From: Methylocaldum szegediense
GTDB taxonomy: Bacteria > Pseudomonadota > Gammaproteobacteria > Methylococcales > Methylococcaceae
Direction: 5' to 3'
NCBI RefSeq assembly: GCF_949769195.1
Contig: NZ_OX458333.1
Span: forward strand, 2,232,001 to 2,296,000
DNA length: 64,000 bases
The notes below the pieces were generated by a model, which was given only the letters and a program-made list of their open reading frames with translations, was not told where the DNA came from and ran no database searches. The position numbers were made by a program, and so were the translations under genes. Within the stretch, counting starts at the first letter, position 1; the number at the start of each line of letters is the position of its first letter. This document shows, piece after piece, positions 1 to 64,000 of the stretch.

Positions 1-33
1 GGCGATGTTCTCGAAATCGCAGAACAAGGCCAT
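1..33 (-). CDS. NYN/LabA-like (DUF88) domain protein, N-terminus only
   Basis: Only the first 11 codons are in the window, read leftwards from an ATG at 33: M-A-L-F-C-D-F-E-N-I-A. The 'FxDFENI' start is typical of NYN-domain (PIN-like nuclease, LabA/DUF88) proteins, where the first Asp belongs to the metal-binding acidic cluster. It lies 10 bp downstream of the stop of the pseudouridine synthase gene on the same strand, so the two may be co-transcribed. The rest of the gene is off the left edge, so the call rests on a very short sequence. Confidence 0.55.
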   Translation of the reverse strand, partial: MALFCDFENIA

Positions 34-43
34 GATTTGAGTC

Positions 44-817
44 TTAGGTGTGTGAGTCATAGATTGTTTTGTCGGAATGGCCGGGGTCGGGGACCTCGTC
101 TAAGACGTCGCCCCAGCCGAGATTGTCCACGATGCGCCGAAAAGAATCATCCAGAGGCGCTTCCAACCGGAGCCTCTCGCCCGTATCGGGATGAGCGAAC
201 GCCAGGCTGGTCGCGCTGAGCAGCAAGCGACGGCAGCCGAAATGGGTTCTAAAAAATGCGTTGTGGCGCCCGTCGCCGTGGCTGGTATCGCCCACGACCG
301 GATGGAAGATATGCTTCATGTGGCGCCTGATTTGGTGTTTTCGCCCGGTTTTGGGCGAAACCCGCAGCAGCGAATAGCGGGCGGTCGGGTAGCGGCCCAC
401 CGCGAACGGCAGTTCGGCAATCCCCAGCCGGCGGTAGTGCGTTACGGCCGGCTGAGCCGGTTTATCCCGCAGCGCCTTGTTGTCGGTCATCCGGTCGAGC
501 TGCTCTTCCAGCGCGTAATCGATGGTGCCGGCTTCGTCCGTATAGCCGCGAACCACCGCAAGGTACGTCTTTTCGACAGCACCCTCGGCGAACAATTTCG
601 TCATCCGCCGGGCGGTATCCTGATCGAGCGCGAACACCAGAATGCCTGACGTCGGCTTGTCCAGGCGATGCACCGGATACACCCGGCGGCCCAGCTGATC
701 CCGAACGATTTGCAAGGCATACCGGGTTTCGTGGTGGTCGATCGCGCTGCGGTGAACGAGCAGGCCGGCGGGCTTGTTCACCGCAACCAGCGTGTCGTCC
801 CGATAGAGAATATCCAT
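44..817 (-). CDS. truC: RluA-family pseudouridine synthase, TruC-like
   Basis: This is a 257-residue enzyme that would convert uridine to pseudouridine in RNA, by family resemblance U65 of tRNA (TruC). It has the RluA signature V-H-R-L-D-K-P-T-S-G near residue 50, in which the Asp is the catalytic nucleophile. The typical N-terminus (ILYRDDTLVAVNKPAGLLVH) and the later K-T-G-R-K-H-Q-I-R-R-H block are also present. There is no S4 domain, as expected for TruC. The length fits the family. The ATG at 817 begins the conserved N-terminal strand. The TruC versus RluA assignment is from resemblance only. Confidence 0.85.
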   Translation of the reverse strand: MDILYRDDTLVAVNKPAGLLVHRSAIDHHETRYALQIVRDQLGRRVYPVHRLDKPTSGILVFALDQDTARRMTKLFAEGAVEKTYLAVVRGYTDEAGTIDYALEEQLDRMTDNKALRDKPAQPAVTHYRRLGIAELPFAVGRYPTARYSLLRVSPKTGRKHQIRRHMKHIFHPVVGDTSHGDGRHNAFFRTHFGCRRLLLSATSLAFAHPDTGERLRLEAPLDDSFRRIVDNLGWGDVLDEVPDPGHSDKTIYDSHT

Positions 818-881
818 GTCTTAGTTGCCGCCTAGAGACCGCGGCGCGCGAAACGCGGCAAGAACTGTCCCGCCCCGATGC

Positions 882-1796
882 TCAATGCCACGGCTCCACC
901 GTGTAACGCACGCAAAGACGGTGGGTCGCGCCCGGCGCGATCGTCACCACGTTGTCCGCGACATTGCCGCTTTCCACGCAAACCATACCGAGATAACCGT
1001 CCTGATCGAAATCGCCCAATGCCTTGGCCTTCTCCGCCCACGGATTCCACACTACCGTGGAGCGGCTACCCCGCTTGGTGATCCGGATACGGCGATTCAA
1101 GCCGGGATCGGCGATCACGCAGTCATCGACGGATTCGAGATAGACCCGATCGGTTTCCCCGGTGAAAACGACGGCTCCCGACTGCCGTTTGCGCTTGCCC
1201 CCGTCCGCCTTGTCGATATAGGAGCAGCCGTCTAGGCCGTGAATCGTGATCCGGCGAACATCGCTCACCTGAAAATAGGTATGCAGGGCTTCCCCGACGG
1301 TGACGGGTACGGGTCCGTCGTTCTGCGTCACCAATTCCATCTCCAGAGCCGTGCCGATGGTCATGTAAAGCTCCAGCGGCGTCGAATGGGGCCACAGCGC
1401 GTAGCTCTCGTCGCTCCGTATCAGGCGAAAACCGAGACGGTTCGAACCGTTTTCCAGCGCCTGCACCTCGATCACCTCCCACAGGCTGGTTCGTGCGAAA
1501 CCGTGCGCGGGGAGAGAGGGCTCGGCCGGATGGGGTCCGAACCAGGGCCAACACACCGGCACGCCGCCGCGGATCGATTCTCCCGGCCCGAACCTCGCAT
1601 TCGGCGATAGCCAAACGACCAATTCCTCGCCGTGCGGCGCCCAGCTGATCAAGTGCCCCCCTTGCAGAGCGATGCTCGCCATGGCGAGGCCGTTGCTGAC
1701 GTCGATAATCCCCTGCCCTTTGGGACCCTCCTTAAAGACGACTTCGCCGGTAATGCCGAAGTGCCGGTTCAGGCAGGAAATATCGTTCGGGTCCAT
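882..1796 (-). CDS. D-hexose-6-phosphate mutarotase (YeaD-like)
   Basis: A 304-residue aldose-1-epimerase-like protein of the YeaD/glucose-6-phosphate 1-epimerase group, which interconverts anomers of hexose 6-phosphates in the cytoplasm. Visible family blocks are GGHLISWAPHG, the ESIRGGVPVCWPWFGPH segment with the substrate-binding Arg and His, HGFAR, and GEALHTYF with a catalytic-type His. ATG 1796 was chosen because a strong AGGAGG Shine-Dalgarno sequence lies just upstream. The open frame extends to 1880 but that extension has no family similarity. It appears monocistronic. Confidence 0.85.
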   Translation of the reverse strand: MDPNDISCLNRHFGITGEVVFKEGPKGQGIIDVSNGLAMASIALQGGHLISWAPHGEELVVWLSPNARFGPGESIRGGVPVCWPWFGPHPAEPSLPAHGFARTSLWEVIEVQALENGSNRLGFRLIRSDESYALWPHSTPLELYMTIGTALEMELVTQNDGPVPVTVGEALHTYFQVSDVRRITIHGLDGCSYIDKADGGKRKRQSGAVVFTGETDRVYLESVDDCVIADPGLNRRIRITKRGSRSTVVWNPWAEKAKALGDFDQDGYLGMVCVESGNVADNVVTIAPGATHRLCVRYTVEPWH

Positions 1797-2153
1797 ATAT
1801 CCTCCTGTCGGAGTTAGGAAATCGAGAAAAGGCTTATTCATTAGACAAGTCTCATCAAACGCAAATCGGATCGAGGACACGGCGTTCCGGGGGGCTTCGG
1901 GACCGATCGGCAGTTCGTTCCGATGACCGCCCGCTCACCGGGGGCGACTTTATTGCAAAAGCGCGTCATTAATGCAACCGATGTCACTTTTTTGCGGAAA
2001 ATCAGATGTAGCCGAAGATGATGGGCACGGCCCACCGGCCTTTGCCCGACCTGCAATGCTGCCGATGGCGGCTCGGCAATCCCTTGCCGCCAAAATGGCG
2101 TCATTTGCGACTAAAATGGACCTTCCGAATCCATCAGCCCCATCGCCGAACTC
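1797..2153. other. Intergenic region without a recognised gene
   Basis: About 357 bases between the divergent mutarotase gene (minus) and the YcgN gene (plus). It should hold both promoters. I see no convincing ORF, RNA or repeat in it. Confidence 0.4.
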
Positions 2154-2585
2154 ATGAAACCCCCCTTCTGGCGCGAAAAATCACTGGCCGAGATGTCAGA
2201 ACAGGAATGGGAGTCCCTGTGCGACGGGTGCGGGAAATGCTGTCTGCACAAAATCGAGGACGAAGATACCGGCGAATTGTTCTTCACCAGCGTGGCGTGC
2301 CGACTGCTCGACATCGAAGCTTGCCGCTGTACGCATTACGCGCGGCGCACGGCACTGGTCCCTGAATGCCTGAACCTGCGTGCCGGTTTCACGCAATACC
2401 ACTGGCTTCCGTCCACCTGCGCCTACCGTCTACTGGCCGAAGGCAAAGACCTGCCTCCCTGGCACCATCTGGTCTCTAATGACCCCGAAGCAGTGCACGA
2501 TGCCGGGGTTTCCGTACGCCGCTATGCGATACCGGAAACCGAGGTGGATGACGTGGAAGATCACGTGATCGAATGGATGGATTGA
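2154..2585 (+). CDS. YcgN-family (UPF0260) cysteine-cluster protein
   Basis: A 143-residue protein of the YcgN/UPF0260 family, related to YkgJ-type 'zinc- or iron-chelating' cysteine-cluster proteins. The CDGCGKCC motif near residue 24 and further cysteines ([28 protein letters not shown]) can bind a metal or Fe-S centre. The biochemical role of the family is not established. The length matches the family. It is followed by convergent genes, so it is probably transcribed alone. Confidence 0.85.
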
Positions 2586-2729
2586 ATAGGAAGGCGCAGC
2601 CCCGCCGAATTGCTTCCCATGAATGCCTTTACTGGCCGTGCATCCACCGGAGAAACGCGGCACAAGTCCGCAAGCTCTGTAGGCCGGTCAAGACTCGATC
2701 CGGCAGGATTTGAAACCTTGCTCCTCGCA

Positions 2730-2773
2730 CCGGGACAAGTCCTCCGTCGATGTCTCGGGCGGACTTGTCCCGG
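2730..2773. terminator. Perfect 13-bp inverted repeat between convergent genes
   Basis: CCGGGACAAGTCC (2730-2742) and GGACTTGTCCCGG (2761-2773) form a perfect 13-bp stem around an 18-nt loop. It lies between the plus-strand ycgN-like gene and the minus-strand DUF3617-like gene, which fits a bidirectional terminator or REP-type hairpin. No long T-run follows on either side, so a rho-independent terminator is not certain. Confidence 0.5.
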
Positions 2774-2792
2774 CCCACAATTTGAATCCGTT

Positions 2793-3431
2793 TTACTCGC
2801 ACATACCTTTGAGCTGAGCCAGCGATTGCGCCATCTGCTGCTCGCAGCTTTGGCGGGCCGCTCCCTTCGAACCGGCGCATGCGGTGTTCGGGTCCAACCG
2901 CGACATTTGCGACTTCATCGCCTTACAGACTTCGCTGTCCTTACCGAAACGGAAGGCCGGCTGTCCGCCGTTTGCTGAACAAGGCCCGTCGTACGTATAG
3001 CGGGATGTCATGGCGAACGAGCCTTCCGGGTTCTCGCCGCCGGCTTCGATCAAGAATGTATGCGGTCCCTCGCGGGTTATGGTGCTGTGGTACACGCCAC
3101 CGCCTTTGCAGGTGGTCTCGTAAACGGCGCGATCATCCTTGTTTTCGATGAGCTTGCCGCGGCAGGAATCGGCGCCTTGCCGCTGTTCGGCCTTCTTGGC
3201 CATTTCCATGAGGCTGTCCATGCACATCGTCACGCTCTGGGGCATCCTGCCTGTAGCCTCGCCGCCTTGCCCGCTGTCGAATTTTAAAATCTCCATGCGC
3301 CATTGGCCTTTTTGGGCTGGAGCATCACGAAACACTTTGGGCATTTCTTTTTCGGAAGCCGCAAACGCAGAGCCGCCCATCACCCCAAAAAGCGCCGCGA
3401 CCGCCGCGACTGATCGACCGATTTTGTTCAC
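2793..3431 (-). CDS. Exported DUF3617-like protein
   Basis: A 212-residue exported protein of unknown function. It starts with a clear signal peptide (NKIGRSVAAVAALFGVMGGSAFA). The mature part has the DUF3617 look: 'GQWRMEILKFDSG', then 'VTMCMDSLMEMAKKA', and many cysteines likely to pair in the periplasm (MCMD, DSCRG, TTCKGG, GPCS, EVCKAM, TACAG, QSCEQQ, GMCE). I chose GTG at 3431 because it begins the signal peptide and has GGAG about 8 bases upstream. The longer open frame to 3473 has no signal-like start. Confidence 0.7.
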   Translation of the reverse strand: MNKIGRSVAAVAALFGVMGGSAFAASEKEMPKVFRDAPAQKGQWRMEILKFDSGQGGEATGRMPQSVTMCMDSLMEMAKKAEQRQGADSCRGKLIENKDDRAVYETTCKGGGVYHSTITREGPHTFLIEAGGENPEGSFAMTSRYTYDGPCSANGGQPAFRFGKDSEVCKAMKSQMSRLDPNTACAGSKGAARQSCEQQMAQSLAQLKGMCE

Positions 3432-3528
3432 ATAAGTCTCCGGTTGAAAAGTTTTTACCGAGAACGCCGGCAAGCGATGACGCTTCTGTTCCGGCTCGCT
3501 GAAAGCTTAGCCGAGTTCCGCCCACGGC

Positions 3529-4887
3529 CTAAAGCGACTCGATAAACCGCAGCAATGCCTGCCGGTCCGATTTCCCGAGCCCTTTCACCCGATCCCGCGC
3601 GATGCCAGCTTCGCCGCCGTGCCATAACACGGCTTCCAGGACATTGCGGGCACGACCGTCGTGGAGAAAGGTGGTGTGTTCGGCGATGCTCGCAGCCAAA
3701 CCGATACCCCACAAAGGCGCTGTGCGCCATTCGCGCGGGCCTGCCTGGAAATCTGGCCGCCTGTCCGCGAGACCCTCGCCCATATCGTGGACCAGAAGAT
3801 CGGTGTAGGGGTGAATCGTCTGGTTCGACAGCTCCGGCAGCGGCGCAAAACCAGCGGTTTGGAGCGTTTCGATATGGCACTCGTTGCAGCCGATCTCGCG
3901 AAAGAGGGATTCGCCGCGTACGACCTCGGGATCATCCGGGTTTCGTCGCGCGGGCACTGCAAGGCTCCGGACATAAAGCACCACGGCATCGAACTGTTCC
4001 GGCGTGAGTTCCGGACGGTGGGCGGAGGGCGCCATGCGGCAGTCTTTCTGCATCGCCGAGCAATTCTCCTCGGGAGACGAAGGCGAGGTAATGCCCATAT
4101 CGCCCAGGAAGGCGCCGGCGATTTGCTGCGGAAGATTCGGCATGTTGGCCTTGTGCCCGAAACGGCCGATCGCAACCCGCCCGCCTACCGCATCCCACAC
4201 CCGATTGACGTGGCCCACGATGCCGTCCCGCTTGCAGCGGCGTTCCAAATCCAGCAGGGTCTCATCACTCACCGCTTCGAGCAGTCCCAGCCCAAACACC
4301 GCTGGTCCGACGCGGGCCGATGTGAGCACATCATCTCCCAAGGGTCCGTAGCGGAGTTCGCTCAGAACGATCTTGGGTTTTCGTAGAAAAACCGTTTCCC
4401 CGTCCGCCAGCGTAACGGCAAATTCCTCGTACTCGATGGAAACCTTGCCTTCCTCCGCCACGCCTGGAATGCCATGGTTTTGCAGTTGATCGCCGTATAC
4501 CGGATGCGGCCGCGGCCCGCCGTTTTCGGACCGGCCCGGCACGCTCAACCGGATCAGCAGCCCGCCGGCGTCGTCGTCCGGGCCGTCCGGCGGCTTGCCA
4601 CGCGCGTTCTTGAGATGGCAGGCGGCGCACGAAATCCGGTTGTACAACGGCCCGAGTCCGGCAATCTCGATTTCTTCGGCAGGGGGAATGACCCAGCTTT
4701 GGCGGAACAGCGCGCGCCCTTTGAAGAACTCCGGCAATCGTTCCAGATTCAGCGCAGGGCTCGGCCGGGAATAAGCCTCACGCGTAGTATCCATCACGGA
4801 GGAACTGCCACCGGACAAAATATCCGCGGCACCCGCCGCTGAAGCCGCTCCAAACGATAGCGCAAGAACGAGTGAAAAACACTTCAC
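3529..4887 (-). CDS. Di-heme c-type cytochrome / di-heme oxidoreductase family protein
   Basis: A 452-residue exported protein with two CxxCH haem-binding motifs, CAACH near residue 85 and CNECH near residue 330. It resembles the putative thiol oxidoreductase / di-heme oxidoreductase (DHOR) family. A signal peptide (KCFSLVLALSFGAASAAGA) follows a GTG start at 4887, which overlaps the TGA of the upstream binding-protein gene (GTGA), so the two are translationally coupled. The C-terminal TAPLWGIGLAASIAEHTTFLHDGRA block is typical of di-heme peroxidase-like proteins. It probably acts in the periplasm. Its link to metal uptake is inferred only from sharing an operon with a TonB receptor. Confidence 0.8.
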   Translation of the reverse strand: MKCFSLVLALSFGAASAAGAADILSGGSSSVMDTTREAYSRPSPALNLERLPEFFKGRALFRQSWVIPPAEEIEIAGLGPLYNRISCAACHLKNARGKPPDGPDDDAGGLLIRLSVPGRSENGGPRPHPVYGDQLQNHGIPGVAEEGKVSIEYEEFAVTLADGETVFLRKPKIVLSELRYGPLGDDVLTSARVGPAVFGLGLLEAVSDETLLDLERRCKRDGIVGHVNRVWDAVGGRVAIGRFGHKANMPNLPQQIAGAFLGDMGITSPSSPEENCSAMQKDCRMAPSAHRPELTPEQFDAVVLYVRSLAVPARRNPDDPEVVRGESLFREIGCNECHIETLQTAGFAPLPELSNQTIHPYTDLLVHDMGEGLADRRPDFQAGPREWRTAPLWGIGLAASIAEHTTFLHDGRARNVLEAVLWHGGEAGIARDRVKGLGKSDRQALLRFIESL

Positions 4888-6212
4888 GCGCCGCCTCCTT
4901 GTCCGGCTGCGGTCAGTACCTCGCGTGCTAGGCGTTCGGCTTCGGCGGCGTTGCGCTCTATAGCTTCCTGCCAGGCGGACTTTGCCGCGTCGACACCGTG
5001 CTGAGCATCGCCGTGTTCGGGCCGAGGCTTGAATTGAGTTTTCAACGCTTCGGCTGCCGATTCGGAGACGGGAACGCTGCCCGCCAATGCCCGCGCCCTC
5101 GCCGTTTTCTCCAGCATATCGGCTTTTCCTAGCCGTTTCGCTTCCGCTTCGGCCCGACGCACCAAGGCCCACAGGGACTTCAGCCGCTCGTGCCGGTTCG
5201 CGATGACGGCATCGAAAAGCGCACTGACCAGAGGCAGGCGAGCGAGATTTCGCGCTGCGTCATAAGCGAAGCCGTTTCCCGCTTGTTCGAACGGGCGGAA
5301 ATACCCAGCAGGAGCGGATCGGTACACGTCCGGCCGGACCGGCAGCTTTCGAATATCCGGGTGGAACAGGATCGCTTGCCCCTCCTTGGATAACAGAAAT
5401 TCCACAAATGCCTTGGCTGCTTCGGTCTTTCCGCTCGATGCCGTAATCGCGACATGGGCCGGCGAGTAGCCGACCCGATCGGGATAGGCAAAGGACAGAG
5501 GTGCCCCGTTCGCGATCGCCGAAGCGAAGAAAAAGTCCAAAGACACGGCAATGCCTTTCTTTCCGCTCGCGAGAACGTCGGTCAGGAACGGTCCGCCGGC
5601 CGCGAACAATTCGCTATTGGCGGCGATTTCGCTCAAGAGCGCCCAGCCTTTATCCCAGCCGTAGGCTTCGAGCACCAGGTCCGCCAGCATCGGCGCGAAA
5701 CCCACCTTGGACGGAATCGGAAAGAGCAGATGGCCCTCGAACTCAGGCCTGGCCAGATCCTCCCAGGTTTTCGGAGCCGGCAAAGAATGCCGGCGGAGAT
5801 ACTCGGGATTGAGCCCGAAGCCGTAACCGGCCATCTCGGTCGCGGCGAAATAGCCCTCGGGATCGGCAATCGGAGCCTCGCCCACCCGTCCCGGAACAGC
5901 GGCCCGATCGGCGGCCAGCTTCCGCCAGGCATGCTCGGCCTTCAGAGCCAGAAAGTTGGCATAAGCGGCGGACCAGTAGACGTCCACACCGCCCTGCCGA
6001 GTTTGCCGGAGATAAGGCAGGGCGTCGCGCGGCATGCGCCAAAGGATCTCGAGATCGATGTCCGGCCGGACCTTCTTAAACGCGGCCTGATAACGGGAAA
6101 CCACGTCCTCGGGATAGGCGGTCAGCACGACCAGCCGTTCGGCGGCATCGGCCGTGCTCAACATCAGCCCGAATGCGAGATTAAGAACGAAGAGGAATCG
6201 AGTTCTGATCAC
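4884..6212 (-). CDS. Periplasmic substrate-binding protein (ABC type, iron/anion-like)
   Basis: A 442-residue family-1/6-type extracellular solute-binding protein. It has a signal peptide (LFVLNLAFGLMLSTADA) and the fold-typical blocks 'VVLTAYPEDVVSRYQAAFKKVRPDI', 'GVDVYWSAAYANF', 'FGLNPEYL...PKTWEDL' and 'AKAFVEFLLSKEGQ'. Such proteins carry Fe(III), thiamine or oxyanions. A long charged C-terminal helical tail (about 340-442) is unusual. It lies between a TonB receptor and a di-heme cytochrome with tight spacing and no permease or ATPase beside it. The substrate is unknown. A ModE-like site upstream of the operon makes a molybdenum role possible, while iron or lanthanide are alternatives. 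Confidence 0.75.
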   Translation of the reverse strand: MIRTRFLFVLNLAFGLMLSTADAAERLVVLTAYPEDVVSRYQAAFKKVRPDIDLEILWRMPRDALPYLRQTRQGGVDVYWSAAYANFLALKAEHAWRKLAADRAAVPGRVGEAPIADPEGYFAATEMAGYGFGLNPEYLRRHSLPAPKTWEDLARPEFEGHLLFPIPSKVGFAPMLADLVLEAYGWDKGWALLSEIAANSELFAAGGPFLTDVLASGKKGIAVSLDFFFASAIANGAPLSFAYPDRVGYSPAHVAITASSGKTEAAKAFVEFLLSKEGQAILFHPDIRKLPVRPDVYRSAPAGYFRPFEQAGNGFAYDAARNLARLPLVSALFDAVIANRHERLKSLWALVRRAEAEAKRLGKADMLEKTARARALAGSVPVSESAAEALKTQFKPRPEHGDAQHGVDAAKSAWQEAIERNAAEAERLAREVLTAAGQGGGA

Positions 6213-6228
6213 TGCCGTACCCTCCTGC

Positions 6229-8253
6229 TCAAAACCTGAAATTGGCGTTCATGAAGTAAGTACGGCCCGGTTCCGGGAATCCCTCCTCGTAGACGTAGTT
6301 TTCGTCGGACACATTGTTCACCCCGAACTCCGCGTCCAGGTCCTTGCGCACCAGCCACACCGCCTTGAGATTTCCGATGAGGAAGGCGTCCGCCTGACGC
6401 CGGCCGTCGGAACTACTGAAGCGGCTGGAGTTGTACTCGGTGCTGGCGATGAACCGGGTGTACTGCCAGGGTGTGTATTCGAGATACGCAAAAACCTTGT
6501 GCTTGGGCGTATCGAGCGGCCGGATATTGGGATTGGTCCGGTTGTTGCGGTCCAGGAAGGTGTAGTTGGCGTGCAGCTTTAAGGTGTCGTCCAGCGTATA
6601 GGTCGCGAACGCCTCGTAGCCGAGATGCTCGGCCTTCCCGATGTTCTGCAGCTGAAAACAGGGCGGACGGCTGCAAGCAGTGGGCGCGATGGTGACGCTT
6701 TCGATGGCGTTGGAAATGTCGCTGTAGAAAAAGCTCGCGCCGAACTCTACCGGTCCTTGCCGGCTGTCGAAGCCCAGCTCGTAGTTGAGGGTGTCTTCCG
6801 GCTCCAATTGCGGATTGGGAATTGCCGAACCGAGCCGGAACGAATACCGATCCTTGATGGTCGGAAAGCGGGTTTTCCGGGCCACGAAGGCATGCACCTG
6901 CGTATTGTCGGTCACATCGTAGAACAACCCGCCCTGCCCGTTGATCGCCGAACGGTTGTACAGCGGGAAACGTTCCGATACGCCGCTGGTGAAAGCCCGA
7001 GCCTGGAGCTGGTCCTGACTGTCGTGGCTGACGCCCAGAGAAAGCTTCAGACGGTCGGTGAGGGTGATCGTGTCTTCCAGCCCGTAGGAAAAAAGCTGGT
7101 CGGCGTAGCGTTCGGTCGGCGTTCCCTGGTTGAGGTCGTCGACCTCGCGGTGCACGTCCTGCTTGTAGCTGAAAGAGGCCTTGATCAGATGATCGTCGAG
7201 AATCGTGGTGCCGTACTCGAGGCCGGCGCCAAAGGTGTAATCGTCATATTTGCTGGCGAAAGCGAAAGGCCTTCGTTGCGTGGTATAGGTGGCGTCGTCG
7301 TAGGAGTCGAGCGCATTCTCGAAGGTGTCGTAATAAAGCCGGGTCTTGATGTAATGGTCCTCCAGGAAAGCGGTGCGCGAAACGAAGTACACGCTCTCCT
7401 TGTTCCAGTAGGGCCAGCGCCAGAAACGCGGCGACACGGTCGGATCGGTGCCCGCGTACGGCGGCGTGTCCTTGCGCCCGTTCTGGTTGTAATAGCTGAT
7501 GGCGTACTCGTCGGTGTCGTTGGGCGTATAGCCGAGTTTGAAGCTGCCCTTGTAATCGGTATTCCCGCTGTTGTCTCTTCTGCCGCCGTCTTCGCTCCGG
7601 GTCGGCACGAAATCCTCCGACAGACGGAAAAACTGGCGGTCCAGGTAAGAAAACCCGCCTTGGGCGTACCACGTTCCCTGGTTAGTGCCGATATTGAGGT
7701 GGCCCTGATAGAAGTTGTAGTCGAAATGGCTGTCGAATCCGACGCCGGTACCGACGTTGCCCTCGAGCTTTCGTGTGGGCCTGCGGCTGACCAGGTTGAT
7801 AGCGCCGCCCAGGGTATTGGGTCCGTAGAGCACCGACGAGAACCCTTTACTGACATTGATCTCGCCGATATCGAAGGTGGTGAAGCGGTTAAGGTCCACG
7901 TTGCCGTCGTAGGGCACGTAAACCGGAATGCCGTCGATGAACAGCGGCACCTGGCGTGAATTGAACCCACGCACATAGACCAGGCGTTCGTTGCGCGCCC
8001 CTAGATTTTGCAGGGTGACGCCCGGCAGCATATTGATCGCCGACCCCACGTCGTAACGGTTGAATTTCTGAATGTCGTCGGCGGTGACGGTCTCCACAGT
8101 CGGATTGGTTTCCGACAAGAGATTCGATCCCGAAACCTCCACCACACCGAGCGTGAATACGTTCGCCGTCTCGCCGGCTTTTTCGTCCAGCGCGAACGCT
8201 GCCGTGAACGGTAAAGAAACCCCCAAAAGCACCCACTGATGCTTAAAGTTCAT
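6229..8253 (-). CDS. TonB-dependent outer-membrane receptor
   Basis: A 674-residue TonB-dependent receptor. After a signal peptide (MNFKHQWVLLGVSLPFTAAFA) comes a plug domain: VEVSGSNLLSETNPTVETVTADDIQ, GVTLQNLGARNERLVYVRGFNSRQVPLFIDGIPVYVPYDG, and GFSSVLYGPNTLGGAINLVSRRP. A 22-strand-type beta barrel follows, ending in Phe (MNANFRF). The NPQLEPEDTLNYELGFD and barrel-closing segments are complete. ATG 8253 was chosen for the signal peptide. The frame is open to 8475 but the upstream part is not signal-like. It is the first gene of an operon with a binding protein and a di-heme cytochrome. A ModE-box-like palindrome sits about 95 bp upstream. The ligand is unknown. Confidence 0.9.
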   Translation of the reverse strand: MNFKHQWVLLGVSLPFTAAFALDEKAGETANVFTLGVVEVSGSNLLSETNPTVETVTADDIQKFNRYDVGSAINMLPGVTLQNLGARNERLVYVRGFNSRQVPLFIDGIPVYVPYDGNVDLNRFTTFDIGEINVSKGFSSVLYGPNTLGGAINLVSRRPTRKLEGNVGTGVGFDSHFDYNFYQGHLNIGTNQGTWYAQGGFSYLDRQFFRLSEDFVPTRSEDGGRRDNSGNTDYKGSFKLGYTPNDTDEYAISYYNQNGRKDTPPYAGTDPTVSPRFWRWPYWNKESVYFVSRTAFLEDHYIKTRLYYDTFENALDSYDDATYTTQRRPFAFASKYDDYTFGAGLEYGTTILDDHLIKASFSYKQDVHREVDDLNQGTPTERYADQLFSYGLEDTITLTDRLKLSLGVSHDSQDQLQARAFTSGVSERFPLYNRSAINGQGGLFYDVTDNTQVHAFVARKTRFPTIKDRYSFRLGSAIPNPQLEPEDTLNYELGFDSRQGPVEFGASFFYSDISNAIESVTIAPTACSRPPCFQLQNIGKAEHLGYEAFATYTLDDTLKLHANYTFLDRNNRTNPNIRPLDTPKHKVFAYLEYTPWQYTRFIASTEYNSSRFSSSDGRRQADAFLIGNLKAVWLVRKDLDAEFGVNNVSDENYVYEEGFPEPGRTYFMNANFRF

Positions 8254-8346
8254 AAGCCCCCCTTTGGACTGACAAGACATTTTTTGTGTTCGAACACCGG
8301 CGTTCCGATCGTTGCGGTGTCCATCCGCCCCCAATCGAGACCGATT

Positions 8347-8370
8347 CGATATAGAGTCATATATATACCG
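8347..8370. promoter_or_regulatory. Candidate ModE box upstream of TonB receptor operon
   Basis: CGATATAGA-N6-TATATACCG on the plus strand. Read on the minus strand it is CGGTATATA-N6-TCTATATCG, about 16 of 18 matches to the ModE consensus as I recall it (CGnTATATA-N6-TATATAACG). It lies 94 bp upstream of the minus-strand receptor start at 8253. Binding by ModE is inferred. Confidence 0.5.
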
Positions 8371-8531
8371 ACTAAAGAGCGGAAACGGCAAGGTGCAACC
8401 AAAAACGCGTTCTTCCTGCAAGGTCACACAACTTGCATGCCATACCCCCAATAATCGAAAACGATGAACGATCACAGTCGGTCCGCACCTCGACCCAGCT
8501 CGACGAGTCGTGGCATCTCCGGCAGGTCTTA

Positions 8532-8555
8532 CGCTATAACGTAAAAAACCTAACG
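8532..8555. promoter_or_regulatory. Weak candidate ModE box in divergent intergenic region
   Basis: CGCTATAAC-N6-AACCTAACG has the same 24-bp CG-to-CG span as the other candidate sites, with about 13 of 18 consensus matches. The following AT after the last CG also fits. It lies between the divergent TonB receptor gene (start 8253) and the PEP-CTERM-like gene (start 9006). It is weaker than the others and could be chance. Confidence 0.3.
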
Positions 8556-8872
8556 ATTGAAATTCCGCTGTTTTCGGGCTATGCAGCAGGTTTGCGCCCG
8601 AGCGTCATCCTCGCTGCCCGACGGCAGCGCCTCCGCTTTCTGCTTTAGGCGATTTTTACGGACAAGGTCGAAACGAAGCGCCCCGCCAAGCGGTGAATTC
8701 CTTCCGTAGCACTAAAAATGTGCGAAATGTGCAGCGACAACCCCGAATGTCACAATTGTTGTGCGGTTTTTTCGAAATCGGACGAGTCCATTCATCGCAG
8801 CTAGCCGGTAAGACTTTGATATAACGCGCGCTGTGATATCCGCCATAAAACGGCATGCTTCATGCCTACACT

Positions 8873-8896
8873 CGCTATCAATTATAAGTAATAGCG
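8873..8896. promoter_or_regulatory. Palindromic operator-like site upstream of exported protein gene
   Basis: CGCTATCAA-N6-GTAATAGCG has perfectly symmetrical outer arms (CGCTAT / ATAGCG) and the same 24-bp span as the other ModE-like sites, but inner positions deviate from the consensus. It lies 110 bp upstream of the start of the exported protein at 9006. Confidence 0.35.
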
Positions 8897-9005
8897 AAAG
8901 ACGAGATTTACCGGTTCTTAGGTCGGCTATAGCGGTACGCCGACCGCGACGATCAATCGAGTTGGCCCCCGAATCCGATTCCCCACAACCACATGAGAGA
9001 TCGAC

Positions 9006-9872
9006 ATGAACAAACCCCTGTTCACCCATAGTACGGCAGCAATAGCGATTGCCTTGGCGAGTCAAAACGACTTGGCGGTTGCGGCGACCACGATAAGCGT
9101 AGAAGCGACGTCCGACACTTTCTTGACTAATGACATCAATCAGGCGGGCTCGGACATGTCCAGCTTCGGGGCTATGATGATCTCCGCCCCGGTCCAGAAT
9201 CTGGCCATGGGAGTCACCCAATATCGCACCATGGAGAACCTGATCGCCTATAACACGGCGTCCATCAAGGACGGTTTCGACGCTGAATTCGGTGCCGGGA
9301 ACTGGCATGTCACCGACGTGCAATTCAAGTGGTACACCAACTTCGACATTCCCGGCGTACCTGCTAACAACGCGCAGTTCAACGTACCGGCCCCCGGTTA
9401 TTTCAACATCGGCTATTTCAGTAACGACAACTGGTTCAATCCGGCTACCGCGGGACCGGCGGGCACAGCCAACCCCGACCTCAATTGGAATTCCGTATAC
9501 GGATCGGGCGGCGCATACAACGATCTTTTCACCGGCCAGGAATCCGTCGGGACCTTTTACTATCCGGGTGGAACCTTTAACGGTGCGCAAAACTGCGCGG
9601 GGGAAGTCTGCGCCCCACGTTTCTGGGATCTTGAGCTGATACCGTCCATGTTGAGCGATATTGCCGCCGGCGGTTACTTGTCCTTCCACGGTACGGCGGC
9701 GGACGACAATCTCGTTTACCTGATCAACCAGATGACCAAGCCTGACGCCCACCCGCAAATCTTCATCACGGCTGGAGCCGGCCCTGCCCCGGTACCGATT
9801 CCGGCTGCCGTCTGGCTGTTCGGTAGCGCACTCGCGACACCCGTCGGGTTCGATCGGCGCAAGGCGCTGTGA
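9006..9872 (+). CDS. Exported protein with PEP-CTERM-like C-terminal tail
   Basis: A 288-residue exported protein. The N-terminus has a signal-like segment (HSTAAIAIALASQNDLAVAA). The C-terminus reads V-P-I-P-A-A-V-W-L-F-G-S-A-L followed by a short hydrophobic stretch and RRK, which is the VPxPAAVWLF variant of the PEP-CTERM sorting signal recognised by exosortase in related proteobacteria. The middle is rich in Asn, Gly, Tyr and Trp, fits an extracellular beta-rich domain, and contains two Cys (NCAGEVC). Its function is unknown. It is divergent from the TonB operon with three ModE-like palindromes between them. A GAGA Shine-Dalgarno sequence precedes the ATG. Confidence 0.75.
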   Translation: MNKPLFTHSTAAIAIALASQNDLAVAATTISVEATSDTFLTNDINQAGSDMSSFGAMMISAPVQNLAMGVTQYRTMENLIAYNTASIKDGFDAEFGAGNWHVTDVQFKWYTNFDIPGVPANNAQFNVPAPGYFNIGYFSNDNWFNPATAGPAGTANPDLNWNSVYGSGGAYNDLFTGQESVGTFYYPGGTFNGAQNCAGEVCAPRFWDLELIPSMLSDIAAGGYLSFHGTAADDNLVYLINQMTKPDAHPQIFITAGAGPAPVPIPAAVWLFGSALATPVGFDRRKAL

Positions 9873-9929
9873 ACGATGTGCCGAATTCAGAAAGATACCG
9901 AATCCAGCATTAAACCGAGGAGGAATTTT

Positions 9930-11287
9930 GGGGGTGTCAACTTAACTGTGTAACTGGGATTAGTTCATAGGGTGACGCGATCGCCCAGCAGGATCACGAA
10001 GTGGTTCAGAGCCCGCTTCCAGTCCTGGATCGGCATGGTCCATTTCTTCTCGATCCGCTGCAGCCCAAGGTACAAGACTTTCAGGATCGCCTCATCGTTT
10101 GGAAGGGCGGCTTCGGCGCTCCCGGAGACGCCGTTTGCGATTGGGAACGCACCGCGGGTCTTGAGCAGCTTGCGCAGGCTGAAGTTGAGTGATTCGATCG
10201 CGTTGGTGGTATACAGCACTTTGCGGATCTCCGGCGGATAATCGAAAAACACAGTCAAGCGCGTCCAATCCGCCCGCCAGCTTTGGCTAATAGCCGGGTA
10301 TTTGGCGTCCCAGGTTTCTCCAAACCGCGCCAGGGCGGCTTCGGCCTCGGTCAAAGTCGCCGCCCCATAGATGGCCCTAAGGTCTTTGGCCACCGCCTTG
10401 CGCTCTTTCCAGGTCACAAACTGCAGGCTGTGGCGCACTTTATGGACGATACACCGTTGAACCTGGGTTTTTGGAAACACGACTTCCACCGCTTCCGGCA
10501 GCCCTTTGAGCCCGTCCACGCAGGCGATGAAACAATCCTGAACGCCCCGGTTCTTCAGCTCGGTAAAGACGGCTAGCCAGAACTTGGCGCCTTCCGTGTC
10601 CGCGATCCAAAGGCTCAGCCGTTCCTTCTCGCCCTGCAGATTGACCCCCAAAGCGAGATACACCGCCTTGTTCTTGACCGGCCCCGTCTCGCGCGATTTG
10701 ACGATCAGGGCATCGAAATAGAGGATCGGATAGACCGATGCCAAGGGCCGGCTCTGCCACGCCTTGACCTCCTCTAACACGGATTCGGTCACATTGGAGA
10801 TCAGCGTGGGCGAGACCTCCACCCCATACAGCTCTTCCAGGTGGCCTTGAATGTCACGCGTGGATAAGCCCCGCGCATAGAGGGCCAGAACCTTGTCATC
10901 GAATCCCTCCAGCCGACGCTGGCGCTTGGGCACGAGTTGGGGCTCGAAGGCGCCGTTGCGGTCGCGCGGGACTTCAATCTCGAAGGCTCCCGTTTCGGTT
11001 TGAATCGTCTTGGTGTGCTTGCCGTTGCGGGAATTGCCGCTGCCGCGCCCTTCCGGGGCATGCGGCGCATAGCCCACATGGGCCGTCATCTCGGCTTCCA
11101 ACGCCCGTTCCACCAGGCGTTTGGTCAGCTGTTTGAGCAAGCCGTGCTCACCCAAAATGTCTTTGGGATCCGAATAGCCTTTGAGCAACTCGTCTAACAG
11201 GGCGTCTTGTTTGGCTGTGTCACTGGTCATTCTTATTCTCCTTTTTGTCAGATTATATAAACCAGTTACACAGTTCTTTTTACACCC
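9930..11287. mobile_element. IS256-family insertion sequence
   Basis: An insertion sequence of about 1.36 kb. Its ends are imperfect inverted repeats of about 26-28 bp: the left end ends in AACTGTGTAACTGG (to 9957) and the right end begins CCAGTTACACAGTT (11262). It carries a single transposase gene on the minus strand. I see no convincing 8-9 bp target duplication in the flanks. The left flank ends in a Shine-Dalgarno-like GAGGAGGAATTTTG and the right flank begins inside a truncated gene, which suggests a deletion next to the element. Confidence 0.85.
9965..11230 (-). CDS. IS256-family transposase
   Basis: A 421-residue mutator-type DDE transposase. It shows the catalytic Asp in ILYFDALIVKSR, a second Asp in ACVDGLKGLPEA and the Glu in YTTNAIESLN, plus the usual N-terminal GSGNSRNGKHTKTI block and C-terminal NDEAILKVLYLGLQRIEKKWTMPI. 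An odd feature is an extra stretch of about 14 residues (IANGVSGSAEAAL) between 'KTRGAFP' and 'NDEA', where other IS256 transposases I know run on directly. The gene has no stop or frameshift, so it may still be active. Confidence 0.93.
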   Translation of the reverse strand: MTSDTAKQDALLDELLKGYSDPKDILGEHGLLKQLTKRLVERALEAEMTAHVGYAPHAPEGRGSGNSRNGKHTKTIQTETGAFEIEVPRDRNGAFEPQLVPKRQRRLEGFDDKVLALYARGLSTRDIQGHLEELYGVEVSPTLISNVTESVLEEVKAWQSRPLASVYPILYFDALIVKSRETGPVKNKAVYLALGVNLQGEKERLSLWIADTEGAKFWLAVFTELKNRGVQDCFIACVDGLKGLPEAVEVVFPKTQVQRCIVHKVRHSLQFVTWKERKAVAKDLRAIYGAATLTEAEAALARFGETWDAKYPAISQSWRADWTRLTVFFDYPPEIRKVLYTTNAIESLNFSLRKLLKTRGAFPIANGVSGSAEAALPNDEAILKVLYLGLQRIEKKWTMPIQDWKRALNHFVILLGDRVTL

Positions 11288-11288
11288 T

Positions 11289-11480
11289 CATTCCTGGTCG
11301 CACTCGAACATGGTGAGCGACGTGCAGGCGTGGCTGAACAGCCCTTCCACCAACTACGGCTGGATCCTCGTCAACGACGACGAGTCGTCACAGAAAACTT
11401 TCCGCGCCTTCTACAGCAAGGAGGCCGAGGCGAACTCGGTCGGGACGGGTCCCATACTGGAGATTGACTACACCCCTTGA
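11289..11480 (+). pseudogene. 3' remnant of a DNRLRE-like exported-protein gene
   Basis: Immediately right of the IS256 element the plus strand encodes HSNMVSDVQAWLNSPSTNYGWILVNDDESS...FYSKEAEANSVGTGPILEIDYTP and a stop. 'DVQAWLNxPxxNYGW' followed by 'F.SKEA....PILEIDYTP' is the C-terminal signature of DNRLRE-type extracellular domains that often occur in PEP-CTERM proteins. No start and no 5' part are present. The frame simply runs in from the IS. The 5' part is not found left of the IS, so insertion was probably accompanied by a deletion. Downstream (11515 on) a different frame contains an IPIPPA-like trace of a sorting tail. Confidence 0.55.
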
Positions 11481-11749
11481 TGGGGCCGGTAACGGGCGGC
11501 GTTGGTAGCGTCCGTTCATCCCGATTCCGCCGGCCAGGCGTTTTCCACTTTGTGGACTCAAACCCGACGCCCCAACGAGGCTAAACGAAACTCGGTGTTC
11601 CGGTTGTTCGCGAAGATGGGTCGAGAAGCGGACGGTCCGGTAACTTTGCTCCGGTTCAATAGTGAAGAGAGGCCATATGGCCCGGATTCCCGTTCGAACC
11701 GGTCGAGGAGGCATCACGGCAGGATGCCTACCTCGCCTCGCGACTCGTC
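11481..11749. other. Intergenic region without a gene
   Basis: About 270 bases between the gene remnant and the convergent formate dehydrogenase gene. Apart from a possible degraded sorting-signal trace near 11515-11535, I see nothing. Confidence 0.35.
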
Positions 11750-12958
11750 TTAAGCGACGGTCTTCTTGAACTTGGCGGCTTCTTCCGAACCGCCGGTGGC
11801 GTTGCCCTTGCTGTAGGAGTGGGCGCCGACCCCGGCCAGTTGCCCGCCTTGCACCACCAGGTATTCGTTACGGATCGGGCGGCCTTCGAAATAGCACTCC
11901 AGGATTTCGCGAACGCCCGCGGCATACCGCGTCTGCGCCGACAGACTGGTGCCGGAGATATGCGGCGTCATGGCGTGATGCGGCATAGTGCGCCAGGGAT
12001 GGTCGTTGGCAGGCGGTTGCGGGAACCAGACGTCGCCGGCGTACCCCGCCAGGTGGCCGCTCTCCAGGGCGCGGACGATCGCGTCGCGGTCGCACAGCTT
12101 GCCGCGCGCCGTGTTGATCAGATAAGCGCCGCGCTTGAAGTACTTCAGCGTTTGCTCGTTGATCATGTGCTCGGTTTCCGGATGTAGCGGACAGTTCAAG
12201 GTCACCACGTCACACACTTTGGCCAGACTTTCCAGGCTGGTGTGATAGATCAGGCTAAGTTCCTGCTCGACCGCTTCCGGTAAGCGATGGCGATCCATAT
12301 AGTGCAGCTTGACGTCGAAAGGCTTCAGCAAGCGCAACACGCGCAGACCGATGCGGCCCGCCGCCACCGTGCCGACGCTCATGGCCTCCAGGTCATAGGA
12401 GCGCGAAACGCAATCGGCGATGTTCCAGCCACCCTTAAGCACCCACTGGTGGGAGGGAATGAAATTGCGCACCAGGATCAGAATCGACATCACCACGTGC
12501 TCCGCCACGCTGTTGCTGTTGCAATAGGTGACTTCGGCCACGGTGATATTGCGTTCCATCGCGGCCTGCAAATCGGTGTGGTCGGAACCGATACCGGCGG
12601 TAACGATCATCTTGAGTTTTTTCGCCTTGGCGATGCGTTCGGCGGTCATGTAGGCCGGCCAGAACGGTTGGGAAATGACGATCTCCGCGTCGGGCAGTTC
12701 CCGGTCCAGCACGCTGTCGGCGCCGTCCTTGCTGGACGTGACCACGAGCTGGTGGCCGTTGGCTTCCAGGTACTTGCGCAGGCCCAATTCGCCGGAAACG
12801 CTGCCCAGCAAGGTGCCGGGCTTGAAGTCGATCGCCTTGGGAGTCGGCAGGGTTTGTCCGTCCGGGTAACGCGCCGGCTGCGGACAATCGTCCCGCGCAT
12901 AGGATTTCGGGTAACCGTCGACAGGATCGTCATACAGCACGCACACGACTTTTGCCAT
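11750..12958 (-). CDS. fdh: NAD-dependent formate dehydrogenase (metal-independent)
   Basis: A 402-residue D-2-hydroxyacid-dehydrogenase-fold enzyme that oxidises formate to CO2 with NAD+ and needs no metal. It follows the Pseudomonas sp. 101 formate dehydrogenase closely: MAKVVCVLYDDPVDGYPKSYARDD at the start, TAGIGSDHTDL and VTYCNSNSVAEHVVM near the substrate Asn, NTARGKL with the catalytic-type Arg, and MTPHISGTSLSAQ with the active-site His. The length is the family norm. ATG 12958 follows an AAGGTGGAG Shine-Dalgarno sequence. A LysR gene lies 133 bp upstream on the same strand. In methylotrophs this enzyme closes the C1 oxidation chain and supplies NADH. Confidence 0.95.
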   Translation of the reverse strand: MAKVVCVLYDDPVDGYPKSYARDDCPQPARYPDGQTLPTPKAIDFKPGTLLGSVSGELGLRKYLEANGHQLVVTSSKDGADSVLDRELPDAEIVISQPFWPAYMTAERIAKAKKLKMIVTAGIGSDHTDLQAAMERNITVAEVTYCNSNSVAEHVVMSILILVRNFIPSHQWVLKGGWNIADCVSRSYDLEAMSVGTVAAGRIGLRVLRLLKPFDVKLHYMDRHRLPEAVEQELSLIYHTSLESLAKVCDVVTLNCPLHPETEHMINEQTLKYFKRGAYLINTARGKLCDRDAIVRALESGHLAGYAGDVWFPQPPANDHPWRTMPHHAMTPHISGTSLSAQTRYAAGVREILECYFEGRPIRNEYLVVQGGQLAGVGAHSYSKGNATGGSEEAAKFKKTVA

Positions 12959-13091
12959 TTTCTCCACCTTGCTTGAATGTTGTTAGGGGGTGGGTTCGGC
13001 CGGAGCACCGCCCGAACCCGGTAATTCCCGGCCAGGTGGTCGGTATTGTCTAGTTAGGCTCGCGACACGGCCAATCGTTTGCGGTAATCGG

Positions 13092-14010
13092 TCAATTGAT
13101 GGCGTTTATCAGGGCATCGAGGCGGGCCTGCAAGCCGAGTCGGCCCGCGATGTTCCAGGCGGACTCCTGGATCGGCGGCATGGGGTCATGAAAGCGTGAA
13201 ATGAATCCGATGGATCTCGATAGTTCTGGATTCACGGGGATGGCAGTGACCTCCTGCCGCATTTCGAACAGGCTCAAGAGGCTGTGGGGAACCACGCTGT
13301 ACAGCCCGGCGCAGCGGACATGGGCGTATAGGGCTAACACCGAGTCGGTTTCCAGCACCACCCGCGGCGATACGCCGGCCTCCCGGAAGGCGGCGTCGAT
13401 GAGGCGGCGGTTCTGCATATTCGGTGTCAGCAGACAGAGCGGGAGTTCGGCGATGTCGGCCCAGGTCGGTTTGCCGGTGGCCACAGGGAGGTCAGGATCG
13501 CGGGCCAACAGCACATGCCGTTCCCGATACAAAGGCAATGTCCGGAAACCCTTGAGGCGGGGATCCTCCAGATAGGTCAAACCCAGATCGAGTTCAAACC
13601 GGTCGAGTTGGCGAATCAAGTCCTCAGCGCAAAGCGATAGCAACTGGATGGCCACGCCGGGACATTCCGCCTGGTAAGGCCCCGTGAACTGGGGGGGTCA
13701 CTGCCAGGGTCGTCGGAATCGCCCCGATCCGTAAGGTGCCGGTGATTTGCCGGCTGCACAGCGCCGCTTCCTGCCGCATGCCTTCCCAGTCCCGCGCCAG
13801 AATTCGCGCCCATTGCAGCAGCCGCTCGCCTTCCGGCGTAAAGCCCTGGAACCGCTGGCCGCGCCGGACAATGACGACACCCAACTCTTCCTCCAAATGC
13901 TGTATGGCGGTCGACAAGGCCGGTTGAGACACATTGCAGATTTCCGCTGCACGCCCGAAATGGCCGGTTTTGGCCAGCGCGATCAAGTAATGGACTTGAC
14001 GGATAAACAT
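13092..14010 (-). pseudogene. LysR-family regulator with a frameshift
   Basis: The first part (14010 to about 13690) encodes a LysR-type DNA-binding domain, MFIRQVHYLIALAKTGHFGRAAEICNVSQPALSTAIQHLEEELG, and a linker to ...IPTTLAVTP. The effector-binding half (QLLSLCAEDLIRQLDRFELDLGL... to LDALINAIN) continues in another frame. The break is at a run of seven G (13691-13697). Removing one base restores a continuous protein of about 305 residues. It may be a real pseudogene, a phase-variable tract or a homopolymer sequencing error. It lies directly upstream of the formate dehydrogenase gene, so formate/C1-responsive regulation is a reasonable guess. Confidence 0.8.
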
Positions 14011-14323
14011 GAAGATCACTGCTGCGCGGTTGAATGTGGAACACGGCATCCATTCCCCGAAAGCGGTCGCTTGAAGACCGCTTCCAAAACACGGTGACAG
14101 TCCCATTGCTTGCAAAAACTATCGAACGATCAAATGCCCCCGCCGGCTGGGAGTTTAAGTTCATCGATGGCACTGAAAGGGTGCGTTGTGCAACAAATAG
14201 GCACATCGTTCGCGCGGTCTTTTTCGGATAAACCGGTCCGTCAGCCGAAATGCCAGAGCAAGCGATTGAAATAACACAAGAAAGATCAAACCAATCACAA
14301 CTGGTATACATCCTGCTCATTTT
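14011..14323. other. Divergent promoter region, left part
   Basis: The full 700-bp gap between the LysR gene (minus) and the TonB receptor gene (plus) has no convincing gene. It holds two ModE-like palindromes (annotated separately) and is AT-rich for the window, as expected for a double promoter region. Confidence 0.4.
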
Positions 14324-14347
14324 CGTTATAAATATTAAGTTATATCG
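14324..14347. promoter_or_regulatory. Candidate ModE box between LysR/fdh and TonB cluster
   Basis: CGTTATAAA-N6-GTTATATCG has a 24-bp span and near-perfect dyad symmetry (CGnTATA / TATAnCG). About 14 of 18 positions match the recalled ModE consensus. It lies 314 bp upstream of the LysR gene (minus) and 364 bp upstream of the TonB receptor (plus). Confidence 0.45.
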
Positions 14348-14479
14348 AAGCGAGATTGAGCGAGATACCTACAGCCTGTTACGGGGGGACGTCTACAGGC
14401 TTTCAAGCGCAGGGATATTCCAAGCGCACGATTTGCATCCGGAATGATCCGCGTCCCTCGCCGTGTTCGCTGCGATATA

Positions 14480-14503
14480 CGTTATATATCATTTTTTATA
14501 GCG
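14480..14503. promoter_or_regulatory. Strong candidate ModE box upstream of TonB receptor
   Basis: CGTTATATA-N6-TTTATAGCG matches about 16 of 18 positions of the recalled ModE consensus, with the left half perfect. It lies 208 bp upstream of the receptor start at 14711. It is one of the two best sites in the window. Confidence 0.55.
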
Positions 14504-14710
14504 TTATGAGACGAACCAATCCAACGGCACGGGCAAACATCGTCGATCGGGGCGCTTTTCTCGCCGTGTTCGCCGGAGTTCGTTCCGTCTCTATGTGTTC
14601 TTAGGCCGGGCCGGCGCGGACCGAAGAATGTTTTCAGAAGAACGACACAAGCGACGAGAAAACCGATGAAAAACAAAACCTTGATTCAAAGTCTGCTCGG
14701 GGAGAAAGCT

Positions 14711-16951
14711 ATGAAACGATGGTGGATCGTTCCTGCGGGCTTAGGATGCTTACCCGTCTGGGCGGAACCGGCGCCGATCGGCGAACCGCCGGTACTGGAC
14801 GTCGTCACGGTGGAAGGCGTACAGACCGACGCGGATTACGTGGAGCCCAAGGGCAGCCAGCCCAATACGGAAAGCACCGTCAGCCGCGAGGGTATACGGC
14901 GCCTGGCCGGCCCCGGCCAGACCAACGTTTTCAAGGCGCTCGACCTGTTGCCGTCGCTGCATACGGAAACGGCCGATCCTTTCGGTCTGACGGCAAACAG
15001 GGCCATCCGAATTCGCGGGAAGGGCGCCTTCCATCTCGGGCAGACCATTGAGGGCCTGCCGTTGACCGGTGTCGTGGGCGGGGCCGACATTTATGATTTG
15101 GAAAATATGGACGGCATCACCCTCTACCGGGGCGCGGTGCCCCCGGACAAAGGCTTCGGCTTCTCCAACGCCACCGGGCTAATCGACCAGACCATTCTCC
15201 GGCCGTTCGACAAGCCGGGGTTCAGCGTCAGGGAAAGCTTCGGCTCCTATGGCTTTAACCGCGTGTACGGCCGCATCGACTCCGGCCTGCTGCCCACGGA
15301 TACCAAGCTGTTCGCTTCCTATTCCTACACCACCGCGTACAAATGGCGCGGGGCCGGGGAGTCGCCCGCTAATCGGCACAACCTCGGCTTCGGATTCACG
15401 CAAAAGCTGACGGATTCCGCCAAGCTCGAGATTTTCGGCGCCTACAACGATCTCGAATCGCACGATTTCCGCCCCCTGAACTACAGTCAAGCCACCCGTC
15501 TCGACGCGTTCGGAAAATTCGATTACAACAGGCGGCTTTCCGGCATCCCCGGTCAGGACATCAACTACTACGATTTCAACCGAAGAGAATTCTCCGACTT
15601 CAGCCTGTTCGCCAACCTGGAAATCAAACTAACCGATACGTCCAGGATTTCGGTCAAACCCTATTACTGGCGCGACGACGGCTTCCGGCTGTTTGCCTCG
15701 AACAATCTGCTGGGCAGCCCGGGCGTCACCCGCTGGGACATCGAGCACGAACAAGTGGGACTGGTCGCGCAGTACGACACCTCGCTGCAGGGCGTCCAGG
15801 TGACTTTGGGCTACTGGTGGCAGGACATGGAATCGCCGCCGCCCCCGGTGGGGCAAAAGGCTTACCGCGTCACCGCCTCGGGCGACCTGGCCTTTGCCGG
15901 CTGGTCGGTGCTGTCCAAACAGGAAAATCACGTATTCCATAGTCCTTATCTGGTCGTAAACGGCCAGCTCGGCAAGGCTAACCTCCGAGCGGGCGTGCGC
16001 TACCTCGACCAGACCGTGCCGGGAATCCGGTATTACGACACCCAGGGCCTGCCTGACGTCGATTATGACAATGTATTCCGCTTCAATCCCCGGGAAGACC
16101 CGACACGGCGTGTCGCAAGCCAAAGCTTCCAGGAATGGCTGCCGCACTTCGGCGTCAACTACGAAATCACGGACGAGGCCCGCGCCTACTTCACCTATGG
16201 GCGGAACTATGGGCGGCCCGACTGGGGACCGCAGGCCTCCCTGTTCAACGCCTCTAGAGCCCGCTTTACCGCCGCCGGCCTGAATCTCGACAATCTGTTC
16301 CGCCGGCTCAAGCCCGAGATTTCGGATAATTTCGATCTCGGCCTGCGCATTGGCGACGGCAATTGGTGGGTGGCGCCCACGCTGTTCTACGCCATCGTCA
16401 ATCGCAAGGAGGTCAATCTGTACGACCCCGCGATTCAACTGACCTATTACCAGAGCAATGCCGAAGCCCGCTCCTACGGTGCGGAGATCGAAGCGGGGAT
16501 CACGCTGTGGGATGATCTGTCCCTGTTCTCGTCAGTGTCCTACAACCGCTACGAGTTCGAAAACGACGTCCGCACCGCCGCCAACACCGTGATCGCGACG
16601 AAAGGCAAGCAGGTTCCCGACTCGCCCGAGGTCACCGCCAAGGTGGGCCTTACGTACAGGTTTATGGGTTTTGCCATATCGCCCACGGTTCGCTATGTCG
16701 GCGAGCGTTTCGGCGACGCGGAGAACACACAGCGGGTACCCTCCTACACCGTGGCGGATCTCTATATTGATTATGAGAAAAAGGACCTGCTGGGTTTGGG
16801 GGACATCACGCTGGGATTGAGCTTCCTGAACGTGTTCGACAAGCGCTACATCGGCATCATCAGCCAGAACGATATCCAGGTGGCGGGGAATACGACCTAT
16901 TACCCCGGCGCGCCGTTTACCGTGGCGTTCACGGTCGGAGCGAGGTTCTAG
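14711..16951 (+). CDS. TonB-dependent outer-membrane receptor of the metal/chelate cluster
   Basis: A receptor of about 746 residues. It has a signal peptide (KRWWIVPAGLGCLPVWA), a plug domain (VVTVEGVQTDADYV, RAIRIRGKGAFHLGQTIEGLPLTGVVGG, GITLYRGAVPPDKGFGFSNATGLIDQTIL) and a long barrel ending in Phe (FTVAFTVGARF). The plug is unlike the receptor at 6229-8253, so the two probably have different ligands. ATG 14711 has a GGGGAGAAAGC Shine-Dalgarno sequence and starts the signal peptide. ATG 14666 would add 15 residues. The binding-protein gene follows two bases after the stop, so this is the head of an operon for import of a chelated metal or vitamin-like ligand. Confidence 0.9.
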   Translation: MKRWWIVPAGLGCLPVWAEPAPIGEPPVLDVVTVEGVQTDADYVEPKGSQPNTESTVSREGIRRLAGPGQTNVFKALDLLPSLHTETADPFGLTANRAIRIRGKGAFHLGQTIEGLPLTGVVGGADIYDLENMDGITLYRGAVPPDKGFGFSNATGLIDQTILRPFDKPGFSVRESFGSYGFNRVYGRIDSGLLPTDTKLFASYSYTTAYKWRGAGESPANRHNLGFGFTQKLTDSAKLEIFGAYNDLESHDFRPLNYSQATRLDAFGKFDYNRRLSGIPGQDINYYDFNRREFSDFSLFANLEIKLTDTSRISVKPYYWRDDGFRLFASNNLLGSPGVTRWDIEHEQVGLVAQYDTSLQGVQVTLGYWWQDMESPPPPVGQKAYRVTASGDLAFAGWSVLSKQENHVFHSPYLVVNGQLGKANLRAGVRYLDQTVPGIRYYDTQGLPDVDYDNVFRFNPREDPTRRVASQSFQEWLPHFGVNYEITDEARAYFTYGRNYGRPDWGPQASLFNASRARFTAAGLNLDNLFRRLKPEISDNFDLGLRIGDGNWWVAPTLFYAIVNRKEVNLYDPAIQLTYYQSNAEARSYGAEIEAGITLWDDLSLFSSVSYNRYEFENDVRTAANTVIATKGKQVPDSPEVTAKVGLTYRFMGFAISPTVRYVGERFGDAENTQRVPSYTVADLYIDYEKKDLLGLGDITLGLSFLNVFDKRYIGIISQNDIQVAGNTTYYPGAPFTVAFTVGARF

Positions 16952-16953
16952 CC

Positions 16954-17985
16954 ATGGCGGGGACCATAGCGCTCAGATTCGCCCTGGCGACCTTCCTGAT
17001 TTTACAGGGAGCGATCGCGGCCGCAGAGAACACAGCTCAGCGCCGCGCGGTCGACCTCGCGGGCCGCACGGTGGAATTGCCCGCCGAGGTACGGCGGGTG
17101 GCCACCCTCGGACCGGTGCCGGTAATCAATAGCTTCGTGTTCGCCATCGGCAAGGGCGATACCCTGGTCAACGGCCTGCCGCCGTTCGCCCGGTCGGCGC
17201 GCTGGAAATACCAGTCTCTGATCGCACCGAACCTGTCGAGACAGCCCCAGGCTCAGGGCTTAGACAACGCTCCCCAGCTTGAAACCCTGCAAAGGCTCGC
17301 TCCGGACGCGGTATTCGCCATGGACGCGAGCACGGTGCGGACGGTGGAGCGCACCGGGCTGCCGGTGCTGTTCCTCGCCTGGCGGGATGCCGGGGATATC
17401 GGGCGGATCATGCAACTCATGGGCGAGGTTTTCGACCGGCGAGAGCGTGCCGACGCCTATACGCGCTACTTCGACGGCGTGCTGGAACGGGTTCGGACGG
17501 CGGTCGCCGGTGTCCCCACGGAACAAAGACCCAAGGTCCTCTACTTCAGTCTCAAGACGCTGACACAGCCCCATCTGATCGCCGACTGGTGGATCCAGGC
17601 GGCGGGCGGCATCAGCGTCACCGCCGACGGCCGCCGTACCGAGAGCGTGAGATTCACGCCCGAGCAAGTATTTGCCTGGGATCCCGATGTGCTCATTGTC
17701 TCTTCCCCGGAAGAACTGGCTCAAATTCGCCACGACGCGCGCTTTCGCCGGCTCCGCGCCGTACGCGAGCGAAAAATTCACGCCATCCCGGCGGGCGTAC
17801 ACCCGTGGGGGCACCGTACCGCGGAGCAGCCGTTGACCGTGCTATGGGCCGCCAAGCTGTTCCACCCGGCGCTCTTTGCGGGGATAGATATGACTGCCGA
17901 AATCAAAGACTTTTACCGCCGGTTCTTCGACTATCCGCTCTCGGACCGGCAGGCGGAGGAAATACTTCATGGCAATCCGCAGTGA
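16954..17985 (+). CDS. Periplasmic binding protein, FepB/BtuF/MolA type
   Basis: A 343-residue cluster-A (class III) binding protein for FecCD-type importers. It has a signal peptide (ALRFALATFLILQGAIAAA), an N-lobe 'RRAVDLAGRTVELPAEVRRVATLGP', the 'LAPDAVFAMD' and 'GLPVLFL' strands, and a C-lobe 'WDPDVLIVSSPEEL' ending '...FYRRFFDYPLS'. Substrates of this class include ferri-siderophores, haem, cobalamin and, for MolA, molybdate/tungstate. It is two bases after the TonB receptor and overlaps the next gene by 17 bases. Its cognate permease and ATPase are at 21099-22918, beyond an IS. The Mo/W guess comes from the nif/mod context only. Confidence 0.85.
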   Translation: MAGTIALRFALATFLILQGAIAAAENTAQRRAVDLAGRTVELPAEVRRVATLGPVPVINSFVFAIGKGDTLVNGLPPFARSARWKYQSLIAPNLSRQPQAQGLDNAPQLETLQRLAPDAVFAMDASTVRTVERTGLPVLFLAWRDAGDIGRIMQLMGEVFDRRERADAYTRYFDGVLERVRTAVAGVPTEQRPKVLYFSLKTLTQPHLIADWWIQAAGGISVTADGRRTESVRFTPEQVFAWDPDVLIVSSPEELAQIRHDARFRRLRAVRERKIHAIPAGVHPWGHRTAEQPLTVLWAAKLFHPALFAGIDMTAEIKDFYRRFFDYPLSDRQAEEILHGNPQ

Positions 17986-18991
17986 TATGAAATCCGGAAT
18001 GCGATTCGGGCTGTCCGGTTGCGGAGCCGGCTTGGAGGCGGCGGAACCCTTTGATTGGATCGAGCTGGCCGAACGGGCCGAGCAATTGGGCTTTTCCTCG
18101 CTGTGGATTAACGAGGAACACTTTCAGCACCGGATGCACAGCGGAAGCGGAAGGCACTGTCTGTCCCCCCTGATCGTGGCGGCGGCGATGGCGGCACGGA
18201 CCCGGCGCATCCGGATCGGTTTTTCGGTGCTCCTGTTGCCGCTGCATCATCCCCTGCGTTTGGCGGAAGAAATCGCCAGCCTTGACGTGCTGTCAGGCGG
18301 CCGGATCGACTTCGGCATTTCCCGCGGCGGGAATCCCGGCTATTTCGAAGCCTACGGGGTGAATCCGGCGAACAGCGAAACCGCTTTCGCAGATGCCTTG
18401 CGTTTCATCCTGAAGTGCTGGACCACGAAAGAAATGCCGTTGGGCCAAGGCCTTTATTCGGTGGAACCCAAACCGATACAGAAACCCCATCCACCGGTGT
18501 ACGTCGGCGCCTATAGCCCGGAGCGCGCCGCCTGGACCGTGCGCGAAGGGCATCGCCTGATCCAGCACGGCATCCAGGCACTCTCTCACGTGGAGAACCT
18601 GCTCCGCGCCTATGCCGAAGCGGGAGGCGATCCGGCCGATGTACCGGTGGGGCGCTTCGTCTATGTCGGCGAAAGCGATGCCGCCGCTCGGCGCGACTTG
18701 CAACCGGTAATCCGGGCGTTGACCGAGCGACTCAGGAAAGCGGGAATCGTTCGGCGCGGCGTGATCGACGAAGCCATGCTCGATGCCGAGCGCTTCTATC
18801 GGGAAATGGTCATCGCCGGCGGGCCGGAAACCTGTGTCGAGCGAATCCATGCTCTGAGCGACCGGCTCGGCATCCGGCACCTCAACTGCCTGGCCTCGTT
18901 CTTCGGTTATCTGCCGCCGACACAACTGCAGCGATCGCTGGAGCGGCTGTCCTTCGAAGTCATGCCCCCTTTCCAACCTACCAAACCCTAG
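17969..18991 (+). CDS. LLM-class flavin-dependent monooxygenase 1
   Basis: A 340-residue luciferase-like (TIM-barrel) FMN-dependent oxidoreductase. Visible blocks are MRFGLSGCG, AERAEQLGFSSLWINEEHF, TRRIRIGFSVLLLPLHHPLRLAEEIASLDVLSGGRIDFGISRG and KPIQKPHPPVYVGAYSPE. Family members oxidise alkanesulfonates, nitrilotriacetate/EDTA chelates, aldehydes and similar compounds using reduced flavin supplied by a reductase. A GAGGAA Shine-Dalgarno sequence precedes ATG 17969. The start overlaps the binding-protein gene, which indicates translational coupling. Its place inside a TonB/FecCD import operon suggests action on the imported ligand. The substrate is unknown. Confidence 0.9.
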   Translation: MAIRSDMKSGMRFGLSGCGAGLEAAEPFDWIELAERAEQLGFSSLWINEEHFQHRMHSGSGRHCLSPLIVAAAMAARTRRIRIGFSVLLLPLHHPLRLAEEIASLDVLSGGRIDFGISRGGNPGYFEAYGVNPANSETAFADALRFILKCWTTKEMPLGQGLYSVEPKPIQKPHPPVYVGAYSPERAAWTVREGHRLIQHGIQALSHVENLLRAYAEAGGDPADVPVGRFVYVGESDAAARRDLQPVIRALTERLRKAGIVRRGVIDEAMLDAERFYREMVIAGGPETCVERIHALSDRLGIRHLNCLASFFGYLPPTQLQRSLERLSFEVMPPFQPTKP

Positions 18992-19001
18992 AAGAAATCT
19001 C

Positions 19002-19976
19002 ATGAACTTCGGGCTATTTTGCTTCTACGAGAATTACGACGGCGATTACGCCAAGGTATTGGCCTCCCAGACCGCGCTGGTGCAGTACGCCGAGGGACTG
19101 GGGTTTCAGGAAGCCTGGGTCGCCGAGCATCACTTCACCGATTTCGGTGTCAGCCCTTCCGTCCTGCTGTTGCTGGCCCATTTGGCCGGTGTCACGAAGC
19201 GCATCCGTTTGGGCACCGCGGCGCTGTTGCTGCCTTTTCACGATCCCATCAAGGCGGCCGAGGACATCGCCACCCTCGATCATTTGAGCGGCGGCAGACT
19301 CAATCTGGGTGTCGCCCATGGCGGCCCTTTTCCTCTGCAAAACAGGCATTTCAAGGTGCCGCCCGAAACCGCCCGGACGAAGATGCTGGAAGCCCTCGAA
19401 CTCATCGTCCGGCTGCTCGGCACCGATAAGGTCAGCCACTCCGGAACCCATTTTCAGATCGAGGGCGTCACGACTCACCCGAAACCGCTGCAACGCCCGA
19501 TACCCGTGTTCCTGGCATCGCAAAATCCCGAGGTCGTGCATCATGCCGCGAACCGCGGTTACGGGCTCCTCGGGGGGCAAGGTGCAACCATTGATAAGCT
19601 CAAGCCAACTCTCGCCCACTATCCTGGGATCAATCCCTCATCGCCCAAGCCGCTCACCCTGCTTCGAACCTTTTACGTCGCCAAAACCCGAGCGGCCGCC
19701 TTGGCGGTAGCGCTACCCTCAATCCGGCGTTTCCGGGAGAGAATGAGAACCATGCTGGCGGACAATGGAGAGCCATCCGGTCTCGTGACGATCGAGGTCG
19801 ACCGTTTGCTGGAAAACGCGCTGATCGGCGATGTGGCGGAATGCCGGGACAAGATACAAAAACTCCGGGAAGAACTGGATCTGAACAGCTTGGTGTTGAA
19901 ACCCGCCGCCAACGATCCCGCCGCCAATCGCTATAGCCTGTCGCTGTTCGGCGAGGAGGTCATGCCCTATGTGTAA
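19002..19976 (+). CDS. LLM-class flavin-dependent monooxygenase 2
   Basis: A second, clearly different luciferase-like monooxygenase (324 residues), 10 bases after the first. Blocks are MNFGLFCFYENYDGDY, YAEGLGFQEAWVAEHHFTDFGVSPSVLLLLAHLAG, TKRIRLGTAALLLPFHDPIKAAEDIATLDHLSGGRLNLGVAHGG and HPKPLQRPIPVFLASQNPE. It resembles the bacterial-luciferase alpha-like side of the family more than its neighbour does, so the pair might act as two enzymes or as a heteromer. Its last codons lie at the left end of the inserted IS481 element, and the native stop was probably displaced by the insertion. Confidence 0.88.
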   Translation: MNFGLFCFYENYDGDYAKVLASQTALVQYAEGLGFQEAWVAEHHFTDFGVSPSVLLLLAHLAGVTKRIRLGTAALLLPFHDPIKAAEDIATLDHLSGGRLNLGVAHGGPFPLQNRHFKVPPETARTKMLEALELIVRLLGTDKVSHSGTHFQIEGVTTHPKPLQRPIPVFLASQNPEVVHHAANRGYGLLGGQGATIDKLKPTLAHYPGINPSSPKPLTLLRTFYVAKTRAAALAVALPSIRRFRERMRTMLADNGEPSGLVTIEVDRLLENALIGDVAECRDKIQKLREELDLNSLVLKPAANDPAANRYSLSLFGEEVMPYV

Positions 19977-21090
19977 ACGTCGGGTTTCTCCTTCTCAAGA
20001 GAAACCTTTTAGGCAGGGACTAGGTGTCGCGTCTCGTGTGATTATTTACCGAGAAGGAGTTATGCTCTGTTCGAAGCCCGGAGCCTTCTCCAGGAGATAT
20101 TCGGTTCGTCCAAGTGAGGTTTCTCTCCATGCAGATTCGTCTTCATAAGAACGCCCGTACCACCCCGGCCGTTCGGCAGGCCATTCAAGCGTCCACGTTG
20201 AGCGAGCGCGCCTTGGCCCAAAAGCATGGCATTAGCCGAACGACCGTCCGCAAGTGGAAACACCGATCCTCGGTCGAAGATGCCTCGCATCGGCCCCACA
20301 CCCTCAGAACCACGCTCACGCCCGCCCAGGAAGCCATCGTGGTCTACCTCCGCCAAGCTCTGCTCCTCCCCTTGGATGATCTCCTGGCCGTGACCCGGGA
20401 ATTTCTCAATCCCGCCGTGTCCCGTTCCGGGCTAGACCGCTGCCTGCGCCGCCACGGGGTGGCGTCCCTCAAGACCCTGCTTCCGCCTACAGAGAAGGCG
20501 AAGGTCAAACCCTTCAAGGCCTATGAGCCCGGCTTCCTTCACCTGGATGTTAAGTACTTGCCCGCCATCGACGGCGAACCCCGCCGATACCTGTTCGTCG
20601 CCATCGACCGCGCCACCCGCTGGGTCTATGTCGCCCTCAAGCCCAACCGCTCCGCCTTAAGCGCAAAGGACTTCCTCAAAGCGGTGATTCAGGCCGCGCC
20701 TTTCCGCATCCAGAAATGCCTGACCGACAACGGCTCGGAGTTTACCGACCGTTTCCTGACCCGAACTCGGCAGCCCTCGGGGACGCATGAGTTTGACCGC
20801 CTCTGTACTGAACAAGGCATCGAACATCGCCTGATTCCGCCGGGCCGGCCCCAAACGAATGGCCTGGTGGAACGCTTCAATGGCCGCATCGAGGAGGTGT
20901 TGCAAACCCATCACTTCGATTCAACCGCCGATCTGGACACCACCTTGCACCGCTATGTCGAGCTGTACAATCATCACATTCCCCAAAAGGCCTTAGGCCA
21001 TCTCACCCCGATCCAGGCTCTCAAAAACTGGCAACTGTCCCATCCTCATCTTTTTCGAAAGAAGGTTTACGATCTTGCGGGACTTGACAA
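19970..21090. mobile_element. IS481-family insertion sequence splitting the transport operon
   Basis: An element of about 1.1 kb lies between the second monooxygenase and the FecCD permease, in the same orientation as the operon. The left end is TGTGTAAACG (19970) and the right end reads TTGTCAAGTC on the opposite strand (to 21090). The trinucleotide CTA flanks both sides, with CTAG intact on the right. That fits the CTAG-type target preference known for IS481. The inverted repeats are weak, so exact ends are approximate. Confidence 0.75.
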
Positions 21091-21094
21091 CTAG
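20129..21094 (+). CDS. IS481-family transposase (rve integrase core)
   Basis: A 321-residue transposase. An N-terminal helix-turn-helix (ALAQKHGISRTTVRKWKHR) is followed by an rve-type core: the first Asp in LDVKYLPAIDG, the second in TDNGSEF, and the Glu in NGLVERFNGRIEEVLQ. The end has the IS481-style HYVELYNHHIPQKALGHLTPIQAL pattern. ATG 20129 starts 'MQIRLHKNARTTPAVR', the usual IS481 beginning. The stop codon is formed by the CTAG at the right boundary. The gene appears intact. Confidence 0.93.
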   Translation: MQIRLHKNARTTPAVRQAIQASTLSERALAQKHGISRTTVRKWKHRSSVEDASHRPHTLRTTLTPAQEAIVVYLRQALLLPLDDLLAVTREFLNPAVSRSGLDRCLRRHGVASLKTLLPPTEKAKVKPFKAYEPGFLHLDVKYLPAIDGEPRRYLFVAIDRATRWVYVALKPNRSALSAKDFLKAVIQAAPFRIQKCLTDNGSEFTDRFLTRTRQPSGTHEFDRLCTEQGIEHRLIPPGRPQTNGLVERFNGRIEEVLQTHHFDSTADLDTTLHRYVELYNHHIPQKALGHLTPIQALKNWQLSHPHLFRKKVYDLAGLDN

Positions 21095-21098
21095 GCCC

Positions 21099-22109
21099 AT
21101 GATCGTGGACTATCGCCTGGCGGGATTGCTGCTCCTGCTCGTTCTGATGTCGGTGTTGTCTCTGACCCTGGGCCGCTATCCCATAGCGCTGCCGGAACTG
21201 GTACAGGTGCTGGTCGGCCTCGGCAGCGGGCAAGTCGCGGACGAGGGACAGCAAGTCTTGCGCAACGTGCTGTTCGAGATCCGGCTACCTCGCATCCTGG
21301 CAGCGGTCCTGGTGGGCGCCGGGCTATCGGTTTCCGGCGCCGCCTTTCAGGCGATCTTCGTCAATCCGCTGGTCTCGCCGGGGCTGCTCGGGGTGCTGGC
21401 GGGAGGTTCCTTCGGCGCGGCGTTGGGAATGATCATCTCCGACCACTCGCTGGTGGTACAAGTCAGCGCCTTTCTCTTCGGCCTGCTCGCGGTGCTCATA
21501 GCCCTCGGCATCGTCAGGGTCTATCGCAACGAATCCCTGCTCATGCTGGTGTTGGGCGGCATCATCAGCAGCGGATTGTTCACCGCCCTATTGTCGATCG
21601 TCAAATATCTCGCAGATCCCTACAACCAACTGCCCGCCATCGTCTACTGGCTGATGGGCAATCTGTCCAACGTCGAGCTGTCGGTAGTGTTGACTTTGGC
21701 ACTGCCGATGCTGGCCGGCATCCTGCTTTTAGCGGTCTACGCCCGGCACATGAACGTGCTCAGCATGGGTGACGAGGAGGCGCGGTCCCTGGGCATCGAC
21801 ACGCGGCGCGTACGGCTCGTGATCATTCTCTCCGCCACCTTGATCAGCGCACTCACCGTGGTGATGGCCGGGATGATCGGCTGGATCGGCCTCATCGTCC
21901 CGCACATCGCGCGACTGATCGTAGGACCGGACAACGGACGTCTGGTGCCGGCCAGCGCCCTGTTGGGCGGGATATTCCTGTTGGTGGTGGACGACCTGGC
22001 GCGCAATCTGTTTACCGTGGAAATCCCCATCGGCGTGCTCAGCGAATTGCTCGGCATCCCCATATTCATCCTGGTATTGCGCAATGCCCGCAAGGGATGG
22101 AGTGGATGA
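21099..22109 (+). CDS. FecCD-type ABC importer permease
   Basis: A 336-residue polytopic membrane protein of the FecCD/BtuC family with about ten hydrophobic segments. It has the family blocks IRLPRILAAVLVGAGLSVSGAAFQAIFVNPLVSPGLLGVLAGGSFGAALG, GDEEARSLGIDTRRVR and GWIGLIVPHIARLIVGPDN. It forms the inner-membrane channel for the cluster's ligand and would dock the binding protein at 16954. ATG 21099 is just past the IS481 boundary. The IS now separates it from the promoter-proximal genes. The stop overlaps the ATPase start (ATGA). Confidence 0.92.
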   Translation: MIVDYRLAGLLLLLVLMSVLSLTLGRYPIALPELVQVLVGLGSGQVADEGQQVLRNVLFEIRLPRILAAVLVGAGLSVSGAAFQAIFVNPLVSPGLLGVLAGGSFGAALGMIISDHSLVVQVSAFLFGLLAVLIALGIVRVYRNESLLMLVLGGIISSGLFTALLSIVKYLADPYNQLPAIVYWLMGNLSNVELSVVLTLALPMLAGILLLAVYARHMNVLSMGDEEARSLGIDTRRVRLVIILSATLISALTVVMAGMIGWIGLIVPHIARLIVGPDNGRLVPASALLGGIFLLVVDDLARNLFTVEIPIGVLSELLGIPIFILVLRNARKGWSG

Positions 22110-22918
22110 TGGTGCTGGAAGCCCGGAACATCGTGTTCGGCTATAGCGACCGGGTGGTGCTGAACGGGGTTTCGGTCCAGGTCGAGGCGGGAAAAGTGGT
22201 GTCCCTGCTGGGACCCAACGGCACCGGCAAGAGCACGCTGCTCAAGATTCTGCTGGGCATCAAGCGGCCCGCGAAAGGCGAGGTCCTCCTGGACGGCACG
22301 CCGCTCGCTCGCATCGCGCCCCGCGAATACGCCCGCAATGTGGCCTATGTGCCGCAACTCCACAACGCCACCTTTCCCTATACTGTGCTCGACGTGGTGC
22401 TCATGGGCCGAATGCCGCATACGGGCTTTTTCTCAGGCTATTCGAAAAAAGACCGCCGCCTTGCCGAAGAGGCACTGGAGCGCCTCTCTCTCGGCCATCT
22501 CAAGACGCGGCCGTATTCGGAAATCAGCGGCGGCGAACGCCAACTAGTCCTCATCGCCCGTGCGCTGGCACAGGAAGCGCGGATTTTCATCCTGGACGAA
22601 CCGGTCGGCGGACTCGATTACGGCAATCAGCTGCGTCTCCTGGAACGCATCCGCAGCCTCGCCCGGGAAGGCTATGCGTTCATCCAGTCCACCCATTTTC
22701 CGGAACACGCCCTGCTGGTTTCAGACAGCGTATTGCTGCTGAACAGTGGGCGGATCGTCGCCGAAGGAAATCCCGTCGACGTGATCACCCCCGAAAACAT
22801 TTACCGGCTTTATGGCGTGGAGGTGGATATGGTGCGCCTCGGCGGCAGCTATTCCGCCTGCGTACCCAGATTCTGTGCGGATCGGACCCGCGAACACCGG
22901 TTTGCTCTCAGGAAATAG
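22106..22918 (+). CDS. ABC importer ATP-binding protein (FecE/BtuD type)
   Basis: A 270-residue nucleotide-binding subunit with Walker A GPNGTGKST near residue 37, Q-loop VPQLHN, signature ISGGERQLV, Walker B IFILDEP, D-loop GGLDYG and the switch His in QSTHFPEHA. It is the partner of the FecCD permease, with which it overlaps by four bases. The tail beyond LYGVEVDMV is longer than usual. The gene ends about 415 bp before nifH on the same strand. Confidence 0.93.
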   Translation: MMVLEARNIVFGYSDRVVLNGVSVQVEAGKVVSLLGPNGTGKSTLLKILLGIKRPAKGEVLLDGTPLARIAPREYARNVAYVPQLHNATFPYTVLDVVLMGRMPHTGFFSGYSKKDRRLAEEALERLSLGHLKTRPYSEISGGERQLVLIARALAQEARIFILDEPVGGLDYGNQLRLLERIRSLAREGYAFIQSTHFPEHALLVSDSVLLLNSGRIVAEGNPVDVITPENIYRLYGVEVDMVRLGGSYSACVPRFCADRTREHRFALRK

Positions 22919-23147
22919 GATCGGCGAAATGCACACGGCTTTTCCCGGCTCATCCAAACAGTCGGTTGACGCTCGCCGGAGACAGAGCGAAATCCACCCC
23001 GGCGACGCTTTTACATGCGCTAAAACAGTGCGGATAAGCGCACTTTTCCATAGGAAAAGTAAGGTTTAAGTGCATCCCCTTTCCTCGCAAATTTCCACGC
23101 CTCAGACATTTCATTTGAATTCAGTGACTTGCAAAACGCAGCCACCC

Positions 23148-23163
23148 TGGTACGAATCTTGGT
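23148..23163 (+). promoter_or_regulatory. Possible sigma-54 promoter of nifH
   Basis: TGGTACG-N4-TTGGT has the -24 GG and the spacing of a sigma-54 promoter, but the -12 GC is replaced by GG. It lies about 170 bp before nifH. I found no clear NifA upstream site (TGT-N10-ACA) in the 230 bases before it, so the call is weak. Confidence 0.3.
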
Positions 23164-23184
23164 TATATACCGTTGGAAATAACG
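23161..23184. promoter_or_regulatory. Candidate ModE box in the nifH upstream region
   Basis: GGTTATATA-N6-GAAATAACG matches about 15 of 18 positions of the recalled ModE consensus, and the following AT also fits. It overlaps the downstream edge of the weak sigma-54 candidate and lies about 150 bp before nifH. If bound, ModE could act directly on nitrogenase transcription. Confidence 0.45.
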
Positions 23185-23220
23185 ATTCGCCGCCTTCATC
23201 GTCCCGGATAACGGGCGCGG

Positions 23221-24214
<994 letters not shown>

Positions 24215-24557
24215 GGAAAGAGGAGGCGCTCGAATCCGACTTTTATGCCATTCGGCATTCGAACGAACATCACTAGGGTGTGTTAGCCCTTCGACGGGCT
24301 CAGGACAGGCCCTTCGACGGGCTCAGGACAGGCTCTGCGTAACCCACCGATTCGAGGTGCTCGGTGGGTCACAGCCTGGCGGCCTAACCCACTCTACTTG
24401 GACTCTAGCCGAGCGATACGCGTGCGTAGCTCGGCCTACCTGTTCAGCCGGGTCCCGTGGCCGTTCACGATGATGAGGCGGAGCCGCCTCGACGCTCGCC
24501 ATGATGGGCCGCCCGGTAACTTGGTTAAATCCGCCATTCACTAAAAGGACCATTGCC
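24215..24557. repeat. nifH-nifK spacer with REP-like repeats; nifD absent
   Basis: Only 343 bases separate nifH and nifK. The spacer contains two perfect tandem 23-bp copies of a GCCCTTCGACGGGCTCAGGA-type unit (24286-24308, 24309-24331). These are followed by a TAACCCACCGATTCGAGG / GGTGGGTCA palindromic unit (about 24340-24371), also found near 34655. No reading frame resembles NifD, neither its N-terminus nor its C-terminus. Similar repeats elsewhere in the window make recombination or mis-assembly across repeats plausible. Confidence 0.85.
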
Positions 24558-26117
24558 ATGCCACAAAACTCCGAACACGTGATCGACCATTTCAACCTAT
24601 TCCGCCAACCCGAATACACCGAGATGTTCGAGAACAAGAAGCGGGAATTCGAATTCATGGAACCCGAAGATAAGGTCGCAGCAACTAGGGAATGGATGAA
24701 AACCGAGGAATATCGCGACAAAAATTTCGCGCGCGAAGCCCTGGTCATCAATCCGTCCAAGGCCTGCCAGCCGCTGGGGGCTGTATTCGCCGCCCTCGGC
24801 TTCGAGGGCACCCTGCCCTTCGTCCACGGTTCCCAGGGCTGCGTGGCCTATTACCGCAGCCACTTGAGCCGCCACTTCAAAGAACCGGCGCCCTGCGTGT
24901 CGTCGTCCATGACCGAGGACGCCGCGGTATTCGGGGGCCTGGGCAATATGATCGACGGCCTGGCCAATGCCTACAACTTGTACAAGCCCAAGATGATCGC
25001 CGTGTCCACCACGTGCATGGCCGAGGTGATCGGCGACGATCTCAATGCCTTCATCAAGACGGCCAAGGAAAGAGGCAGCGTGCCGCCGGATTTCGAAGTG
25101 CCGTTCGCACACACGCCGGCTTTCGTCGGCAGCCACATCACCGGCTACGACAATATGATGCGCGGCATTCTTCAACACTTCTGGGACGGCAAGGCCGGTA
25201 CCGAGGAGCCCTTGGCGCGCAAACCCAAGGACTCGATCAATGTCATCGGCGGCTTCGACGGCTTCTCCGTGGGCAACCTTCGGGAAATCCGGCGCATGCT
25301 CGAGCTCATGGAGGTCGACTTCACTATCCTCGGGGACAACAGCGACGTCCTGGATACCCCGACCGACGGCGAATACCGCATGTTCGACGGCGGCACTACC
25401 CAGGAACAGACCGCCAATGCCTTGCACGCCAAGGCGACCATTTCCATGCAGGAATTCTGTACGGAAAAAACCCTGCCCTTCATCGCCGAGCACGGCCAGG
25501 AGGTGATCGCCCTAAACCACCCGGTCGGGGTCGGCGCTACCGATGGCTTTCTCATGGCGGTATCGCGCATCACCGGCAAACCCATCCCCAAGGCATTGGA
25601 GCGGGAGCGCGGACAACTGGTGGACGCCATCGCCGATTCTTCCGCCCATATCCACGGCAAATCCTTCGCCATCTACGGCGACCCGGATCTCTGCCTGGGC
25701 CTCGCCGGATTCCTGCTGGAACTGGGCGCCGAACCGAAGCATATCCTGTCGACCAACGGCAGCAAGGCTTGGGCGGAAAAGGTGGAAACCATGCTTTCGT
25801 ATTCGCCCTTCGGCCAGAACTGTCATGTCTATCCCGGCAGGGATTTGTGGCACATGCGTTCGCTGCTGTTCACCGATCCGGTCGACTTCCTGATCGGCAA
25901 CACCTACGGCAAATACCTCGAGCGCGATACAGGTACGCCCCTGATCCGCATCGGCTTCCCGGTCTTCGATCGCCATCACCACCATCGCTATCCGGTGTGG
26001 GGCTATCAGGGCGCGCTCAACGTGCTGGTCTGGATCCTGGACAAGATTTTCGACGACATGGACCGCAACACGATCGTGCCGTCCAAGACCGATTACAGCT
26101 TCGATATCATTCGTTGA
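24558..26117 (+). CDS. nifK: Nitrogenase molybdenum-iron protein beta chain
   Basis: A 519-residue NifK, which with NifD forms the MoFe protein alpha2-beta2 and contributes three of the P-cluster cysteines. They are visible in [30 protein letters not shown] and [12 protein letters not shown]. The [13 protein letters not shown] segment (P-cluster Ser) and [16 protein letters not shown] are also intact. ATG 24558 follows an AAAAGGACC Shine-Dalgarno sequence and gives the normal start (residues 17-30 [14 protein letters not shown]). The protein looks functional, yet its obligate partner gene nifD is not beside it. Confidence 0.97.
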
Positions 26118-26262
26118 ACTTCTCCCGAGATCGGAAAAACTTCGGGACATTCGTTTCTCAATCGAGCTACTGTCGGGACAGGGACGACAGGGATGTCCCA
26201 TTGCGTAGCTCGCAGCATTCCAGTATGACTGCGCACTCCATCATGATCAGGAGGTAATGATG

Positions 26263-26670
26263 ATGACCACCGAAAACGCTCAACTCACGGAACAGCACAT
26301 CTCGAAAATGGTCCACCGCTTCTATGAACGCGCCATGGCCGATGACGGCCTGCGCCCGATATTCGAGGCGACGATACACGACTGGGATGCACATCACAGG
26401 GTCGTCGTGGATTTCTGGTCGCGTGTCCTGCTGAATACAGACCGCTATCGGGGCTCGCCCTATCCGCCGCACGCCGGCCTTCCCATTCGTTCCGAACATT
26501 TCGACCGCTGGCTGACGCTGTTCCGGGAAACGGCTCAGGAAGTCCTTCCGGCCGACGCAGCAGAACTGGCCATAGCTCGAGCCGAACACATGGCGGAAGC
26601 ATTCAAGGCCGGCATGTTCCATGGCTTCGGAACCCCACTCAAGCCGAGGCTCGGCCATCCGATCACGTAG
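26263..26670 (+). CDS. Group III truncated haemoglobin
   Basis: A 135-residue globin of the trHbP/Ctb (group III) class. Blocks are ISKMVHRFYERAMADDGLRPIFEATIHDWDAHHRVVVDFWSRVLL, PYPPHAGLPIRSEHFDRWLTLFRETAQE with the proximal-type His, and AEHMAEAFKAGMF. Such globins bind O2 or NO and may detoxify NO or buffer oxygen, which suits a gene directly after nitrogenase. ATG 26263 is preferred over 26257 and 26260 because it lies 8 bases from AGGAGG. It could be co-transcribed with nifK. Confidence 0.85.
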   Translation: MTTENAQLTEQHISKMVHRFYERAMADDGLRPIFEATIHDWDAHHRVVVDFWSRVLLNTDRYRGSPYPPHAGLPIRSEHFDRWLTLFRETAQEVLPADAAELAIARAEHMAEAFKAGMFHGFGTPLKPRLGHPIT

Positions 26671-26717
26671 GCGTCGATCTCGTCGCCCGAGCGGAGGATG
26701 CCGGAGCCGTCGAAATC

Positions 26718-26838
26718 CTTAGGGAAGCTCTGAAAAAGTGGATTCCGTTCATGCCCTTCCACGGACTTGTCGTAAGCCAAGTCGAAGGGCTGAGGGCAAA
26801 TGGCCTACCAGGATAGGCACTTTCAGAGCTTCCTTAGA
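26718..26838. repeat. MITE-like repeat with terminal inverted repeats
   Basis: The left end CTTAGGGAAGCTCTGAAAAAGTG and right end CACTTTCAGAGCTTCCTTAG are imperfect inverted repeats of about 20 bp around a 70-bp core. A related copy is at 55581-55673 (GGAAGCATTGAACAAG then TGGATTCCGTTC in common). The right end overlaps the last codons of the minus-strand ModC-like gene, so the element supplies that gene's stop codon. Confidence 0.65.
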
Positions 26839-28058
26839 TTTTTACCCGGCCATCGCTGCATCCAATCATGGCGGGAACGTTGGCCGATTCCGCCGACGTC
26901 GTGAAAGGAATGGCCATTAAGTCCGGCGCTCTTAGCGGTGCGGAGAAGCCGCCGGGCAGCGGCCGAACAGTCGGATATCATATCCGCCGCGAGAAAGCTG
27001 AACGCCTGCGTCTTGGCGAGACAGTAAACCGTATCGCCTTCGCCGATGTTCATTGCGGCAAAAGCCCGCCGGGTAATCTCGGCGATCAGGGTCGTGCCGA
27101 CGTCGATTTGGATCACCACGCGATCTTCCCGCGGAATCACGGCACACACCCTACCTTTGATCTGATTTTGAATGGAGATGCCTTTTACCGGCTGGGTGGA
27201 CAACGCAATGTCGCTCGGTCGCAAACTGACGTAATAGGTACTCCCGCAGTGGGCAAGAGGCGTGTACGGTAAGATCAGGGGCAAGCCGAAGAACCTCCCC
27301 AAAGTGCAGCCGTGCACGGAGTCATGACTCAGAATCGTCACCGGCAAGATGTTCCCGACTGTGGAAAGCCCTGCTGTGTGTAGCGGGACTTGTTCGCGCG
27401 CCAGTTCGCTCAGAAAACCAGATGCCAGCACTTTTCCCCCGCTCATCAGGATGAGAACGTCGCTCAAGTGGAGGAGTTCGCCCAAGGCATGGCTGGACTG
27501 GACGACTCTCAAGCCATGCTTCTCAATCGCAAACCGGAGAAGATCCAGAATTTTCTCTCGCCGCGTTTGCTCGATAGCCGACAACATATCATCCAGAAGC
27601 AGCACCTTAGGCGAACTCAACAAAGCCTTTCCGAGCACCACCCGCTGTCGTTCGCCGGCGGAAAGATTTCGAGCGCGAAAACGAAGCAGTTCCGTCAAAG
27701 CCAGGAGCTGAGCGATATCCGGTAAAGCGAAATAAGGACGAGGAGCTCTACTTTGGGATTCACCGTCCAGCAAGTTTTCTCTCACCGTGCGCGTGGCATC
27801 GAGCGGGCTGCCCTGGGAACACAAAGCAATCAATCCGTCTTCGGAAAGCCTGTTGATCCGGTTTCGGCTATCGAAAAGCACCTCACCGTCCAATGAGACG
27901 TATCCCCAATCCGGCGAACAATGGCCGGCCAGACACTTCAAGAGGCGCGATTTTCCCGCTCCGGATGGCCCGAAAAGCCCCGCCGATTTCTGGTTCAGCC
28001 TGAACTGCGCGCGAATAGGAGAACTATCCCGCGATAGCGTGATATCAACATCCAACAT
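26823..28058 (-). CDS. Degenerate ModC-like ATP-binding protein
   Basis: A 411-residue paralogue of ModC with an ABC ATPase domain (about 1-235) and a C-terminal Mop/TOBE domain (about 295-365, GISIQNQIKGRVCAVIPREDR). Compared with the ModC at 33470 it is degraded. Walker A is GPSGAGKSR, the Q-loop reads ALCSQGSP, the signature is LSAGERQ, and Walker B ends LLLDD instead of LLLDE, so the catalytic Glu is an Asp. The switch His remains (QSSHALGE). A tail of about 45 residues after the Mop domain runs into a MITE. No permease gene is next to it. It may be an inactive or regulatory subunit. Confidence 0.8.
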   Translation of the reverse strand: MLDVDITLSRDSSPIRAQFRLNQKSAGLFGPSGAGKSRLLKCLAGHCSPDWGYVSLDGEVLFDSRNRINRLSEDGLIALCSQGSPLDATRTVRENLLDGESQSRAPRPYFALPDIAQLLALTELLRFRARNLSAGERQRVVLGKALLSSPKVLLLDDMLSAIEQTRREKILDLLRFAIEKHGLRVVQSSHALGELLHLSDVLILMSGGKVLASGFLSELAREQVPLHTAGLSTVGNILPVTILSHDSVHGCTLGRFFGLPLILPYTPLAHCGSTYYVSLRPSDIALSTQPVKGISIQNQIKGRVCAVIPREDRVVIQIDVGTTLIAEITRRAFAAMNIGEGDTVYCLAKTQAFSFLAADMISDCSAAARRLLRTAKSAGLNGHSFHDVGGIGQRSRHDWMQRWPGKNLRKL

Positions 28059-28157
28059 GGTCCATCCGATTGCATGAAATGTGACAAAAAACTCGTTTTT
28101 GTTCGAAAGTCGACATTGCTTTGGCTACGACATTCGTCCGACGCGCGCGTTTGAGCC

Positions 28158-28200
28158 CCGCATACGATATATATATATATATATCCATAACGCTATGCGG
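28158..28200. promoter_or_regulatory. Long AT palindrome between modC-like and porin genes
   Basis: CCGCATA and TATGCGG frame a (TA)n tract with CGATATATA at the left and CCATAACG at the right. The half-sites match ModE half-sites, but they are separated by 10 rather than 6 bases. It lies about 100 bp upstream of the minus-strand ModC-like gene. Confidence 0.35.
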
Positions 28201-28354
28201 TCAGGAACCGCAAGTATGACCGAAAGCGCCTTCCTGGAACGTTCTACAACATACGTGCCATATTTCTCGCCCACGGCGGCTAGCACGCCCTAGTTGCCGG
28301 CTTAGGAGCACTGATTCAGCCACGTTACACATGGCCTCGTTCTTGCTTACACAT

Positions 28355-28378
28355 CGATATAACGTCTTAAACATAACG
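28355..28378. promoter_or_regulatory. Candidate ModE box upstream of porin-mod operon
   Basis: CGATATAAC-N6-AACATAACG, preceded by AT, has the 24-bp span and about 14 of 18 matches to the recalled ModE consensus. It lies 176 bp before the porin gene that heads the mod genes, where autoregulation by the ModE encoded downstream would be expected. Confidence 0.5.
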
Positions 28379-28553
28379 AACGAAGTTTATTTCGCTATTA
28401 GGCTGATCTCACTGAGTCAAGGAAGGGGGGACAACACTGAACGAAGAACGACCTTTTGCGCGGGCGAACCGGTTTCCTTGCCGCCGCCGCTGTAATCAGG
28501 ACCTGGGCACACTGTCACAGGTCATCGGCTAAAACAATTGGGGGACACAACTT
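28379..28553 (+). other. Leader of the porin-mod genes, possibly structured
   Basis: The 175 bases before the porin contain GC-rich complementary stretches (GCGGGCGAACCGG, GCCGCCGCCGCTGTAATC, ACCTGGGCACACTGTCACAGGT) that could fold. The ACCTG...CAGGT arms pair. I compared it by eye with cobalamin and Moco riboswitch cores and could not establish either. Confidence 0.25.
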
Positions 28554-30020
28554 GTGACTATAAAAAAAGCAGCGCTCGCCGTCGCGCGTAACGGCTTGTT
28601 TCCGATCAATTTCGGGCGAATGTCTTTGCTCGGTGCCTTCATGATGGGGCTATCGTCCGCGCCCCCAAGCCTCGCGGATTCCAAGGACAACGACAGTTCC
28701 ACCCACAATTACTTCGTCGAAGCCCGAAGCTACAGAACGCAGCCATACGGCGACCCGCCGACCTATTCCCGGAACCTGAGCAAAACCGGCATCGCTCCCG
28801 CCAAGGATATCGATTGGCTCGATGTCGGCCTGGACTTTCGCATGCGCTACGAATATCGCGAGAACGATTTCCGGCGACCGGCCAACGCCGACCCGGACGA
28901 GCCGATACTGTTGCGGACTCGCGCTTTCCTCGGGGTCAAGAACATTTTGGATCCCTTCCGATTTGCGCTCGAGTTCGAAGATGCGCGGCTTTACAACAGC
29001 CACTTCGTGCGAGCCGACAGCGAAGTGAACGAGTTCGAACTCATCCAAGGGTTCGCGGAACTCTATTTCGAAAATGCGCTCGGCTCCCATCGTCCACTAC
29101 GGGTGCGGGCAGGCCGGCAGGCGCTGGAACTCGTGGATAAACGGCTGATTGCCAACAACCAGTTTCGCAACACGACCAACAACTTCGAAGGTTTTCGCAT
29201 CACGCTGGGCCAGCGGACCAACGACTGGGACCTGGATTTGCTGGCCTATAAGCCCGTCCAACGCCTGAAGTACGACTTCGACGAGCCGATCGAACAACAA
29301 TGGCTTTACGGCGCGGTCGCCGGTTGGCGCCGCTGGTCCCCTTTCGTCACCCTCCAGCCCTATTACTTGGGCTACAAGGTCGACAACAAGAACGGCGCGA
29401 CAGACCAGAACATTCATAGTACCGCGCTGCGCGGTTACGGCCTTATCGGCAACACCGGCTTCGACTACGACTTCGATGTGGTTTATCAGTTCGGCCGCAG
29501 CAACGGCAACCAACAGCACGACGCCTGGGCATCCGTCGTCGAACTCGGCTATACCTTCGCGGGCTCGCCCTGGAAGCCCCGGATCAGTGCCCTCTACGGC
29601 TATGGGACTGGCGACAGAAATCCCAACGACAAGGTCAACAACCGCTTCAACTCGCTGTTCGGCTTTAATCAACCCTGGTCCAGAAACGACTACTTTTCAT
29701 GGGACAACGTCAGCGCCCCGAAGCTCCGCCTGGAATTCACGCCTTACAAGGGCGTGCGCATCGACACCGCCTACAACGCCTATTGGCTCGCCAGTGACCG
29801 GGATAGCTGGCGGCGAGTCAACCTGCGCGATAGAACCGGCCGAAGCGGAGATTTTCTGGGCCACGAGTTCGATATCCGCGTGCGCTATAGGCCGATACCG
29901 CGCGTCGAAACGGAACTCAGCTATGCCCGTTTTACGCCCGGCGAGTTCCCCAAGAACCTGGGCAAAGCGCTTCCGAGCAATTTTTTCTATTTCCAAGTTT
30001 CACTTAACACGTTCGAATGA
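28554..30020 (+). CDS. Outer-membrane porin, alginate-export-like family
   Basis: A 488-residue beta-barrel protein of the alginate_exp/AlgE-like family. A long signal region (to about residue 42, ...LSSAPPSLADS) is followed by a barrel with repeated amphipathic strands such as DVGLDFRMRYEYRENDFRR, LRVRAGRQALELVDKRLIANNQFRNT, NNFEGFRI and FDIRVRYRPIPRVETELSYARF, ending near the C-terminus with FYFQVSLNTFE. The GTG start at 28554 has a GGGGGA Shine-Dalgarno sequence 8 bases upstream. It sits 61 bp before modA on the same strand, so it may be the outer-membrane pore for molybdate. That role is inferred from position. Confidence 0.8.
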   Translation: MTIKKAALAVARNGLFPINFGRMSLLGAFMMGLSSAPPSLADSKDNDSSTHNYFVEARSYRTQPYGDPPTYSRNLSKTGIAPAKDIDWLDVGLDFRMRYEYRENDFRRPANADPDEPILLRTRAFLGVKNILDPFRFALEFEDARLYNSHFVRADSEVNEFELIQGFAELYFENALGSHRPLRVRAGRQALELVDKRLIANNQFRNTTNNFEGFRITLGQRTNDWDLDLLAYKPVQRLKYDFDEPIEQQWLYGAVAGWRRWSPFVTLQPYYLGYKVDNKNGATDQNIHSTALRGYGLIGNTGFDYDFDVVYQFGRSNGNQQHDAWASVVELGYTFAGSPWKPRISALYGYGTGDRNPNDKVNNRFNSLFGFNQPWSRNDYFSWDNVSAPKLRLEFTPYKGVRIDTAYNAYWLASDRDSWRRVNLRDRTGRSGDFLGHEFDIRVRYRPIPRVETELSYARFTPGEFPKNLGKALPSNFFYFQVSLNTFE

Positions 30021-30081
30021 ACCTGTCCGTGCTTAATCCGTTCCGACCCGTTGTTTCATTCCAAGAGAGGAGATTCTTTCC

Positions 30082-30843
30082 ATGTCCATGCACACCCTTA
30101 AAACCATTTCTATCACCGCGATCCTTATCCTATGGGGTATCAATACCGCCTTCGCCGATGTCACCGTCTTCGCCGCCGCGAGCCTGACCAATGCGCTCAC
30201 CGATATCGGCAAAGCCTTCGAAGCGGCGCATAACATCCCGGTCAAGTTGTCCTTTGCATCCTCATCGGCCCTGGCCAAGCAAGTCGAGCAAGGTGCGCCG
30301 GCCGATGTCTTCGCCTCGGCGGACACAAAATGGATGGACTATTTGGATAATAAGGGAAAAATCAACCACGATTCCCGGACGAATTTGCTGGGCAACACCC
30401 TGGTGGTGATTGCCCCGCAAGGCAAGGGGTTTCCGGTGACCATGAAGAAAGGCTTCAATTTTGCACGAGCCTTCAAGGGCAAGCTGTGCACCGGCGTGGT
30501 CGAGTCGGTTCCGGTTGGCATTTATGCCAAGGAAGCCTTGACCCGACTGGGCTGGTGGCAGAGCATCCAACGCCGCGTGGTCGGCACCGAAGATGTGCGC
30601 GCTGCACTGAATCTGGTCGAGCGCGGGGAATGCGATGCAGGCATCGTCTACGAGACCGACGCGAAACAAAGTAAAAAGGTCGAGGTGATCGGACGGTTCC
30701 CGGCGGACACCCATGCGCCCATCGTGTATCCTTTCGCGCTAGTCACCCAATCCGGCGACGCGAAGAAATTTCTGGATTATTTAAAGCAAGAACCGGCGGC
30801 CGAGGTCTTCGCCCGATACGGGTTCAAGCTATTGGAGCAATAG
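30082..30843 (+). CDS. modA: Molybdate-binding periplasmic protein
   Basis: A 253-residue ModA that captures molybdate or tungstate and delivers it to ModBC. A signal peptide (TLKTISITAILILWGINTAFA) is followed by the signature VTVFAAASLTNALTDIGKAFE with oxyanion-binding Ser, SFASSSALAKQVEQGAPADVFASAD, LVVIAPQG, GVVESVPVGIYAKEAL and ECDAGIVYETDA with the conserved Tyr. The length is typical. GAGAGGAG lies upstream of the start. The modE gene follows after 37 bp, and modB/modC are 1.9 kb downstream. Confidence 0.95.
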   Translation: MSMHTLKTISITAILILWGINTAFADVTVFAAASLTNALTDIGKAFEAAHNIPVKLSFASSSALAKQVEQGAPADVFASADTKWMDYLDNKGKINHDSRTNLLGNTLVVIAPQGKGFPVTMKKGFNFARAFKGKLCTGVVESVPVGIYAKEALTRLGWWQSIQRRVVGTEDVRAALNLVERGECDAGIVYETDAKQSKKVEVIGRFPADTHAPIVYPFALVTQSGDAKKFLDYLKQEPAAEVFARYGFKLLEQ

Positions 30844-30880
30844 CCCCGCTCAAGCCGGCCGACGGGCCAAAACACCCCAC

Positions 30881-31696
30881 ATGGATCCACATTCGACGAA
30901 CTCCGAACAACCGATTGCTTTGGTGGAAGGCGAACTCCGTCTGATCGGTGGTCTCAACGAGCGTCTCTTTCGATTGCTTGCCGCGATCGAAAAGATTGGT
31001 TCCATCAACCGGGCTGCGAAAGAGGTCGGCCTGAGCTACAAGGGCGCCTGGGAAATGGTGGAGCGGGCCAACAACCTGTGCCCGCAGGTGCTGGTGTCCA
31101 CCGCCATCGGCGGCCGGCACGGCGGGGGCACGAAGCTCACCGCCACCGGCCGGGAATTATTGGCACTCTTTACCCGGCTTCAGGAAGAACACCGCCGCTT
31201 TCTGGAATCGAAGAACCGGGAGTTGGCCGATAATCCCAATCTGGTTTTCCTGCTTAGAAGGCTGAACTCGAAAGCGAGCGAGCGCAATCAGCTGTTCGGC
31301 AAAGTGACCGCGGTCCGCATCGGCGCGGTCACCGTCGAGGTGTCCATTGCGCTGAGGGGTGGAGATACGCTCATAGCGTCCATCACCAAGGCATCGGCGG
31401 ATTCGTTCGGCCTCAAATACGGCGACGAGGTGATGGCCTTGATCAAGGCCCCGTTCGTCATGGTCGTCAAGGATTTCGGCGGCTACCGCCTGTCCGAACG
31501 CAATCAGCTAAAAGGGACGGTCAAGCGCATTCAAAGGGGAATAGTGAATGCCGAGGTGGTGATCGAGCTGGCGGGCGGCGACTCGGTAGCTGCCGTCATC
31601 ACCACCGAAAGCCTGAAATCGATGGGCTTGCGCGAGGGCGATACCGTCTGGGCGGTGGTCAAAGCCAGCTCGGTGATACTCGGGGTTGGAACCTAG
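30881..31696 (+). CDS. modE: ModE-family molybdate-responsive regulator
   Basis: A 271-residue two-part regulator. The N-terminal winged helix (residues 15-115: LNERLFRLLAAIEKIGSINRAAKEVGLSYKGAWEMVERAN, GGRHGGGTKLTATGRELLALF) is the ModE DNA-binding domain. It is followed by two Mop domains (about 130-195 and 200-270: RNQLFGKVTAVRIGAVTVEVSI, RNQLKGTVKRIQRGIVNAEVVIELAGGDSV) that bind molybdate. In E. coli, Mo-bound ModE represses modABC and activates Mo-enzyme genes. Several ModE-like palindromes in this window may be its targets. Confidence 0.95.
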   Translation: MDPHSTNSEQPIALVEGELRLIGGLNERLFRLLAAIEKIGSINRAAKEVGLSYKGAWEMVERANNLCPQVLVSTAIGGRHGGGTKLTATGRELLALFTRLQEEHRRFLESKNRELADNPNLVFLLRRLNSKASERNQLFGKVTAVRIGAVTVEVSIALRGGDTLIASITKASADSFGLKYGDEVMALIKAPFVMVVKDFGGYRLSERNQLKGTVKRIQRGIVNAEVVIELAGGDSVAAVITTESLKSMGLREGDTVWAVVKASSVILGVGT

Positions 31697-31717
31697 CCGT
31701 ACCGCTGTCGGTACGGC
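31696..31717 (+). terminator. Hairpin immediately after modE
   Basis: GCCGTACCG-CTGT-CGGTACGGC is a perfect 9-bp stem starting at the last base of the modE stop codon, followed by TTCTG. It may attenuate transcription between modE and the mop gene. The T-run is poor. Confidence 0.5.
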
Positions 31718-31860
31718 TTCTGCTCGAACCCAAGGCGGAAGCTTGGTTTTTTCGAGCATAAAAACGCTCGACTCGCTGCAAGGACGGGGCAAAAAATCAA
31801 TGCCCCGGCGGGAATGACCGGAATTCGTCAACAAATTACGGAAGGAAAACCATCGCCGCT

Positions 31861-32158
31861 TAGAGCATTTTCTAATCCGATGTACGGCATCGTTGAATTC
31901 TCCCGTATGGCGCGCCCGAGCATCGCCGGCTGGAGGCGGAACCGCCCAAAGGGGCACGCGAGGGATCGCGTGCGGCGACAGAGGCATAAGGACGTGCCTT
32001 CTGTCGCCCCCGGCTCCAGCCGGCGACGCGCAGGATCAGCGCGCCATCCGGGTGCCCTTTTCTTTGGTTTCTTTCTTTTGGGCAAGCAAAAGAAAGAAAC
32101 TCGCCGGCGGGGCGAGACCCGCTTCAAACTCACTGGCTGCCGAAGGCAGCTTCCTTTT
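31861..32158. repeat. Dispersed repeat family, copy 1 (truncated)
   Basis: The copy begins TAGAGCATTTTCTAATC and continues ACGGCAT...GAATTCTCCCGTATGGCG, CCCGAGCATCGCCGGCTGGAGGC. It shares this order, inverted, with 47184-47783 and, in short form, with 58203-58331. Its far end stops at CAGCTTCCTTTT just before the mop Shine-Dalgarno sequence, so it lacks the terminal GATGAAAACGCTCTA seen in other copies. It separates modE from the mop gene. Confidence 0.7.
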
Positions 32159-32178
32159 GAAGGAGGAAATTAAAAAAC

Positions 32179-32607
32179 ATGAAAGCAAGTGCACGGAACC
32201 AACTCTTCGGCAAAGTCACCGATATTCGTACCGGCGCGGTCACCGTGGAGGTGACCATCGGCCTCAAAGGCGGAGACACGCTCGTATCGTCGATCACCAT
32301 CGAATCCGCGCAATCGCTCGGCATCAAGAATGGCGATGAGGTATTGGCCCTGATCAAGGCCCCGTTCATCACGGTCGTCAAGGATTTCGGCGGCTACCGC
32401 CTATCGGCGCGCAACCAGCTGAAAGGGACGGTCAAGCGCATCGAAAAAGGCGCGGTGAATTCCGAAGTGGTGATCGAGCTGGCGGGCGGCGACTCGGTGG
32501 CAGGCATCATCACCAACGAGAGCGTGGAGTCGATGGGGCTGCGCGAGGGCGACACCGCCTCCGCCGTCTTCAAGGCGGGATCGGTCATCCTCGGCGTCAA
32601 AGCTTAG
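32179..32607 (+). CDS. modG: Di-Mop molybdenum-binding protein (ModG/molbindin-like)
   Basis: A 142-residue protein made of two Mop repeats (about 3-69 and 75-141) with no DNA-binding domain. Blocks are ARNQLFGKVTDIRTGAVTVEVTIGLKGGDTLVSSITIESAQSLGIKNGDEVLALIKAPF and ARNQLKGTVKRIEKGAVNSEVVIELAGGDSVAGIITNESV. Such molbindins oligomerise and bind several molybdate ions, acting as cytoplasmic storage or buffer, which suits a nitrogen fixer. It is nearly the same as the C-terminal half of the neighbouring ModE, which indicates duplication. A GAAGGAGG Shine-Dalgarno sequence precedes the ATG. Confidence 0.92.
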   Translation: MKASARNQLFGKVTDIRTGAVTVEVTIGLKGGDTLVSSITIESAQSLGIKNGDEVLALIKAPFITVVKDFGGYRLSARNQLKGTVKRIEKGAVNSEVVIELAGGDSVAGIITNESVESMGLREGDTASAVFKAGSVILGVKA

Positions 32608-32784
32608 AAAACCGGCTTTTCGGGGCATCGGCTTCCGCTCTGAAGCCGGAACGTGTAGTTTCTCGAGCGGAAGGCCGCTCCGCTAGCCGCGTGATTTCCA
32701 ATCTGCACAGGCCGACGCGCATGCCGAGTGGTCACGGTGTCCTGGCCCCGAATACGAACTCCTTTTCATGTTGATACGAACATC

Positions 32785-33477
32785 ATGGCACTGACAGCGG
32801 AAGAATGGTCCGCGCTATCGCTATCGCTCAAAGTCAGCCTCTGGTGCGTCGCCGCAGTGATCCCGCCCGGCGTGCTGCTCGGATGGCTGCTCGCCCGCCG
32901 TCAGTTCCGCGGCAAGTCCGTGCTCGAGGCGATCGTGCACATGCCCCTGGTGCTGCCGCCGGTCGTCACGGGCTACGTTCTCTTACTCACTTTCGGGCGC
33001 AACGGCTGGCTGGGCCACTGGCTCTACGACTGGTTCGGCATTAGCGTGGCGTTTACCTGGAAAGGCGCCGTGATCGCTTCGGCGGTGATGAGTTTCCCGC
33101 TCATGGTGCGCGCGGTGCGGCTTTCCATGAGCCTGATCGAATCGCGGCTGGAACAGGCCGCCAGCACGCTGGGCGCAAGTCCCTTCCGTGTCTTTTTCAC
33201 CGTGACCCTACCCTTGGCCACGCCCGGCATTCTCACCGGGGCGATCCTGAGCTTCGCCCGCAGCCTGGGCGAGTTCGGGGCCACCATCACCTTCGTCGGC
33301 AATATCGAAAACGAAACCCGCACCTTGCCGCTGGCCTTGTACACCTATACCCAAACGCCCGGAGCCGAGGAACCGGCCATGCGCCTGGTGCTGATCGCCA
33401 TGGCCGCAGCATTCGCCGCCCTGATCGGGAGCGAGGTGCTGACCCGGCGCGCCGAACGGCGGCTGAGCGGTGAATAA
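32785..33477 (+). CDS. modB: Molybdate ABC transporter permease
   Basis: A 230-residue inner-membrane protein with about five or six membrane segments. The EAA loop is EQAASTLGASPFRVFFTVTLPLATPGILTG. The AIVHMPLVLPPVVTGYVLLLTFGRNGWLG and FARSLGEFGATITFVGN blocks are typical of ModB. ATG 32785 gives the usual MALTAEEWSALSLSLKVS start. The longer frame from 32728 is not family-like. The 3' end overlaps the modC gene. Confidence 0.95.
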   Translation: MALTAEEWSALSLSLKVSLWCVAAVIPPGVLLGWLLARRQFRGKSVLEAIVHMPLVLPPVVTGYVLLLTFGRNGWLGHWLYDWFGISVAFTWKGAVIASAVMSFPLMVRAVRLSMSLIESRLEQAASTLGASPFRVFFTVTLPLATPGILTGAILSFARSLGEFGATITFVGNIENETRTLPLALYTYTQTPGAEEPAMRLVLIAMAAAFAALIGSEVLTRRAERRLSGE

Positions 33478-34594
33478 GAGTTATCGCATGCTATCCCTCG
33501 ACATCGAACTGCGGCGCCATGCCTTCGACCTGGTCGCGCAACTGGAGCTGAATGGCAGCGTCACCGGCTTGTTCGGCCCCTCGGGTTCCGGAAAAAGCTC
33601 GCTGCTCGGGATCATCGCCGGGCTGGTCCGGCCGCAGAGGGGGCGCGTCGTCCTCGACGGCGAAACGCTCTACGACAGCGCGAGCGGCGCCTACCTACCG
33701 CCGCACCGGCGCCGGATCGGTCTGGTGTTTCAGGACAGCCAGCTGTTTCCGCATTATTCGGTCAAGGGCAATCTGCTCTATGGCTTCAAGCAGACACCTC
33801 CGGATCAGCGCCGTTTCCGCTTCGACGATATCGTCGATCTCTTGGGGCTAGGTCCATTGCTCAACGCCCATCCCCGAAACATCTCGGGCGGCGAAAAACA
33901 GCGGGTAGCACTGGGCCGCTCCCTGCTCGCCTCGCCCCGCCTGCTGCTGTTGGACGAACCGCTGGCGTCCCTGGATCAGGGGCTGAAAGCCCAAATTCTG
34001 CCATTCCTGCAAAGGATCCGGGACGAATTGCAGCTGCCCATGATTTACGTGTCCCATGCCTTGTCGGAAATCCTGCATCTGACCGACCAACTGGTTCTGA
34101 TCAAACAAGGCCGCATCCTCGCCGCCGGCGCGCTGCAGGACATCCTCCAAAATCCGCGGCAGGACAAGGCGGCTCCACTCGGCTTGGACAACACCCTTCC
34201 GGTAATCATCGAGTCTCACGACATCGAAGGCGGTTGCACCCTAGCTCGCTTCCGCGACCTGCGCCTGGCTCTGCCGCTGCGCGAGCGGCTGACCATCGGC
34301 CAAGTCGCTTACGTGTCCATCCAGCGCGGCGAGGTGGCCCTGTCACGCCAGGCGGTGCCGGGCCTGTCCATTCAAAATCAGGTGCCGGGACGAATCGTCC
34401 AGATCGAGCGCCGCGGCGAAAGCGTGTCGGTACATATCGATGCCGGCGCGCCGCTGCTGGCGGACATTACACCGCGCGCCCTGCGGGAAATGGATTTGAA
34501 AGAAGGCGAAAGGGTTTATTGCCTGATCAAGACGCGTTCGTTCTCTTATCTCATCGAGCAAACGCGGGCCGAGCTCGAATCATCCGCGCCATAA
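33470..34594 (+). CDS. modC: Molybdate ABC transporter ATP-binding protein
   Basis: A 374-residue ModC with an intact ATPase: Walker [10 protein letters not shown] near residue 39, Q-loop LVFQDSQLF, signature ISGGEKQRV, Walker B LLLLDEP, D-loop ASLDQ and switch His YVSHALSE. A C-terminal Mop domain follows (LSIQNQVPGRIVQIERRGESVSVHID). The start could be GTG 33470, overlapping modB by 8 bases, or ATG 33488, which has AAGAG at suitable distance. This is the functional partner of ModB, in contrast to the degenerate copy at 26823. Confidence 0.95.
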   Translation: MNKSYRMLSLDIELRRHAFDLVAQLELNGSVTGLFGPSGSGKSSLLGIIAGLVRPQRGRVVLDGETLYDSASGAYLPPHRRRIGLVFQDSQLFPHYSVKGNLLYGFKQTPPDQRRFRFDDIVDLLGLGPLLNAHPRNISGGEKQRVALGRSLLASPRLLLLDEPLASLDQGLKAQILPFLQRIRDELQLPMIYVSHALSEILHLTDQLVLIKQGRILAAGALQDILQNPRQDKAAPLGLDNTLPVIIESHDIEGGCTLARFRDLRLALPLRERLTIGQVAYVSIQRGEVALSRQAVPGLSIQNQVPGRIVQIERRGESVSVHIDAGAPLLADITPRALREMDLKEGERVYCLIKTRSFSYLIEQTRAELESSAP

Positions 34595-34654
34595 CGGTCA
34601 GCCGATCGCCCGTATCCGCAGGACTCCGACTGTCGCCCCAGCAGGACAGGCGCC

Positions 34655-34692
34655 GCGTAACCCACCGATTCGAGGTCGCTCGATGGGTTACG
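34655..34692. repeat. REP-like palindrome, same family as in the nifH-nifK spacer
   Basis: CGTAACCCACCGATTCGAGG followed by TCGCTCGATGGGTTACG has arms TAACCCA / TGGGTTA. The unit GTAACCCACCGATTCGAGG also occurs in the nifH-nifK gap (near 24340). The surrounding 34595-34982 has no gene. It separates modC from the arsenic operon. Confidence 0.7.
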
Positions 34693-34982
34693 GTGCGCGC
34701 CGGAACCGCCGAGCTTCGAAAGGGTCGTGCGGGCATACTTAACCCACCCCACAAAATGAATGCCTTATTGAAAGCGACTTGGATTCAATCCGGCCTATGT
34801 TCCTTTGCGATGGTTCCCAACCTGTGGGTTTGGAAACCCGGCCTTGCAAGCTCTTGCATGCTATCGTTGGAGGAGCGGGAACTTTCGGGACGGCGTTGTT
34901 CTGGCCGATGCCCGGGCAAATTCGGGATCAGATCTCGAAAATTTCGCTTGCAATAATTTTATGTTTCTATAGTTTTTGAAAT

Positions 34983-35312
34983 ATGGAAATAAAATCCGTC
35001 GTCAATGCCCTCGCAGCGCTCGCCCAGGAATCCCGTCTGGCCGTTTTCCGCCTGCTGGTGCAAACCGGGCCGGAAGGACTGTCCGCCGGGAAGATCAGCG
35101 AAACCCTGGGCATTCCGCCCTCGTCGCTATCCTTCCACATGAAGGAACTAGCCCATGCGGGTCTCGTTTCATCCCGGCAGGAAAGCCGCTACGTCATTTA
35201 TTCAGCCAATTTCCGGACCATGAACGACCTGCTCGGCTTTCTGACCGAAAACTGCTGCGGCGGCAAACCCTGCGTACCAACCGACCTTCCCGAACAGGAG
35301 CATTCGTCATGA
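34983..35312 (+). CDS. arsR: ArsR-family arsenic-responsive repressor
   Basis: A 109-residue winged-helix regulator: VVNALAALAQESRLAVFRLLVQTGPEGLSAGKISETLGIPPSSLSFHMKELAHAGLVSSRQESRYVIYSAN. The C-terminal cysteines (ENCCGGKPC) are placed like the As(III) sites of the type-2 ArsR proteins rather than the alpha-3 CxC type. It should repress the operon and release on arsenite or methylarsenite. Its stop overlaps the arsI start (ATGA). An AT-rich promoter-like segment (TTGCAATAATTTTATGTTTCTATAG) lies just upstream. Confidence 0.92.
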   Translation: MEIKSVVNALAALAQESRLAVFRLLVQTGPEGLSAGKISETLGIPPSSLSFHMKELAHAGLVSSRQESRYVIYSANFRTMNDLLGFLTENCCGGKPCVPTDLPEQEHSS

Positions 35313-35737
35313 AAAGATTCCATGTCCATATTGCCGTCGACGATCTCGAAAAGAACATCCGCTTCTACAGCGCCCTTTTCCAGGCCGAACCCAGCGTCCA
35401 GAAAGACGATTATGCCAAGTGGATGCTGGACGATCCCCGTATCAACTTCGCCATATCCGCCCGTGGCAACCGGCTCGGCCTGAATCACCTGGGGCTCCAG
35501 GTCGATTCCGGCGAGGAATTGGAGCAGGTCAACCAGGGCCTTAGCGCGGCCGCCTTGCCGGTTACTGCACAAAAGCAGGCCGCCTGCTGCTATGCCCGGT
35601 CCGACAAATACTGGACGGTCGATCCCCAAGGCATCGCCTGGGAGGCTTTTCACACCCTGAGCGACATACCGACCTTCGGCAAAGACACGGCCATTCAAAT
35701 CAAATCGGCTTCGAGCTGTTGCCAACCCGCCGAATGA
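35309..35737 (+). CDS. arsI: ArsI-like C-As lyase (glyoxalase/VOC fold, CadI family)
   Basis: A 142-residue extradiol-dioxygenase/VOC protein of the ArsI/CadI group. Visible residues include the metal-ligand set (His in [10 protein letters not shown], His in LNHLGLQV, Glu in AWEAFHT), the vicinal cysteine pair in [19 protein letters not shown] that binds trivalent organoarsenic in ArsI, and a C-terminal SSCCQ. ArsI cleaves the C-As bond of methylarsenite to give arsenite. It is coupled to arsR and arsC by 4-base overlaps. The alternative name is cadmium-induced protein CadI. Confidence 0.85.
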
Positions 35738-36240
35738 GGAAGCCGCCCGTGACCCCGCGTCCGCTGAACATTCTCGTACTCTGCACCGGCAATTCCTGCC
35801 GCAGCATTTTGGGCGAAGCCCTGATCAACCGGCTGGGCGCGGACCGCTTCCGCGCCTTCAGCGCCGGCAGCCACCCGACCGGCCGGGTCAACCCAAACGC
35901 CCTGGCGACGCTGGCGCGCCACGGCCTGCCGACCGAAGGCTATGCCAGCAAGTCCTGGGACGCGCTCGAAGGTACGCGGATCGACATCCTGATTACGGTC
36001 TGCGATTCGGCGGCCGGAGAAGCCTGCCCGGTTTACCTGGGATCGGCGGTGCGCGGGCACTGGGGCTTGCCGGACCCGGCCCGTGTCGCCGGCAGCCCCG
36101 AGACAATCGAAGCTGCGTTCGAGGCAACCTATGTCGCGCTCGAAAAGCGCATCCGCCAATTATTAGCACTGCCAGTGGAAACGCTATCCCGGTCGGAATT
36201 GACCGAGGCAATCAATCGGATCGGCGCGGAAACCCATTGA
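35734..36240 (+). CDS. arsC: Arsenate reductase, LMW-phosphatase type
   Basis: A 168-residue ArsC with the CX5R active-site loop in [18 protein letters not shown] and the resolving cysteines in [15 protein letters not shown], so it is probably thioredoxin-linked. It also has the HWGLPDPA segment of the family. It reduces As(V) to As(III) for export by Acr3. The ATG at 35734 overlaps the arsI stop (ATGA). The length is somewhat longer than the usual 130-140 residues owing to short extensions at both ends. Confidence 0.93.
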
Positions 36241-36260
36241 TTAGCTTAAGAGATACTGTC

Positions 36261-37396
<1,136 letters not shown>

Positions 37397-37400
<4 letters not shown>

Positions 37401-38233
37401 ATGATCTGGAAGAAGCAAAAGCCCGAGCCGCCAAGGCCTACAATGCCGCAGCCGATTACTTCGACCATCCCGTCAGTTCCTTTTGGCACGGCTTCGGAAA
37501 GCAGACCGTAGAGCGGCTCGACCTGCTCCCTGGTGAACGGGTGCTGGACGTCTGTTCCGGCAGCGGGGGTTCCGCATTACCCGCGGCGGAGCGGGTAGGC
37601 CCGAAGGGCAAAGTGGTTGCGGCCGATCTCGCGGAAAACCTGATTGCCCTGGCTCGGGCTAAGGCGAACGCCAGAGGCTTGGAGAACATCGAATTCCGGG
37701 TCGACGACATGCTCGCCCTGGGCTATCCCGATGCCAGTTTCGACGCGGTGGTCTGCGTCTTTGGCATCTTCTTCGTCCCCGACATGGCCACAGCGGCAAG
37801 GGAGTTATGGCGCATGGTCCGGCCCGGCGGCCGTCTGGCCATCACCACCTGGGGCCCTAATCTGTTCGAGCCGGCCAACAGCGTTTTCTGGGATCTCATC
37901 CGGCAGGAACGGCCCGATCTCCACCGCGGCTTCAACCCTTGGGACCGCATTTCCGAGCCGTCCGGCCTACGGGACATGCTCGCGGATGCCGGTATTCACA
38001 CTGAAAACATCGTCGCAGAACCCGGCACCCATCCCTTGAATGCGCCGGACGACTGGTGGGCCATCGCCATGGGCAGCGGCTACCGGGGCACCCTGGAACA
38101 ACTGGATGCCGAGACCTTCGCCCGTGTACGCGAGGGTAGTCTGTCCCGTCTACGCCAGGAGCGAGTCGGCGCCATCGAGACAAATGTCATTTATGCCGTG
38201 GCTACGAAAGGAACACGGACCATTCGCGGATGA
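37397..38233 (+). CDS. SAM-dependent methyltransferase in the ars operon
   Basis: A 278-residue class I methyltransferase of the UbiE/COQ5-like group. It has motif [61 protein letters not shown] and [15 protein letters not shown]. It is translationally coupled to acr3. It lacks the set of conserved cysteines of ArsM, so it is not a standard arsenite methyltransferase. Its position suggests an arsenic-related substrate, but that is inferred. Confidence 0.8.
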
Positions 38234-38252
38234 ATTGATAGGAGATCGTGTC

Positions 38253-38789
38253 ATGCAATGCTGCAATCGAGGTTTTCGGGCCCTTGCCGGAGCCATTCTC
38301 GTGTTAGGGATGTCCGCGACCGTGCCGGCACAAACGGCAAGTCCGGAACGAGTGGAGGAAGTCGCTAAACGCGGGGCCGAAGTCATGCCTTTCGACCTCA
38401 AGCAAACCCAGCACGTTTTCACCAAGACAGAAACGGGCGGGGTACAGCAGGTTGTCGCCAGAGACTCGGCCATTGCCGAACAGATCGAACTCATCCGCCA
38501 GCACCTGACGAAGATTTCCCAGGAATTCGCCCGCGGCGATTTTTCCGATCCGGCACGCATCCATGGGGAAAACATGCCGGGACTCGCCGAGCTGAGGAGT
38601 GCCCCGCCGGGGAAATTACGCGTGGCATACCGCGAGCTTCCGAACGGGGCCGAGATCGCTTATTCATCCGACGATCCGGCCCTGATCGCCGCCGTGCACC
38701 GCTGGTTCGACGCACAGCTCGCCGAACACGGTCCCGACGCCATGCCCGGACACCCTCACGGGACGATGCACCCCATGCACAAAAACTAG
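38253..38789 (+). CDS. Exported protein of unknown function at the end of the ars operon
   Basis: A 178-residue protein with a signal peptide (CNRGFRALAGAILVLGMSATVPA). The mature part has 'VMPFDLKQTQHVFTKTETGGVQQVVARD', a helical segment (IAEQIELIRQHLTKISQEFARGDFSDPARIHG), 'GLAELRSAPPGKLRVAYRELPNGAEIAYSS' and a His/Met-rich end (MPGHPHGTMHPMH) that could bind a metal. It is 19 bases after the methyltransferase, with a GGAG Shine-Dalgarno sequence. I recognise the general type as uncharacterised secreted proteins near metal resistance genes, with no assigned function. Confidence 0.7.
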   Translation: MQCCNRGFRALAGAILVLGMSATVPAQTASPERVEEVAKRGAEVMPFDLKQTQHVFTKTETGGVQQVVARDSAIAEQIELIRQHLTKISQEFARGDFSDPARIHGENMPGLAELRSAPPGKLRVAYRELPNGAEIAYSSDDPALIAAVHRWFDAQLAEHGPDAMPGHPHGTMHPMHKN

Positions 38790-39049
38790 CCGAAGTCTGT
38801 AAGCTGGGCTGAGGACCGAAACCCGGCATTTCCGCGCGATTGCCGTGATTCCTTCGTCTCCCGGTCTACCGCGTCGCGCCTCTCACGGAACCCGCTATTG
38901 CGCCCAGGCTTGGTTCCCGAGTTCGCCTCCCCTTGCGCCGAGCAGCACCGCGCTTCGTCCGGCGTAAAAAATCCTTGTCCGGACGCGTGGTCAGTTTCGC
39001 TCAACGGGCTGTCTAATAAACTGTTAATGTCAAGCTACGAGGATGCATC

Positions 39050-39469
39050 ATGAGCCATCAGAATCCAGGTAACGAGTCGCGCGATGTGTCTCAAATGACG
39101 CAATTCGGCATCTTTTATCCGCTCGGCTATCTCGTGGTCGCATTTCCGGACGAGAAAGATGCTCGGCAGGTGCAACGCGATCTCATGACCGGTGGGTACG
39201 ATGAGGCGGATTGTCAGTTTTTTTCCAGTACCGAGGTGGCGTCCGCCGCGCAGCACAATCTCGCGGAGAATACGGGCTTTCTGGCACGATTGGGCTGGGC
39301 CGACGAGGCCGTGCAGGCCCATCTGGACGCGGCCAAGCAAGGCTCGGCATTCCTGCTGATCTATGCGCCTACCGATATCGAGACCGCACGGGCGCTAAAC
39401 GTGATCCGCCGCGTGCCGTTCGAGTTTGCGCACCGTTACCACCGTTTCGCGATCGAAGAACTGCATTGA
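39050..39469 (+). CDS. Hypothetical protein
   Basis: A 139-residue soluble protein without signal or membrane segment. It has a short alpha/beta pattern: 'LGYLVVAFPDEKDARQVQRDLMTGGYDEADCQFFSS', then a helical part and 'GSAFLLIYAPTDIETARALNVIRRVPFEFAHRYHRFAIEEL'. The first part recalls stress proteins of the 'general stress protein 17M' kind, but I cannot assign it. The ATG is preceded by GAGG. It stands alone between the ars operon and a flavin reductase gene. Confidence 0.6.
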   Translation: MSHQNPGNESRDVSQMTQFGIFYPLGYLVVAFPDEKDARQVQRDLMTGGYDEADCQFFSSTEVASAAQHNLAENTGFLARLGWADEAVQAHLDAAKQGSAFLLIYAPTDIETARALNVIRRVPFEFAHRYHRFAIEELH

Positions 39470-39532
39470 TTAAGACTTAGGCAGCGTTGCCTTACGGTGC
39501 TTGGCGCCTTCTCCCTTCGGGATGTCGTAAAA

Positions 39533-39590
39533 GTAGGCTGGGACGATAACGGACTCAAAATGCCGGGTTTCGTTCCTCGACCCAGCCTAC
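39533..39590. repeat. REP-like hairpin
   Basis: GTAGGCTGGG (39533-39542) and CCCAGCCTAC (39581-39590) are perfect 10-bp arms around a 38-base loop. It is an intergenic palindromic repeat of the kind common in this window. Confidence 0.6.
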
Positions 39591-39700
39591 GTCCTTAGCT
39601 CTTACGCACGCTTCGTCGACAAGAGACGCGACTAAAGCGACATGCGGGAGATGGGTCCTCAGCTTCTACGAGCCCGATAGAGTCAATGAAGGAGATCATC

Positions 39701-40252
39701 ATGAGCGGATATCAGATCGCCGTCATCGTCGGCAGCCTTCGCAAGGAATCGTTCAACCGCAAGCTGGCGGACGCCGTCATCAGGCTTGCGCCCGCGGAAT
39801 TCTCGTTCAAGCAGCTGAAAATCGACGACTTGCCGCTCTACAACCAGGATGATGACGGGAATCAGGCCGAGCCGGTCAAGCGGCTAAAGAACGAGATCAA
39901 AGCTGCCCAAGGACTGCTGTTCGTCACGCCCGAATACAACCGATCTATTCCCGGAGTGCTCAAGAACGCCATCGACCATGCATCGCGCCCCTATGGCCAG
40001 AACGCCTGGGCGGGCAAGCCCGCCGGCGTGTTGGGGGCATCGATCGGCGCGATCGGCACGGCCATAGCGCAACAGCATCTGCGCAATGTTCTCGCCTACC
40101 TGGATGTGCCGGCACTGGGGCAGCCGGAAGCGTTCATTCAAGTCCGGGAAGGGCTGTTCGATGAAGACGGAAATATCGGTGCAGCCAGCAAGGATTTTCT
40201 GCAAGACTGGATGGACCGGTATGTTGCCTGGGTGAAAAAGCACGCCGGCTGA
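39701..40252 (+). CDS. NAD(P)H-dependent FMN reductase (ChrR/YieF-like)
   Basis: A 183-residue flavodoxin-fold reductase: IAVIVGSLRKESFNRKLADAVIRLAP (FMN phosphate loop), LPLYNQDDDG, LLFVTPEYNRSIPGVLKNAIDHASRPYG, and KPAGVLGASIGAIGTAIAQQHLRNVLAYL. Members reduce quinones, chromate or free FMN. It could supply reduced flavin to the two LLM monooxygenases, but it is 20 kb away and no link is shown. ATG 39701 follows AAGGAG. Confidence 0.92.
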   Translation: MSGYQIAVIVGSLRKESFNRKLADAVIRLAPAEFSFKQLKIDDLPLYNQDDDGNQAEPVKRLKNEIKAAQGLLFVTPEYNRSIPGVLKNAIDHASRPYGQNAWAGKPAGVLGASIGAIGTAIAQQHLRNVLAYLDVPALGQPEAFIQVREGLFDEDGNIGAASKDFLQDWMDRYVAWVKKHAG

Positions 40253-40274
40253 TTCGTAAAACCCGCACCGCAAG

Positions 40275-40298
40275 CAAGACCCGCTTGGGTCTTGTTTT
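40275..40298 (+). terminator. Rho-independent terminator after the FMN reductase gene
   Basis: CAAGACCC-GCTT-GGGTCTTG is a perfect 8-bp stem followed by TTTT, 23 bases after the stop codon. Confidence 0.75.
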
Positions 40299-40665
40299 CG
40301 CGGATGATGAAAAACATGCCCGCAGTACATCGGCGGTGTCGGCAACACTCCGAAAGTTTCCGGTCGAGACCGGGTCTCCGATGACGGAAACGGCCGCCAG
40401 AGGGAAGATCGTTTCGGCCGATAGCGTTGACCGCGAAAGCCGAAAACCCGCGGCCGCCTGGCGCCACGCCCGGCGAAACCGTCCCTGATTAGCGGCCGTA
40501 CCAAAATTCCGCGCGCCCCTCGGCCGCCGGAGCGGCGGCTTCACCGCCCCGGGTCGAGGGCGAGCGGTTTGGTCTCCGTGCCGCGAAGGCTACAATGATC
40601 GCTTCGCCTCGGTCCTCCGCCCGCGAGTGCCCATGGCAAATCCTGATTCGCCCCGGAGATTTTTC

Positions 40666-42354
40666 ATGAACACCCCGAAAAAACGCATCCTCATCGTCGG
40701 CGGCGTCGCCGGCGGCGCCACCTGCGCGGCTCGGGCGCGCCGGCTCTGCGAGACCTGCGACATTCTCGTATTCGAGCGCGGACCGCATGTGTCCTTCGCC
40801 AACTGCGGCCTGCCCTATTTCGTGGGCGACGTGATCGCATCGGAAGCCAAGCTGCTGGTGGTGAGTCCCGAGGACTTCCGGAACCGTTTCAACATCGACG
40901 TGCACACCGAAACCGAGGTCACCCGCATCGATCGTCACTCCAAAACGATCGAGGCGCGCGATCTCAAAACCGGCGCGGTGCGGCAGGAACCTTATGACGC
41001 GCTGGTCCTCGCGACCGGTGCCAAACCCGTCCGACCGCCTTTGCCCGGAATCGACCTGCCCGGCATCCACGTACTGCGCACCATTCCGGACAGCCGGAAG
41101 ATCAAGACTGCAACGGCCAGAGCTTCGCGTGCGCTGATCGTGGGCGGAGGATTCATAGGTCTCGAAATGGCCGAGAATCTGGTCGGGCTGGGGCTCGAGG
41201 TGATTTTGCTGGAATTGGCCGATCAGGTCTTGCCGCCGCTGGATCCCGAGATGGCGGCCTATGCCGCCGAAAGGCTGAAATCCCGCGGTGTCTGCCTGAG
41301 ACTGGGCGAGGGCGTCTCGGCTTTCGAGAAACACCCCGAACGCGGCTTGAACGTGCTGACATCCAAGGGCTGCACCCTTTCCGCCGACATGGTCATCCTC
41401 GGCATCGGCGTGCGTCCGGAATCGGCACTCGCGGCCGAGGCCGGCCTGGAACTCGGCGCCCTCGGCGGTATCCGCGTCGACGAGTACATGCGCACCAGCG
41501 ATCCCGCCATCTGGGCGGTAGGCGACGTGGTCGAGGTGAAGAATCTCGTCACCGGGGAATGGCAGCTCGTTCCCTTGGCCGGTCCCGCCAATCGGCAAGG
41601 GCGCGTCGCGGCCACCGCCATTCTTCATCATTTCGATCGCAACGACGATAATCAGCCGCCCCTGAAATTCGATGGCGTGCTCGGAACCGCCGTGTGTGAA
41701 GTATTCGGTCTCACCATCGCCTGCACCGGCGCCAACGAAAAACTGCTCAGGCGAGCCGGCATGAACTATCAAATGATCTACCTGCATCCCGGCCACCATG
41801 CGAGCTATTTCCCCGGTGCCAGGCCGATCCACATGAAACTGCTTTTCTCCAAAGCCGACGGCAGAATTCTCGGCGCCCAAGCCGTGGGCGAACTCGATGT
41901 GGCACGGCGCATCGATGTGATCGCGACGGCCATGATGCAGGGAGCTTCGGTGTTCGACCTGGAAGATCTGGAGCTTTGCTATGCGCCCCAGTTCGGCGCC
42001 GCCAAGGACCCCGTCAATCTCGCCGGCATGATCGCAGCCAACCATCTGCGCGGGGACTTGCCCCTGGCGGATTGGGACCAACTCGCAACCACCCCTGCCC
42101 TGCTGGTGGACGTTCGAAACGAAACCGAGTTTGCCGGCAGCCACGTCCCGAATGCACGAAACCTGCCTCTCGAAACCCTGCGCGATCGGCTTCACGAATT
42201 GCCCCGCGACCGGGACATCTGGCTGATCTGCGGCGTCGGACAACGCGCTTATTACGCCTTCCGGCTATTGGCGCAGAACGGTTTTCAGGTCAAGGTGCTT
42301 TCCGGTGGGATGCAGACTTATCAGGCCCGGATACGGGCCGGTAATCGATGGTAG
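40666..42354 (+). CDS. CoA-disulfide reductase-like flavoprotein with rhodanese domain
   Basis: A 562-residue pyridine-nucleotide disulfide oxidoreductase fused to a rhodanese domain. It has an FAD Rossmann motif (RILIVGGVAGGATCAARARR), the single redox Cys in SFANCGLPYFVGD, an NAD(P) motif (ALIVGGGFIGLEMAENL) and a second FAD motif (IWAVGDVVE). The C-terminal rhodanese part (from about 465) has DVRNETEFAGSHVPNARNLPL and the active Cys in WLICGVGQRAYYAFRLL. Family members reduce CoA disulfides, persulfides or polysulfide. ATG 40666 begins the FAD fold. Confidence 0.92.
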   Translation: MNTPKKRILIVGGVAGGATCAARARRLCETCDILVFERGPHVSFANCGLPYFVGDVIASEAKLLVVSPEDFRNRFNIDVHTETEVTRIDRHSKTIEARDLKTGAVRQEPYDALVLATGAKPVRPPLPGIDLPGIHVLRTIPDSRKIKTATARASRALIVGGGFIGLEMAENLVGLGLEVILLELADQVLPPLDPEMAAYAAERLKSRGVCLRLGEGVSAFEKHPERGLNVLTSKGCTLSADMVILGIGVRPESALAAEAGLELGALGGIRVDEYMRTSDPAIWAVGDVVEVKNLVTGEWQLVPLAGPANRQGRVAATAILHHFDRNDDNQPPLKFDGVLGTAVCEVFGLTIACTGANEKLLRRAGMNYQMIYLHPGHHASYFPGARPIHMKLLFSKADGRILGAQAVGELDVARRIDVIATAMMQGASVFDLEDLELCYAPQFGAAKDPVNLAGMIAANHLRGDLPLADWDQLATTPALLVDVRNETEFAGSHVPNARNLPLETLRDRLHELPRDRDIWLICGVGQRAYYAFRLLAQNGFQVKVLSGGMQTYQARIRAGNRW

Positions 42355-42681
42355 TTGAGCACAGCCGTCCGCAAAGGCCAACCAGGGTCTCTTTTCAAAT
42401 CGTAAGCATTCGATGAGAGCCCCGTATAGGCGCTTCATTGGCTTTTAGGTATCGCGGGGCCTGGGCGTGCAAAGTCATCCGCGTTTATCCGCCACTGGCA
42501 GCTTCTGACAACTTGGCGGACGGAGTTGGCGAAGAGGCCGCCGTATTTCGGCACCTCGGCGATGATTTCGGCCTGAAAATCCGTCAGGCCTGCCGGCGTT
42601 CGCGGGCGAGCAGCGAGGCGCGATTCTTGGTATTTGTTATCGATGGCCCGGGCAAGGCAAGCAGCGGTTCGGAGCGATCTC
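42355..42681. other. Intergenic region, no feature seen
   Basis: About 327 bases between the convergent disulfide reductase and merR genes. I see no credible gene and no strong hairpin. Confidence 0.35.
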
Positions 42682-43083
42682 CTAATTCTGCGCCAGGGAC
42701 CGGATGATCGGACAAGGGGTTTGTCCCGCTCCTTCATCGCATTGATGCACGAGTTCTTTCAGGACATCGCGCATGGCGCTCAAATCAGCGAGCTTACGCT
42801 CGATCAGGGCTAGCTTACGCACGGCCAGTTCCCGCGTTTCAGAGCAGGCGCAGGCTTCATCGAGCCGAAGCAATACGGCGATTTCTTCCAGAGTGAATCC
42901 CAGCGCCTGCGCCCGCTTGATGAACCGGATCCGTTCGACCGCAGTCACGGGGTAGCGACGCGCTCCGTCCAGCGGTTTGTCGGGCTGATCCAACAACCCT
43001 CTCCGCTGATAATAGCGGACGGTTTCCACGTTCACTCCGGCTTGCTTGGCCAGGCGTCCAATGGTGAATGTCGGCGCCTTCAT
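42682..43083 (-). CDS. merR: Mercury-responsive regulator MerR
   Basis: A 133-residue MerR-family regulator with the N-terminal DNA-binding domain [26 protein letters not shown]. It has all three mercury-binding cysteines of true MerR in place: the first in [12 protein letters not shown], the second in [11 protein letters not shown] and the third in [12 protein letters not shown]. It represses and, with Hg(II), activates the divergent merT promoter by untwisting the long spacer. It overlaps the ynfA gene by 4 bases on the same strand, so ynfA lies between merR and its usual operator. Confidence 0.93.
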
Positions 43084-43403
43084 GATCGCGGCCCCCACAG
43101 GATGATGGCCGCCCCCACCAGACAAACAGTCGCCCCGATGATGTCCCAATGATCGGGCCGATGGCCTTCGACCCACCAAAGCCACGCCAGCGAAGCGGCG
43201 ATGTACACGCCGCCATAGACCGCATAGGCCCGGCCCGCCGCCTCGACTTCGACTCGGGTCAACAACCAGGCGAACAGGCATAGGCTGACGATGCCGGCAT
43301 TGAGCCACGGCCAAGGCTTGCCCAACCTCCAGACACTCCAGAAAGCAAAGCAGCCAGCGATTTCGAAGAAGGCAGCCAGGGTAAAAAACAGAGAAGTGGT
43401 CAT
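43080..43403 (-). CDS. YnfA-family (UPF0060) small membrane protein
   Basis: A 107-residue protein with four membrane segments ([85 protein letters not shown]). It is a UPF0060/YnfA protein, a group related to small multidrug-resistance-like transporters. ATG 43403 is directly right of the mer operator region, so it is the first gene of the merR transcript, an unusual arrangement for a mer locus. Its role in metal resistance is unknown. Confidence 0.9.
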
Positions 43404-43419
43404 CTCGTCAAAAAACCGC

Positions 43420-43450
43420 TTGATTCCGTACCATGGTACGGCATTTAGAC
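43420..43450 (+). promoter_or_regulatory. MerR-controlled mer promoter/operator
   Basis: TTGATT (-35, 43420-43425), then a perfect 16-bp palindrome CCGTACCATGGTACGG (43426-43441), then TTAGAC (-10, 43445-43450). The 19-bp -35/-10 spacing and the operator are nearly those of Tn501/Tn21 (CCGTACATGAGTACGG). It drives merTP to the right and overlaps the promoter region of ynfA-merR to the left. Confidence 0.85.
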
Positions 43451-43482
43451 TCAAGCCAACACTACCGGTTTGGAGATGCAAA

Positions 43483-43830
43483 ATGTCCTCACTGAACGCA
43501 AAAAGCTCGCTGATGATTGGCGCGATGGCCGCAATCGGCGCCTCGCTGTGTTGTCTCGGACCCTTGCTCCTGCTCTCCTTGGGCATCGGCGGCGCCTGGA
43601 TCAGCGGCTTAACCGCCTTGCAGCCTTTCCGCCCCCTTTTTGTGGCGGCTGCGCTGCTGTTCATCGCTCTGGCATTCCGCAAGCTTTACCTCACACCTCA
43701 GGTCTGCGAACCCACCTCAGCCTGCCGCGCCGCCTCGATCATCAAGCAACAGCGTCTGACCTTCTGGGTAGTCAGCTTGTTATCGCTCGGGCTCATGGCC
43801 GGACCATGGATCGCACCACTTTTCTACTGA
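43483..43830 (+). CDS. merT: Mercuric ion transport protein MerT
   Basis: A 115-residue inner-membrane protein with three membrane segments. The paired cysteines in the first segment ([20 protein letters not shown]) and the cytoplasmic-loop cysteines ([19 protein letters not shown]) are those that relay Hg(II) in MerT. It lies 33 bp downstream of the mer -10. Confidence 0.92.
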
Positions 43831-43850
43831 CTGAATAGGAGGACACAACG

Positions 43851-44126
43851 ATGCGCCAGATCATCACGCTCGCGATCGCGTGGCTGCCACTGGTAACGTT
43901 TTCCGGGGAACCACACACCGTCGTGCTCGATGTGCAAAACATGAGTTGTGCGGTCTGCCCGATTACCGTCAGCAAGGCGTTGGAACAGGTACCGGGCGTA
44001 ACAGACGCCAAAATCGATTTCGACCGGAAAACAGCTACGGTCACTTACGATCCGGATCGGACCAGCCCGGCCGCACTTACCAAGGCGACTACGGACGCCG
44101 GCTACCCATCGACTCTTCACCCCTAG
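43851..44126 (+). CDS. merP: Periplasmic mercury-binding protein MerP
   Basis: A 91-residue HMA-domain protein with a short signal peptide (IITLAIAWLPLVTFS) and the GMTCxxC-type motif MSCAVCPITVSKALEQVPGV that binds Hg(II) and hands it to MerT. It lies 20 bp after merT with an AGGAGG Shine-Dalgarno sequence. Confidence 0.93.
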   Translation: MRQIITLAIAWLPLVTFSGEPHTVVLDVQNMSCAVCPITVSKALEQVPGVTDAKIDFDRKTATVTYDPDRTSPAALTKATTDAGYPSTLHP

Positions 44127-44133
44127 GACGACC

Positions 44134-44355
44134 ATGAGCACAGTCATTCTCGAATCCCTTCTCACATGTCCCGCATGCGGTTTTGCTAGGCTGGAAACCA
44201 TGCCGACGGATGCTTGCCAGTTCTATTACGAATGCACCAACTGCAAGACGCTGCTGCGTCCCGAAGCCGGGGATTGCTGCGTGTTCTGTTCCTACGGATC
44301 GGTAAAATGCCCGCCGGTACAGGAACACCGCAAGCATGGGGGATGTTGCGGCTGA
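44134..44355 (+). CDS. Small cysteine-rich mer-associated protein (GDCCVFCSYG motif)
   Basis: A 73-residue protein with eleven cysteines: TCPACG, ACQFYYECTNCKTLLRP, GDCCVFCSYGSVKCPPVQ and a C-terminal GGCCG. The GDCCVFCSYG(S/T)V.CPP(I/V)Q block defines a small family often found with mer genes. It may chaperone mercury or zinc, but no function is established. It starts 7 bases after merP. No merA follows. Confidence 0.85.
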   Translation: MSTVILESLLTCPACGFARLETMPTDACQFYYECTNCKTLLRPEAGDCCVFCSYGSVKCPPVQEHRKHGGCCG

Positions 44356-44481
44356 TGAGGGATTCCGATCGTTCTTCGCAAAAACCGGGAGATCGCCCCT
44401 GAGCGCCCGACGAGTCTGTCCTGAGCGAAGCCGAAGAGCTCGGTGTTGGAGCCTGCCAGGGGCTGAGCCTTTTTATCTCGT

Positions 44482-44512
44482 GCGCCTTCATCGCTGATGT
44501 ACGCTCGAGTCG
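44482..44512. repeat. Solo end of the dispersed repeat family
   Basis: On the minus strand this reads CTCGAGCGTACATCAGCGATGAAGGC, the same as the terminal part (TTCGAGCGT(A/C)CATCAG(C/T)GATGAAAACGC) of the copies at 47184 and 58331. Confidence 0.5.
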
Positions 44513-44585
44513 ATGAAACGCCCGCCGACGCGTACGGCAGAGGCTGGCCAATCGGAGAGATGGGCGGGAAAGCGCCAAAGCCTGA

Positions 44586-45104
44586 CTATTTGATAAGTTC
44601 GCCCTGGAGTTCGAGATCGAAGCCGCAGCTGCGGTCGCCCAGCCCGCCGATGCATGTGACTTCCACGGCCTGGGTGCGCCTTTGCGTGACGTGCTCGACG
44701 ACCCCGGCGATCAACCCGCCCTCGAAATGGCAGAGCGGACGCCCCACGGGCTGGAGGCCGCTGCACGTGACACATTCGTAGACATCGACATGCACCTTGT
44801 CCTTGGCCAGCACGGGGACTTCTATGATCCCGATCTTAAGGGTCGCGCAGAGTCCGAGAAAGTCTTCGAGCTTGACGATTCCGAGCTCCTTGCCCAACTT
44901 CTTGCCGGCGTAATAAGCCATGGCCGAAGCACCCCTGCCGAGTATGTCCTCGATGGCCACCAGTCTCAGCAATCTGAAAAGCGCCACGCCGGCATCGTTG
45001 CCGAGATTGGGACGCACAATCTTCAAAGCGTTTGCGATGTCGACCGTAGGGTACCCGGCTTGGAGCACTTTCGCCGGGTCCGTTGGTGGAGTTGTCGAAT
45101 TCAT
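44586..45104 (-). CDS. V4R-domain (4-vinyl reductase-like) protein
   Basis: A 172-residue protein with a V4R domain: ALFRLLRLVAIEDILGRGASAMAYYAGKKLGKELGI near residues 40-75, then a Cys-bearing C-terminal part VHVDVYECVTCSGLQPVGRPLCHFEGGLIAGVVEHVT and VEVTCIGGLGDRSCGFDLEL. V4R domains bind small hydrophobic molecules or heavy-metal/thiol groups and occur in regulators and bacteriochlorophyll reductases. Here it stands alone. The ATG at 45104 precedes MNSTTPPTDPAK. The function is unknown. Confidence 0.8.
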   Translation of the reverse strand: MNSTTPPTDPAKVLQAGYPTVDIANALKIVRPNLGNDAGVALFRLLRLVAIEDILGRGASAMAYYAGKKLGKELGIVKLEDFLGLCATLKIGIIEVPVLAKDKVHVDVYECVTCSGLQPVGRPLCHFEGGLIAGVVEHVTQRRTQAVEVTCIGGLGDRSCGFDLELQGELIK

Positions 45105-45554
45105 AAAACGATGGTCCTCTTCTGCGCGATCGCTGCTTCGGTGGTGCGACAAACACCTAGAGAAAACGCTCATTTCCCTTGTCCTGCGTCAGTGCACAGC
45201 CATCCGGCACATCCCCGTCTCACTGGTCTAGCTCAAGCATAGATGAAAATGCCGAAATGTCGGAGCTGACCCGGCCCGGTTACGATAACGCCGGCAAAGA
45301 CGAAATTTGACATCCAGAGCAAATTTGCCATAGCTTCATAGCGATGACGCTCGCCCCTACGGCGGAATCTGCAGATCTCGACACACAACAATGGAATCGG
45401 GATTTCCGCCGGGAGACCGCCTTCAATCAGGAAGCCTTTGCCACCCCCTCTCATTGCTTTGCCGGGATCGGACAGCTCGTCCGACCCATCATGGACAGTT
45501 CGGCTTCCGGATAACCGTGATACATGTATTTCGTTTAAAAAATAAGGAAACGCG
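45105..45554. other. Intergenic region, no gene seen
   Basis: 450 bases between divergent genes. I see no credible coding frame. The right part carries the AAGGAAA Shine-Dalgarno sequence of the lipoprotein gene. Confidence 0.35.
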
Positions 45555-45911
45555 ATGAAAGCTGACGTTCGAAAATGGGCCGCTCTTGTTCTCGTGATCG
45601 CCTTCGCCGACGGATGTTCCAGCATACGTGCGAGGACCGAGGTACTCCAAAACGATTGGGCGGTTTATCCCGGCGTTCGGCAGGACGTGAGAGAGATCGG
45701 CGGCATATTCAAGGGTGAGCGTTCGGCGCCGGGATGGATCAACGGGCTTGTGACATCCGTTCTCGTTTTCGATCTGCCTTTTTCGGCCATCTTCGATACG
45801 TTCGTGCTGCCGTACGACTGGTACCGCATTCGCAACCCGCGCCCTGCCGACGAAATCCGCGTCCCGTCGGAAGGACGTCCGATCCCTGGCCCCGAGGACG
45901 TCGGAGGATAA
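45555..45911 (+). CDS. YceK/YidQ-type lipoprotein
   Basis: A 118-residue protein. A signal peptide ending in the lipobox-like FADGC (Cys at residue 21) is followed by S-S-I-R-A-R-T. The rest, 'WAVYPGVRQDVREIGGIF', 'LVFDLPFSAIFDTFVLPYDWYRI', matches the pattern of the YceK/DUF1375 outer-membrane lipoproteins, whose role is unclear. It is monocistronic. Confidence 0.8.
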   Translation: MKADVRKWAALVLVIAFADGCSSIRARTEVLQNDWAVYPGVRQDVREIGGIFKGERSAPGWINGLVTSVLVFDLPFSAIFDTFVLPYDWYRIRNPRPADEIRVPSEGRPIPGPEDVGG

Positions 45912-46160
45912 AAGAACCGTCGCAGCCCATCGGCAAAAAAGCGGAGCCGTATTGCGATCCGGCAACGAAATTCGCCCGATCCTCGGTCGATCCCGTCCGT
46001 ACCCACGCAGGAATGCCCGAGCTGCTCTTTTCACATATCCTCGTCGCGGGAACTCGCAAAATAACACAAAGTAACACATGGTTGACTCGATAGCCGCGCT
46101 ACCTAATCGGCACCAGCCGACGAGTTGACAGCGGCCTTCAGGGCGCGCATGCTCAAGGCG

Positions 46161-46180
46161 TGTGGGCGATAAAGCCCACA
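46161..46180. other. Short perfect hairpin
   Basis: TGTGGGC-GATAAA-GCCCACA in the 330-base gap between the lipoprotein and formyltransferase genes. No T-run follows. Otherwise the gap shows nothing. Confidence 0.4.
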
Positions 46181-46241
46181 GAAACTCATGCTGTAAGGGA
46201 CTACTCATGATGATGGCATACCTTGCGCCGGAAGCCACGGA

Positions 46242-47186
46242 ATGGCGGCCATGAGCGCTCGATTTCGCTTGAATATCGTTCTCGCGGCCGAGGAAGGAGC
46301 GGGGCTCCGTATCTTGAAGGCTTTGGACCAGAGCGGACATCGGATCGCTCTGGTGCTCACCTCTCCTCCAGGGACGCACGGATCGGCCTTGTGGTCGTAC
46401 GCCGAAGCCCGCGGACATCCGCTGTTACCCGCCTCGACCGTCAAAGACGCCGCTCTTGCCGATATCTTCCGCAAAGAGGACGTGGACCTCTTTCTCAATG
46501 TCCACTCGCTCCATATCGTGAATGGCGCGATCCTGGAGTCTCCCCGAATCGGGGCGTTCAACCTGCACCCAGGTCCCCTACCGCGGTATGCCGGCCTCTA
46601 CGCGCCGGGCTGGGCGATCCTCCGCGGCGAACGCCGCTACGGGGTCACCGTTCACCGCATGCTGGCGGGCATCGATACAGGCCCCATTGCCTATCAAACG
46701 CTCTTCGACCTGACCGAAAGCGATACCGCTCTGTCGGTGGGACTGCGCTGCGTGGCGGAGGGCCTCGCTCTCCTGTTCACCCTGGTTGACGCGGCCGCTC
46801 TCGACCCGGCATCGATTCCGAATATCGAGCAAGATCTCACTCAGCGCGAATACTTCGGCAGAATTATCCCGGAGGGCGGCGCCATCTCCTGGGATCGACC
46901 CGCCGCCGACATCGACCGCATGGTCCGTGCCTTTTGTTATTTCCCCTTCCCGTCTCCATGGGGAGCGCCCAAAACGCGGGCCGGCGATCGCGAAATCGGA
47001 ATCGTGAAAACCTCGCCGACGGGAGAGCCGAGTTCCGCGCCTCCGGGAACGATCGCCAAGATCTCCGGAGACGAGGCGTGGGTCTCATGCGCGGATGCGT
47101 GGCTTCGGCTCGACCTGATTACGGTCGACGGCAGACGGGTAGCGCCAGCCGAAGCACTCTCGGATATCGATAGACTGGGCGGATAA
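46242..47186 (+). CDS. Formyltransferase-family protein (Fmt/ArnA-like)
   Basis: A 314-residue protein of the formyl-transferase fold. It has the catalytic triad-like residues: Asn in DLFLNVHSLHI, His in FNLHPGPLPRYAGLYAPGWAI and Asp in HRMLAGIDTGPIAYQ. A C-terminal subdomain (about 215-310) resembles the Fmt/ArnA C-terminal part. It differs from a housekeeping Fmt in the N-terminus and the HPGPLPRYAGLY loop, so it more likely formylates an amino sugar or a specialised metabolite. Its TAA stop lies at the very edge of a dispersed repeat. Confidence 0.82.
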   Translation: MAAMSARFRLNIVLAAEEGAGLRILKALDQSGHRIALVLTSPPGTHGSALWSYAEARGHPLLPASTVKDAALADIFRKEDVDLFLNVHSLHIVNGAILESPRIGAFNLHPGPLPRYAGLYAPGWAILRGERRYGVTVHRMLAGIDTGPIAYQTLFDLTESDTALSVGLRCVAEGLALLFTLVDAAALDPASIPNIEQDLTQREYFGRIIPEGGAISWDRPAADIDRMVRAFCYFPFPSPWGAPKTRAGDREIGIVKTSPTGEPSSAPPGTIAKISGDEAWVSCADAWLRLDLITVDGRRVAPAEALSDIDRLGG

Positions 47187-47783
47187 AGCGTTTTCATCAC
47201 TGATGGACGCTCGAAAAGGAAGCGGCCTGCGGCAGCGAGTGAATTTGACGCGGGTCTCGCCCCGCCGGCGAGTTACTTGTGCAAACCCCTTGTGGGGCTG
47301 CGCCCACAAGTCCTGGGTGTCCTTCCCTGGACACCCGCTTGCCTCGGGAGCGCCAAGGCAAGCCCATGGGGTTTGCCCTTCGGGCCAGCCTTCGGCTGTC
47401 CAGTGACAGCCTCCTGTCCTGGACGCCGCCCTTCGGGCGAACGTCGTTCGTCCCATTCCGCTCCCAGCGGAATGGTCGCTCCCGGCGAGTTTGTCTTTGC
47501 GTGCCCAAAGACAAATGTGTCGGGAACGCATTTGGACGCGCGAAGCGCGCCCGCAGGGTTCGCGCCAGGGACGGTGCGAATCAGCGGGCACCCGGATGGC
47601 GCGCTGATCCTGCGCGTCGCCGGCTGGAGCCGAGGGGCGACAGAAGGCACGTCCCTGTATCTCTGTCGCCGCACACGGTCCCTCGCGTGCCCCTTTGGGC
47701 AATTCCGCCTCCAGCCGACGATGCTCGGGCGCGCCATACGGGACGATTCAGCCATGCCTTACGCCCGATTAGAAAATGCTCCA
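47184..47783. repeat. Dispersed repeat family, longest copy (about 600 bp)
   Basis: The left end TAAAGCGTTTTCATCACTG and right end GATTAGAAAATGCTCCA form imperfect terminal inverted repeats. On the minus strand the order is AGCATTTTCTAATC, GAATCGTCCCGTATGGCG, CCCGAGCATCGTCGGCTGGAGG, a GC-rich core with several internal palindromes (for example TGTGGGCGCAGCCCCACA-like segments), then TTCGAGCGTCCATCAGTGATGAAAACGC. Copies are at 31861-32158 and 58203-58331. It has no transposase, so it appears non-autonomous. Confidence 0.75.
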
Positions 47784-48159
47784 AATGTCGTAAATTTGGA
47801 CGTTGAATCTTCGGCTCATCCGCCATTAGTTTGGGCGCTTCCCCGAATTAGATGATTTACAATGCCGGGTAAAAAGCTTTGCGGAGACAGACCGGCCAGG
47901 GCAACGTTCAGACGCTAGGGTTTCTTGCTCACTCAAAGCCTGCCGGCTCAAGCCGTAAAAGCCGATCACACCCAACCCAGGGGGATGTTCATGCCTCCCG
48001 CAAAGCGATGTATCTATGGCCGAAAATGCGATTCAACCGGCAGTTTGCGCACTGTTTTTTGCTGACTGACAACATGCTTCACACGTACACCGAAGAAAAA
48101 TACCAACAGTCTTCGGCCATCGCCGGAATCGTGCCGATGATTCGGGCTTCGAGTTGGGG
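47784..48159. other. Intergenic region upstream of crcB
   Basis: 376 bases without a convincing gene. I looked for a fluoride riboswitch before crcB and did not find its core. Confidence 0.35.
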
Positions 48160-48870
48160 ATGATGAGCCAACTCTTCGCCATTGCCTTGGGCGGTTCGCT
48201 CGGAGCCGTGGCGCGCTACTTGGTCGCTACCGGCATTTACGCCTGGCTAGGCCGGGGCTTTCCGCACGGCACCCTATTCGTGAACGTATCGGGTTCGTTC
48301 CTGATGGGGCTTCTTACCGAACTGATACTGCAGCGATTCCCACTTGCCGTCGAATATCGGGCGGCGATTCTCGTCGGATTCTTGGGCGCCTACACGACCT
48401 TCTCGACCTTCGCCATCGAAACCTTGTATCTGTTCGAGGAAGGCCAGATGGCCAAAGCCGGCCTGAATATCGTCTTGAGTACTGTGTTATGTCTCGCGGC
48501 GGTGTGGATCGGACTGGTGCTGGGCCGGCAAATCTTCGCTGCCGATCTCTATCCTTGGCTAGGGCACGGTTTTCCGTACGGTGGCCTGGCGCTCGCGCTG
48601 ACGATCGCCTTTACCCTGGCGACGTTGTCCGAATTCGTTTTTCTTCACTTCGACATTTCCGCGCCTTATCGCGCGATTGTCTTGATCTGTCTGCTCGGTA
48701 TCATGACTTTGGCGACAACCTTGTGGCTCGCGTTCCGATTGCCTGAAATTCGAGCGGAGTTTCAAGGTCTATTGAGCATCTTCGCCGTGAACGCGTTGCT
48801 CGGCGCTGGGACAATCTGGCTGGGCGAACTCATCGGAAACTGGTTATGGCACATCAGCAAGTCACCATAG
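48160..48870 (+). CDS. crcB: Tandem-domain CrcB/Fluc fluoride channel protein
   Basis: A 236-residue membrane protein, twice the length of ordinary CrcB. The first half (about 1-120) is a canonical Fluc: GGSLGAVARYLVATGIY, GTLFVNVSGSFLMGLLTE with the pore Asn, and GFLGAYTTFSTFAIETLYL with the Phe-box. The second half (about 135-236: FPYGGLALALTIAFTLATLSEFVFLHFDISAPYRAIVLICLLGIMTLATTLWLAF) has the CrcB hydrophobic pattern but lost the GGxxGAxxRY, Asn and TTFSTF signatures. It overlaps the DUF190 gene by 25 bases. Confidence 0.85.
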   Translation: MMSQLFAIALGGSLGAVARYLVATGIYAWLGRGFPHGTLFVNVSGSFLMGLLTELILQRFPLAVEYRAAILVGFLGAYTTFSTFAIETLYLFEEGQMAKAGLNIVLSTVLCLAAVWIGLVLGRQIFAADLYPWLGHGFPYGGLALALTIAFTLATLSEFVFLHFDISAPYRAIVLICLLGIMTLATTLWLAFRLPEIRAEFQGLLSIFAVNALLGAGTIWLGELIGNWLWHISKSP

Positions 48871-49160
48871 CGCGGATTTATCTACACGAAGGCGAGCACC
48901 TTCTGTCCAAGATCATGAACATCCTGCACGACGAAGAAAGAGTTGCCGGCGTAACCGTACTGCGCGGGATTACCGGATTCGGCAAGGACGGAAAGGTACG
49001 CACCAGCTCGCTGGCCGACCTGTCTCTAGATTCGCCCCTGGTGGTCGAATTTTACGACGCCCCGGACCGGGTGGATGCCGCGATCGAAAAACTGCTGCGG
49101 CGCTTGGATCTGAACCATGTCGTCACCTGGTCGGGAGTGCGCCATACGCAGACGAATTGA
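48846..49160 (+). CDS. DUF190 protein, partner of CrcB
   Basis: A 104-residue PII-like (DUF190) protein: VTIARIYLHEGEHL, IMNILHDEERVAGVTVLRGITGFGKDGKVRTSSLADLSLDSPLVVEFYDAPDRVDAAIEKLL. DUF190 genes commonly accompany crcB and may regulate or sense for the channel. The 25-base overlap with crcB supports coupled translation. Confidence 0.9.
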   Translation: MAHQQVTIARIYLHEGEHLLSKIMNILHDEERVAGVTVLRGITGFGKDGKVRTSSLADLSLDSPLVVEFYDAPDRVDAAIEKLLRRLDLNHVVTWSGVRHTQTN

Positions 49161-49302
49161 TCGGCCGTCGGCGACCGCGGCACGGGTTCGTCCGTCCCAC
49201 CAAGAAGCGTGGAGACATAACGATCATATCGATTCGGGTCTAGGAATCATCATCGCTCGACCATTGTCCAAATATTGAGGCCATTCAAATAAGGAGAGAA
49301 CG

Positions 49303-49581
49303 ATGAAACGGCTGATCAGCATACTGGTTACGGCGAGCGCCATGCTCTGGATCTCGCCCGGAATTCAAGCGGGCGAGGAGTTCTACGGCATCCTCGAAAG
49401 CCGCCCCGAAGGAAAGGTGGGCACCTGGACGATCGGGGGGCGGCAGGTCGCGGTGACGGAACAAACCAAATTGGAGGAAGACGACGGTCCCTTGGTAGTC
49501 GGAGCTTGTGTCGAGGTCGAATACAAGGGCGATACGGTCAAGGAGATCGAGACCGAAGAGTCGTACAAGTGCCGGAAGTAG
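49303..49581 (+). CDS. Small exported protein (DUF5666-like)
   Basis: A 92-residue protein with a signal peptide (ISILVTASAMLWISPGIQA) and a mature beta-rich domain EFYGILESRPEGKVGTWTIGGRQVAVTEQTKLEEDDGPLVVGACVEVEYKGDTVKEIETEESYKC. The 'G...GTWTIGG..V.VT..T.......VGA.VEV.....' pattern is DUF5666-like. AAGGAGAG precedes the ATG. The function is unknown. Confidence 0.75.
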   Translation: MKRLISILVTASAMLWISPGIQAGEEFYGILESRPEGKVGTWTIGGRQVAVTEQTKLEEDDGPLVVGACVEVEYKGDTVKEIETEESYKCRK

Positions 49582-49599
49582 CCGTACCCTTCGGAAGGA

Positions 49600-50307
49600 T
49601 CACGAACTTGTAAAAACTGGAGCCGGCCGCCAATCGGCGTTGAGCTTGCCGTCGACCAGGGCGATACGGCGGTCGGCGGCCGCAGCGAACGCAGGGTCGT
49701 GGGTCACTGCGACCACGGTCTTGCCCAAGCGGTGAGCCAAATCGCGAAGAATCTCCCGTACCGTGGCGCTAGACGCCGTATCGAGATTGCCGGTCGGCTC
49801 GTCAGCCAGAACGACCAGCGGATCGTTGGCCAGAGCACGGGCGATGGCGACACGCTGGCGCTGTCCCCCGGAAAGCTGGTGCGGATGTTTCGCGCTCTGC
49901 TCGGCAACCCTCAATTGGCCCAGCAAATCCATGGCGCGCGAGCGGATGGCGGCCTCGCCCAGCTTGCCGAGCCGACGCATCGGCAGCGCCACATTGTCGA
50001 GCACCGAAAACTCGGCGAGCAGGAAATGGAACTGGAATACGAATCCCAGCTTCTCCAACCGGCGATTCGCTAGTTCGTTTTCGCTATAGACCGAAGTATC
50101 CTCGCCGTCCAGCCAAACCCGCCCCGAGGTCGGAACATCGAGCAGGCCGAGAAGATAGAGCAGCGAGGACTTGCCGGAGCCGGAAGGCCCCATGATGCAG
50201 ACGAACTCGCCCCGCTCGATCTCGAGACTGATATCGTTCACCAGGGTCACCGGCACTTCGCCGGGCAGTACTCGCACCAGATGTTCCGCGCGCAGGACCG
50301 CCGTCAT
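49600..50307 (-). CDS. ABC exporter ATP-binding protein (MacB/LolD-like)
   Basis: A 235-residue ATPase with Walker [11 protein letters not shown]-loop [13 protein letters not shown], signature LSGGQRQRV, Walker B LVVLADEP and switch His VTHDP. The [16 protein letters not shown] and [12 protein letters not shown] segments are those of the LolD/MacB group. It overlaps the permease gene by 4 bases and is the third gene of the exporter operon. Confidence 0.92.
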
Positions 50308-51548
50308 GCCGCGCCCCGCAGGATTTCCACCGGATGCACCCGGCCCGCGCGCCGCGCCGGGAGATAGGCGGCGAGCATGCAGGACACCAGCGCGAAAGCA
50401 GCCGCGAGAGCGAATTGGTCCGGCCCCCACCATATCGGCATCTGTACTTTTTCCGTGACGCCGGGCGGCCTGAACTCGATGGCTTCCAGCACCTTCATGA
50501 GTCCGGCCCCGAGAAGCAGGCCGAAGGTACTGCCCACCACACCGATGATGGCGCCTTCGAACAGGAATATGAGCCGCACGTCGCGGGCGTGAAAACCGAT
50601 GGATTTCAGGATCGCGATATCTCGGGTCTTTTCCATCACGATGGTCGACAGCGTGTTGTAGATCCCGAACGACGCCACGACGAGGATCGCCGACACCACG
50701 CTGTACATGATGATGTTTCGCACCACCAGCACGCTCAGGATGTCCTCGGAGGCTTCGACCCAGGACACCGCCTTGTAGCCGGCAAAGGCTTCGATGCGTT
50801 GTGCGGCCTCGCGTGCGGCGTAAGGGTCGTCGAGCTGGATGATCAGGCGATTGACCCGGTTAGGCCGGTCGAACATTACCTGGGCGCGCTTGAGCAGAGT
50901 GAAGGTCTGCTTTTCGTCGTAATCGGCGTTGCCGGTGCGAAAAATACCGACCACTTTCATCGGACGGCTGACCCCGTTCGCGGCGACGACGTTCACGTTG
51001 CGGCCCAAAGTGAGGTTGAATTTCCGCGCCAGCCCGACGCCGATCACGATCCCGTTCGGGTTGGCGGCGAGCGCATCGATCGACCCCTCGACCATCTTTT
51101 CCTCGAGCGTGGATACGGTCTTCATCTTGGCCGGCACCACGCCCGAGAGAGTGACGCTTTCCTGCCGGCCGGCGAAAACCAGCACGGCCGAACCGACCAG
51201 CACCGGCGCGACCTTCACTCCAGGCATGGCTTCCACGAACTCGAGTTTCTCGCGGTAGCCGCGGATGCCGCGCGTCTCCGTCTGCGGCTTGACGTTGCTG
51301 ACATGCACCGCGCCGCCTGGCCAGCGCAGTTCCGCCGGCTGGGTGCGGGGCGAGCGGTATTCGTCGTAAACCGTGATGTGCGGGCTGTTGTCGATGAGAC
51401 GCTTGATGAAGTCCTTCTCGGAACCACGCATCAGGGACGACACGGCCAGAAAGAAAGCGACCCCGAGTATGACGCCGGTGAGCGAAACGAGGCTCTGCCG
51501 CTTGCGGCCGGTCAAATGCGTCAGCGCCACTTGAAGCTGTATGCGCAT
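50304..51548 (-). CDS. ABC transporter permease (FtsX/MacB-type)
   Basis: A 414-residue permease. It has an N-terminal membrane helix (GVILGVAFFLAVSSLM), a large periplasmic domain (about 50-270) with the MacB-PCD pattern (VVAANGVSRPMKVVGIFRTGN, RLIIQLDDPYAAREAAQRIE), and three C-terminal helices with TIVMEKTRDIAILKSIGFHARDVRLIFLFEGAIIGVVGSTFG. It uses the mechanotransmission design of MacB/LolCDE rather than a channel. It overlaps both neighbours. Confidence 0.92.
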   Translation of the reverse strand: MRIQLQVALTHLTGRKRQSLVSLTGVILGVAFFLAVSSLMRGSEKDFIKRLIDNSPHITVYDEYRSPRTQPAELRWPGGAVHVSNVKPQTETRGIRGYREKLEFVEAMPGVKVAPVLVGSAVLVFAGRQESVTLSGVVPAKMKTVSTLEEKMVEGSIDALAANPNGIVIGVGLARKFNLTLGRNVNVVAANGVSRPMKVVGIFRTGNADYDEKQTFTLLKRAQVMFDRPNRVNRLIIQLDDPYAAREAAQRIEAFAGYKAVSWVEASEDILSVLVVRNIIMYSVVSAILVVASFGIYNTLSTIVMEKTRDIAILKSIGFHARDVRLIFLFEGAIIGVVGSTFGLLLGAGLMKVLEAIEFRPPGVTEKVQMPIWWGPDQFALAAAFALVSCMLAAYLPARRAGRVHPVEILRGAA

Positions 51549-52567
51549 CAGGACACCGGTACGGACGAGGACGAACGGACGCGGGCGGCGCGGCCGTCGC
51601 GTAGCTTTTCCGAAGGCGTCTCGACGACTTGGGCTTCAGGCGACAACCCCTCGACGATCTCGGTGCGAACCGCGCCGATTACGCCGGTCTTCACCTTCCG
51701 CCGGTGCAGCTTCCCATCCTCGACCACCCAAACGACACCGTTCTGGACGGCCGTCGACGGCACCAACAGAGTGTTCTCCTTCTCCGAAACGATCAAATTG
51801 GCATCCACCGTCATGCCTACGCGCAATTTCTCCGGTTCGGCGAGCCGGATGCGAACCCGATAACTGCGCGCGATCGGGTCCCCCTTTGGCGTGATTTCGC
51901 TGACTTCGCCATCGAGTACTTGATTCGGCAGAGCCTCGGCGCGCAATAGCGCCTTCTGCCCTACGTGCACCCGCAAGATATCTTCTTCGTCCACCTCGGC
52001 GGTGACGCGCAAAGGCGCGCAGCAGGATAGATAGAACACGGCCTGTCCGACCGGAATGAACTGGCCGATTTCCCCGTCACGGCGGATGATCAAACCGTCC
52101 GCGGGCGAGGTGAGCGTCATGAAACCCCGCTGCGCGCGAGCGCGCTCCAGCGCCGCTTCCGCCGCTTCGAGATCGGAGCGCGCCCGGTCCAATTCAACCT
52201 TGGCGATGACCTTGCGCCGCACCAGCTCCTGCAAGCGCTCATACTGCGTGCGTGCGAACCACATGCGGGCGGTTAGCTCTTCGACCGTGTTTTTCAGGTC
52301 CTCATCGTCCAGCCGGGCAAGCACCTGTCCCTTGCGCACCTCACTTCCCTCGTCGACCTTGAGTTCGACCAAATGCCCGGCCTGGCGCGGCGCGATCGGC
52401 AGCATGACCGTGGGCTCCACGGTGCCGGTCGCGTAAATCGCCTCCACCGCGGGGCCGCGGGTCGGGGTTACCACGGTAACGACGATGGGGCCTTCGCGCC
52501 ACCAGAAAATGCTGCCCGCGACGGCGAGCACGCCGACGGCGAGGATCCAGATCCATTTTTTTCTCAT
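51548..52567 (-). CDS. Membrane-fusion (HlyD/MacA-type) adaptor
   Basis: A 339-residue periplasmic adaptor. It has an N-terminal membrane anchor (KWIWILAVGVLAVAGSIFWW), a biotinyl-lipoyl-like half (RQAGHLVELKVDEGSEVRKGQVLARLDD), a coiled-coil hairpin (about 85-150: RLQELVRRKVIAKVELDRARSDLEAAEAALERARAQ), then TSPADGLIIRRDGEIGQFIPVG and a beta-barrel. It is the first gene of the three-gene exporter operon. No outer-membrane TolC partner is nearby. The substrate is unknown. Confidence 0.92.
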   Translation of the reverse strand: MRKKWIWILAVGVLAVAGSIFWWREGPIVVTVVTPTRGPAVEAIYATGTVEPTVMLPIAPRQAGHLVELKVDEGSEVRKGQVLARLDDEDLKNTVEELTARMWFARTQYERLQELVRRKVIAKVELDRARSDLEAAEAALERARAQRGFMTLTSPADGLIIRRDGEIGQFIPVGQAVFYLSCCAPLRVTAEVDEEDILRVHVGQKALLRAEALPNQVLDGEVSEITPKGDPIARSYRVRIRLAEPEKLRVGMTVDANLIVSEKENTLLVPSTAVQNGVVWVVEDGKLHRRKVKTGVIGAVRTEIVEGLSPEAQVVETPSEKLRDGRAARVRSSSSVPVS

Positions 52568-52705
52568 TATTCGAACAGAGAAGGGTAAAAGTCGTGGACG
52601 AGCAATTGGAATTGATGACCACTTTTTTCGCGTTGCCGGCCTTGCCGCATGAACCCGCGAAATCGTCGCGGTCTAATCGGAATGGAGACGTTTTTAGGAT
52701 AGGCC

Positions 52706-53098
52706 ATGGGGATGATCAGTCTGATCTTCGAATCCGACCAGCTGGCGAAAACGACCAAGCTGGCACCGGCGCCTTTTTTCCGGGTTACCGGCAATTTCAT
52801 CAGCCAAGGCCCCGACCGGACACCGGTCGCGAAGTTCAGCAATCACTTCTGGGACATGCACGGCCAGCAGCATTTTACCCAGTATGCCTGCCACGACCGA
52901 GCGGTGGTCCGTTTTGAGGATGCGCTCGGGAACAGCTCGGAAACCTTCGGCCCGTTCGACGAGATCACCGTTGCTGACGGCGTAGTCTACGCCAACGGCC
53001 AACTTTTCGCCCGATTCACCGAGGAAACGCAGCTCTGGCATTGCTACAAGACCGACACTTACTGGTTGACCATGGTCCTGGCGTCTCCCACGCCGTAG
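52706..53098 (+). CDS. Hypothetical protein
   Basis: A 130-residue protein, probably beta-rich, without signal or membrane segment: FESDQLAKTTKLAPAPFFRVTGNFISQGPDRTPVAKFSNHFWDMHGQQHFTQYACHDRAVVRFEDALG...FGPFDEITVADGVVYANGQLFARFTEETQLWHCYKTDTYWL. I do not recognise a family. It is divergent from the exporter operon, with AGGATAGG before the ATG. Confidence 0.55.
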   Translation: MGMISLIFESDQLAKTTKLAPAPFFRVTGNFISQGPDRTPVAKFSNHFWDMHGQQHFTQYACHDRAVVRFEDALGNSSETFGPFDEITVADGVVYANGQLFARFTEETQLWHCYKTDTYWLTMVLASPTP

Positions 53099-53605
53099 GG
53101 ATAATGAAGCCCTGCGCAGCGTGCGCTTCTCCCCCTGTGCAAGTCGACCAAGCGCCGCACCGGCGTGAGCCCTGCACCGAGAGCAGTGATTTGTCGGCTT
53201 ATTCCACCACTTCATCGAAAGGAAAATGTTGCAGGCCGGAATAAGCGTTAGTGTTTAATTACAGCACGTCCATGTGCCGCTCCCTTCGGGCGCTTGACGT
53301 GCCAATCGGCCTCGCCTCACTACGCGGTCCCGCTTCGCTCGCGAGTCCTGGGCAGTCCTTCCCTGGCCTGCCCGCTCGTCGCATTGCGCCTCGCCCTGTC
53401 GATTGGTCCGGCGCTCAATACGGATTCCGCGCGCCGGGAGCGGCTTAGCCCCTTCGTTGTCGCTCAGGACAGGCTTATCCCGGCCTACCATTAAATTTCT
53501 GGTTGTTCGATAAATGAAGTTAGAGCCTATCTCCATAGGCTCAAGAATCCCTTCGACAATGGTGTCCTAAGCCTGTCGAAGGGCCTGCCCTGAGATTCTA
53601 TGTTT
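53099..53605. repeat. Repeat-rich gene-free region
   Basis: It has GCTTATTCC / GGAATAAGC arms (about 53198-53243), a GC-rich stretch (53320-53400, AGTCCTGGGCAGTCCTTCCCTGG) similar to the core of the 47184-47783 repeat, and CCTTCGAC...GTCGAAGG REP units at about 53550-53592. I see no credible gene. Confidence 0.5.
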
Positions 53606-54352
53606 CATGTCAAGCCGCCATTGCGTGCCATACTCTTTCATCAGCGCCTCGGCGAGCGCCTTGGCGATCGTCGGCACCGCCGCGTTCTCGGATTTCAAAG
53701 ATTACCGGCGTGAACATAAGCGCCCGCGCAAAGGCGCTACGTCCACGATATCGTGTTACCTGCGCTGGAAAGAAACGACGATTCGATCAAATCCGGCGCG
53801 AATCAGCTTTTCTTTGACCGGATCAATCTAACGGCAGGCGGCGGGATCGAAGAGAAACCGCGGTGTGTCTACTGGAAAGAATTGCTTTAGCACCTCAAAG
53901 CTCAAGCTGGCGAACGGATTGTAGCGCTCCGAGTTCCAGACGCGGAACAAGTACCGTCCTCCGCGCCTCAGCGTCCGGTAGGCTTCGCGAAACGCCGTTT
54001 CCTTATCGAAGCATGACCCCAAACGGGCAGACCACCGCATCGAACGCGTCGCCCTCGAACGGTAGCGCGGTAGCGTCCGCAATCTGGAACGTAACTGGTT
54101 CATGGGCAAGAATTTTTTTGCGGGCAACATCCGGCATCGAGTCGCTGACATCAATCGCGGTCAGTCGCACGTCCTTGGCAAGCGCGTCACGCAAGTGGCC
54201 GGTGACGATTCCTGTCCCTGCAGCGATTTCGAGCACGTCGCGGGCCGATCTCTCCGCTACGCGTCGTGCGATGTCGGCCCTATAGTGCTCGAGAAGCACG
54301 GGGCTAAGGTCCTGGCATAAGGGATGGCAACATCGCCTTCATAACCTGCCAT
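53606..54352 (-). pseudogene. Decayed UbiE-like SAM methyltransferase
   Basis: The reading passes through several frames: MAGYEGDVAIPYARTLAP; VLLEHYRADIARRVAERSARDVLEIAAGTGIVTGHLRDALAKDVRLTAIDVSDSMPDVARKK...GDAFDAVVCPFGVM; KETAFREAYRTLRRGGRYLFRVWNSERYNPF...FLFDPAACR-stop-IDPVKEKLIRAGFDRIVVSF; FTPVIFEIRERGGAD; VPTIAKALAEALMKEYG. Together these make one methyltransferase of about 250 residues with at least four frameshifts (near 54300, 54010, 53730, 53670) and an in-frame stop near 53829. It is clearly non-functional. Confidence 0.85.
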
Positions 54353-54790
54353 GAATGACTCTCTAAAAAATGAAAGGAAGAAAGACAAAAACGAACACAA
54401 TCAGCTGTTTTAGAAAATAAGCAGATACTGATGCTGCTACCGCTTTTTTGCTCGACAACACAGTCGTTTTCTATCGGAAAAACACCACCGGGCCCGAAAC
54501 GGACCAGGTTCCCGTCGAACGTTCGAGACTCGGGCGGATCTTGGTGCTCGTGGGTTCATGGACAGCCCCAAACGAGGGGTGCCCATGACACCTTTGCCGA
54601 GTGGCAGCGCGGTGTCATCCGGTTTGCCCAGCCGGCTCATTACCCGGACAGCATGGGATTTCCGGCATGAATCTCGATTTTGTCACCGAACCGCGGAGGG
54701 CCTCGGGTCAAGACTCATCGGCTCGTACGCGGCCTCCGATTACTTTCGCTGGATGCCGGAAATCCTATCGCTGCCCGGACACAACCCAGC
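54353..54790. other. Gene-free region
   Basis: 438 bases between a pseudogene and a small exported-protein gene. No gene or structured element is convincing. Confidence 0.35.
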
Positions 54791-55261
54791 CTAGAAATAA
54801 ACCATCGAAGCCGTACAGGCGAGATCAATATATTTGGAAGGATTGACCACACCCTCAAAGGGATTAGGGCTGAACGGCGTGTTCACCGTGGTCAGGATAA
54901 GTTGGCTCTTGAAGGTGACCGGCGAGTCGCCCAAAGAGACGGATGGAATCACTATGGACGCATGTTTGATGTGGAGGTCCGGTATGTGCTCTAAAACTAC
55001 CTCCCAAAGATCACCAATCAGGGTCGACTCGGTGACGATGTCCGGCTCCTGAAAGCGATAGCTTTTTTCGCCTAATTGCAGATCGAAGGTCGTTTGCACT
55101 GGGAGAATGCCAACTTCTGCCTGGCTGCCCACCACCAGGGTAGCGTGGACGTGCCTGCCCGTACAGTCGTAGAAGTTGGGCGTTTGCGCAGCCTCTGCGA
55201 AGGTATGTAGCCCTAGTCCGAATCCAATGGCTCCCAATAGGGACTTGTGCAGGTGCTTCAT
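54791..55261 (-). CDS. Small exported protein of unknown function
   Basis: A 156-residue protein with a signal peptide (LHKSLLGAIGFGLGLHTFAEAA). The mature part, NFYDCTGRHVHATLVVGSQAEVGILPVQTTFDLQLGEKSYRFQEPDIVTESTLIGDLWEVVLEHIPDLHIKHASIVIPSVSL..., looks like a single beta-sandwich domain with two Cys. A strong AGGAGGATATTCGC precedes the ATG, which supports this start. I do not recognise a family. Confidence 0.65.
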   Translation of the reverse strand: MKHLHKSLLGAIGFGLGLHTFAEAAQTPNFYDCTGRHVHATLVVGSQAEVGILPVQTTFDLQLGEKSYRFQEPDIVTESTLIGDLWEVVLEHIPDLHIKHASIVIPSVSLGDSPVTFKSQLILTTVNTPFSPNPFEGVVNPSKYIDLACTASMVYF

Positions 55262-55580
55262 GCGAATATCCTCCTAAGTTGGTGAGCGATGGCGGTTTGA
55301 ACCGCCGACCACTAATGTCACCGGCCAAACCGCAAGCTCTGTCTTATATCAAGGCGGTTGATATGATGAGGCGACACCCCCCTGCAGGCTATTAATTTTA
55401 ATTCACACGCTGGACACGGCCAGCGCTCTTCGGAATTTCAGTCCTTCAACCGTACAGCGGAAACTTTCCGGTCGTCGGCCATTGTCGCCATCCGACTTTG
55501 ATAGACAACAGTTCTTCACGCCCTCCCTCCGATTTCTCATCGTTCAACCGAGCACATCGTGCCCGACGCTGTTTTTCGAT
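55262..55580. other. Gene-free region
   Basis: About 320 bases upstream of the exported-protein gene. I see no coding frame, and nothing except the Shine-Dalgarno sequence of that gene at the left edge. Confidence 0.3.
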
Positions 55581-55673
55581 TAAGGAAGCATTGAACAAGT
55601 GGATTCCGTTCGTCCTCAGATTCTAGTCAAAAGGCTCAGGACGAAAGGCCTAACGAGATAGGCTCTTAAGTTC
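55581..55673. repeat. MITE-like repeat, second copy
   Basis: It starts TAAGGAAGCATTGAACAAG then TGGATTCCGTTC, and ends GATAGGCTCTTAAGTTCC. It matches the element at 26718-26838 in order and ends but has a shorter core with GGCTCAGGAC. Confidence 0.55.
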
Positions 55674-55749
55674 CAGGCTAGTGCCGATACCGGTGTCTGG
55701 GACTCTTGCCAATGCCGCCTGCTCCTCGAGCGTCAGCACATGCAACGCG

Positions 55750-55796
55750 CCAAAGGCAGTTTTTTTCGAGCGTACATCGACAATGAAAACACTCTA
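55750..55796. repeat. Solo end of the dispersed repeat family
   Basis: CAAAGGCAG then TTTTTTTCGAGCGTACATCGAC, then AATGAAAACACTCTA, corresponds to the 3'-terminal 45 bp of the repeats at 47184 and 58331, without the rest of the element. Confidence 0.55.
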
Positions 55797-55841
55797 AACG
55801 GGCACGAAGAAATGGCCCGCGCTGGTGCTGATTGCCGGTTC

Positions 55842-56807
55842 TCAGTTGCGAAATTCTTGCGTCACGATCAGCCCGTGAACACCGCCATCCATGATACCGA
55901 TGCCGACACGCCCGAACTGCCGCCGCAAAATATTGGCGCGGTGTCCGGGCGAGTTCATCAGGCCGGCATGGGCGAGGGGGACGCTGGGAGCGAGCGCTAA
56001 GTTTTCGCCGGCGATCAGAAAGCGGACTTTGGATTCCCTCATGCGGTCGAATGGACTTTTGCCTTCCGGCGTGTAGTGAGAAAAATAGCCGCGCGCAAAC
56101 ATATCAGCCGAATGCTTTCGCGCCACTTCGGTCAAAGCGGGGTCGATCTTCAACGGCGAAAGACCTTCAGCCGCCCGCTCGCGGTTCACGAGTTCGAGCA
56201 TTTGCAGTTCCAGCGTCGGTCTGGGCCGGGGAGCCTCGACCCGGAACGGCAATGAGATATGCGCGTTCGACTCCGGGTAGACTGGGAGCCGACGGTTCAG
56301 CACCTGGGTCAGCGCATCCTCGAAAATCGGCGTCATTGCCATACTCACCCGCTCCGCCAGACCGGCGAAACGATTGACCGTTGCGCTCTCGCGAGCCTCA
56401 TCGCGCAGGGATTCTGGCATTGGAACCACGAACGACAAGGCCGCGGCAATGGCCGCCGCCACAAACCCGTTGACCAACCCCGGAAGCATACCGAGGATTC
56501 GATTGACGATCTGTCGGTGAGTGCCTTTCGGTAAGCGTTCGAGTATGAGGTTACCGAGCGCCCCGACAGCGAGACTGGTGAGCAGAACGATGAGAAAAAA
56601 CGCAGCAGGCTCCTGCCATGGACTCGGCAAAGTCGTTTTCGAGGCCAACAAATCCGCCACCGGCCGATAAAGGAACCAGCCCGCGACCAGGCTGCCCGCC
56701 CAACGTGAGAGATCGAGACATCCGAGAACGAAACCGCGCCGCCATCCACCTCGGATGGCGAGAAGAATCAGCAGGAGAAGAAAAACGTCAACTGCGTTGA
56801 AAACCAT
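55842..56807 (-). CDS. CvpA-like membrane protein fused to a CAP (SCP/YkwD) domain
   Basis: A 321-residue fusion. Residues 1-165 hold four membrane segments of the CvpA family (VFLLLLILLAIRGGWRRGFVLGCLDLSRWAGSLVAGWFLYRPVADLL, FFLIVLLTSLAVGALGNLIL, MLPGLVNGFVAAAIAAALSFVVP). Residues 205-321 are a CAP domain (MLELVNRERAAEGLSPLKIDPALTEVARKHSADMFARGYFSHYTPEGKSPFDRM, AGENLAL, GLMNSPGHRANILRRQFGRVGIGIM). The CAP part would lie in the periplasm. ATG 56807 begins the first CvpA helix. The open frame to 57236 adds no recognisable domain. Confidence 0.88.
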   Translation of the reverse strand: MVFNAVDVFLLLLILLAIRGGWRRGFVLGCLDLSRWAGSLVAGWFLYRPVADLLASKTTLPSPWQEPAAFFLIVLLTSLAVGALGNLILERLPKGTHRQIVNRILGMLPGLVNGFVAAAIAAALSFVVPMPESLRDEARESATVNRFAGLAERVSMAMTPIFEDALTQVLNRRLPVYPESNAHISLPFRVEAPRPRPTLELQMLELVNRERAAEGLSPLKIDPALTEVARKHSADMFARGYFSHYTPEGKSPFDRMRESKVRFLIAGENLALAPSVPLAHAGLMNSPGHRANILRRQFGRVGIGIMDGGVHGLIVTQEFRN

Positions 56808-57020
56808 GTCGAGAATCCGCTTACCGGCCGATATTCCTTTAGATAACGACGTCCGTATATTTTCTTGTCCGTCCCCTCCTCCGGCCAGGAACCCCCGGTT
56901 AAGCCGCAAGGTCAGTTTTTCATAAAGGGAAGCGGCCGATTCGTTCGGAATTCGGACGAACCGGCGGCCAAACTCAAGAAACAATCGCGCGAAAGCCGGA
57001 GCACCGGTGGGAGAAGGACC

Positions 57021-57491
57021 ATGCGTACATACAGCAACGGCGGTTTCAATGCACTGATTTCTGGGACGATCGCGGCTATCGCCACCACGCTCGCGGCCGC
57101 AGCGTGTGGGAAGGCCGAGCGCTCCGGCGCGATCGCGCCATTGAACGCCGTCAGTCACATCACCTGGGGTAACCGAGCGGCACGACGGGAGGATGTCAGC
57201 CTCAAATACACGGGCACCGGATTCGTGCTCAATCATGCTGCGGCAGTGCTATGGGCAAGCCTTTACGAACGCTGGTTCGGGCGCGATGCCGAGTCCGGCA
57301 ATGTCGCACGGGCATTGGCCGGCGGGGCGGTCGTCGCGGGTCTCGCCTATCTGACGGACTATCATTTGGTTCCGGAGCGCCTCACGCCGGGCTACGAAAA
57401 ACGCCTCTCAGGCAAGGCACTGGCCGCGGTTTTCGGATCCCTGGCCTTGAGCCTGCCGCTGCGCGGACTGCTCCTGGGTTCACGTCGCTGA
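57021..57491 (+). CDS. Hypothetical membrane protein
   Basis: A 156-residue protein with about four hydrophobic stretches (ALISGTIAAIATTLAAAACG, YTGTGFVLNHAAAVLWASLYERWFG, ALAGGAVVAGLAYLTDYHLVPERLTPGYEKRL, GKALAAVFGSLALSLPLRGLLLG). No family is recognised with certainty. ATG 57021 follows GGGAGAAGG. It is divergent from the CvpA-CAP gene. Confidence 0.65.
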   Translation: MRTYSNGGFNALISGTIAAIATTLAAAACGKAERSGAIAPLNAVSHITWGNRAARREDVSLKYTGTGFVLNHAAAVLWASLYERWFGRDAESGNVARALAGGAVVAGLAYLTDYHLVPERLTPGYEKRLSGKALAAVFGSLALSLPLRGLLLGSRR

Positions 57492-57782
57492 GGCCACCGG
57501 ATCTCAAGCCTCGGCATGGCGGCTGAATCGTCAGCTCGACATGCGTGCCGAAAAAGGTGAGCCGGGATGAGGCCCAACCATTCCCGGCAGATTCGGGCTG
57601 ATTGTCCGAGCAACCGCAATGCCCGAAACGCGAAGCCTGTCCTGAGTGAAGTCGAAGGGCTTATTCGGGCCTACGAGCCGCGCCGAAATAGGCCCTCACG
57701 CGAAAGGAAATTCTCGGTTTCGCGTTCCCCAGATCGCCTATCCTTTTATAATTGCCCGCCCCAACCTTTTTCGAGTGAAGTC

Positions 57783-58124
57783 ATGTCCACTATCCCACCT
57801 TGCCCCCAATGCACTTTGGAAAACACTTATCCGGACGGCGACAACTACGTTTGCGCCGACTGCGGCTACGAATGGCCGATACACGAAACCACAGATGCTG
57901 AGGACGATGCTGATACGGTCGTCAGAGATGCCAACGGCAATGTTCTGTCCGATGGCGACACAGTGGTCCTGATCAAGGATCTAAAAGTGAAGGGATCGTC
58001 CACCACGCTCAAAATGGGCACCAAGGTGAAAAACATCCGTCTGGTCGGCGGCGACCACGAAGTGGACTGCAAGTTGGACAACGGCAGTTTCATGCTGAAA
58101 GCCTGTTTTTTGAAGAAGGTCTGA
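57783..58124 (+). CDS. yjdM: YjdM/PhnA-family zinc-ribbon protein
   Basis: A 113-residue protein with an N-terminal zinc ribbon (PPCPQCTLENTYPDGDNYVCADCGYEW) and the PhnA C-terminal domain (DTVVRDANGNVLSDGDTVVLIKDLKVKGSSTTLKMGTKVKNIRLVGGDHEVDCKLDNGSFMLKACFLKKV). It was once linked to alkylphosphonate use, but the family function is unknown. The length and sequence are typical. A REP unit (CCTGTCCTGAG...TCGAAGGGC) lies about 120 bp upstream. Confidence 0.93.
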   Translation: MSTIPPCPQCTLENTYPDGDNYVCADCGYEWPIHETTDAEDDADTVVRDANGNVLSDGDTVVLIKDLKVKGSSTTLKMGTKVKNIRLVGGDHEVDCKLDNGSFMLKACFLKKV

Positions 58125-58202
58125 TGAGCAGCCTCTACGGATAGCATGCCAATCCTGGTCTAACGTGGATGGCTCAGGACATGATGTCTGTGTTTTTGCA
58201 GG

Positions 58203-58331
58203 TTTACGGCATTGCTGAATCGTCCCGTATGGCAGGCCCGAGCATCGCCGACGGGGCGAGATCCGCCTCAAACTTACTTGCCCCCAAAGACAGCTTCCTT
58301 TTCACAGTGCATCAGCGATAAAAACGCTCTA
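58203..58331. repeat. Dispersed repeat family, short copy
   Basis: TACGGCATTGCTGAATCGTC then CCGTATGGCAGGCCCGAGC then ATCGCCGACGGGGCGAGA, ending CAGCGATAAAAACGCTCTA. It keeps both ends of the family but lacks most of the GC-rich core, as in an internal deletion. Confidence 0.65.
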
Positions 58332-58353
58332 ACCATTCGCGGGAGAGATCGCT

Positions 58354-58800
58354 TTGAATCTGAGAATCGCAACAGAGGAAGATGTCTCTCAGCTTGCCCG
58401 TCTCCTTGAGATTCTGTTCTCGCAGGAGGAAGAATTCACGCCCGATGCCGCGCTCCAGGAAGCGGGTTTAAGAGCGATCATCGCAGACCCTCGGATTGGC
58501 GAAATCCTGCTCGCGGAAGAGGATGGCCGGATCATCGGGATGGTGAGCCTTCTTTATACCGTCTCGACGGCGCTCGGGGCCAAAGTCGCGCTCCTTGAAG
58601 ACATGATCGTCGATCCCTCCCGGAGAGACGAAGGGATCGGCAGTAAGCTTCTCGATCATGCACTGCGGATTTCCCGCGAACGGGGATGTGCGCGAATCAC
58701 GCTCCTAACCGACGCGTCCAACGTTGACGCTCACCGATTCTACGAGCGGTTCGGCTTCGCGAAATCGACCATGATTCCCATGCGGCTAGCCCTGAGATGA
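58354..58800 (+). CDS. GNAT-family N-acetyltransferase
   Basis: A 148-residue acetyltransferase starting at TTG 58354 (GGGAGAGA upstream): LRIATEEDVSQLARLLEILFSQEEEF, GMVSLLYTVSTALGAKVALLEDMIVDPSRRDEGIGSKLL (the R-x-x-G-x-G acetyl-CoA loop) and LTDASNVDAHRFYERFGF. The substrate is unknown. The stop overlaps the methyltransferase start (ATGA). Confidence 0.88.
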   Translation: MNLRIATEEDVSQLARLLEILFSQEEEFTPDAALQEAGLRAIIADPRIGEILLAEEDGRIIGMVSLLYTVSTALGAKVALLEDMIVDPSRRDEGIGSKLLDHALRISRERGCARITLLTDASNVDAHRFYERFGFAKSTMIPMRLALR

Positions 58801-59426
58801 AAGGCCGAAAGCCCAGTCACGTCATGAATCGAGACGCCTACAACGCCATTGCCGAGTTCTGGGATCAGACGCGCCATGCCTTTTACGGCCGCGAAAAGAC
58901 GTACTTGGACACTTTTCTCCACAGTTTGCCCGTGCCCTCCCCGATTTTGGACCTGGGCTGCGGCACCGGCCGTCCAATGGCGGAATACGTTTTGAATCGG
59001 GGACATGCGCTTACCGGCATCGATCAGGCCGTTCGGCTGCTCGAGCGCGCCAAAGCGCGCCTCCCCGCAGGGGCTTGGATCGAATCGACGATCGAGGCAT
59101 TCGAAACCGAGGATCGTTTCGCCGGTGTCGTCTGTTGGGACGCCCTCTTCCACATCCCGCGCAAGTATCACCCATCGATCCTGGCTCGCATCGCCAGAAT
59201 GCTGATCCCAGGGGGCCGGCTGATGCTGACGGTAGGCGGCTCCGAACATCCGCCGTTCACGGACACAATGTTCGGCGAAACCTTTTTCTACGACTCCTTT
59301 CCGCCCGACAAAGTACTGAGCATGCTTGCCGCGCTCGGCTTCCAACCGCTGATCGCCGAGTTCATGAACGAGCCGACTTCGGGCCGCGACAAGGGCCGCT
59401 ATGCCATCGTCGCGCGCATGACTTGA
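58797..59426 (+). CDS. SAM-dependent methyltransferase
   Basis: A 209-residue class I methyltransferase: YNAIAEFWDQTRHAFYGREKTYLDTFL, motif I ILDLGCGTGRPMAEYVL, ALTGIDQAVRLLERAKARL, VVCWDALFHIPRKYH, and LIPGGRLMLTVGGSEHPPFTDTMFGETFFYDSFP. It is translationally coupled to the GNAT gene. The substrate is unknown. Confidence 0.88.
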   Translation: MKGRKPSHVMNRDAYNAIAEFWDQTRHAFYGREKTYLDTFLHSLPVPSPILDLGCGTGRPMAEYVLNRGHALTGIDQAVRLLERAKARLPAGAWIESTIEAFETEDRFAGVVCWDALFHIPRKYHPSILARIARMLIPGGRLMLTVGGSEHPPFTDTMFGETFFYDSFPPDKVLSMLAALGFQPLIAEFMNEPTSGRDKGRYAIVARMT

Positions 59427-59541
59427 GCTTCCGACTGATCGGCCGCTACCGGTTTACCGGACAGCGTGGCTGCCCAGAGCTACACATTCTCGCCACTTCC
59501 AGCCCGCGTATAGCGGTAGATCGCGATGACGGCACTTTGGA

Positions 59542-60675
59542 TCAATCCGGCGTAAAGAGATCCAAGATTACCGGACGCTGCGCATTCTCCAGCACCGAAA
59601 AACTCACGCCCAGCAGCCGAACTTTGCGGCGACCGGCTTCTGTCCGGGCCAAAAGATCGGCGAGATGGGGGACGACATCACGGACATCGCGAAAAGGCCG
59701 GTCCAAGGTCCGGCCGCGGGTAACCAGCTCGAAGTTGTCGTATTTGACTTTGACGGTCAGGCCACGAGCCGTGAGGCCATGCCGGGACAGTTTGTCGAGT
59801 ACGCCTTCGGCCAGCTTTGCGAGCTGTTCGCACATCTCGTCCCGGTCCGAAAGATCGACGGGAAATGTGGTTTCTGCGCCCCAAGATTTCCTCGGGCGGT
59901 CGGGAACGACCGGCCGCTCGTCGATACCGCGCGCGATGCGGTAATAATGCTCCCCTGCCTTGCCGAAATGCTGGATCAAGGTAGCTAGCGGCAGGCGCTC
60001 CAGATCCCGGCCGTAACGAATGCCCAAGGCGAGCATCTTGGCCTCGGTAGCCTTGCCTATGCCATGGAAAGCACCGATGGGGAGATCCGCGATCACGGTC
60101 CTGCCTTGCTCCGGGGTGATCACACAAAGTCCGTCCGGCTTGTCGCGATCGGAGGCGATCTTGGCGAGGAACTTGTTGTAGGAAACTCCGGCGGAGGCGG
60201 TGAGTCCGGTCGATTCGCGGATACGGCGCTTGATCTCCTCGGCTATCCTCGTGGCCGAACCCTGGCAGAAAGGACTGGCTGTGACATCCAGATAGGCTTC
60301 GTCAAGCGAGACGGCTTCGACCCGATCGGTAAACTCGCGAAGGATGGCGCGAATCTGTGCCGAAACCGCTCGGTACACGTCGAACCGTGGCCGGACGAAC
60401 ACCGCCTCCGGGCACAGCCGGTACGCCTGGGCTGCGGGCATGGCCGATCGGATACCGAACGCCCTCGCTTCATAACTGCAGGTCGCCACCACGCCGCGTG
60501 AGTTCGGGGCGCCGCCGACCACCACGGGTTTACCCCGCAATTCCGGAAAGTCCCGCTGTTCCACCGCCGCATAGAAGGCATCCATGTCGATGTGGATGAT
60601 TTTTCGAAGGCTAGGGATCGGTTCGGAACCGCTTGCACCGGCGCGGTCGGTCCTAGATGAGCTCAACGAGGTCAT
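59542..60675 (-). CDS. dinB: DNA polymerase IV (DinB)
   Basis: A 377-residue Y-family polymerase for translesion synthesis. The palm motif KIIHIDMDAFYAAVEQRDFPELRGKPVVVGG has the first Asp. VEAVSLDEAYLDVT has the catalytic Asp-Glu. ASAGVSYNKFLAKIASDRDKPDG and the helix-hairpin-helix IGAFHGIGKATEAKML follow, then the little-finger domain from about residue 240. A 20-residue N-terminal extension precedes the palm. No beta-clamp motif is obvious beyond the C-terminal LDLFTPD. I saw no clear LexA box. Confidence 0.96.
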   Translation of the reverse strand: MTSLSSSRTDRAGASGSEPIPSLRKIIHIDMDAFYAAVEQRDFPELRGKPVVVGGAPNSRGVVATCSYEARAFGIRSAMPAAQAYRLCPEAVFVRPRFDVYRAVSAQIRAILREFTDRVEAVSLDEAYLDVTASPFCQGSATRIAEEIKRRIRESTGLTASAGVSYNKFLAKIASDRDKPDGLCVITPEQGRTVIADLPIGAFHGIGKATEAKMLALGIRYGRDLERLPLATLIQHFGKAGEHYYRIARGIDERPVVPDRPRKSWGAETTFPVDLSDRDEMCEQLAKLAEGVLDKLSRHGLTARGLTVKVKYDNFELVTRGRTLDRPFRDVRDVVPHLADLLARTEAGRRKVRLLGVSFSVLENAQRPVILDLFTPD

Positions 60676-60828
60676 TCCCGAAGCATACTCGAACCTCGAG
60701 GCGGTTCGAAACCGCCAACGCCGTCCGTGAAATGGCGCGCGAACGATCGCTGTCCGACCCCGTTTAGATCATGCCGGCGAATTCAGGCGCCAGGCCGAAC
60801 TGCAGAACGATGTGCCGGCAGCCGAATG

Positions 60829-61212
60829 TCAGACTCCAAGCTCGATGTGTATGTCCGGATACTTGTGGTCGTAAAAAGCGACTCGGTCTTTCAGCTCGCG
60901 ATGCTCCTCATAGGGTTCTTCGTATGTCCATACCGAATCCTCTAATGTCTTGTCGCCCAACCTCAGATCGAAGTAGTGAGCGAATCCCTTGAACGGACAC
61001 TCCGAGGTGGTGTCCGATGGTACGAGCTTCTCCATTTTGACGTCGGAGCGAGGAAAGTAGTAACGCGGGGGATGATGATCTTCGTCGACTTCAATCACAT
61101 CGTTCGAATCGGCGATCACTTCGCCGTCAATCTTGACCTGCACCCTCTGACGAAGATGCTTTTCCAGCACTTTGTGCTCGGGCCATTTCTGGTATCCGGG
61201 CGATTTTTTCAT
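60829..61212 (-). CDS. DUF427-domain protein
   Basis: A 127-residue protein of the DUF427 family: HKVLEKHLRQRVQVKIDGEVIADSNDVIEVDEDHHPPRYYFPRSDVKMEKLVPSDTTSECPFKGFAHYFDLRLG...VWTYEEPYEEHRELKDRVAFYDHK. The family has a small beta-barrel fold and unknown activity. A clear GGAGGTCAAT lies before the ATG at 61212. Confidence 0.88.
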   Translation of the reverse strand: MKKSPGYQKWPEHKVLEKHLRQRVQVKIDGEVIADSNDVIEVDEDHHPPRYYFPRSDVKMEKLVPSDTTSECPFKGFAHYFDLRLGDKTLEDSVWTYEEPYEEHRELKDRVAFYDHKYPDIHIELGV

Positions 61213-61270
61213 ATTGACCTCCTGGTTTGACGGAAACAATCACGGAGACGGCCTTGTCCCGGGGCAGCAG

Positions 61271-61651
61271 TCAACCGGCACCGTAAGGGCGGGTGATGAT
61301 TTCGAGCAGGTGACCGTCGGAATCTTCGAAGTACAGTCCGCGTCCGCCGTCATTGTGATTGATCTGGCCGCGCCGGTGCTGTCCGGGATCGGCCCAGTAA
61401 TCGAGCTCCCGCTCGCGGATGCGGCTAAAAATGCGATCGAAATCGTCCTCGCCGATCAGGAAGGCGTAGTGATGCGAGTCGATGGGACCGTCGGTCTCGT
61501 AGAAATCGAGCGAGACACCATTGCTGAGCTCGACCACTAGAAACGGTCCGAAAGATTTCGGTGCCGGCAAGCCGAGAATGTCTGCAAGAAACGTCGCCGA
61601 CCGCTGCTTGTCGCGGCACGGGACGATGGTGTGATTGAGCTGTACACTCAT
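61271..61651 (-). CDS. Glyoxalase/VOC-family protein
   Basis: A 126-residue VOC-fold protein: VQLNHTIVPCRDKQRSATFLADILGLPAPKSFGPFLVVELSNGVSLDFYETDGPIDSHHYAFLIGEDDFDRIFSRIRERELDYWADP...NDGGRGLYFEDSDGHLLEIITRPYG. The metal-ligand pattern (His near the start, His in SHHYAFL, Glu in HLLEIIT) is kept. The substrate is unknown. It lies 58 bp upstream of the DUF427 gene on the same strand. Confidence 0.88.
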   Translation of the reverse strand: MSVQLNHTIVPCRDKQRSATFLADILGLPAPKSFGPFLVVELSNGVSLDFYETDGPIDSHHYAFLIGEDDFDRIFSRIRERELDYWADPGQHRRGQINHNDGGRGLYFEDSDGHLLEIITRPYGAG

Positions 61652-62221
61652 CTGCGATGCTCCCCTAAGCCCGAGTCCGTCAATGCTCTGACCGGGCACA
61701 AGGTCAAGCAGTTCAATCCGGCTTTGCCGAATCACCGGTCGTGCAAACCGGCGGATGAAGACGCGCTGTTCTTCGATCCGTAAAGATGGCCCAGGGATCG
61801 ATCAGACCCGATTATTACCTGCCGAATCGTATGTCACTTTTCTTCCATAGGGGCCGCGACGGAACCTGGTGATTGTTGAGAGATTCCGAATAGCGAATAT
61901 GAGCTTGGCACGCAATTGGCTGAACGGCTCGGTCAAACAGAAACCAGGGGACGACCGGCTGTCGCAAACGGACTCGGCCGCTGGCCGACAATCGGCTCTT
62001 GCCGCCAAAATCTGCGGAAATCCGGGAAAAGGCCGACTGTTTTTGTTTCCATTGATCAGGCTCGTGGACATGTATCCGGTCGCTACCGACGCCGGTACAG
62101 GCTCAAGCCGGGATCACGCGGTTTGTCGCTGCACCGGAGCAGGAATGCGCCCGGTCCTTATTTTCGGACTCGTTTATCGATGGGCAGAAAATCTCCTCCT
62201 ACTCAGAAGGGCCGTACTCTC
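61652..62221. other. Gene-free divergent region
   Basis: About 570 bases between the VOC gene (minus) and the synthetase gene (plus). It should hold both promoters. I see no convincing gene or repeat. Confidence 0.35.
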
Positions 62222-64000
62222 ATGGAATCACTAGCCACGTTTTTCGATCAGCAAGTCCGGCGTTACGGATCGCGCGAAACTGCACGTCATCGGCCGAGAT
62301 ATCGGACCATTCGCTGGAGTTTTGAGATGCTCGGCGAACGCGCTGAAGGCTTGGCTCAGGCTCTGGCCGCGAAAGGCGTTGGTCCCAGCGACCGGGTCGC
62401 TCTTTGCGCCGAAAATTCGCCGCACTGGGTCGCGGCTTTTTTCGCCATTCTTGCCCGGGGCGCCGTGGTCGTGCCGCTGAACCCGAAAAGCTCGCCGGAT
62501 CAGATCATACGGATCGGAAAGTCCGCCGAACCTAAGCTGGCCCTGCTATCCTCTTCCATCGTCTGGCCCGACGAGACTGTCCCTTGCTTGGCTATCGATT
62601 CGCCGTACCCCGTCAGTGAAACGGCGACAACCAGAGAGCGAGCCTTCTTGCAGCAATCCGGCGGACTCGCCGAAATCATCTATACCTCGGGGACGACCGG
62701 CGATCCCAAGGGTGTCATGCTTTCCCACGGCAATCTATTGGCCGATCTCGACGCCGTGATGAAAGCCGTGCCTCTGACGCCCGACGACCATATCCTCACC
62801 CTGCTCCCCTTGTTTCACGCATACGGCCAAATGACGAGTTTCTTGTGCTCGCTGCACAGCGGGTGCTCGGTGACCTACCTCGCAACGCCGACCACCCGAG
62901 CCATCCGCGAAGCTCTGGTGCACACGCCAGCGACGCATATGGTGGTCGTGCCCGAAGTGCTCAAAACCATAATGGACCGCTTCGAAAGCCAACTCGGACG
63001 CATGCCAGGTTTCCTCCGACATGCCTTGCGCGACCGCATCCGCGCCCGCATTTCCAAGACACTCAGAACCATCGTATGCGGCGGCGCGCCGCTGGATCCG
63101 ACGATAGAGGAAAAGTGGTGGAGCCTGGGATTCGAAGTCTTGCAGGGTTATGGACTCACGGAGACGAGCCCAGTTATTAGTACCAACACCTCCACCGCCC
63201 GCCGCACGAGGTCGGTCGGAAAGCCGCTTGCTGGCGCCGAGGTCAAGCTAGCCCAGGACGGCGAAATTCTGGTCCGGGGGCCGATCGTGATGCAAGGCTA
63301 CTACCGGGACCCTCAGCGCACCGAAGCCGTCATTGTTGACGGCTGGCTCAAGACCGAGGATGCAGGCCGAATCGACGATGACGGATTCCTGTACGTCTTC
63401 GGCCGCAAGAAATACATGATCCTCGGACCGAGCGGCGAGAACGTGTTTCCGGAGGATTTGGAAGCGGAGCTCAATCGTGTCCCAGGCGTAGTCGACAGCG
63501 CGGTAGTGGGCCTGTCCCGAAACGGCCGCACCGTTATCCACGCCGCGCTGCTCTGCGAGCCGGATCGAGCCGCGGCGGCCGTGGCGGAAGCCAACCGGCA
63601 CTTGGCACCGCACCAGCAAATCACCAGCTGGTCGGTTTGGCCGGAACCCGATTTCCCCCGTTCAGCCACCCGCAAAGTCAAGAAAGAGGACGTCATCGAG
63701 CGACTCAAGCGCGAACCGGCCAGGCGGCCATCACAAGGCGGACGGATTACGCCGCTCAAGCGGCTTTTGGCCGAAGTGACGCAAACCCCGGTCGACACGA
63801 TCGATGACTCGACGCGCATCGTCTCGGAGCTGAGCCTCGATTCTCTGCTGCGGATCGAACTGGTCTCCCGAATCGAGGATGAATTCGGGGTTTATATCGA
63901 GGAAATGCAAATTACGCCGGAGCTCACGGTCGCGGATTTAGATGCGCTGGTACAGCGGCAGAAAGGGCGAATGCCCAAGCTAGGACACTACCCCCGCTGG
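62222..64000 (+). CDS. Acyl-CoA/acyl-ACP synthetase fused to an acyl carrier domain (3' end cut off)
   Basis: 593 codons are open to the right edge without a stop. Residues 1-500 are an adenylate-forming (AMP-binding) domain: P-loop IIYTSGTTGDPKGVMLSHGN near residue 155, LLPLFHAYGQM, GYGLTETSP, the WLKTEDAGRIDDDGFLYVFGRKKYMIL hinge and the C-terminal Lys region (SATRKVKKEDV). Residues 510-585 form an ACP-like domain with the phosphopantetheine Ser in SELSLDSLLRIELVSRIEDEFGV. It would activate a fatty acid and load it on its own carrier domain. Related proteins continue into a PlsC-type acyltransferase. That part, if present, is outside the window. Confidence 0.88.
   Translation, partial: MESLATFFDQQVRRYGSRETARHRPRYRTIRWSFEMLGERAEGLAQALAAKGVGPSDRVALCAENSPHWVAAFFAILARGAVVVPLNPKSSPDQIIRIGKSAEPKLALLSSSIVWPDETVPCLAIDSPYPVSETATTRERAFLQQSGGLAEIIYTSGTTGDPKGVMLSHGNLLADLDAVMKAVPLTPDDHILTLLPLFHAYGQMTSFLCSLHSGCSVTYLATPTTRAIREALVHTPATHMVVVPEVLKTIMDRFESQLGRMPGFLRHALRDRIRARISKTLRTIVCGGAPLDPTIEEKWWSLGFEVLQGYGLTETSPVISTNTSTARRTRSVGKPLAGAEVKLAQDGEILVRGPIVMQGYYRDPQRTEAVIVDGWLKTEDAGRIDDDGFLYVFGRKKYMILGPSGENVFPEDLEAELNRVPGVVDSAVVGLSRNGRTVIHAALLCEPDRAAAAVAEANRHLAPHQQITSWSVWPEPDFPRSATRKVKKEDVIERLKREPARRPSQGGRITPLKRLLAEVTQTPVDTIDDSTRIVSELSLDSLLRIELVSRIEDEFGVYIEEMQITPELTVADLDALVQRQKGRMPKLGHYPRW

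Follow-up and report, generated by a model that had tools for sequence, protein, structure and literature searches.

The window, by which we mean the whole 64,000-nt stretch of Methylocaldum szegediense DNA analysed here (GCF_949769195.1, contig NZ_OX458333.1, positions 2,232,001–2,296,000 of the forward strand; 1.3% of the genome), carries in its left half two TonB-receptor operons, a nifH–nifK pair and a porin–mod locus. Coordinates are positions within the window.

3529..5172, minus strand: DHOR, di-haem oxidoreductase (PF06537)
4884..6212, minus strand: SBP, periplasmic binding protein, PhnS2/Fe(III)-binding-like (PF13343 and others; PDB Fe(III)-binding proteins)
6229..8250, minus strand: TonB1, TonB-dependent receptor (PF00593 and PF07715; signal peptide MNFKHQW..; start at 8250)
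9006..9872, plus strand: PEP-CTERM-like secreted protein (C terminus VPIPAAVWLFGSALATPVGFDRRKAL)
11750..12967, minus strand: formate dehydrogenase, NAD-dependent (PDB 2gsd at 1.4e-230)
14666..16951, plus strand: TonB2, TonB-dependent receptor (PF00593 barrel; TIGR01783 below cut-off)
16954..17985, plus strand: MolA-like periplasmic binding protein, PBP (PF01497)
17969..18991, plus strand: LLM1, luciferase-like monooxygenase (PF00296)
19002..19976, plus strand: LLM2, luciferase-like monooxygenase (PF00296)
21075..22109, plus strand: FecCD permease (PF01032)
22097..22918, plus strand: ABC ATPase, FecCD-partner type (PF00005)
23264..24214, plus strand: NifH2 (TIGR01287 above cut-off)
24501..26117, plus strand: NifK2, orphan nitrogenase beta subunit (TIGR01286, 840 bits against a cut-off of 427)
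26257..26670, plus strand: bacterial-like globin (PF01152)
26823..28058, minus strand: ModC2, ModC-like ATPase carrying a TOBE domain (under the cut-off of the ModC model)
28554..30020, plus strand: Alginate_exp-type porin (PF13372)
30082..30843, plus strand: ModA (TIGR01256 above cut-off)
30881..31696, plus strand: ModE, HTH and two Mop domains (aligns to PDB 1b9m/1o7l)
32179..32607, plus strand: di-Mop molbindin (TIGR00638, two stretches)
32728..33477, plus strand: ModB (TIGR02141 above cut-off)
33470..34594, plus strand: ModC (TIGR02142 above cut-off)

A sequence-only reading of the window had proposed seven 24-bp palindromes as a ModE regulon. To score them, we built a matrix solely from the modA, moaA, dmsA and napF operators of E. 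coli, which we take to be regulated there by ModE and molybdate and which score 28.9–31.4 on it. The matrix was applied to the window and to a background of 399,460 positions (about 400 kb) sampled from the same genome, with a top score of 18.4; the whole genome was searched by pattern. Consensus matches were counted over 18 positions against CGCTATATA-N6-TATATAACG or its mirror, taking the better of the two forms; the ModE consensus is given as ATCGCTATATA-N6-TATATAACGAT in PMC2700814. The sites, none assigned a strand, are listed with a nearby (AT)n run.

8347..8370: candidate ModE operator, 97 bp 5′ of TonB1; score 25.4; background 0 of 399,460 as high
8532..8555: borderline ModE-like site, 282 bp 5′ of TonB1; score 17.9; background 1 of 399,460 as high
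8873..8896: weak ModE-like palindrome, 110 bp 5′ of the PEP-CTERM-like gene; score 13.8; background 2 of 399,460 as high; 10 of 12 symmetric pairs
14324..14347: candidate ModE operator, distal, 5′ of TonB2; score 24.8
14480..14503: candidate ModE operator, proximal, 163 bp 5′ of the TonB2 ORF; score 30.2, inside the E. coli operator range
23161..23184: candidate ModE operator before nifH2–nifK2; score 24.4; overlaps the sigma54-like element TGGTACGAATCTTGG
28165..28192: (AT)n run on the ModC2 side; score 16.4
28355..28378: candidate ModE operator before the porin–modA–modE–mop–modB–modC genes; score 22.9

All seven 24-mers were found where the earlier reading had placed them, although as palindromes they are imperfect, with 5 to 10 of 12 symmetric pairs. 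In order of position they match the consensus at 15, 13, 12, 14, 17, 14 and 13 of 18 positions, so that the two sites credited with about 16 (8347 and 14480) have 15 and 17. In the kind of matrix comparison that the earlier reading had proposed, five sites (8347, 14324, 14480, 23161 and 28355; 22.9–30.2) exceed every background position, whereas 8532 is borderline and 8873 weak; neither of these two is established when judged alone. From 35 kb onward, where no similar sites had been noticed, the top matrix score is indeed 8.5, at 56825.

In pattern searches, CGNTATATA-N6-TATATANCG with up to three mismatches has 5 matches in the window against 0.03 expected from dinucleotide shuffles of the window, one of them the (AT)n run at 28165; written backwards it has 2 matches against 0.03 expected, namely the (AT)n run and the 8347 site displaced by a single base. 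The looser CGNTATA-N10-TATANCG with up to two mismatches has 10, including all seven sites, against 0.66 expected. Genome-wide, the two best matches (one mismatch) both lie inside the window, as do five of the seven matches with up to three mismatches. Counts across the genome are no higher than those of the backwards control, which gives 8, so it is the clustering that is unusual and not the number of matches. The cluster of ModE-type sites is confirmed, and the sequence evidence supports its interpretation as a ModE regulon.

The PEP-CTERM-like protein had no match in Pfam or NCBIfam, and no strong ModE site was found at the loci of its relatives in L198 and L200. The gene previously noted as fdh does encode a formate dehydrogenase, but of the NAD-dependent type, which we take to be metal-free.

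The predicted regulator lies where it had been reported, at 30881: the protein combines an HTH with Mop and TOBE domains, each found twice, and its residues 27–268 align with E. coli ModE. Its HTH falls under the curated cut-offs of TIGR00637 (90.5 bits, E 5.5e-26; cut-off 98.5) and PF00126 (22.5 bits; cut-off 26.6). In G426 the porin site has a counterpart scoring 18.6 (L022:5848), and the place equivalent to the (AT)n run holds a 24-bp CG..CG site scoring 22.0 (L022:5662). Sites also precede distant porin relatives (26–29% identical) in L202 (19.8 and 20.8), L203 (16.6) and L207 (31.3).

The TonB1–SBP–DHOR operon has a site scoring 24.2–30.9 upstream of TonB1 in all ten fetched relatives, at about 67–149 bp in nine and 443 bp in L205. 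In the 190 kb of these loci the matrix found 17 sites of 20 or more, whereas 200 permuted matrices averaged 0.08 and gave 5 at most. A modE gene lies nearby in six of the ten. TonB1 itself was matched in both plug and barrel domains, SBP scores below the cut-off of the PhnS2 model, and the DHOR ORF overlaps that of SBP, the true DHOR start probably lying further in.

The TonB2 operon contains by sequence all the parts of a MolBCA-type importer: a MolA-like PBP, a BtuC-like permease and a BtuD-like ATPase. Profile A1 of the PBP matched PDB 3psa/3psh (HI_1472) at 8e-23; this protein, MolA, stands fourth in the PDB list behind three chains with generic names only, and no closer PDB relative is known to have a molybdate role. 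Among NCBIfam models the ATPase scores best, though always under the cut-off, with those for F420-0, heme, corrinoid and Fe-dicitrate ABC ATPases, and for TonB2 a Pfam search at 0.001 matched the barrel and did not report the plug. G426 has sites at L021:10633 (24.4) and L021:10979 (29.2), the latter preceding an extra TonB2-like gene that is itself ahead of TonB2; no strong ModE site was found upstream of TonB2 in L023 and L024, two relatives from the same order. Related operons with ModE-type sites occur in Nitrobacter, Nitrotoga, Hyphomicrobium, Sulfurospirillum, Citrobacter and a Desulfocapsaceae bacterium. At one place, four Citrobacter loci share a site scoring 29–34, which in L127 comes directly before a TonB receptor. 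The 33 top-ranking PBP-family loci contain 14 sites of 20 or more, none of them inside a matched gene, whereas 100 permuted matrices averaged 0.18 and gave 2 at most.

Among 31 relatives examined, sites scoring at least 18 were confined to those with a recognised ModE-type HTH. Sites of at least 20 were present in 10 of 23 genomes with such an HTH and in 0 of 8 without (p 0.026; p 0.062 at a threshold of 22), and 13 of the 23 ModE-bearing genomes with the PBP had no site of at least 20 within the fetched stretch. It is highly improbable that the palindromes are bound by another regulator, such as the product of the neighbouring LysR-type gene, and resemble ModE operators by coincidence. In favour of this, AT-rich dyads are targets of LysR-type regulators too, and a gene of this type is found next to the window sites and, in L063 and L064, near nifH2–nifK2. 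However, the window's LysR gene is split by a frame change, other genomes have sites with a ModE-type gene as neighbour, and a matrix derived solely from ModE operators of E. coli nevertheless scores the window sites almost as high.

What the TonB systems carry is a separate matter. The operators could be real and the cargo could be chelates of iron, vanadium, lanthanides or copper that are needed when molybdenum is short, which we judge rather unlikely. In NCBIfam and the PDB, TonB1, TonB2 and SBP are related mostly to siderophore or iron proteins; the receptors score best with iron or siderophore families, and SBP with these or phosphonate-type binding proteins. TonB receptors serve lanthanide uptake in methylotrophs, according to an excerpt of PMC11317620. 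In Azotobacter vinelandii, an excerpt of PMC9542535 describes TonB-receptor operons (class B) which, like ours, combine a receptor with an ABC importer, and which are induced under VnfA1 when neither Mo nor V is present; one ends in a NifD-like gene. Those are controlled by VnfA1 and VnfA3 in that account, whereas here we find ModE-type sites together with nifH and nifK. At the Desulfocapsaceae locus, the TonB2 operon, a site and a ModE-type HTH gene adjoin anfDGK, encoding an Fe-only nitrogenase. Against such a cargo, the PBP resembles MolA, modE, modABC or mop genes lie near TonB1 in 7 of 10 relatives, and the nitrite-oxidiser loci L093, L099, L105, L111 and L112 have the system and ModE sites, yet tblastn gave no NifH or NifK match.

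The earlier reading named nifH among the genes behind the sites. The gene is present behind site 23161 (its start is likely ATG 23333), but it belongs to a second nifH–nifK pair without nifD and not to the main nif operon; the other Oxidored_nitro genes above cut-off lie at 4.56 Mb, 2.3 Mb from nifK2. NifK2 is a NifK by sequence, outside any complete nifHDK operon. Six genomes have a second nifK with no nifD nearby, four of them also with nifH; NifD was not found at the NifK2 loci of five relatives, of which L062 is an 11-kb contig ending at the nifK2 end. A ModE-type site before the second nifK is clear in five of the six and weak in G446 (14.0); in G426 the site before nifH2 scores 28.7. The nif2 promoters share an island conserved across all six that contains the 23161-type site. 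A canonical sigma54 promoter and NifA sites precede the main nifH of G000 and G426, and upstream of their nifH2 neither a canonical sigma54 promoter nor canonical NifA sites were found.

That nifH2–nifK2 is a decaying or selfish duplicate travelling with the molybdenum cluster, with no role of its own, seems unlikely. The missing nifD would fit such a duplicate, and NifK2 and NifH2 differ in fewer codons than NifK1 between G000 and G426, which suggests recent transfer of the cluster. However, the NifK2 codon differences are mostly synonymous (52 versus 15 replacement), the promoter element is conserved, and in six genomes NifK2 stands apart from the NifK1 rows. The P-cluster motifs are also kept: seventeen motif letters and FVGSH in all six NifK2 proteins, and KACQPLGA in five.

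We think it very probable that the sites are ModE operators and that the window's left half forms a molybdenum regulon that serves to scavenge and spare the metal, TonB-dependent uptake included. The analysis establishes the sites and their match to the E. coli operators, shows that they are conserved in front of the same genes, and finds ModE encoded; from these we infer a model of binding, direction of control, substrate, monooxygenase action and NifK2 role. With plentiful molybdate (or tungstate), metal-loaded ModE dimers would occupy the sites, most likely as repressors, although repression is not a given because E. coli ModE also activates some genes. When molybdate is scarce, ModE would leave and four units would be switched on: the porin with ModABC; TonB1 with SBP and the di-haem oxidoreductase; TonB2 with the MolA-like PBP, the FecCD/ATPase importer and the luciferase-like monooxygenases; and the orphan nifH2–nifK2 with the globin. 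Both TonB systems most likely carry molybdenum (or tungsten), probably bound to an organic chelator, across the outer membrane; inside the cell, the chelator may be cleaved by the flavin monooxygenases. When molybdenum runs short, NifK2 would probably take the place of NifK as partner of the main NifD.

A broader scheme is possible, though as a whole we judge it somewhat less likely than not. At least three phyla might share ModE-controlled TonB import of Mo/W chelates (TonB2, the MolA-like protein, FecCD/ATPase and often chelate-breaking flavin monooxygenases), to which methanotrophs would add the second system with the di-haem oxidoreductase; in methanotrophs the same sensor would also turn on NifK2 as a Mo-starvation beta subunit that pairs with ordinary NifD, from a sigma54-like promoter in which the ModE operator overlaps the −12 half.

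Operator sequence (five sites at 22.9–30.2 versus 28.9–31.4), a ModE homologue and modABC targets are shared with the E. coli ModE–molybdate regulon, whereas the putative M. szegediense targets add two TonB-receptor operons, a porin and a nifH–nifK pair. MolBCA (HI1470–1472) of Haemophilus influenzae, a molybdate/tungstate importer, likewise comprises a Peripla_BP_2 binding protein (MolA, to which the PBP is related), a FecCD permease and an ABC ATPase; here, in contrast, the parts are encoded with a TonB receptor and luciferase-like monooxygenases, and the likeness is one of sequence, with MolA the fourth PDB match.

To our knowledge, the passage of molybdenum, especially chelated, across the outer membrane is poorly known, and among the open-access papers that our searches listed, none dealt with TonB uptake under ModE control or with an orphan nifHK. 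By preceding two distinct TonB-receptor operons, the conserved candidate ModE operators single out specific candidates in methanotrophs, nitrite oxidisers and other bacteria, whose main enzymes (nitrogenase, nitrite oxidoreductase and formate dehydrogenase) depend on molybdenum. Together with the spare nitrogenase subunit gene, these conserved sites before metal-uptake operons suggest a little-explored molybdenum-scavenging programme under ModE. A nifK under putative ModE control without nifD also raises the question of whether one Mo-nitrogenase subunit is exchanged under molybdenum shortage. ModE control of vnfA1 and anfA in A. vinelandii likewise ties a ModE site to a nitrogenase gene for molybdenum shortage, as excerpted from PMC9542535, whereas here the site precedes a Mo-type nifH–nifK without nifD and not an activator or alternative nitrogenase gene. 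By its description in an excerpt of PMC4358397, which gives neither its regulation nor its neighbourhood, the additional nifK of Methyloferula stellata AR4 is likewise a methanotroph nifK outside the main nif islands.

All seven 24-bp palindromes that the sequence-only reading had assigned to a ModE regulon are present, starting at 8347, 8532, 8873, 14324, 14480, 23161 and 28355, and the claim holds in its essentials and reaches further than first stated. Two forms of the pattern matched the window 5 and 10 times, against 0.03 and 0.66 expected from its shuffles, and the pair thought best, 8347 and 14480, are the top two pattern places in the 4.9-Mb genome. Genome-wide counting by pattern was not decisive (7 forward matches versus 8 for a backwards control; 49 versus 61 with a looser pattern); only the position of the best matches and a matrix set the sites apart from controls.

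Because the backwards control was as frequent as the forward pattern, we made the matrix from ModE operators of another genome. The published ModE consensus is ATCGCTATATA-N6-TATATAACGAT (PMC2700814). Scanning E. coli K-12 regions with it gave one clear top place each near modA, moaA, dmsA and napF. These four sites, in both orientations and with the spacer left out, make up the matrix and themselves score 28.9–31.4; the four genes are ModE-controlled in E. coli. Window scores were 30.2 (14480), 25.4 (8347), 24.8 (14324), 24.4 (23161), 22.9 (28355), 17.9 (8532) and 13.8 (8873), whereas 399,460 background positions, sampled as twenty 20-kb segments elsewhere in this genome, reached 18.4 at most and 14.3 at the next place. 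Five sites thus stand above all sampled background, whereas 8532 and 8873 lie below its best. At the upper 95% limit of the background rate, five such sites within 20 kb have a probability of about 6e-7. From 35 kb onward, where no similar sites had been noticed, the best score is 8.5. Chance AT-rich DNA as the source of the sites is ruled out by the shuffles, the 400 kb of background and the permuted-matrix controls described below (same matrix, columns permuted). Judged by sequence, the five strong sites are very probably ModE operators.

Gene calls from Pfam and NCBIfam place the following genes beside them:

5′ site at 8347, minus strand: TonB-dependent receptor TonB1, periplasmic binding protein SBP, di-haem oxidoreductase
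After 14480: TonB-dependent receptor TonB2, Peripla_BP_2 protein (PBP), two luciferase-like monooxygenases (LLM1, LLM2), transposase, FecCD, ATPase
After 23161: NifH, NifK, globin
Between the globin and porin genes: ModC-like ATPase (ModC2)
After 28355, in this order: porin, ModA, ModE, ORF without Pfam match, di-Mop protein, ModB, ModC

The signal peptide puts the TonB1 start at 8250 (the ORF list places it too early), so site 8347 lies 97 bp upstream. Residues 27–268 of the window's ModE align to E. coli ModE, and its helix-turn-helix (HTH) scores under the curated cut-offs of TIGR00637 and PF00126. We did not accept the PEP-CTERM-like gene as a firm regulon member, because its own site (8873) is weak and no strong site lies around its relatives in G426, a genome used for comparison (16.1, about 5.7 kb off), or G390 (13.0, 440 bp off). 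In G390 (L200:9570–16595), three PEP-CTERM relatives are grouped with a Mop-domain match and a globin 74% like the one beside the window's nifK. A LysR-type gene (13104–14010, minus) is split between two frames, with a break at about 13693 (residues 1–106 and 106–302 of a relative's protein), and the G426 locus likewise carries it in two separate pieces.

We then compared the TonB1 operon across the order, in which SBP is present in 14 of 301 genomes, the window's own included. Ten loci were fetched; the window's genome, two partial matches and G665, whose SBP contig yielded no TonB1, fall outside this set. Distances were taken with a trimmed TonB1 query and extrapolated starts (other TonB1 match listings used an over-long query). 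All ten relatives have a site of 24.2–30.9 upstream of TonB1, at about 67–149 bp in nine and 443 bp in one. Their 190 kb contain 17 sites scoring 20 or more, where 200 permuted matrices gave 0.08 on average and never more than 5. modE is close to the locus in 6/10; counting modABC and mop genes as well raises this to 7/10. The Nitrotoga TonB2 operon opens with a TonB1 relative whose site scores 31.1. Two further TonB1 relatives (L025, L114) have no site in the stretch read; that of L114 starts beside the gene, so the upstream DNA is absent from it. Distant relatives of the porin (26–29% identical) are also preceded by sites, scoring 31.3 (L207), 19.8 and 20.8 (L202) and 16.6 (L203). In G458 (L064:2881–4680), modABC and a Porin_O_P gene point away from each other, and a 15.6 site lies between them; this different porin type possibly takes the role of the Alginate_exp porin.

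The TonB2 operon is rarer, PBP being found in 5 of 301 genomes of the order and 2 of 369 sampled from the class (own genome counted). G426 has an additional TonB2-like gene (50% identical) downstream of its two sites, which score 24.4 and 29.2, and TonB2 proper (96%) comes next. Using a profile of five aligned PBPs, we ranked relatives and took the best 80 of 451 related stretches analysed. In the best 33 loci (605 kb) the matrix finds 14 sites scoring 20 or more, whereas 100 permuted matrices average 0.18 and never exceed 2. None lies within a matched gene, and 13 sit 131–1537 bp 5′ of a TonB2, TonB1, LLM1, FecCD or PBP match, the remaining one (L093:970) being 5.1 kb away. The other 47 loci hold 11 sites (permuted mean 0.63, maximum 4): eight represent two places in four Citrobacter genomes, one is 5′ of a ModE match (L143), and L161 and L162 account for two. 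Of the Citrobacter places, the first scores 30.9 in L127 and lies directly 5′ of a TonB receptor there; the second scores 23.0 and falls at the 5′ edge of an additional PBP ORF. In the remaining three Citrobacter loci both positions agree to within ten bases.

A ModE-type HTH was detected at E 1e-5 in 23 of 31 PBP genomes, and above the family cut-off in only 5; that of G695, a single 42-bit match in a 406-residue frame, may be another LysR-type protein. With the threshold set at 20, sites are present in 10/23 genomes with such an HTH versus 0/8 without (p 0.026); a threshold of 18 gives 12/23 versus 0/8 (p 0.0096) and one of 22 gives 8/23 versus 0/8 (p 0.062). Because the stretches read from the other 13 ModE-bearing genomes lack any site reaching 20, ModE control of the TonB2-type importer seems widespread without being universal. 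L023 and L024, from the same order, have no such site before TonB2; in L024 the matched same-strand genes reach the contig end. An rve-type transposase (20114–21094) separates LLM2 from FecCD within the window's operon; the G426 operon leaves no space for it at that point and shows no LLM1 match of its own. Two genes of the Nitrotoga operon (L099:11043–12867), one matching a methyltransferase-dimerisation domain weakly and the other of the DUF364 'heavy-metal chelation' type, possibly make or handle the chelator.

Several associations bear on the substrate. A Desulfocapsaceae locus (L094) carries in one row a 150-residue ModE-type HTH protein, a 25.7 site, a radical-SAM gene, TonB2, FecCD, an ATPase, PBP, tonB, a NifA-like activator, a nifH-type gene, PII, anfD, anfG, anfK and anfO. 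The radical-SAM protein (L094:4810–5871; HmdB/BioB-like, under cut-offs) is the first gene 3′ of the site. In G146, a Mop protein is close to a cluster of TonB1, TonB2, PBP and LLM2 relatives. Searched against the PDB, the PBP profile came closest to three generically named chains and then to HI_1472 of H. influenzae, known as MolA. By sequence, the receptors and SBP resemble iron and siderophore proteins, which is why we only infer the substrate; on balance we favour molybdenum or tungsten importers. In print, A. vinelandii TonB/ABC operons respond via VnfA1 to lack of Mo and V, one ends in a NifD-like gene, and vnfA1 and anfA are preceded by ModE sites (PMC9542535). Methyloferula is reported to have an extra nifK (PMC4358397). 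Our limited search of the open-access literature found no account of ModE-controlled TonB uptake or ModE-controlled orphan nifHK.

The window's nifH and nifK (NifH2, NifK2) come without nifD, and the genome's one cluster of four nitrogenase-type genes lies 2.3 Mb away. Two NifK matches at E 1e-120 occur in 6 of 301 genomes of the order (at least one in 150). In five relatives the copy nearest NifK2 is in a locus without NifD; those of G390 and G446 lack NifH too (in G446 the contig is cut where nifK2 ends), whereas NifD is present at 12/12 first-copy loci checked. In a NifK tree whose root is not fixed, one fork (81/99 support) unites the 19 NifK1 rows and leaves the six NifK2 outside. Sites precede the nif2 genes in all six genomes (24.4, 28.7, 27.4, 24.5 and 21.7; only 14.0 in G446). 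Their aligned promoters share an island of TGG, A, G and then TTGG(A/T)T.T, in which GG and G are 12 apart, the spacing of sigma54 promoters; the TTGG contains the beginning of the ModE site, and some 75 bp further upstream they share a second block, GTTT..GTGC. The nifH1 genes of the window's genome and G426 instead have a canonical sigma54 promoter, TGGCAC-N5-TTGC, and NifA sites of the form TGT-N10-ACA. We rejected the main nif operon as a ModE target because nothing above 14 precedes nifH in eight nifHDK clusters (L065–L072; L173–L176 were outside the scan).

Between the window's genome and G426, NifK2 differs by 52 synonymous and 15 replacement codons, and NifK1 by 183 and 36. On these counts selection appears to act on NifK2. 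The cluster was probably exchanged recently, as NifK1 diverges far more at the codon level. At eight positions the six NifK2 share a residue absent from every NifK1; the four P-cluster motif strings looked for are retained, except that one of them has no unchanged match in G390. A role for NifK2 as a Mo-starvation subunit is a tentative proposal. Across 23264–30020, NifH2, NifK2, globin, ModC2 and porin are 97–99.8% identical to their G426 counterparts (L022). The globin (26257–26670, 3′ of nifK2) is bacterial-like, and a globin is also near nifH2K2 in G410 and G458.

In the simplest account, ModE–molybdate would repress four units for molybdenum uptake or sparing. At nifH2K2, an operator overlapping the −12 region would allow ModE to block polymerase. 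The neighbouring formate dehydrogenase is of the NAD-dependent type, which is metal-free; directly 5′ of it there is no ModE site among the window's top matrix scores. Formate dehydrogenase genes are also near TonB2 or nifHK2 genes in L021, L023, L063 and L064, and a metal-free enzyme beside these genes fits molybdenum sparing. Upstream of the porin, an (AT)n run (28165–28192) exceeds its G426 counterpart by four bases, and at this place G426 has a 24-bp ModE-type site (22.0) on the ModC2 side.
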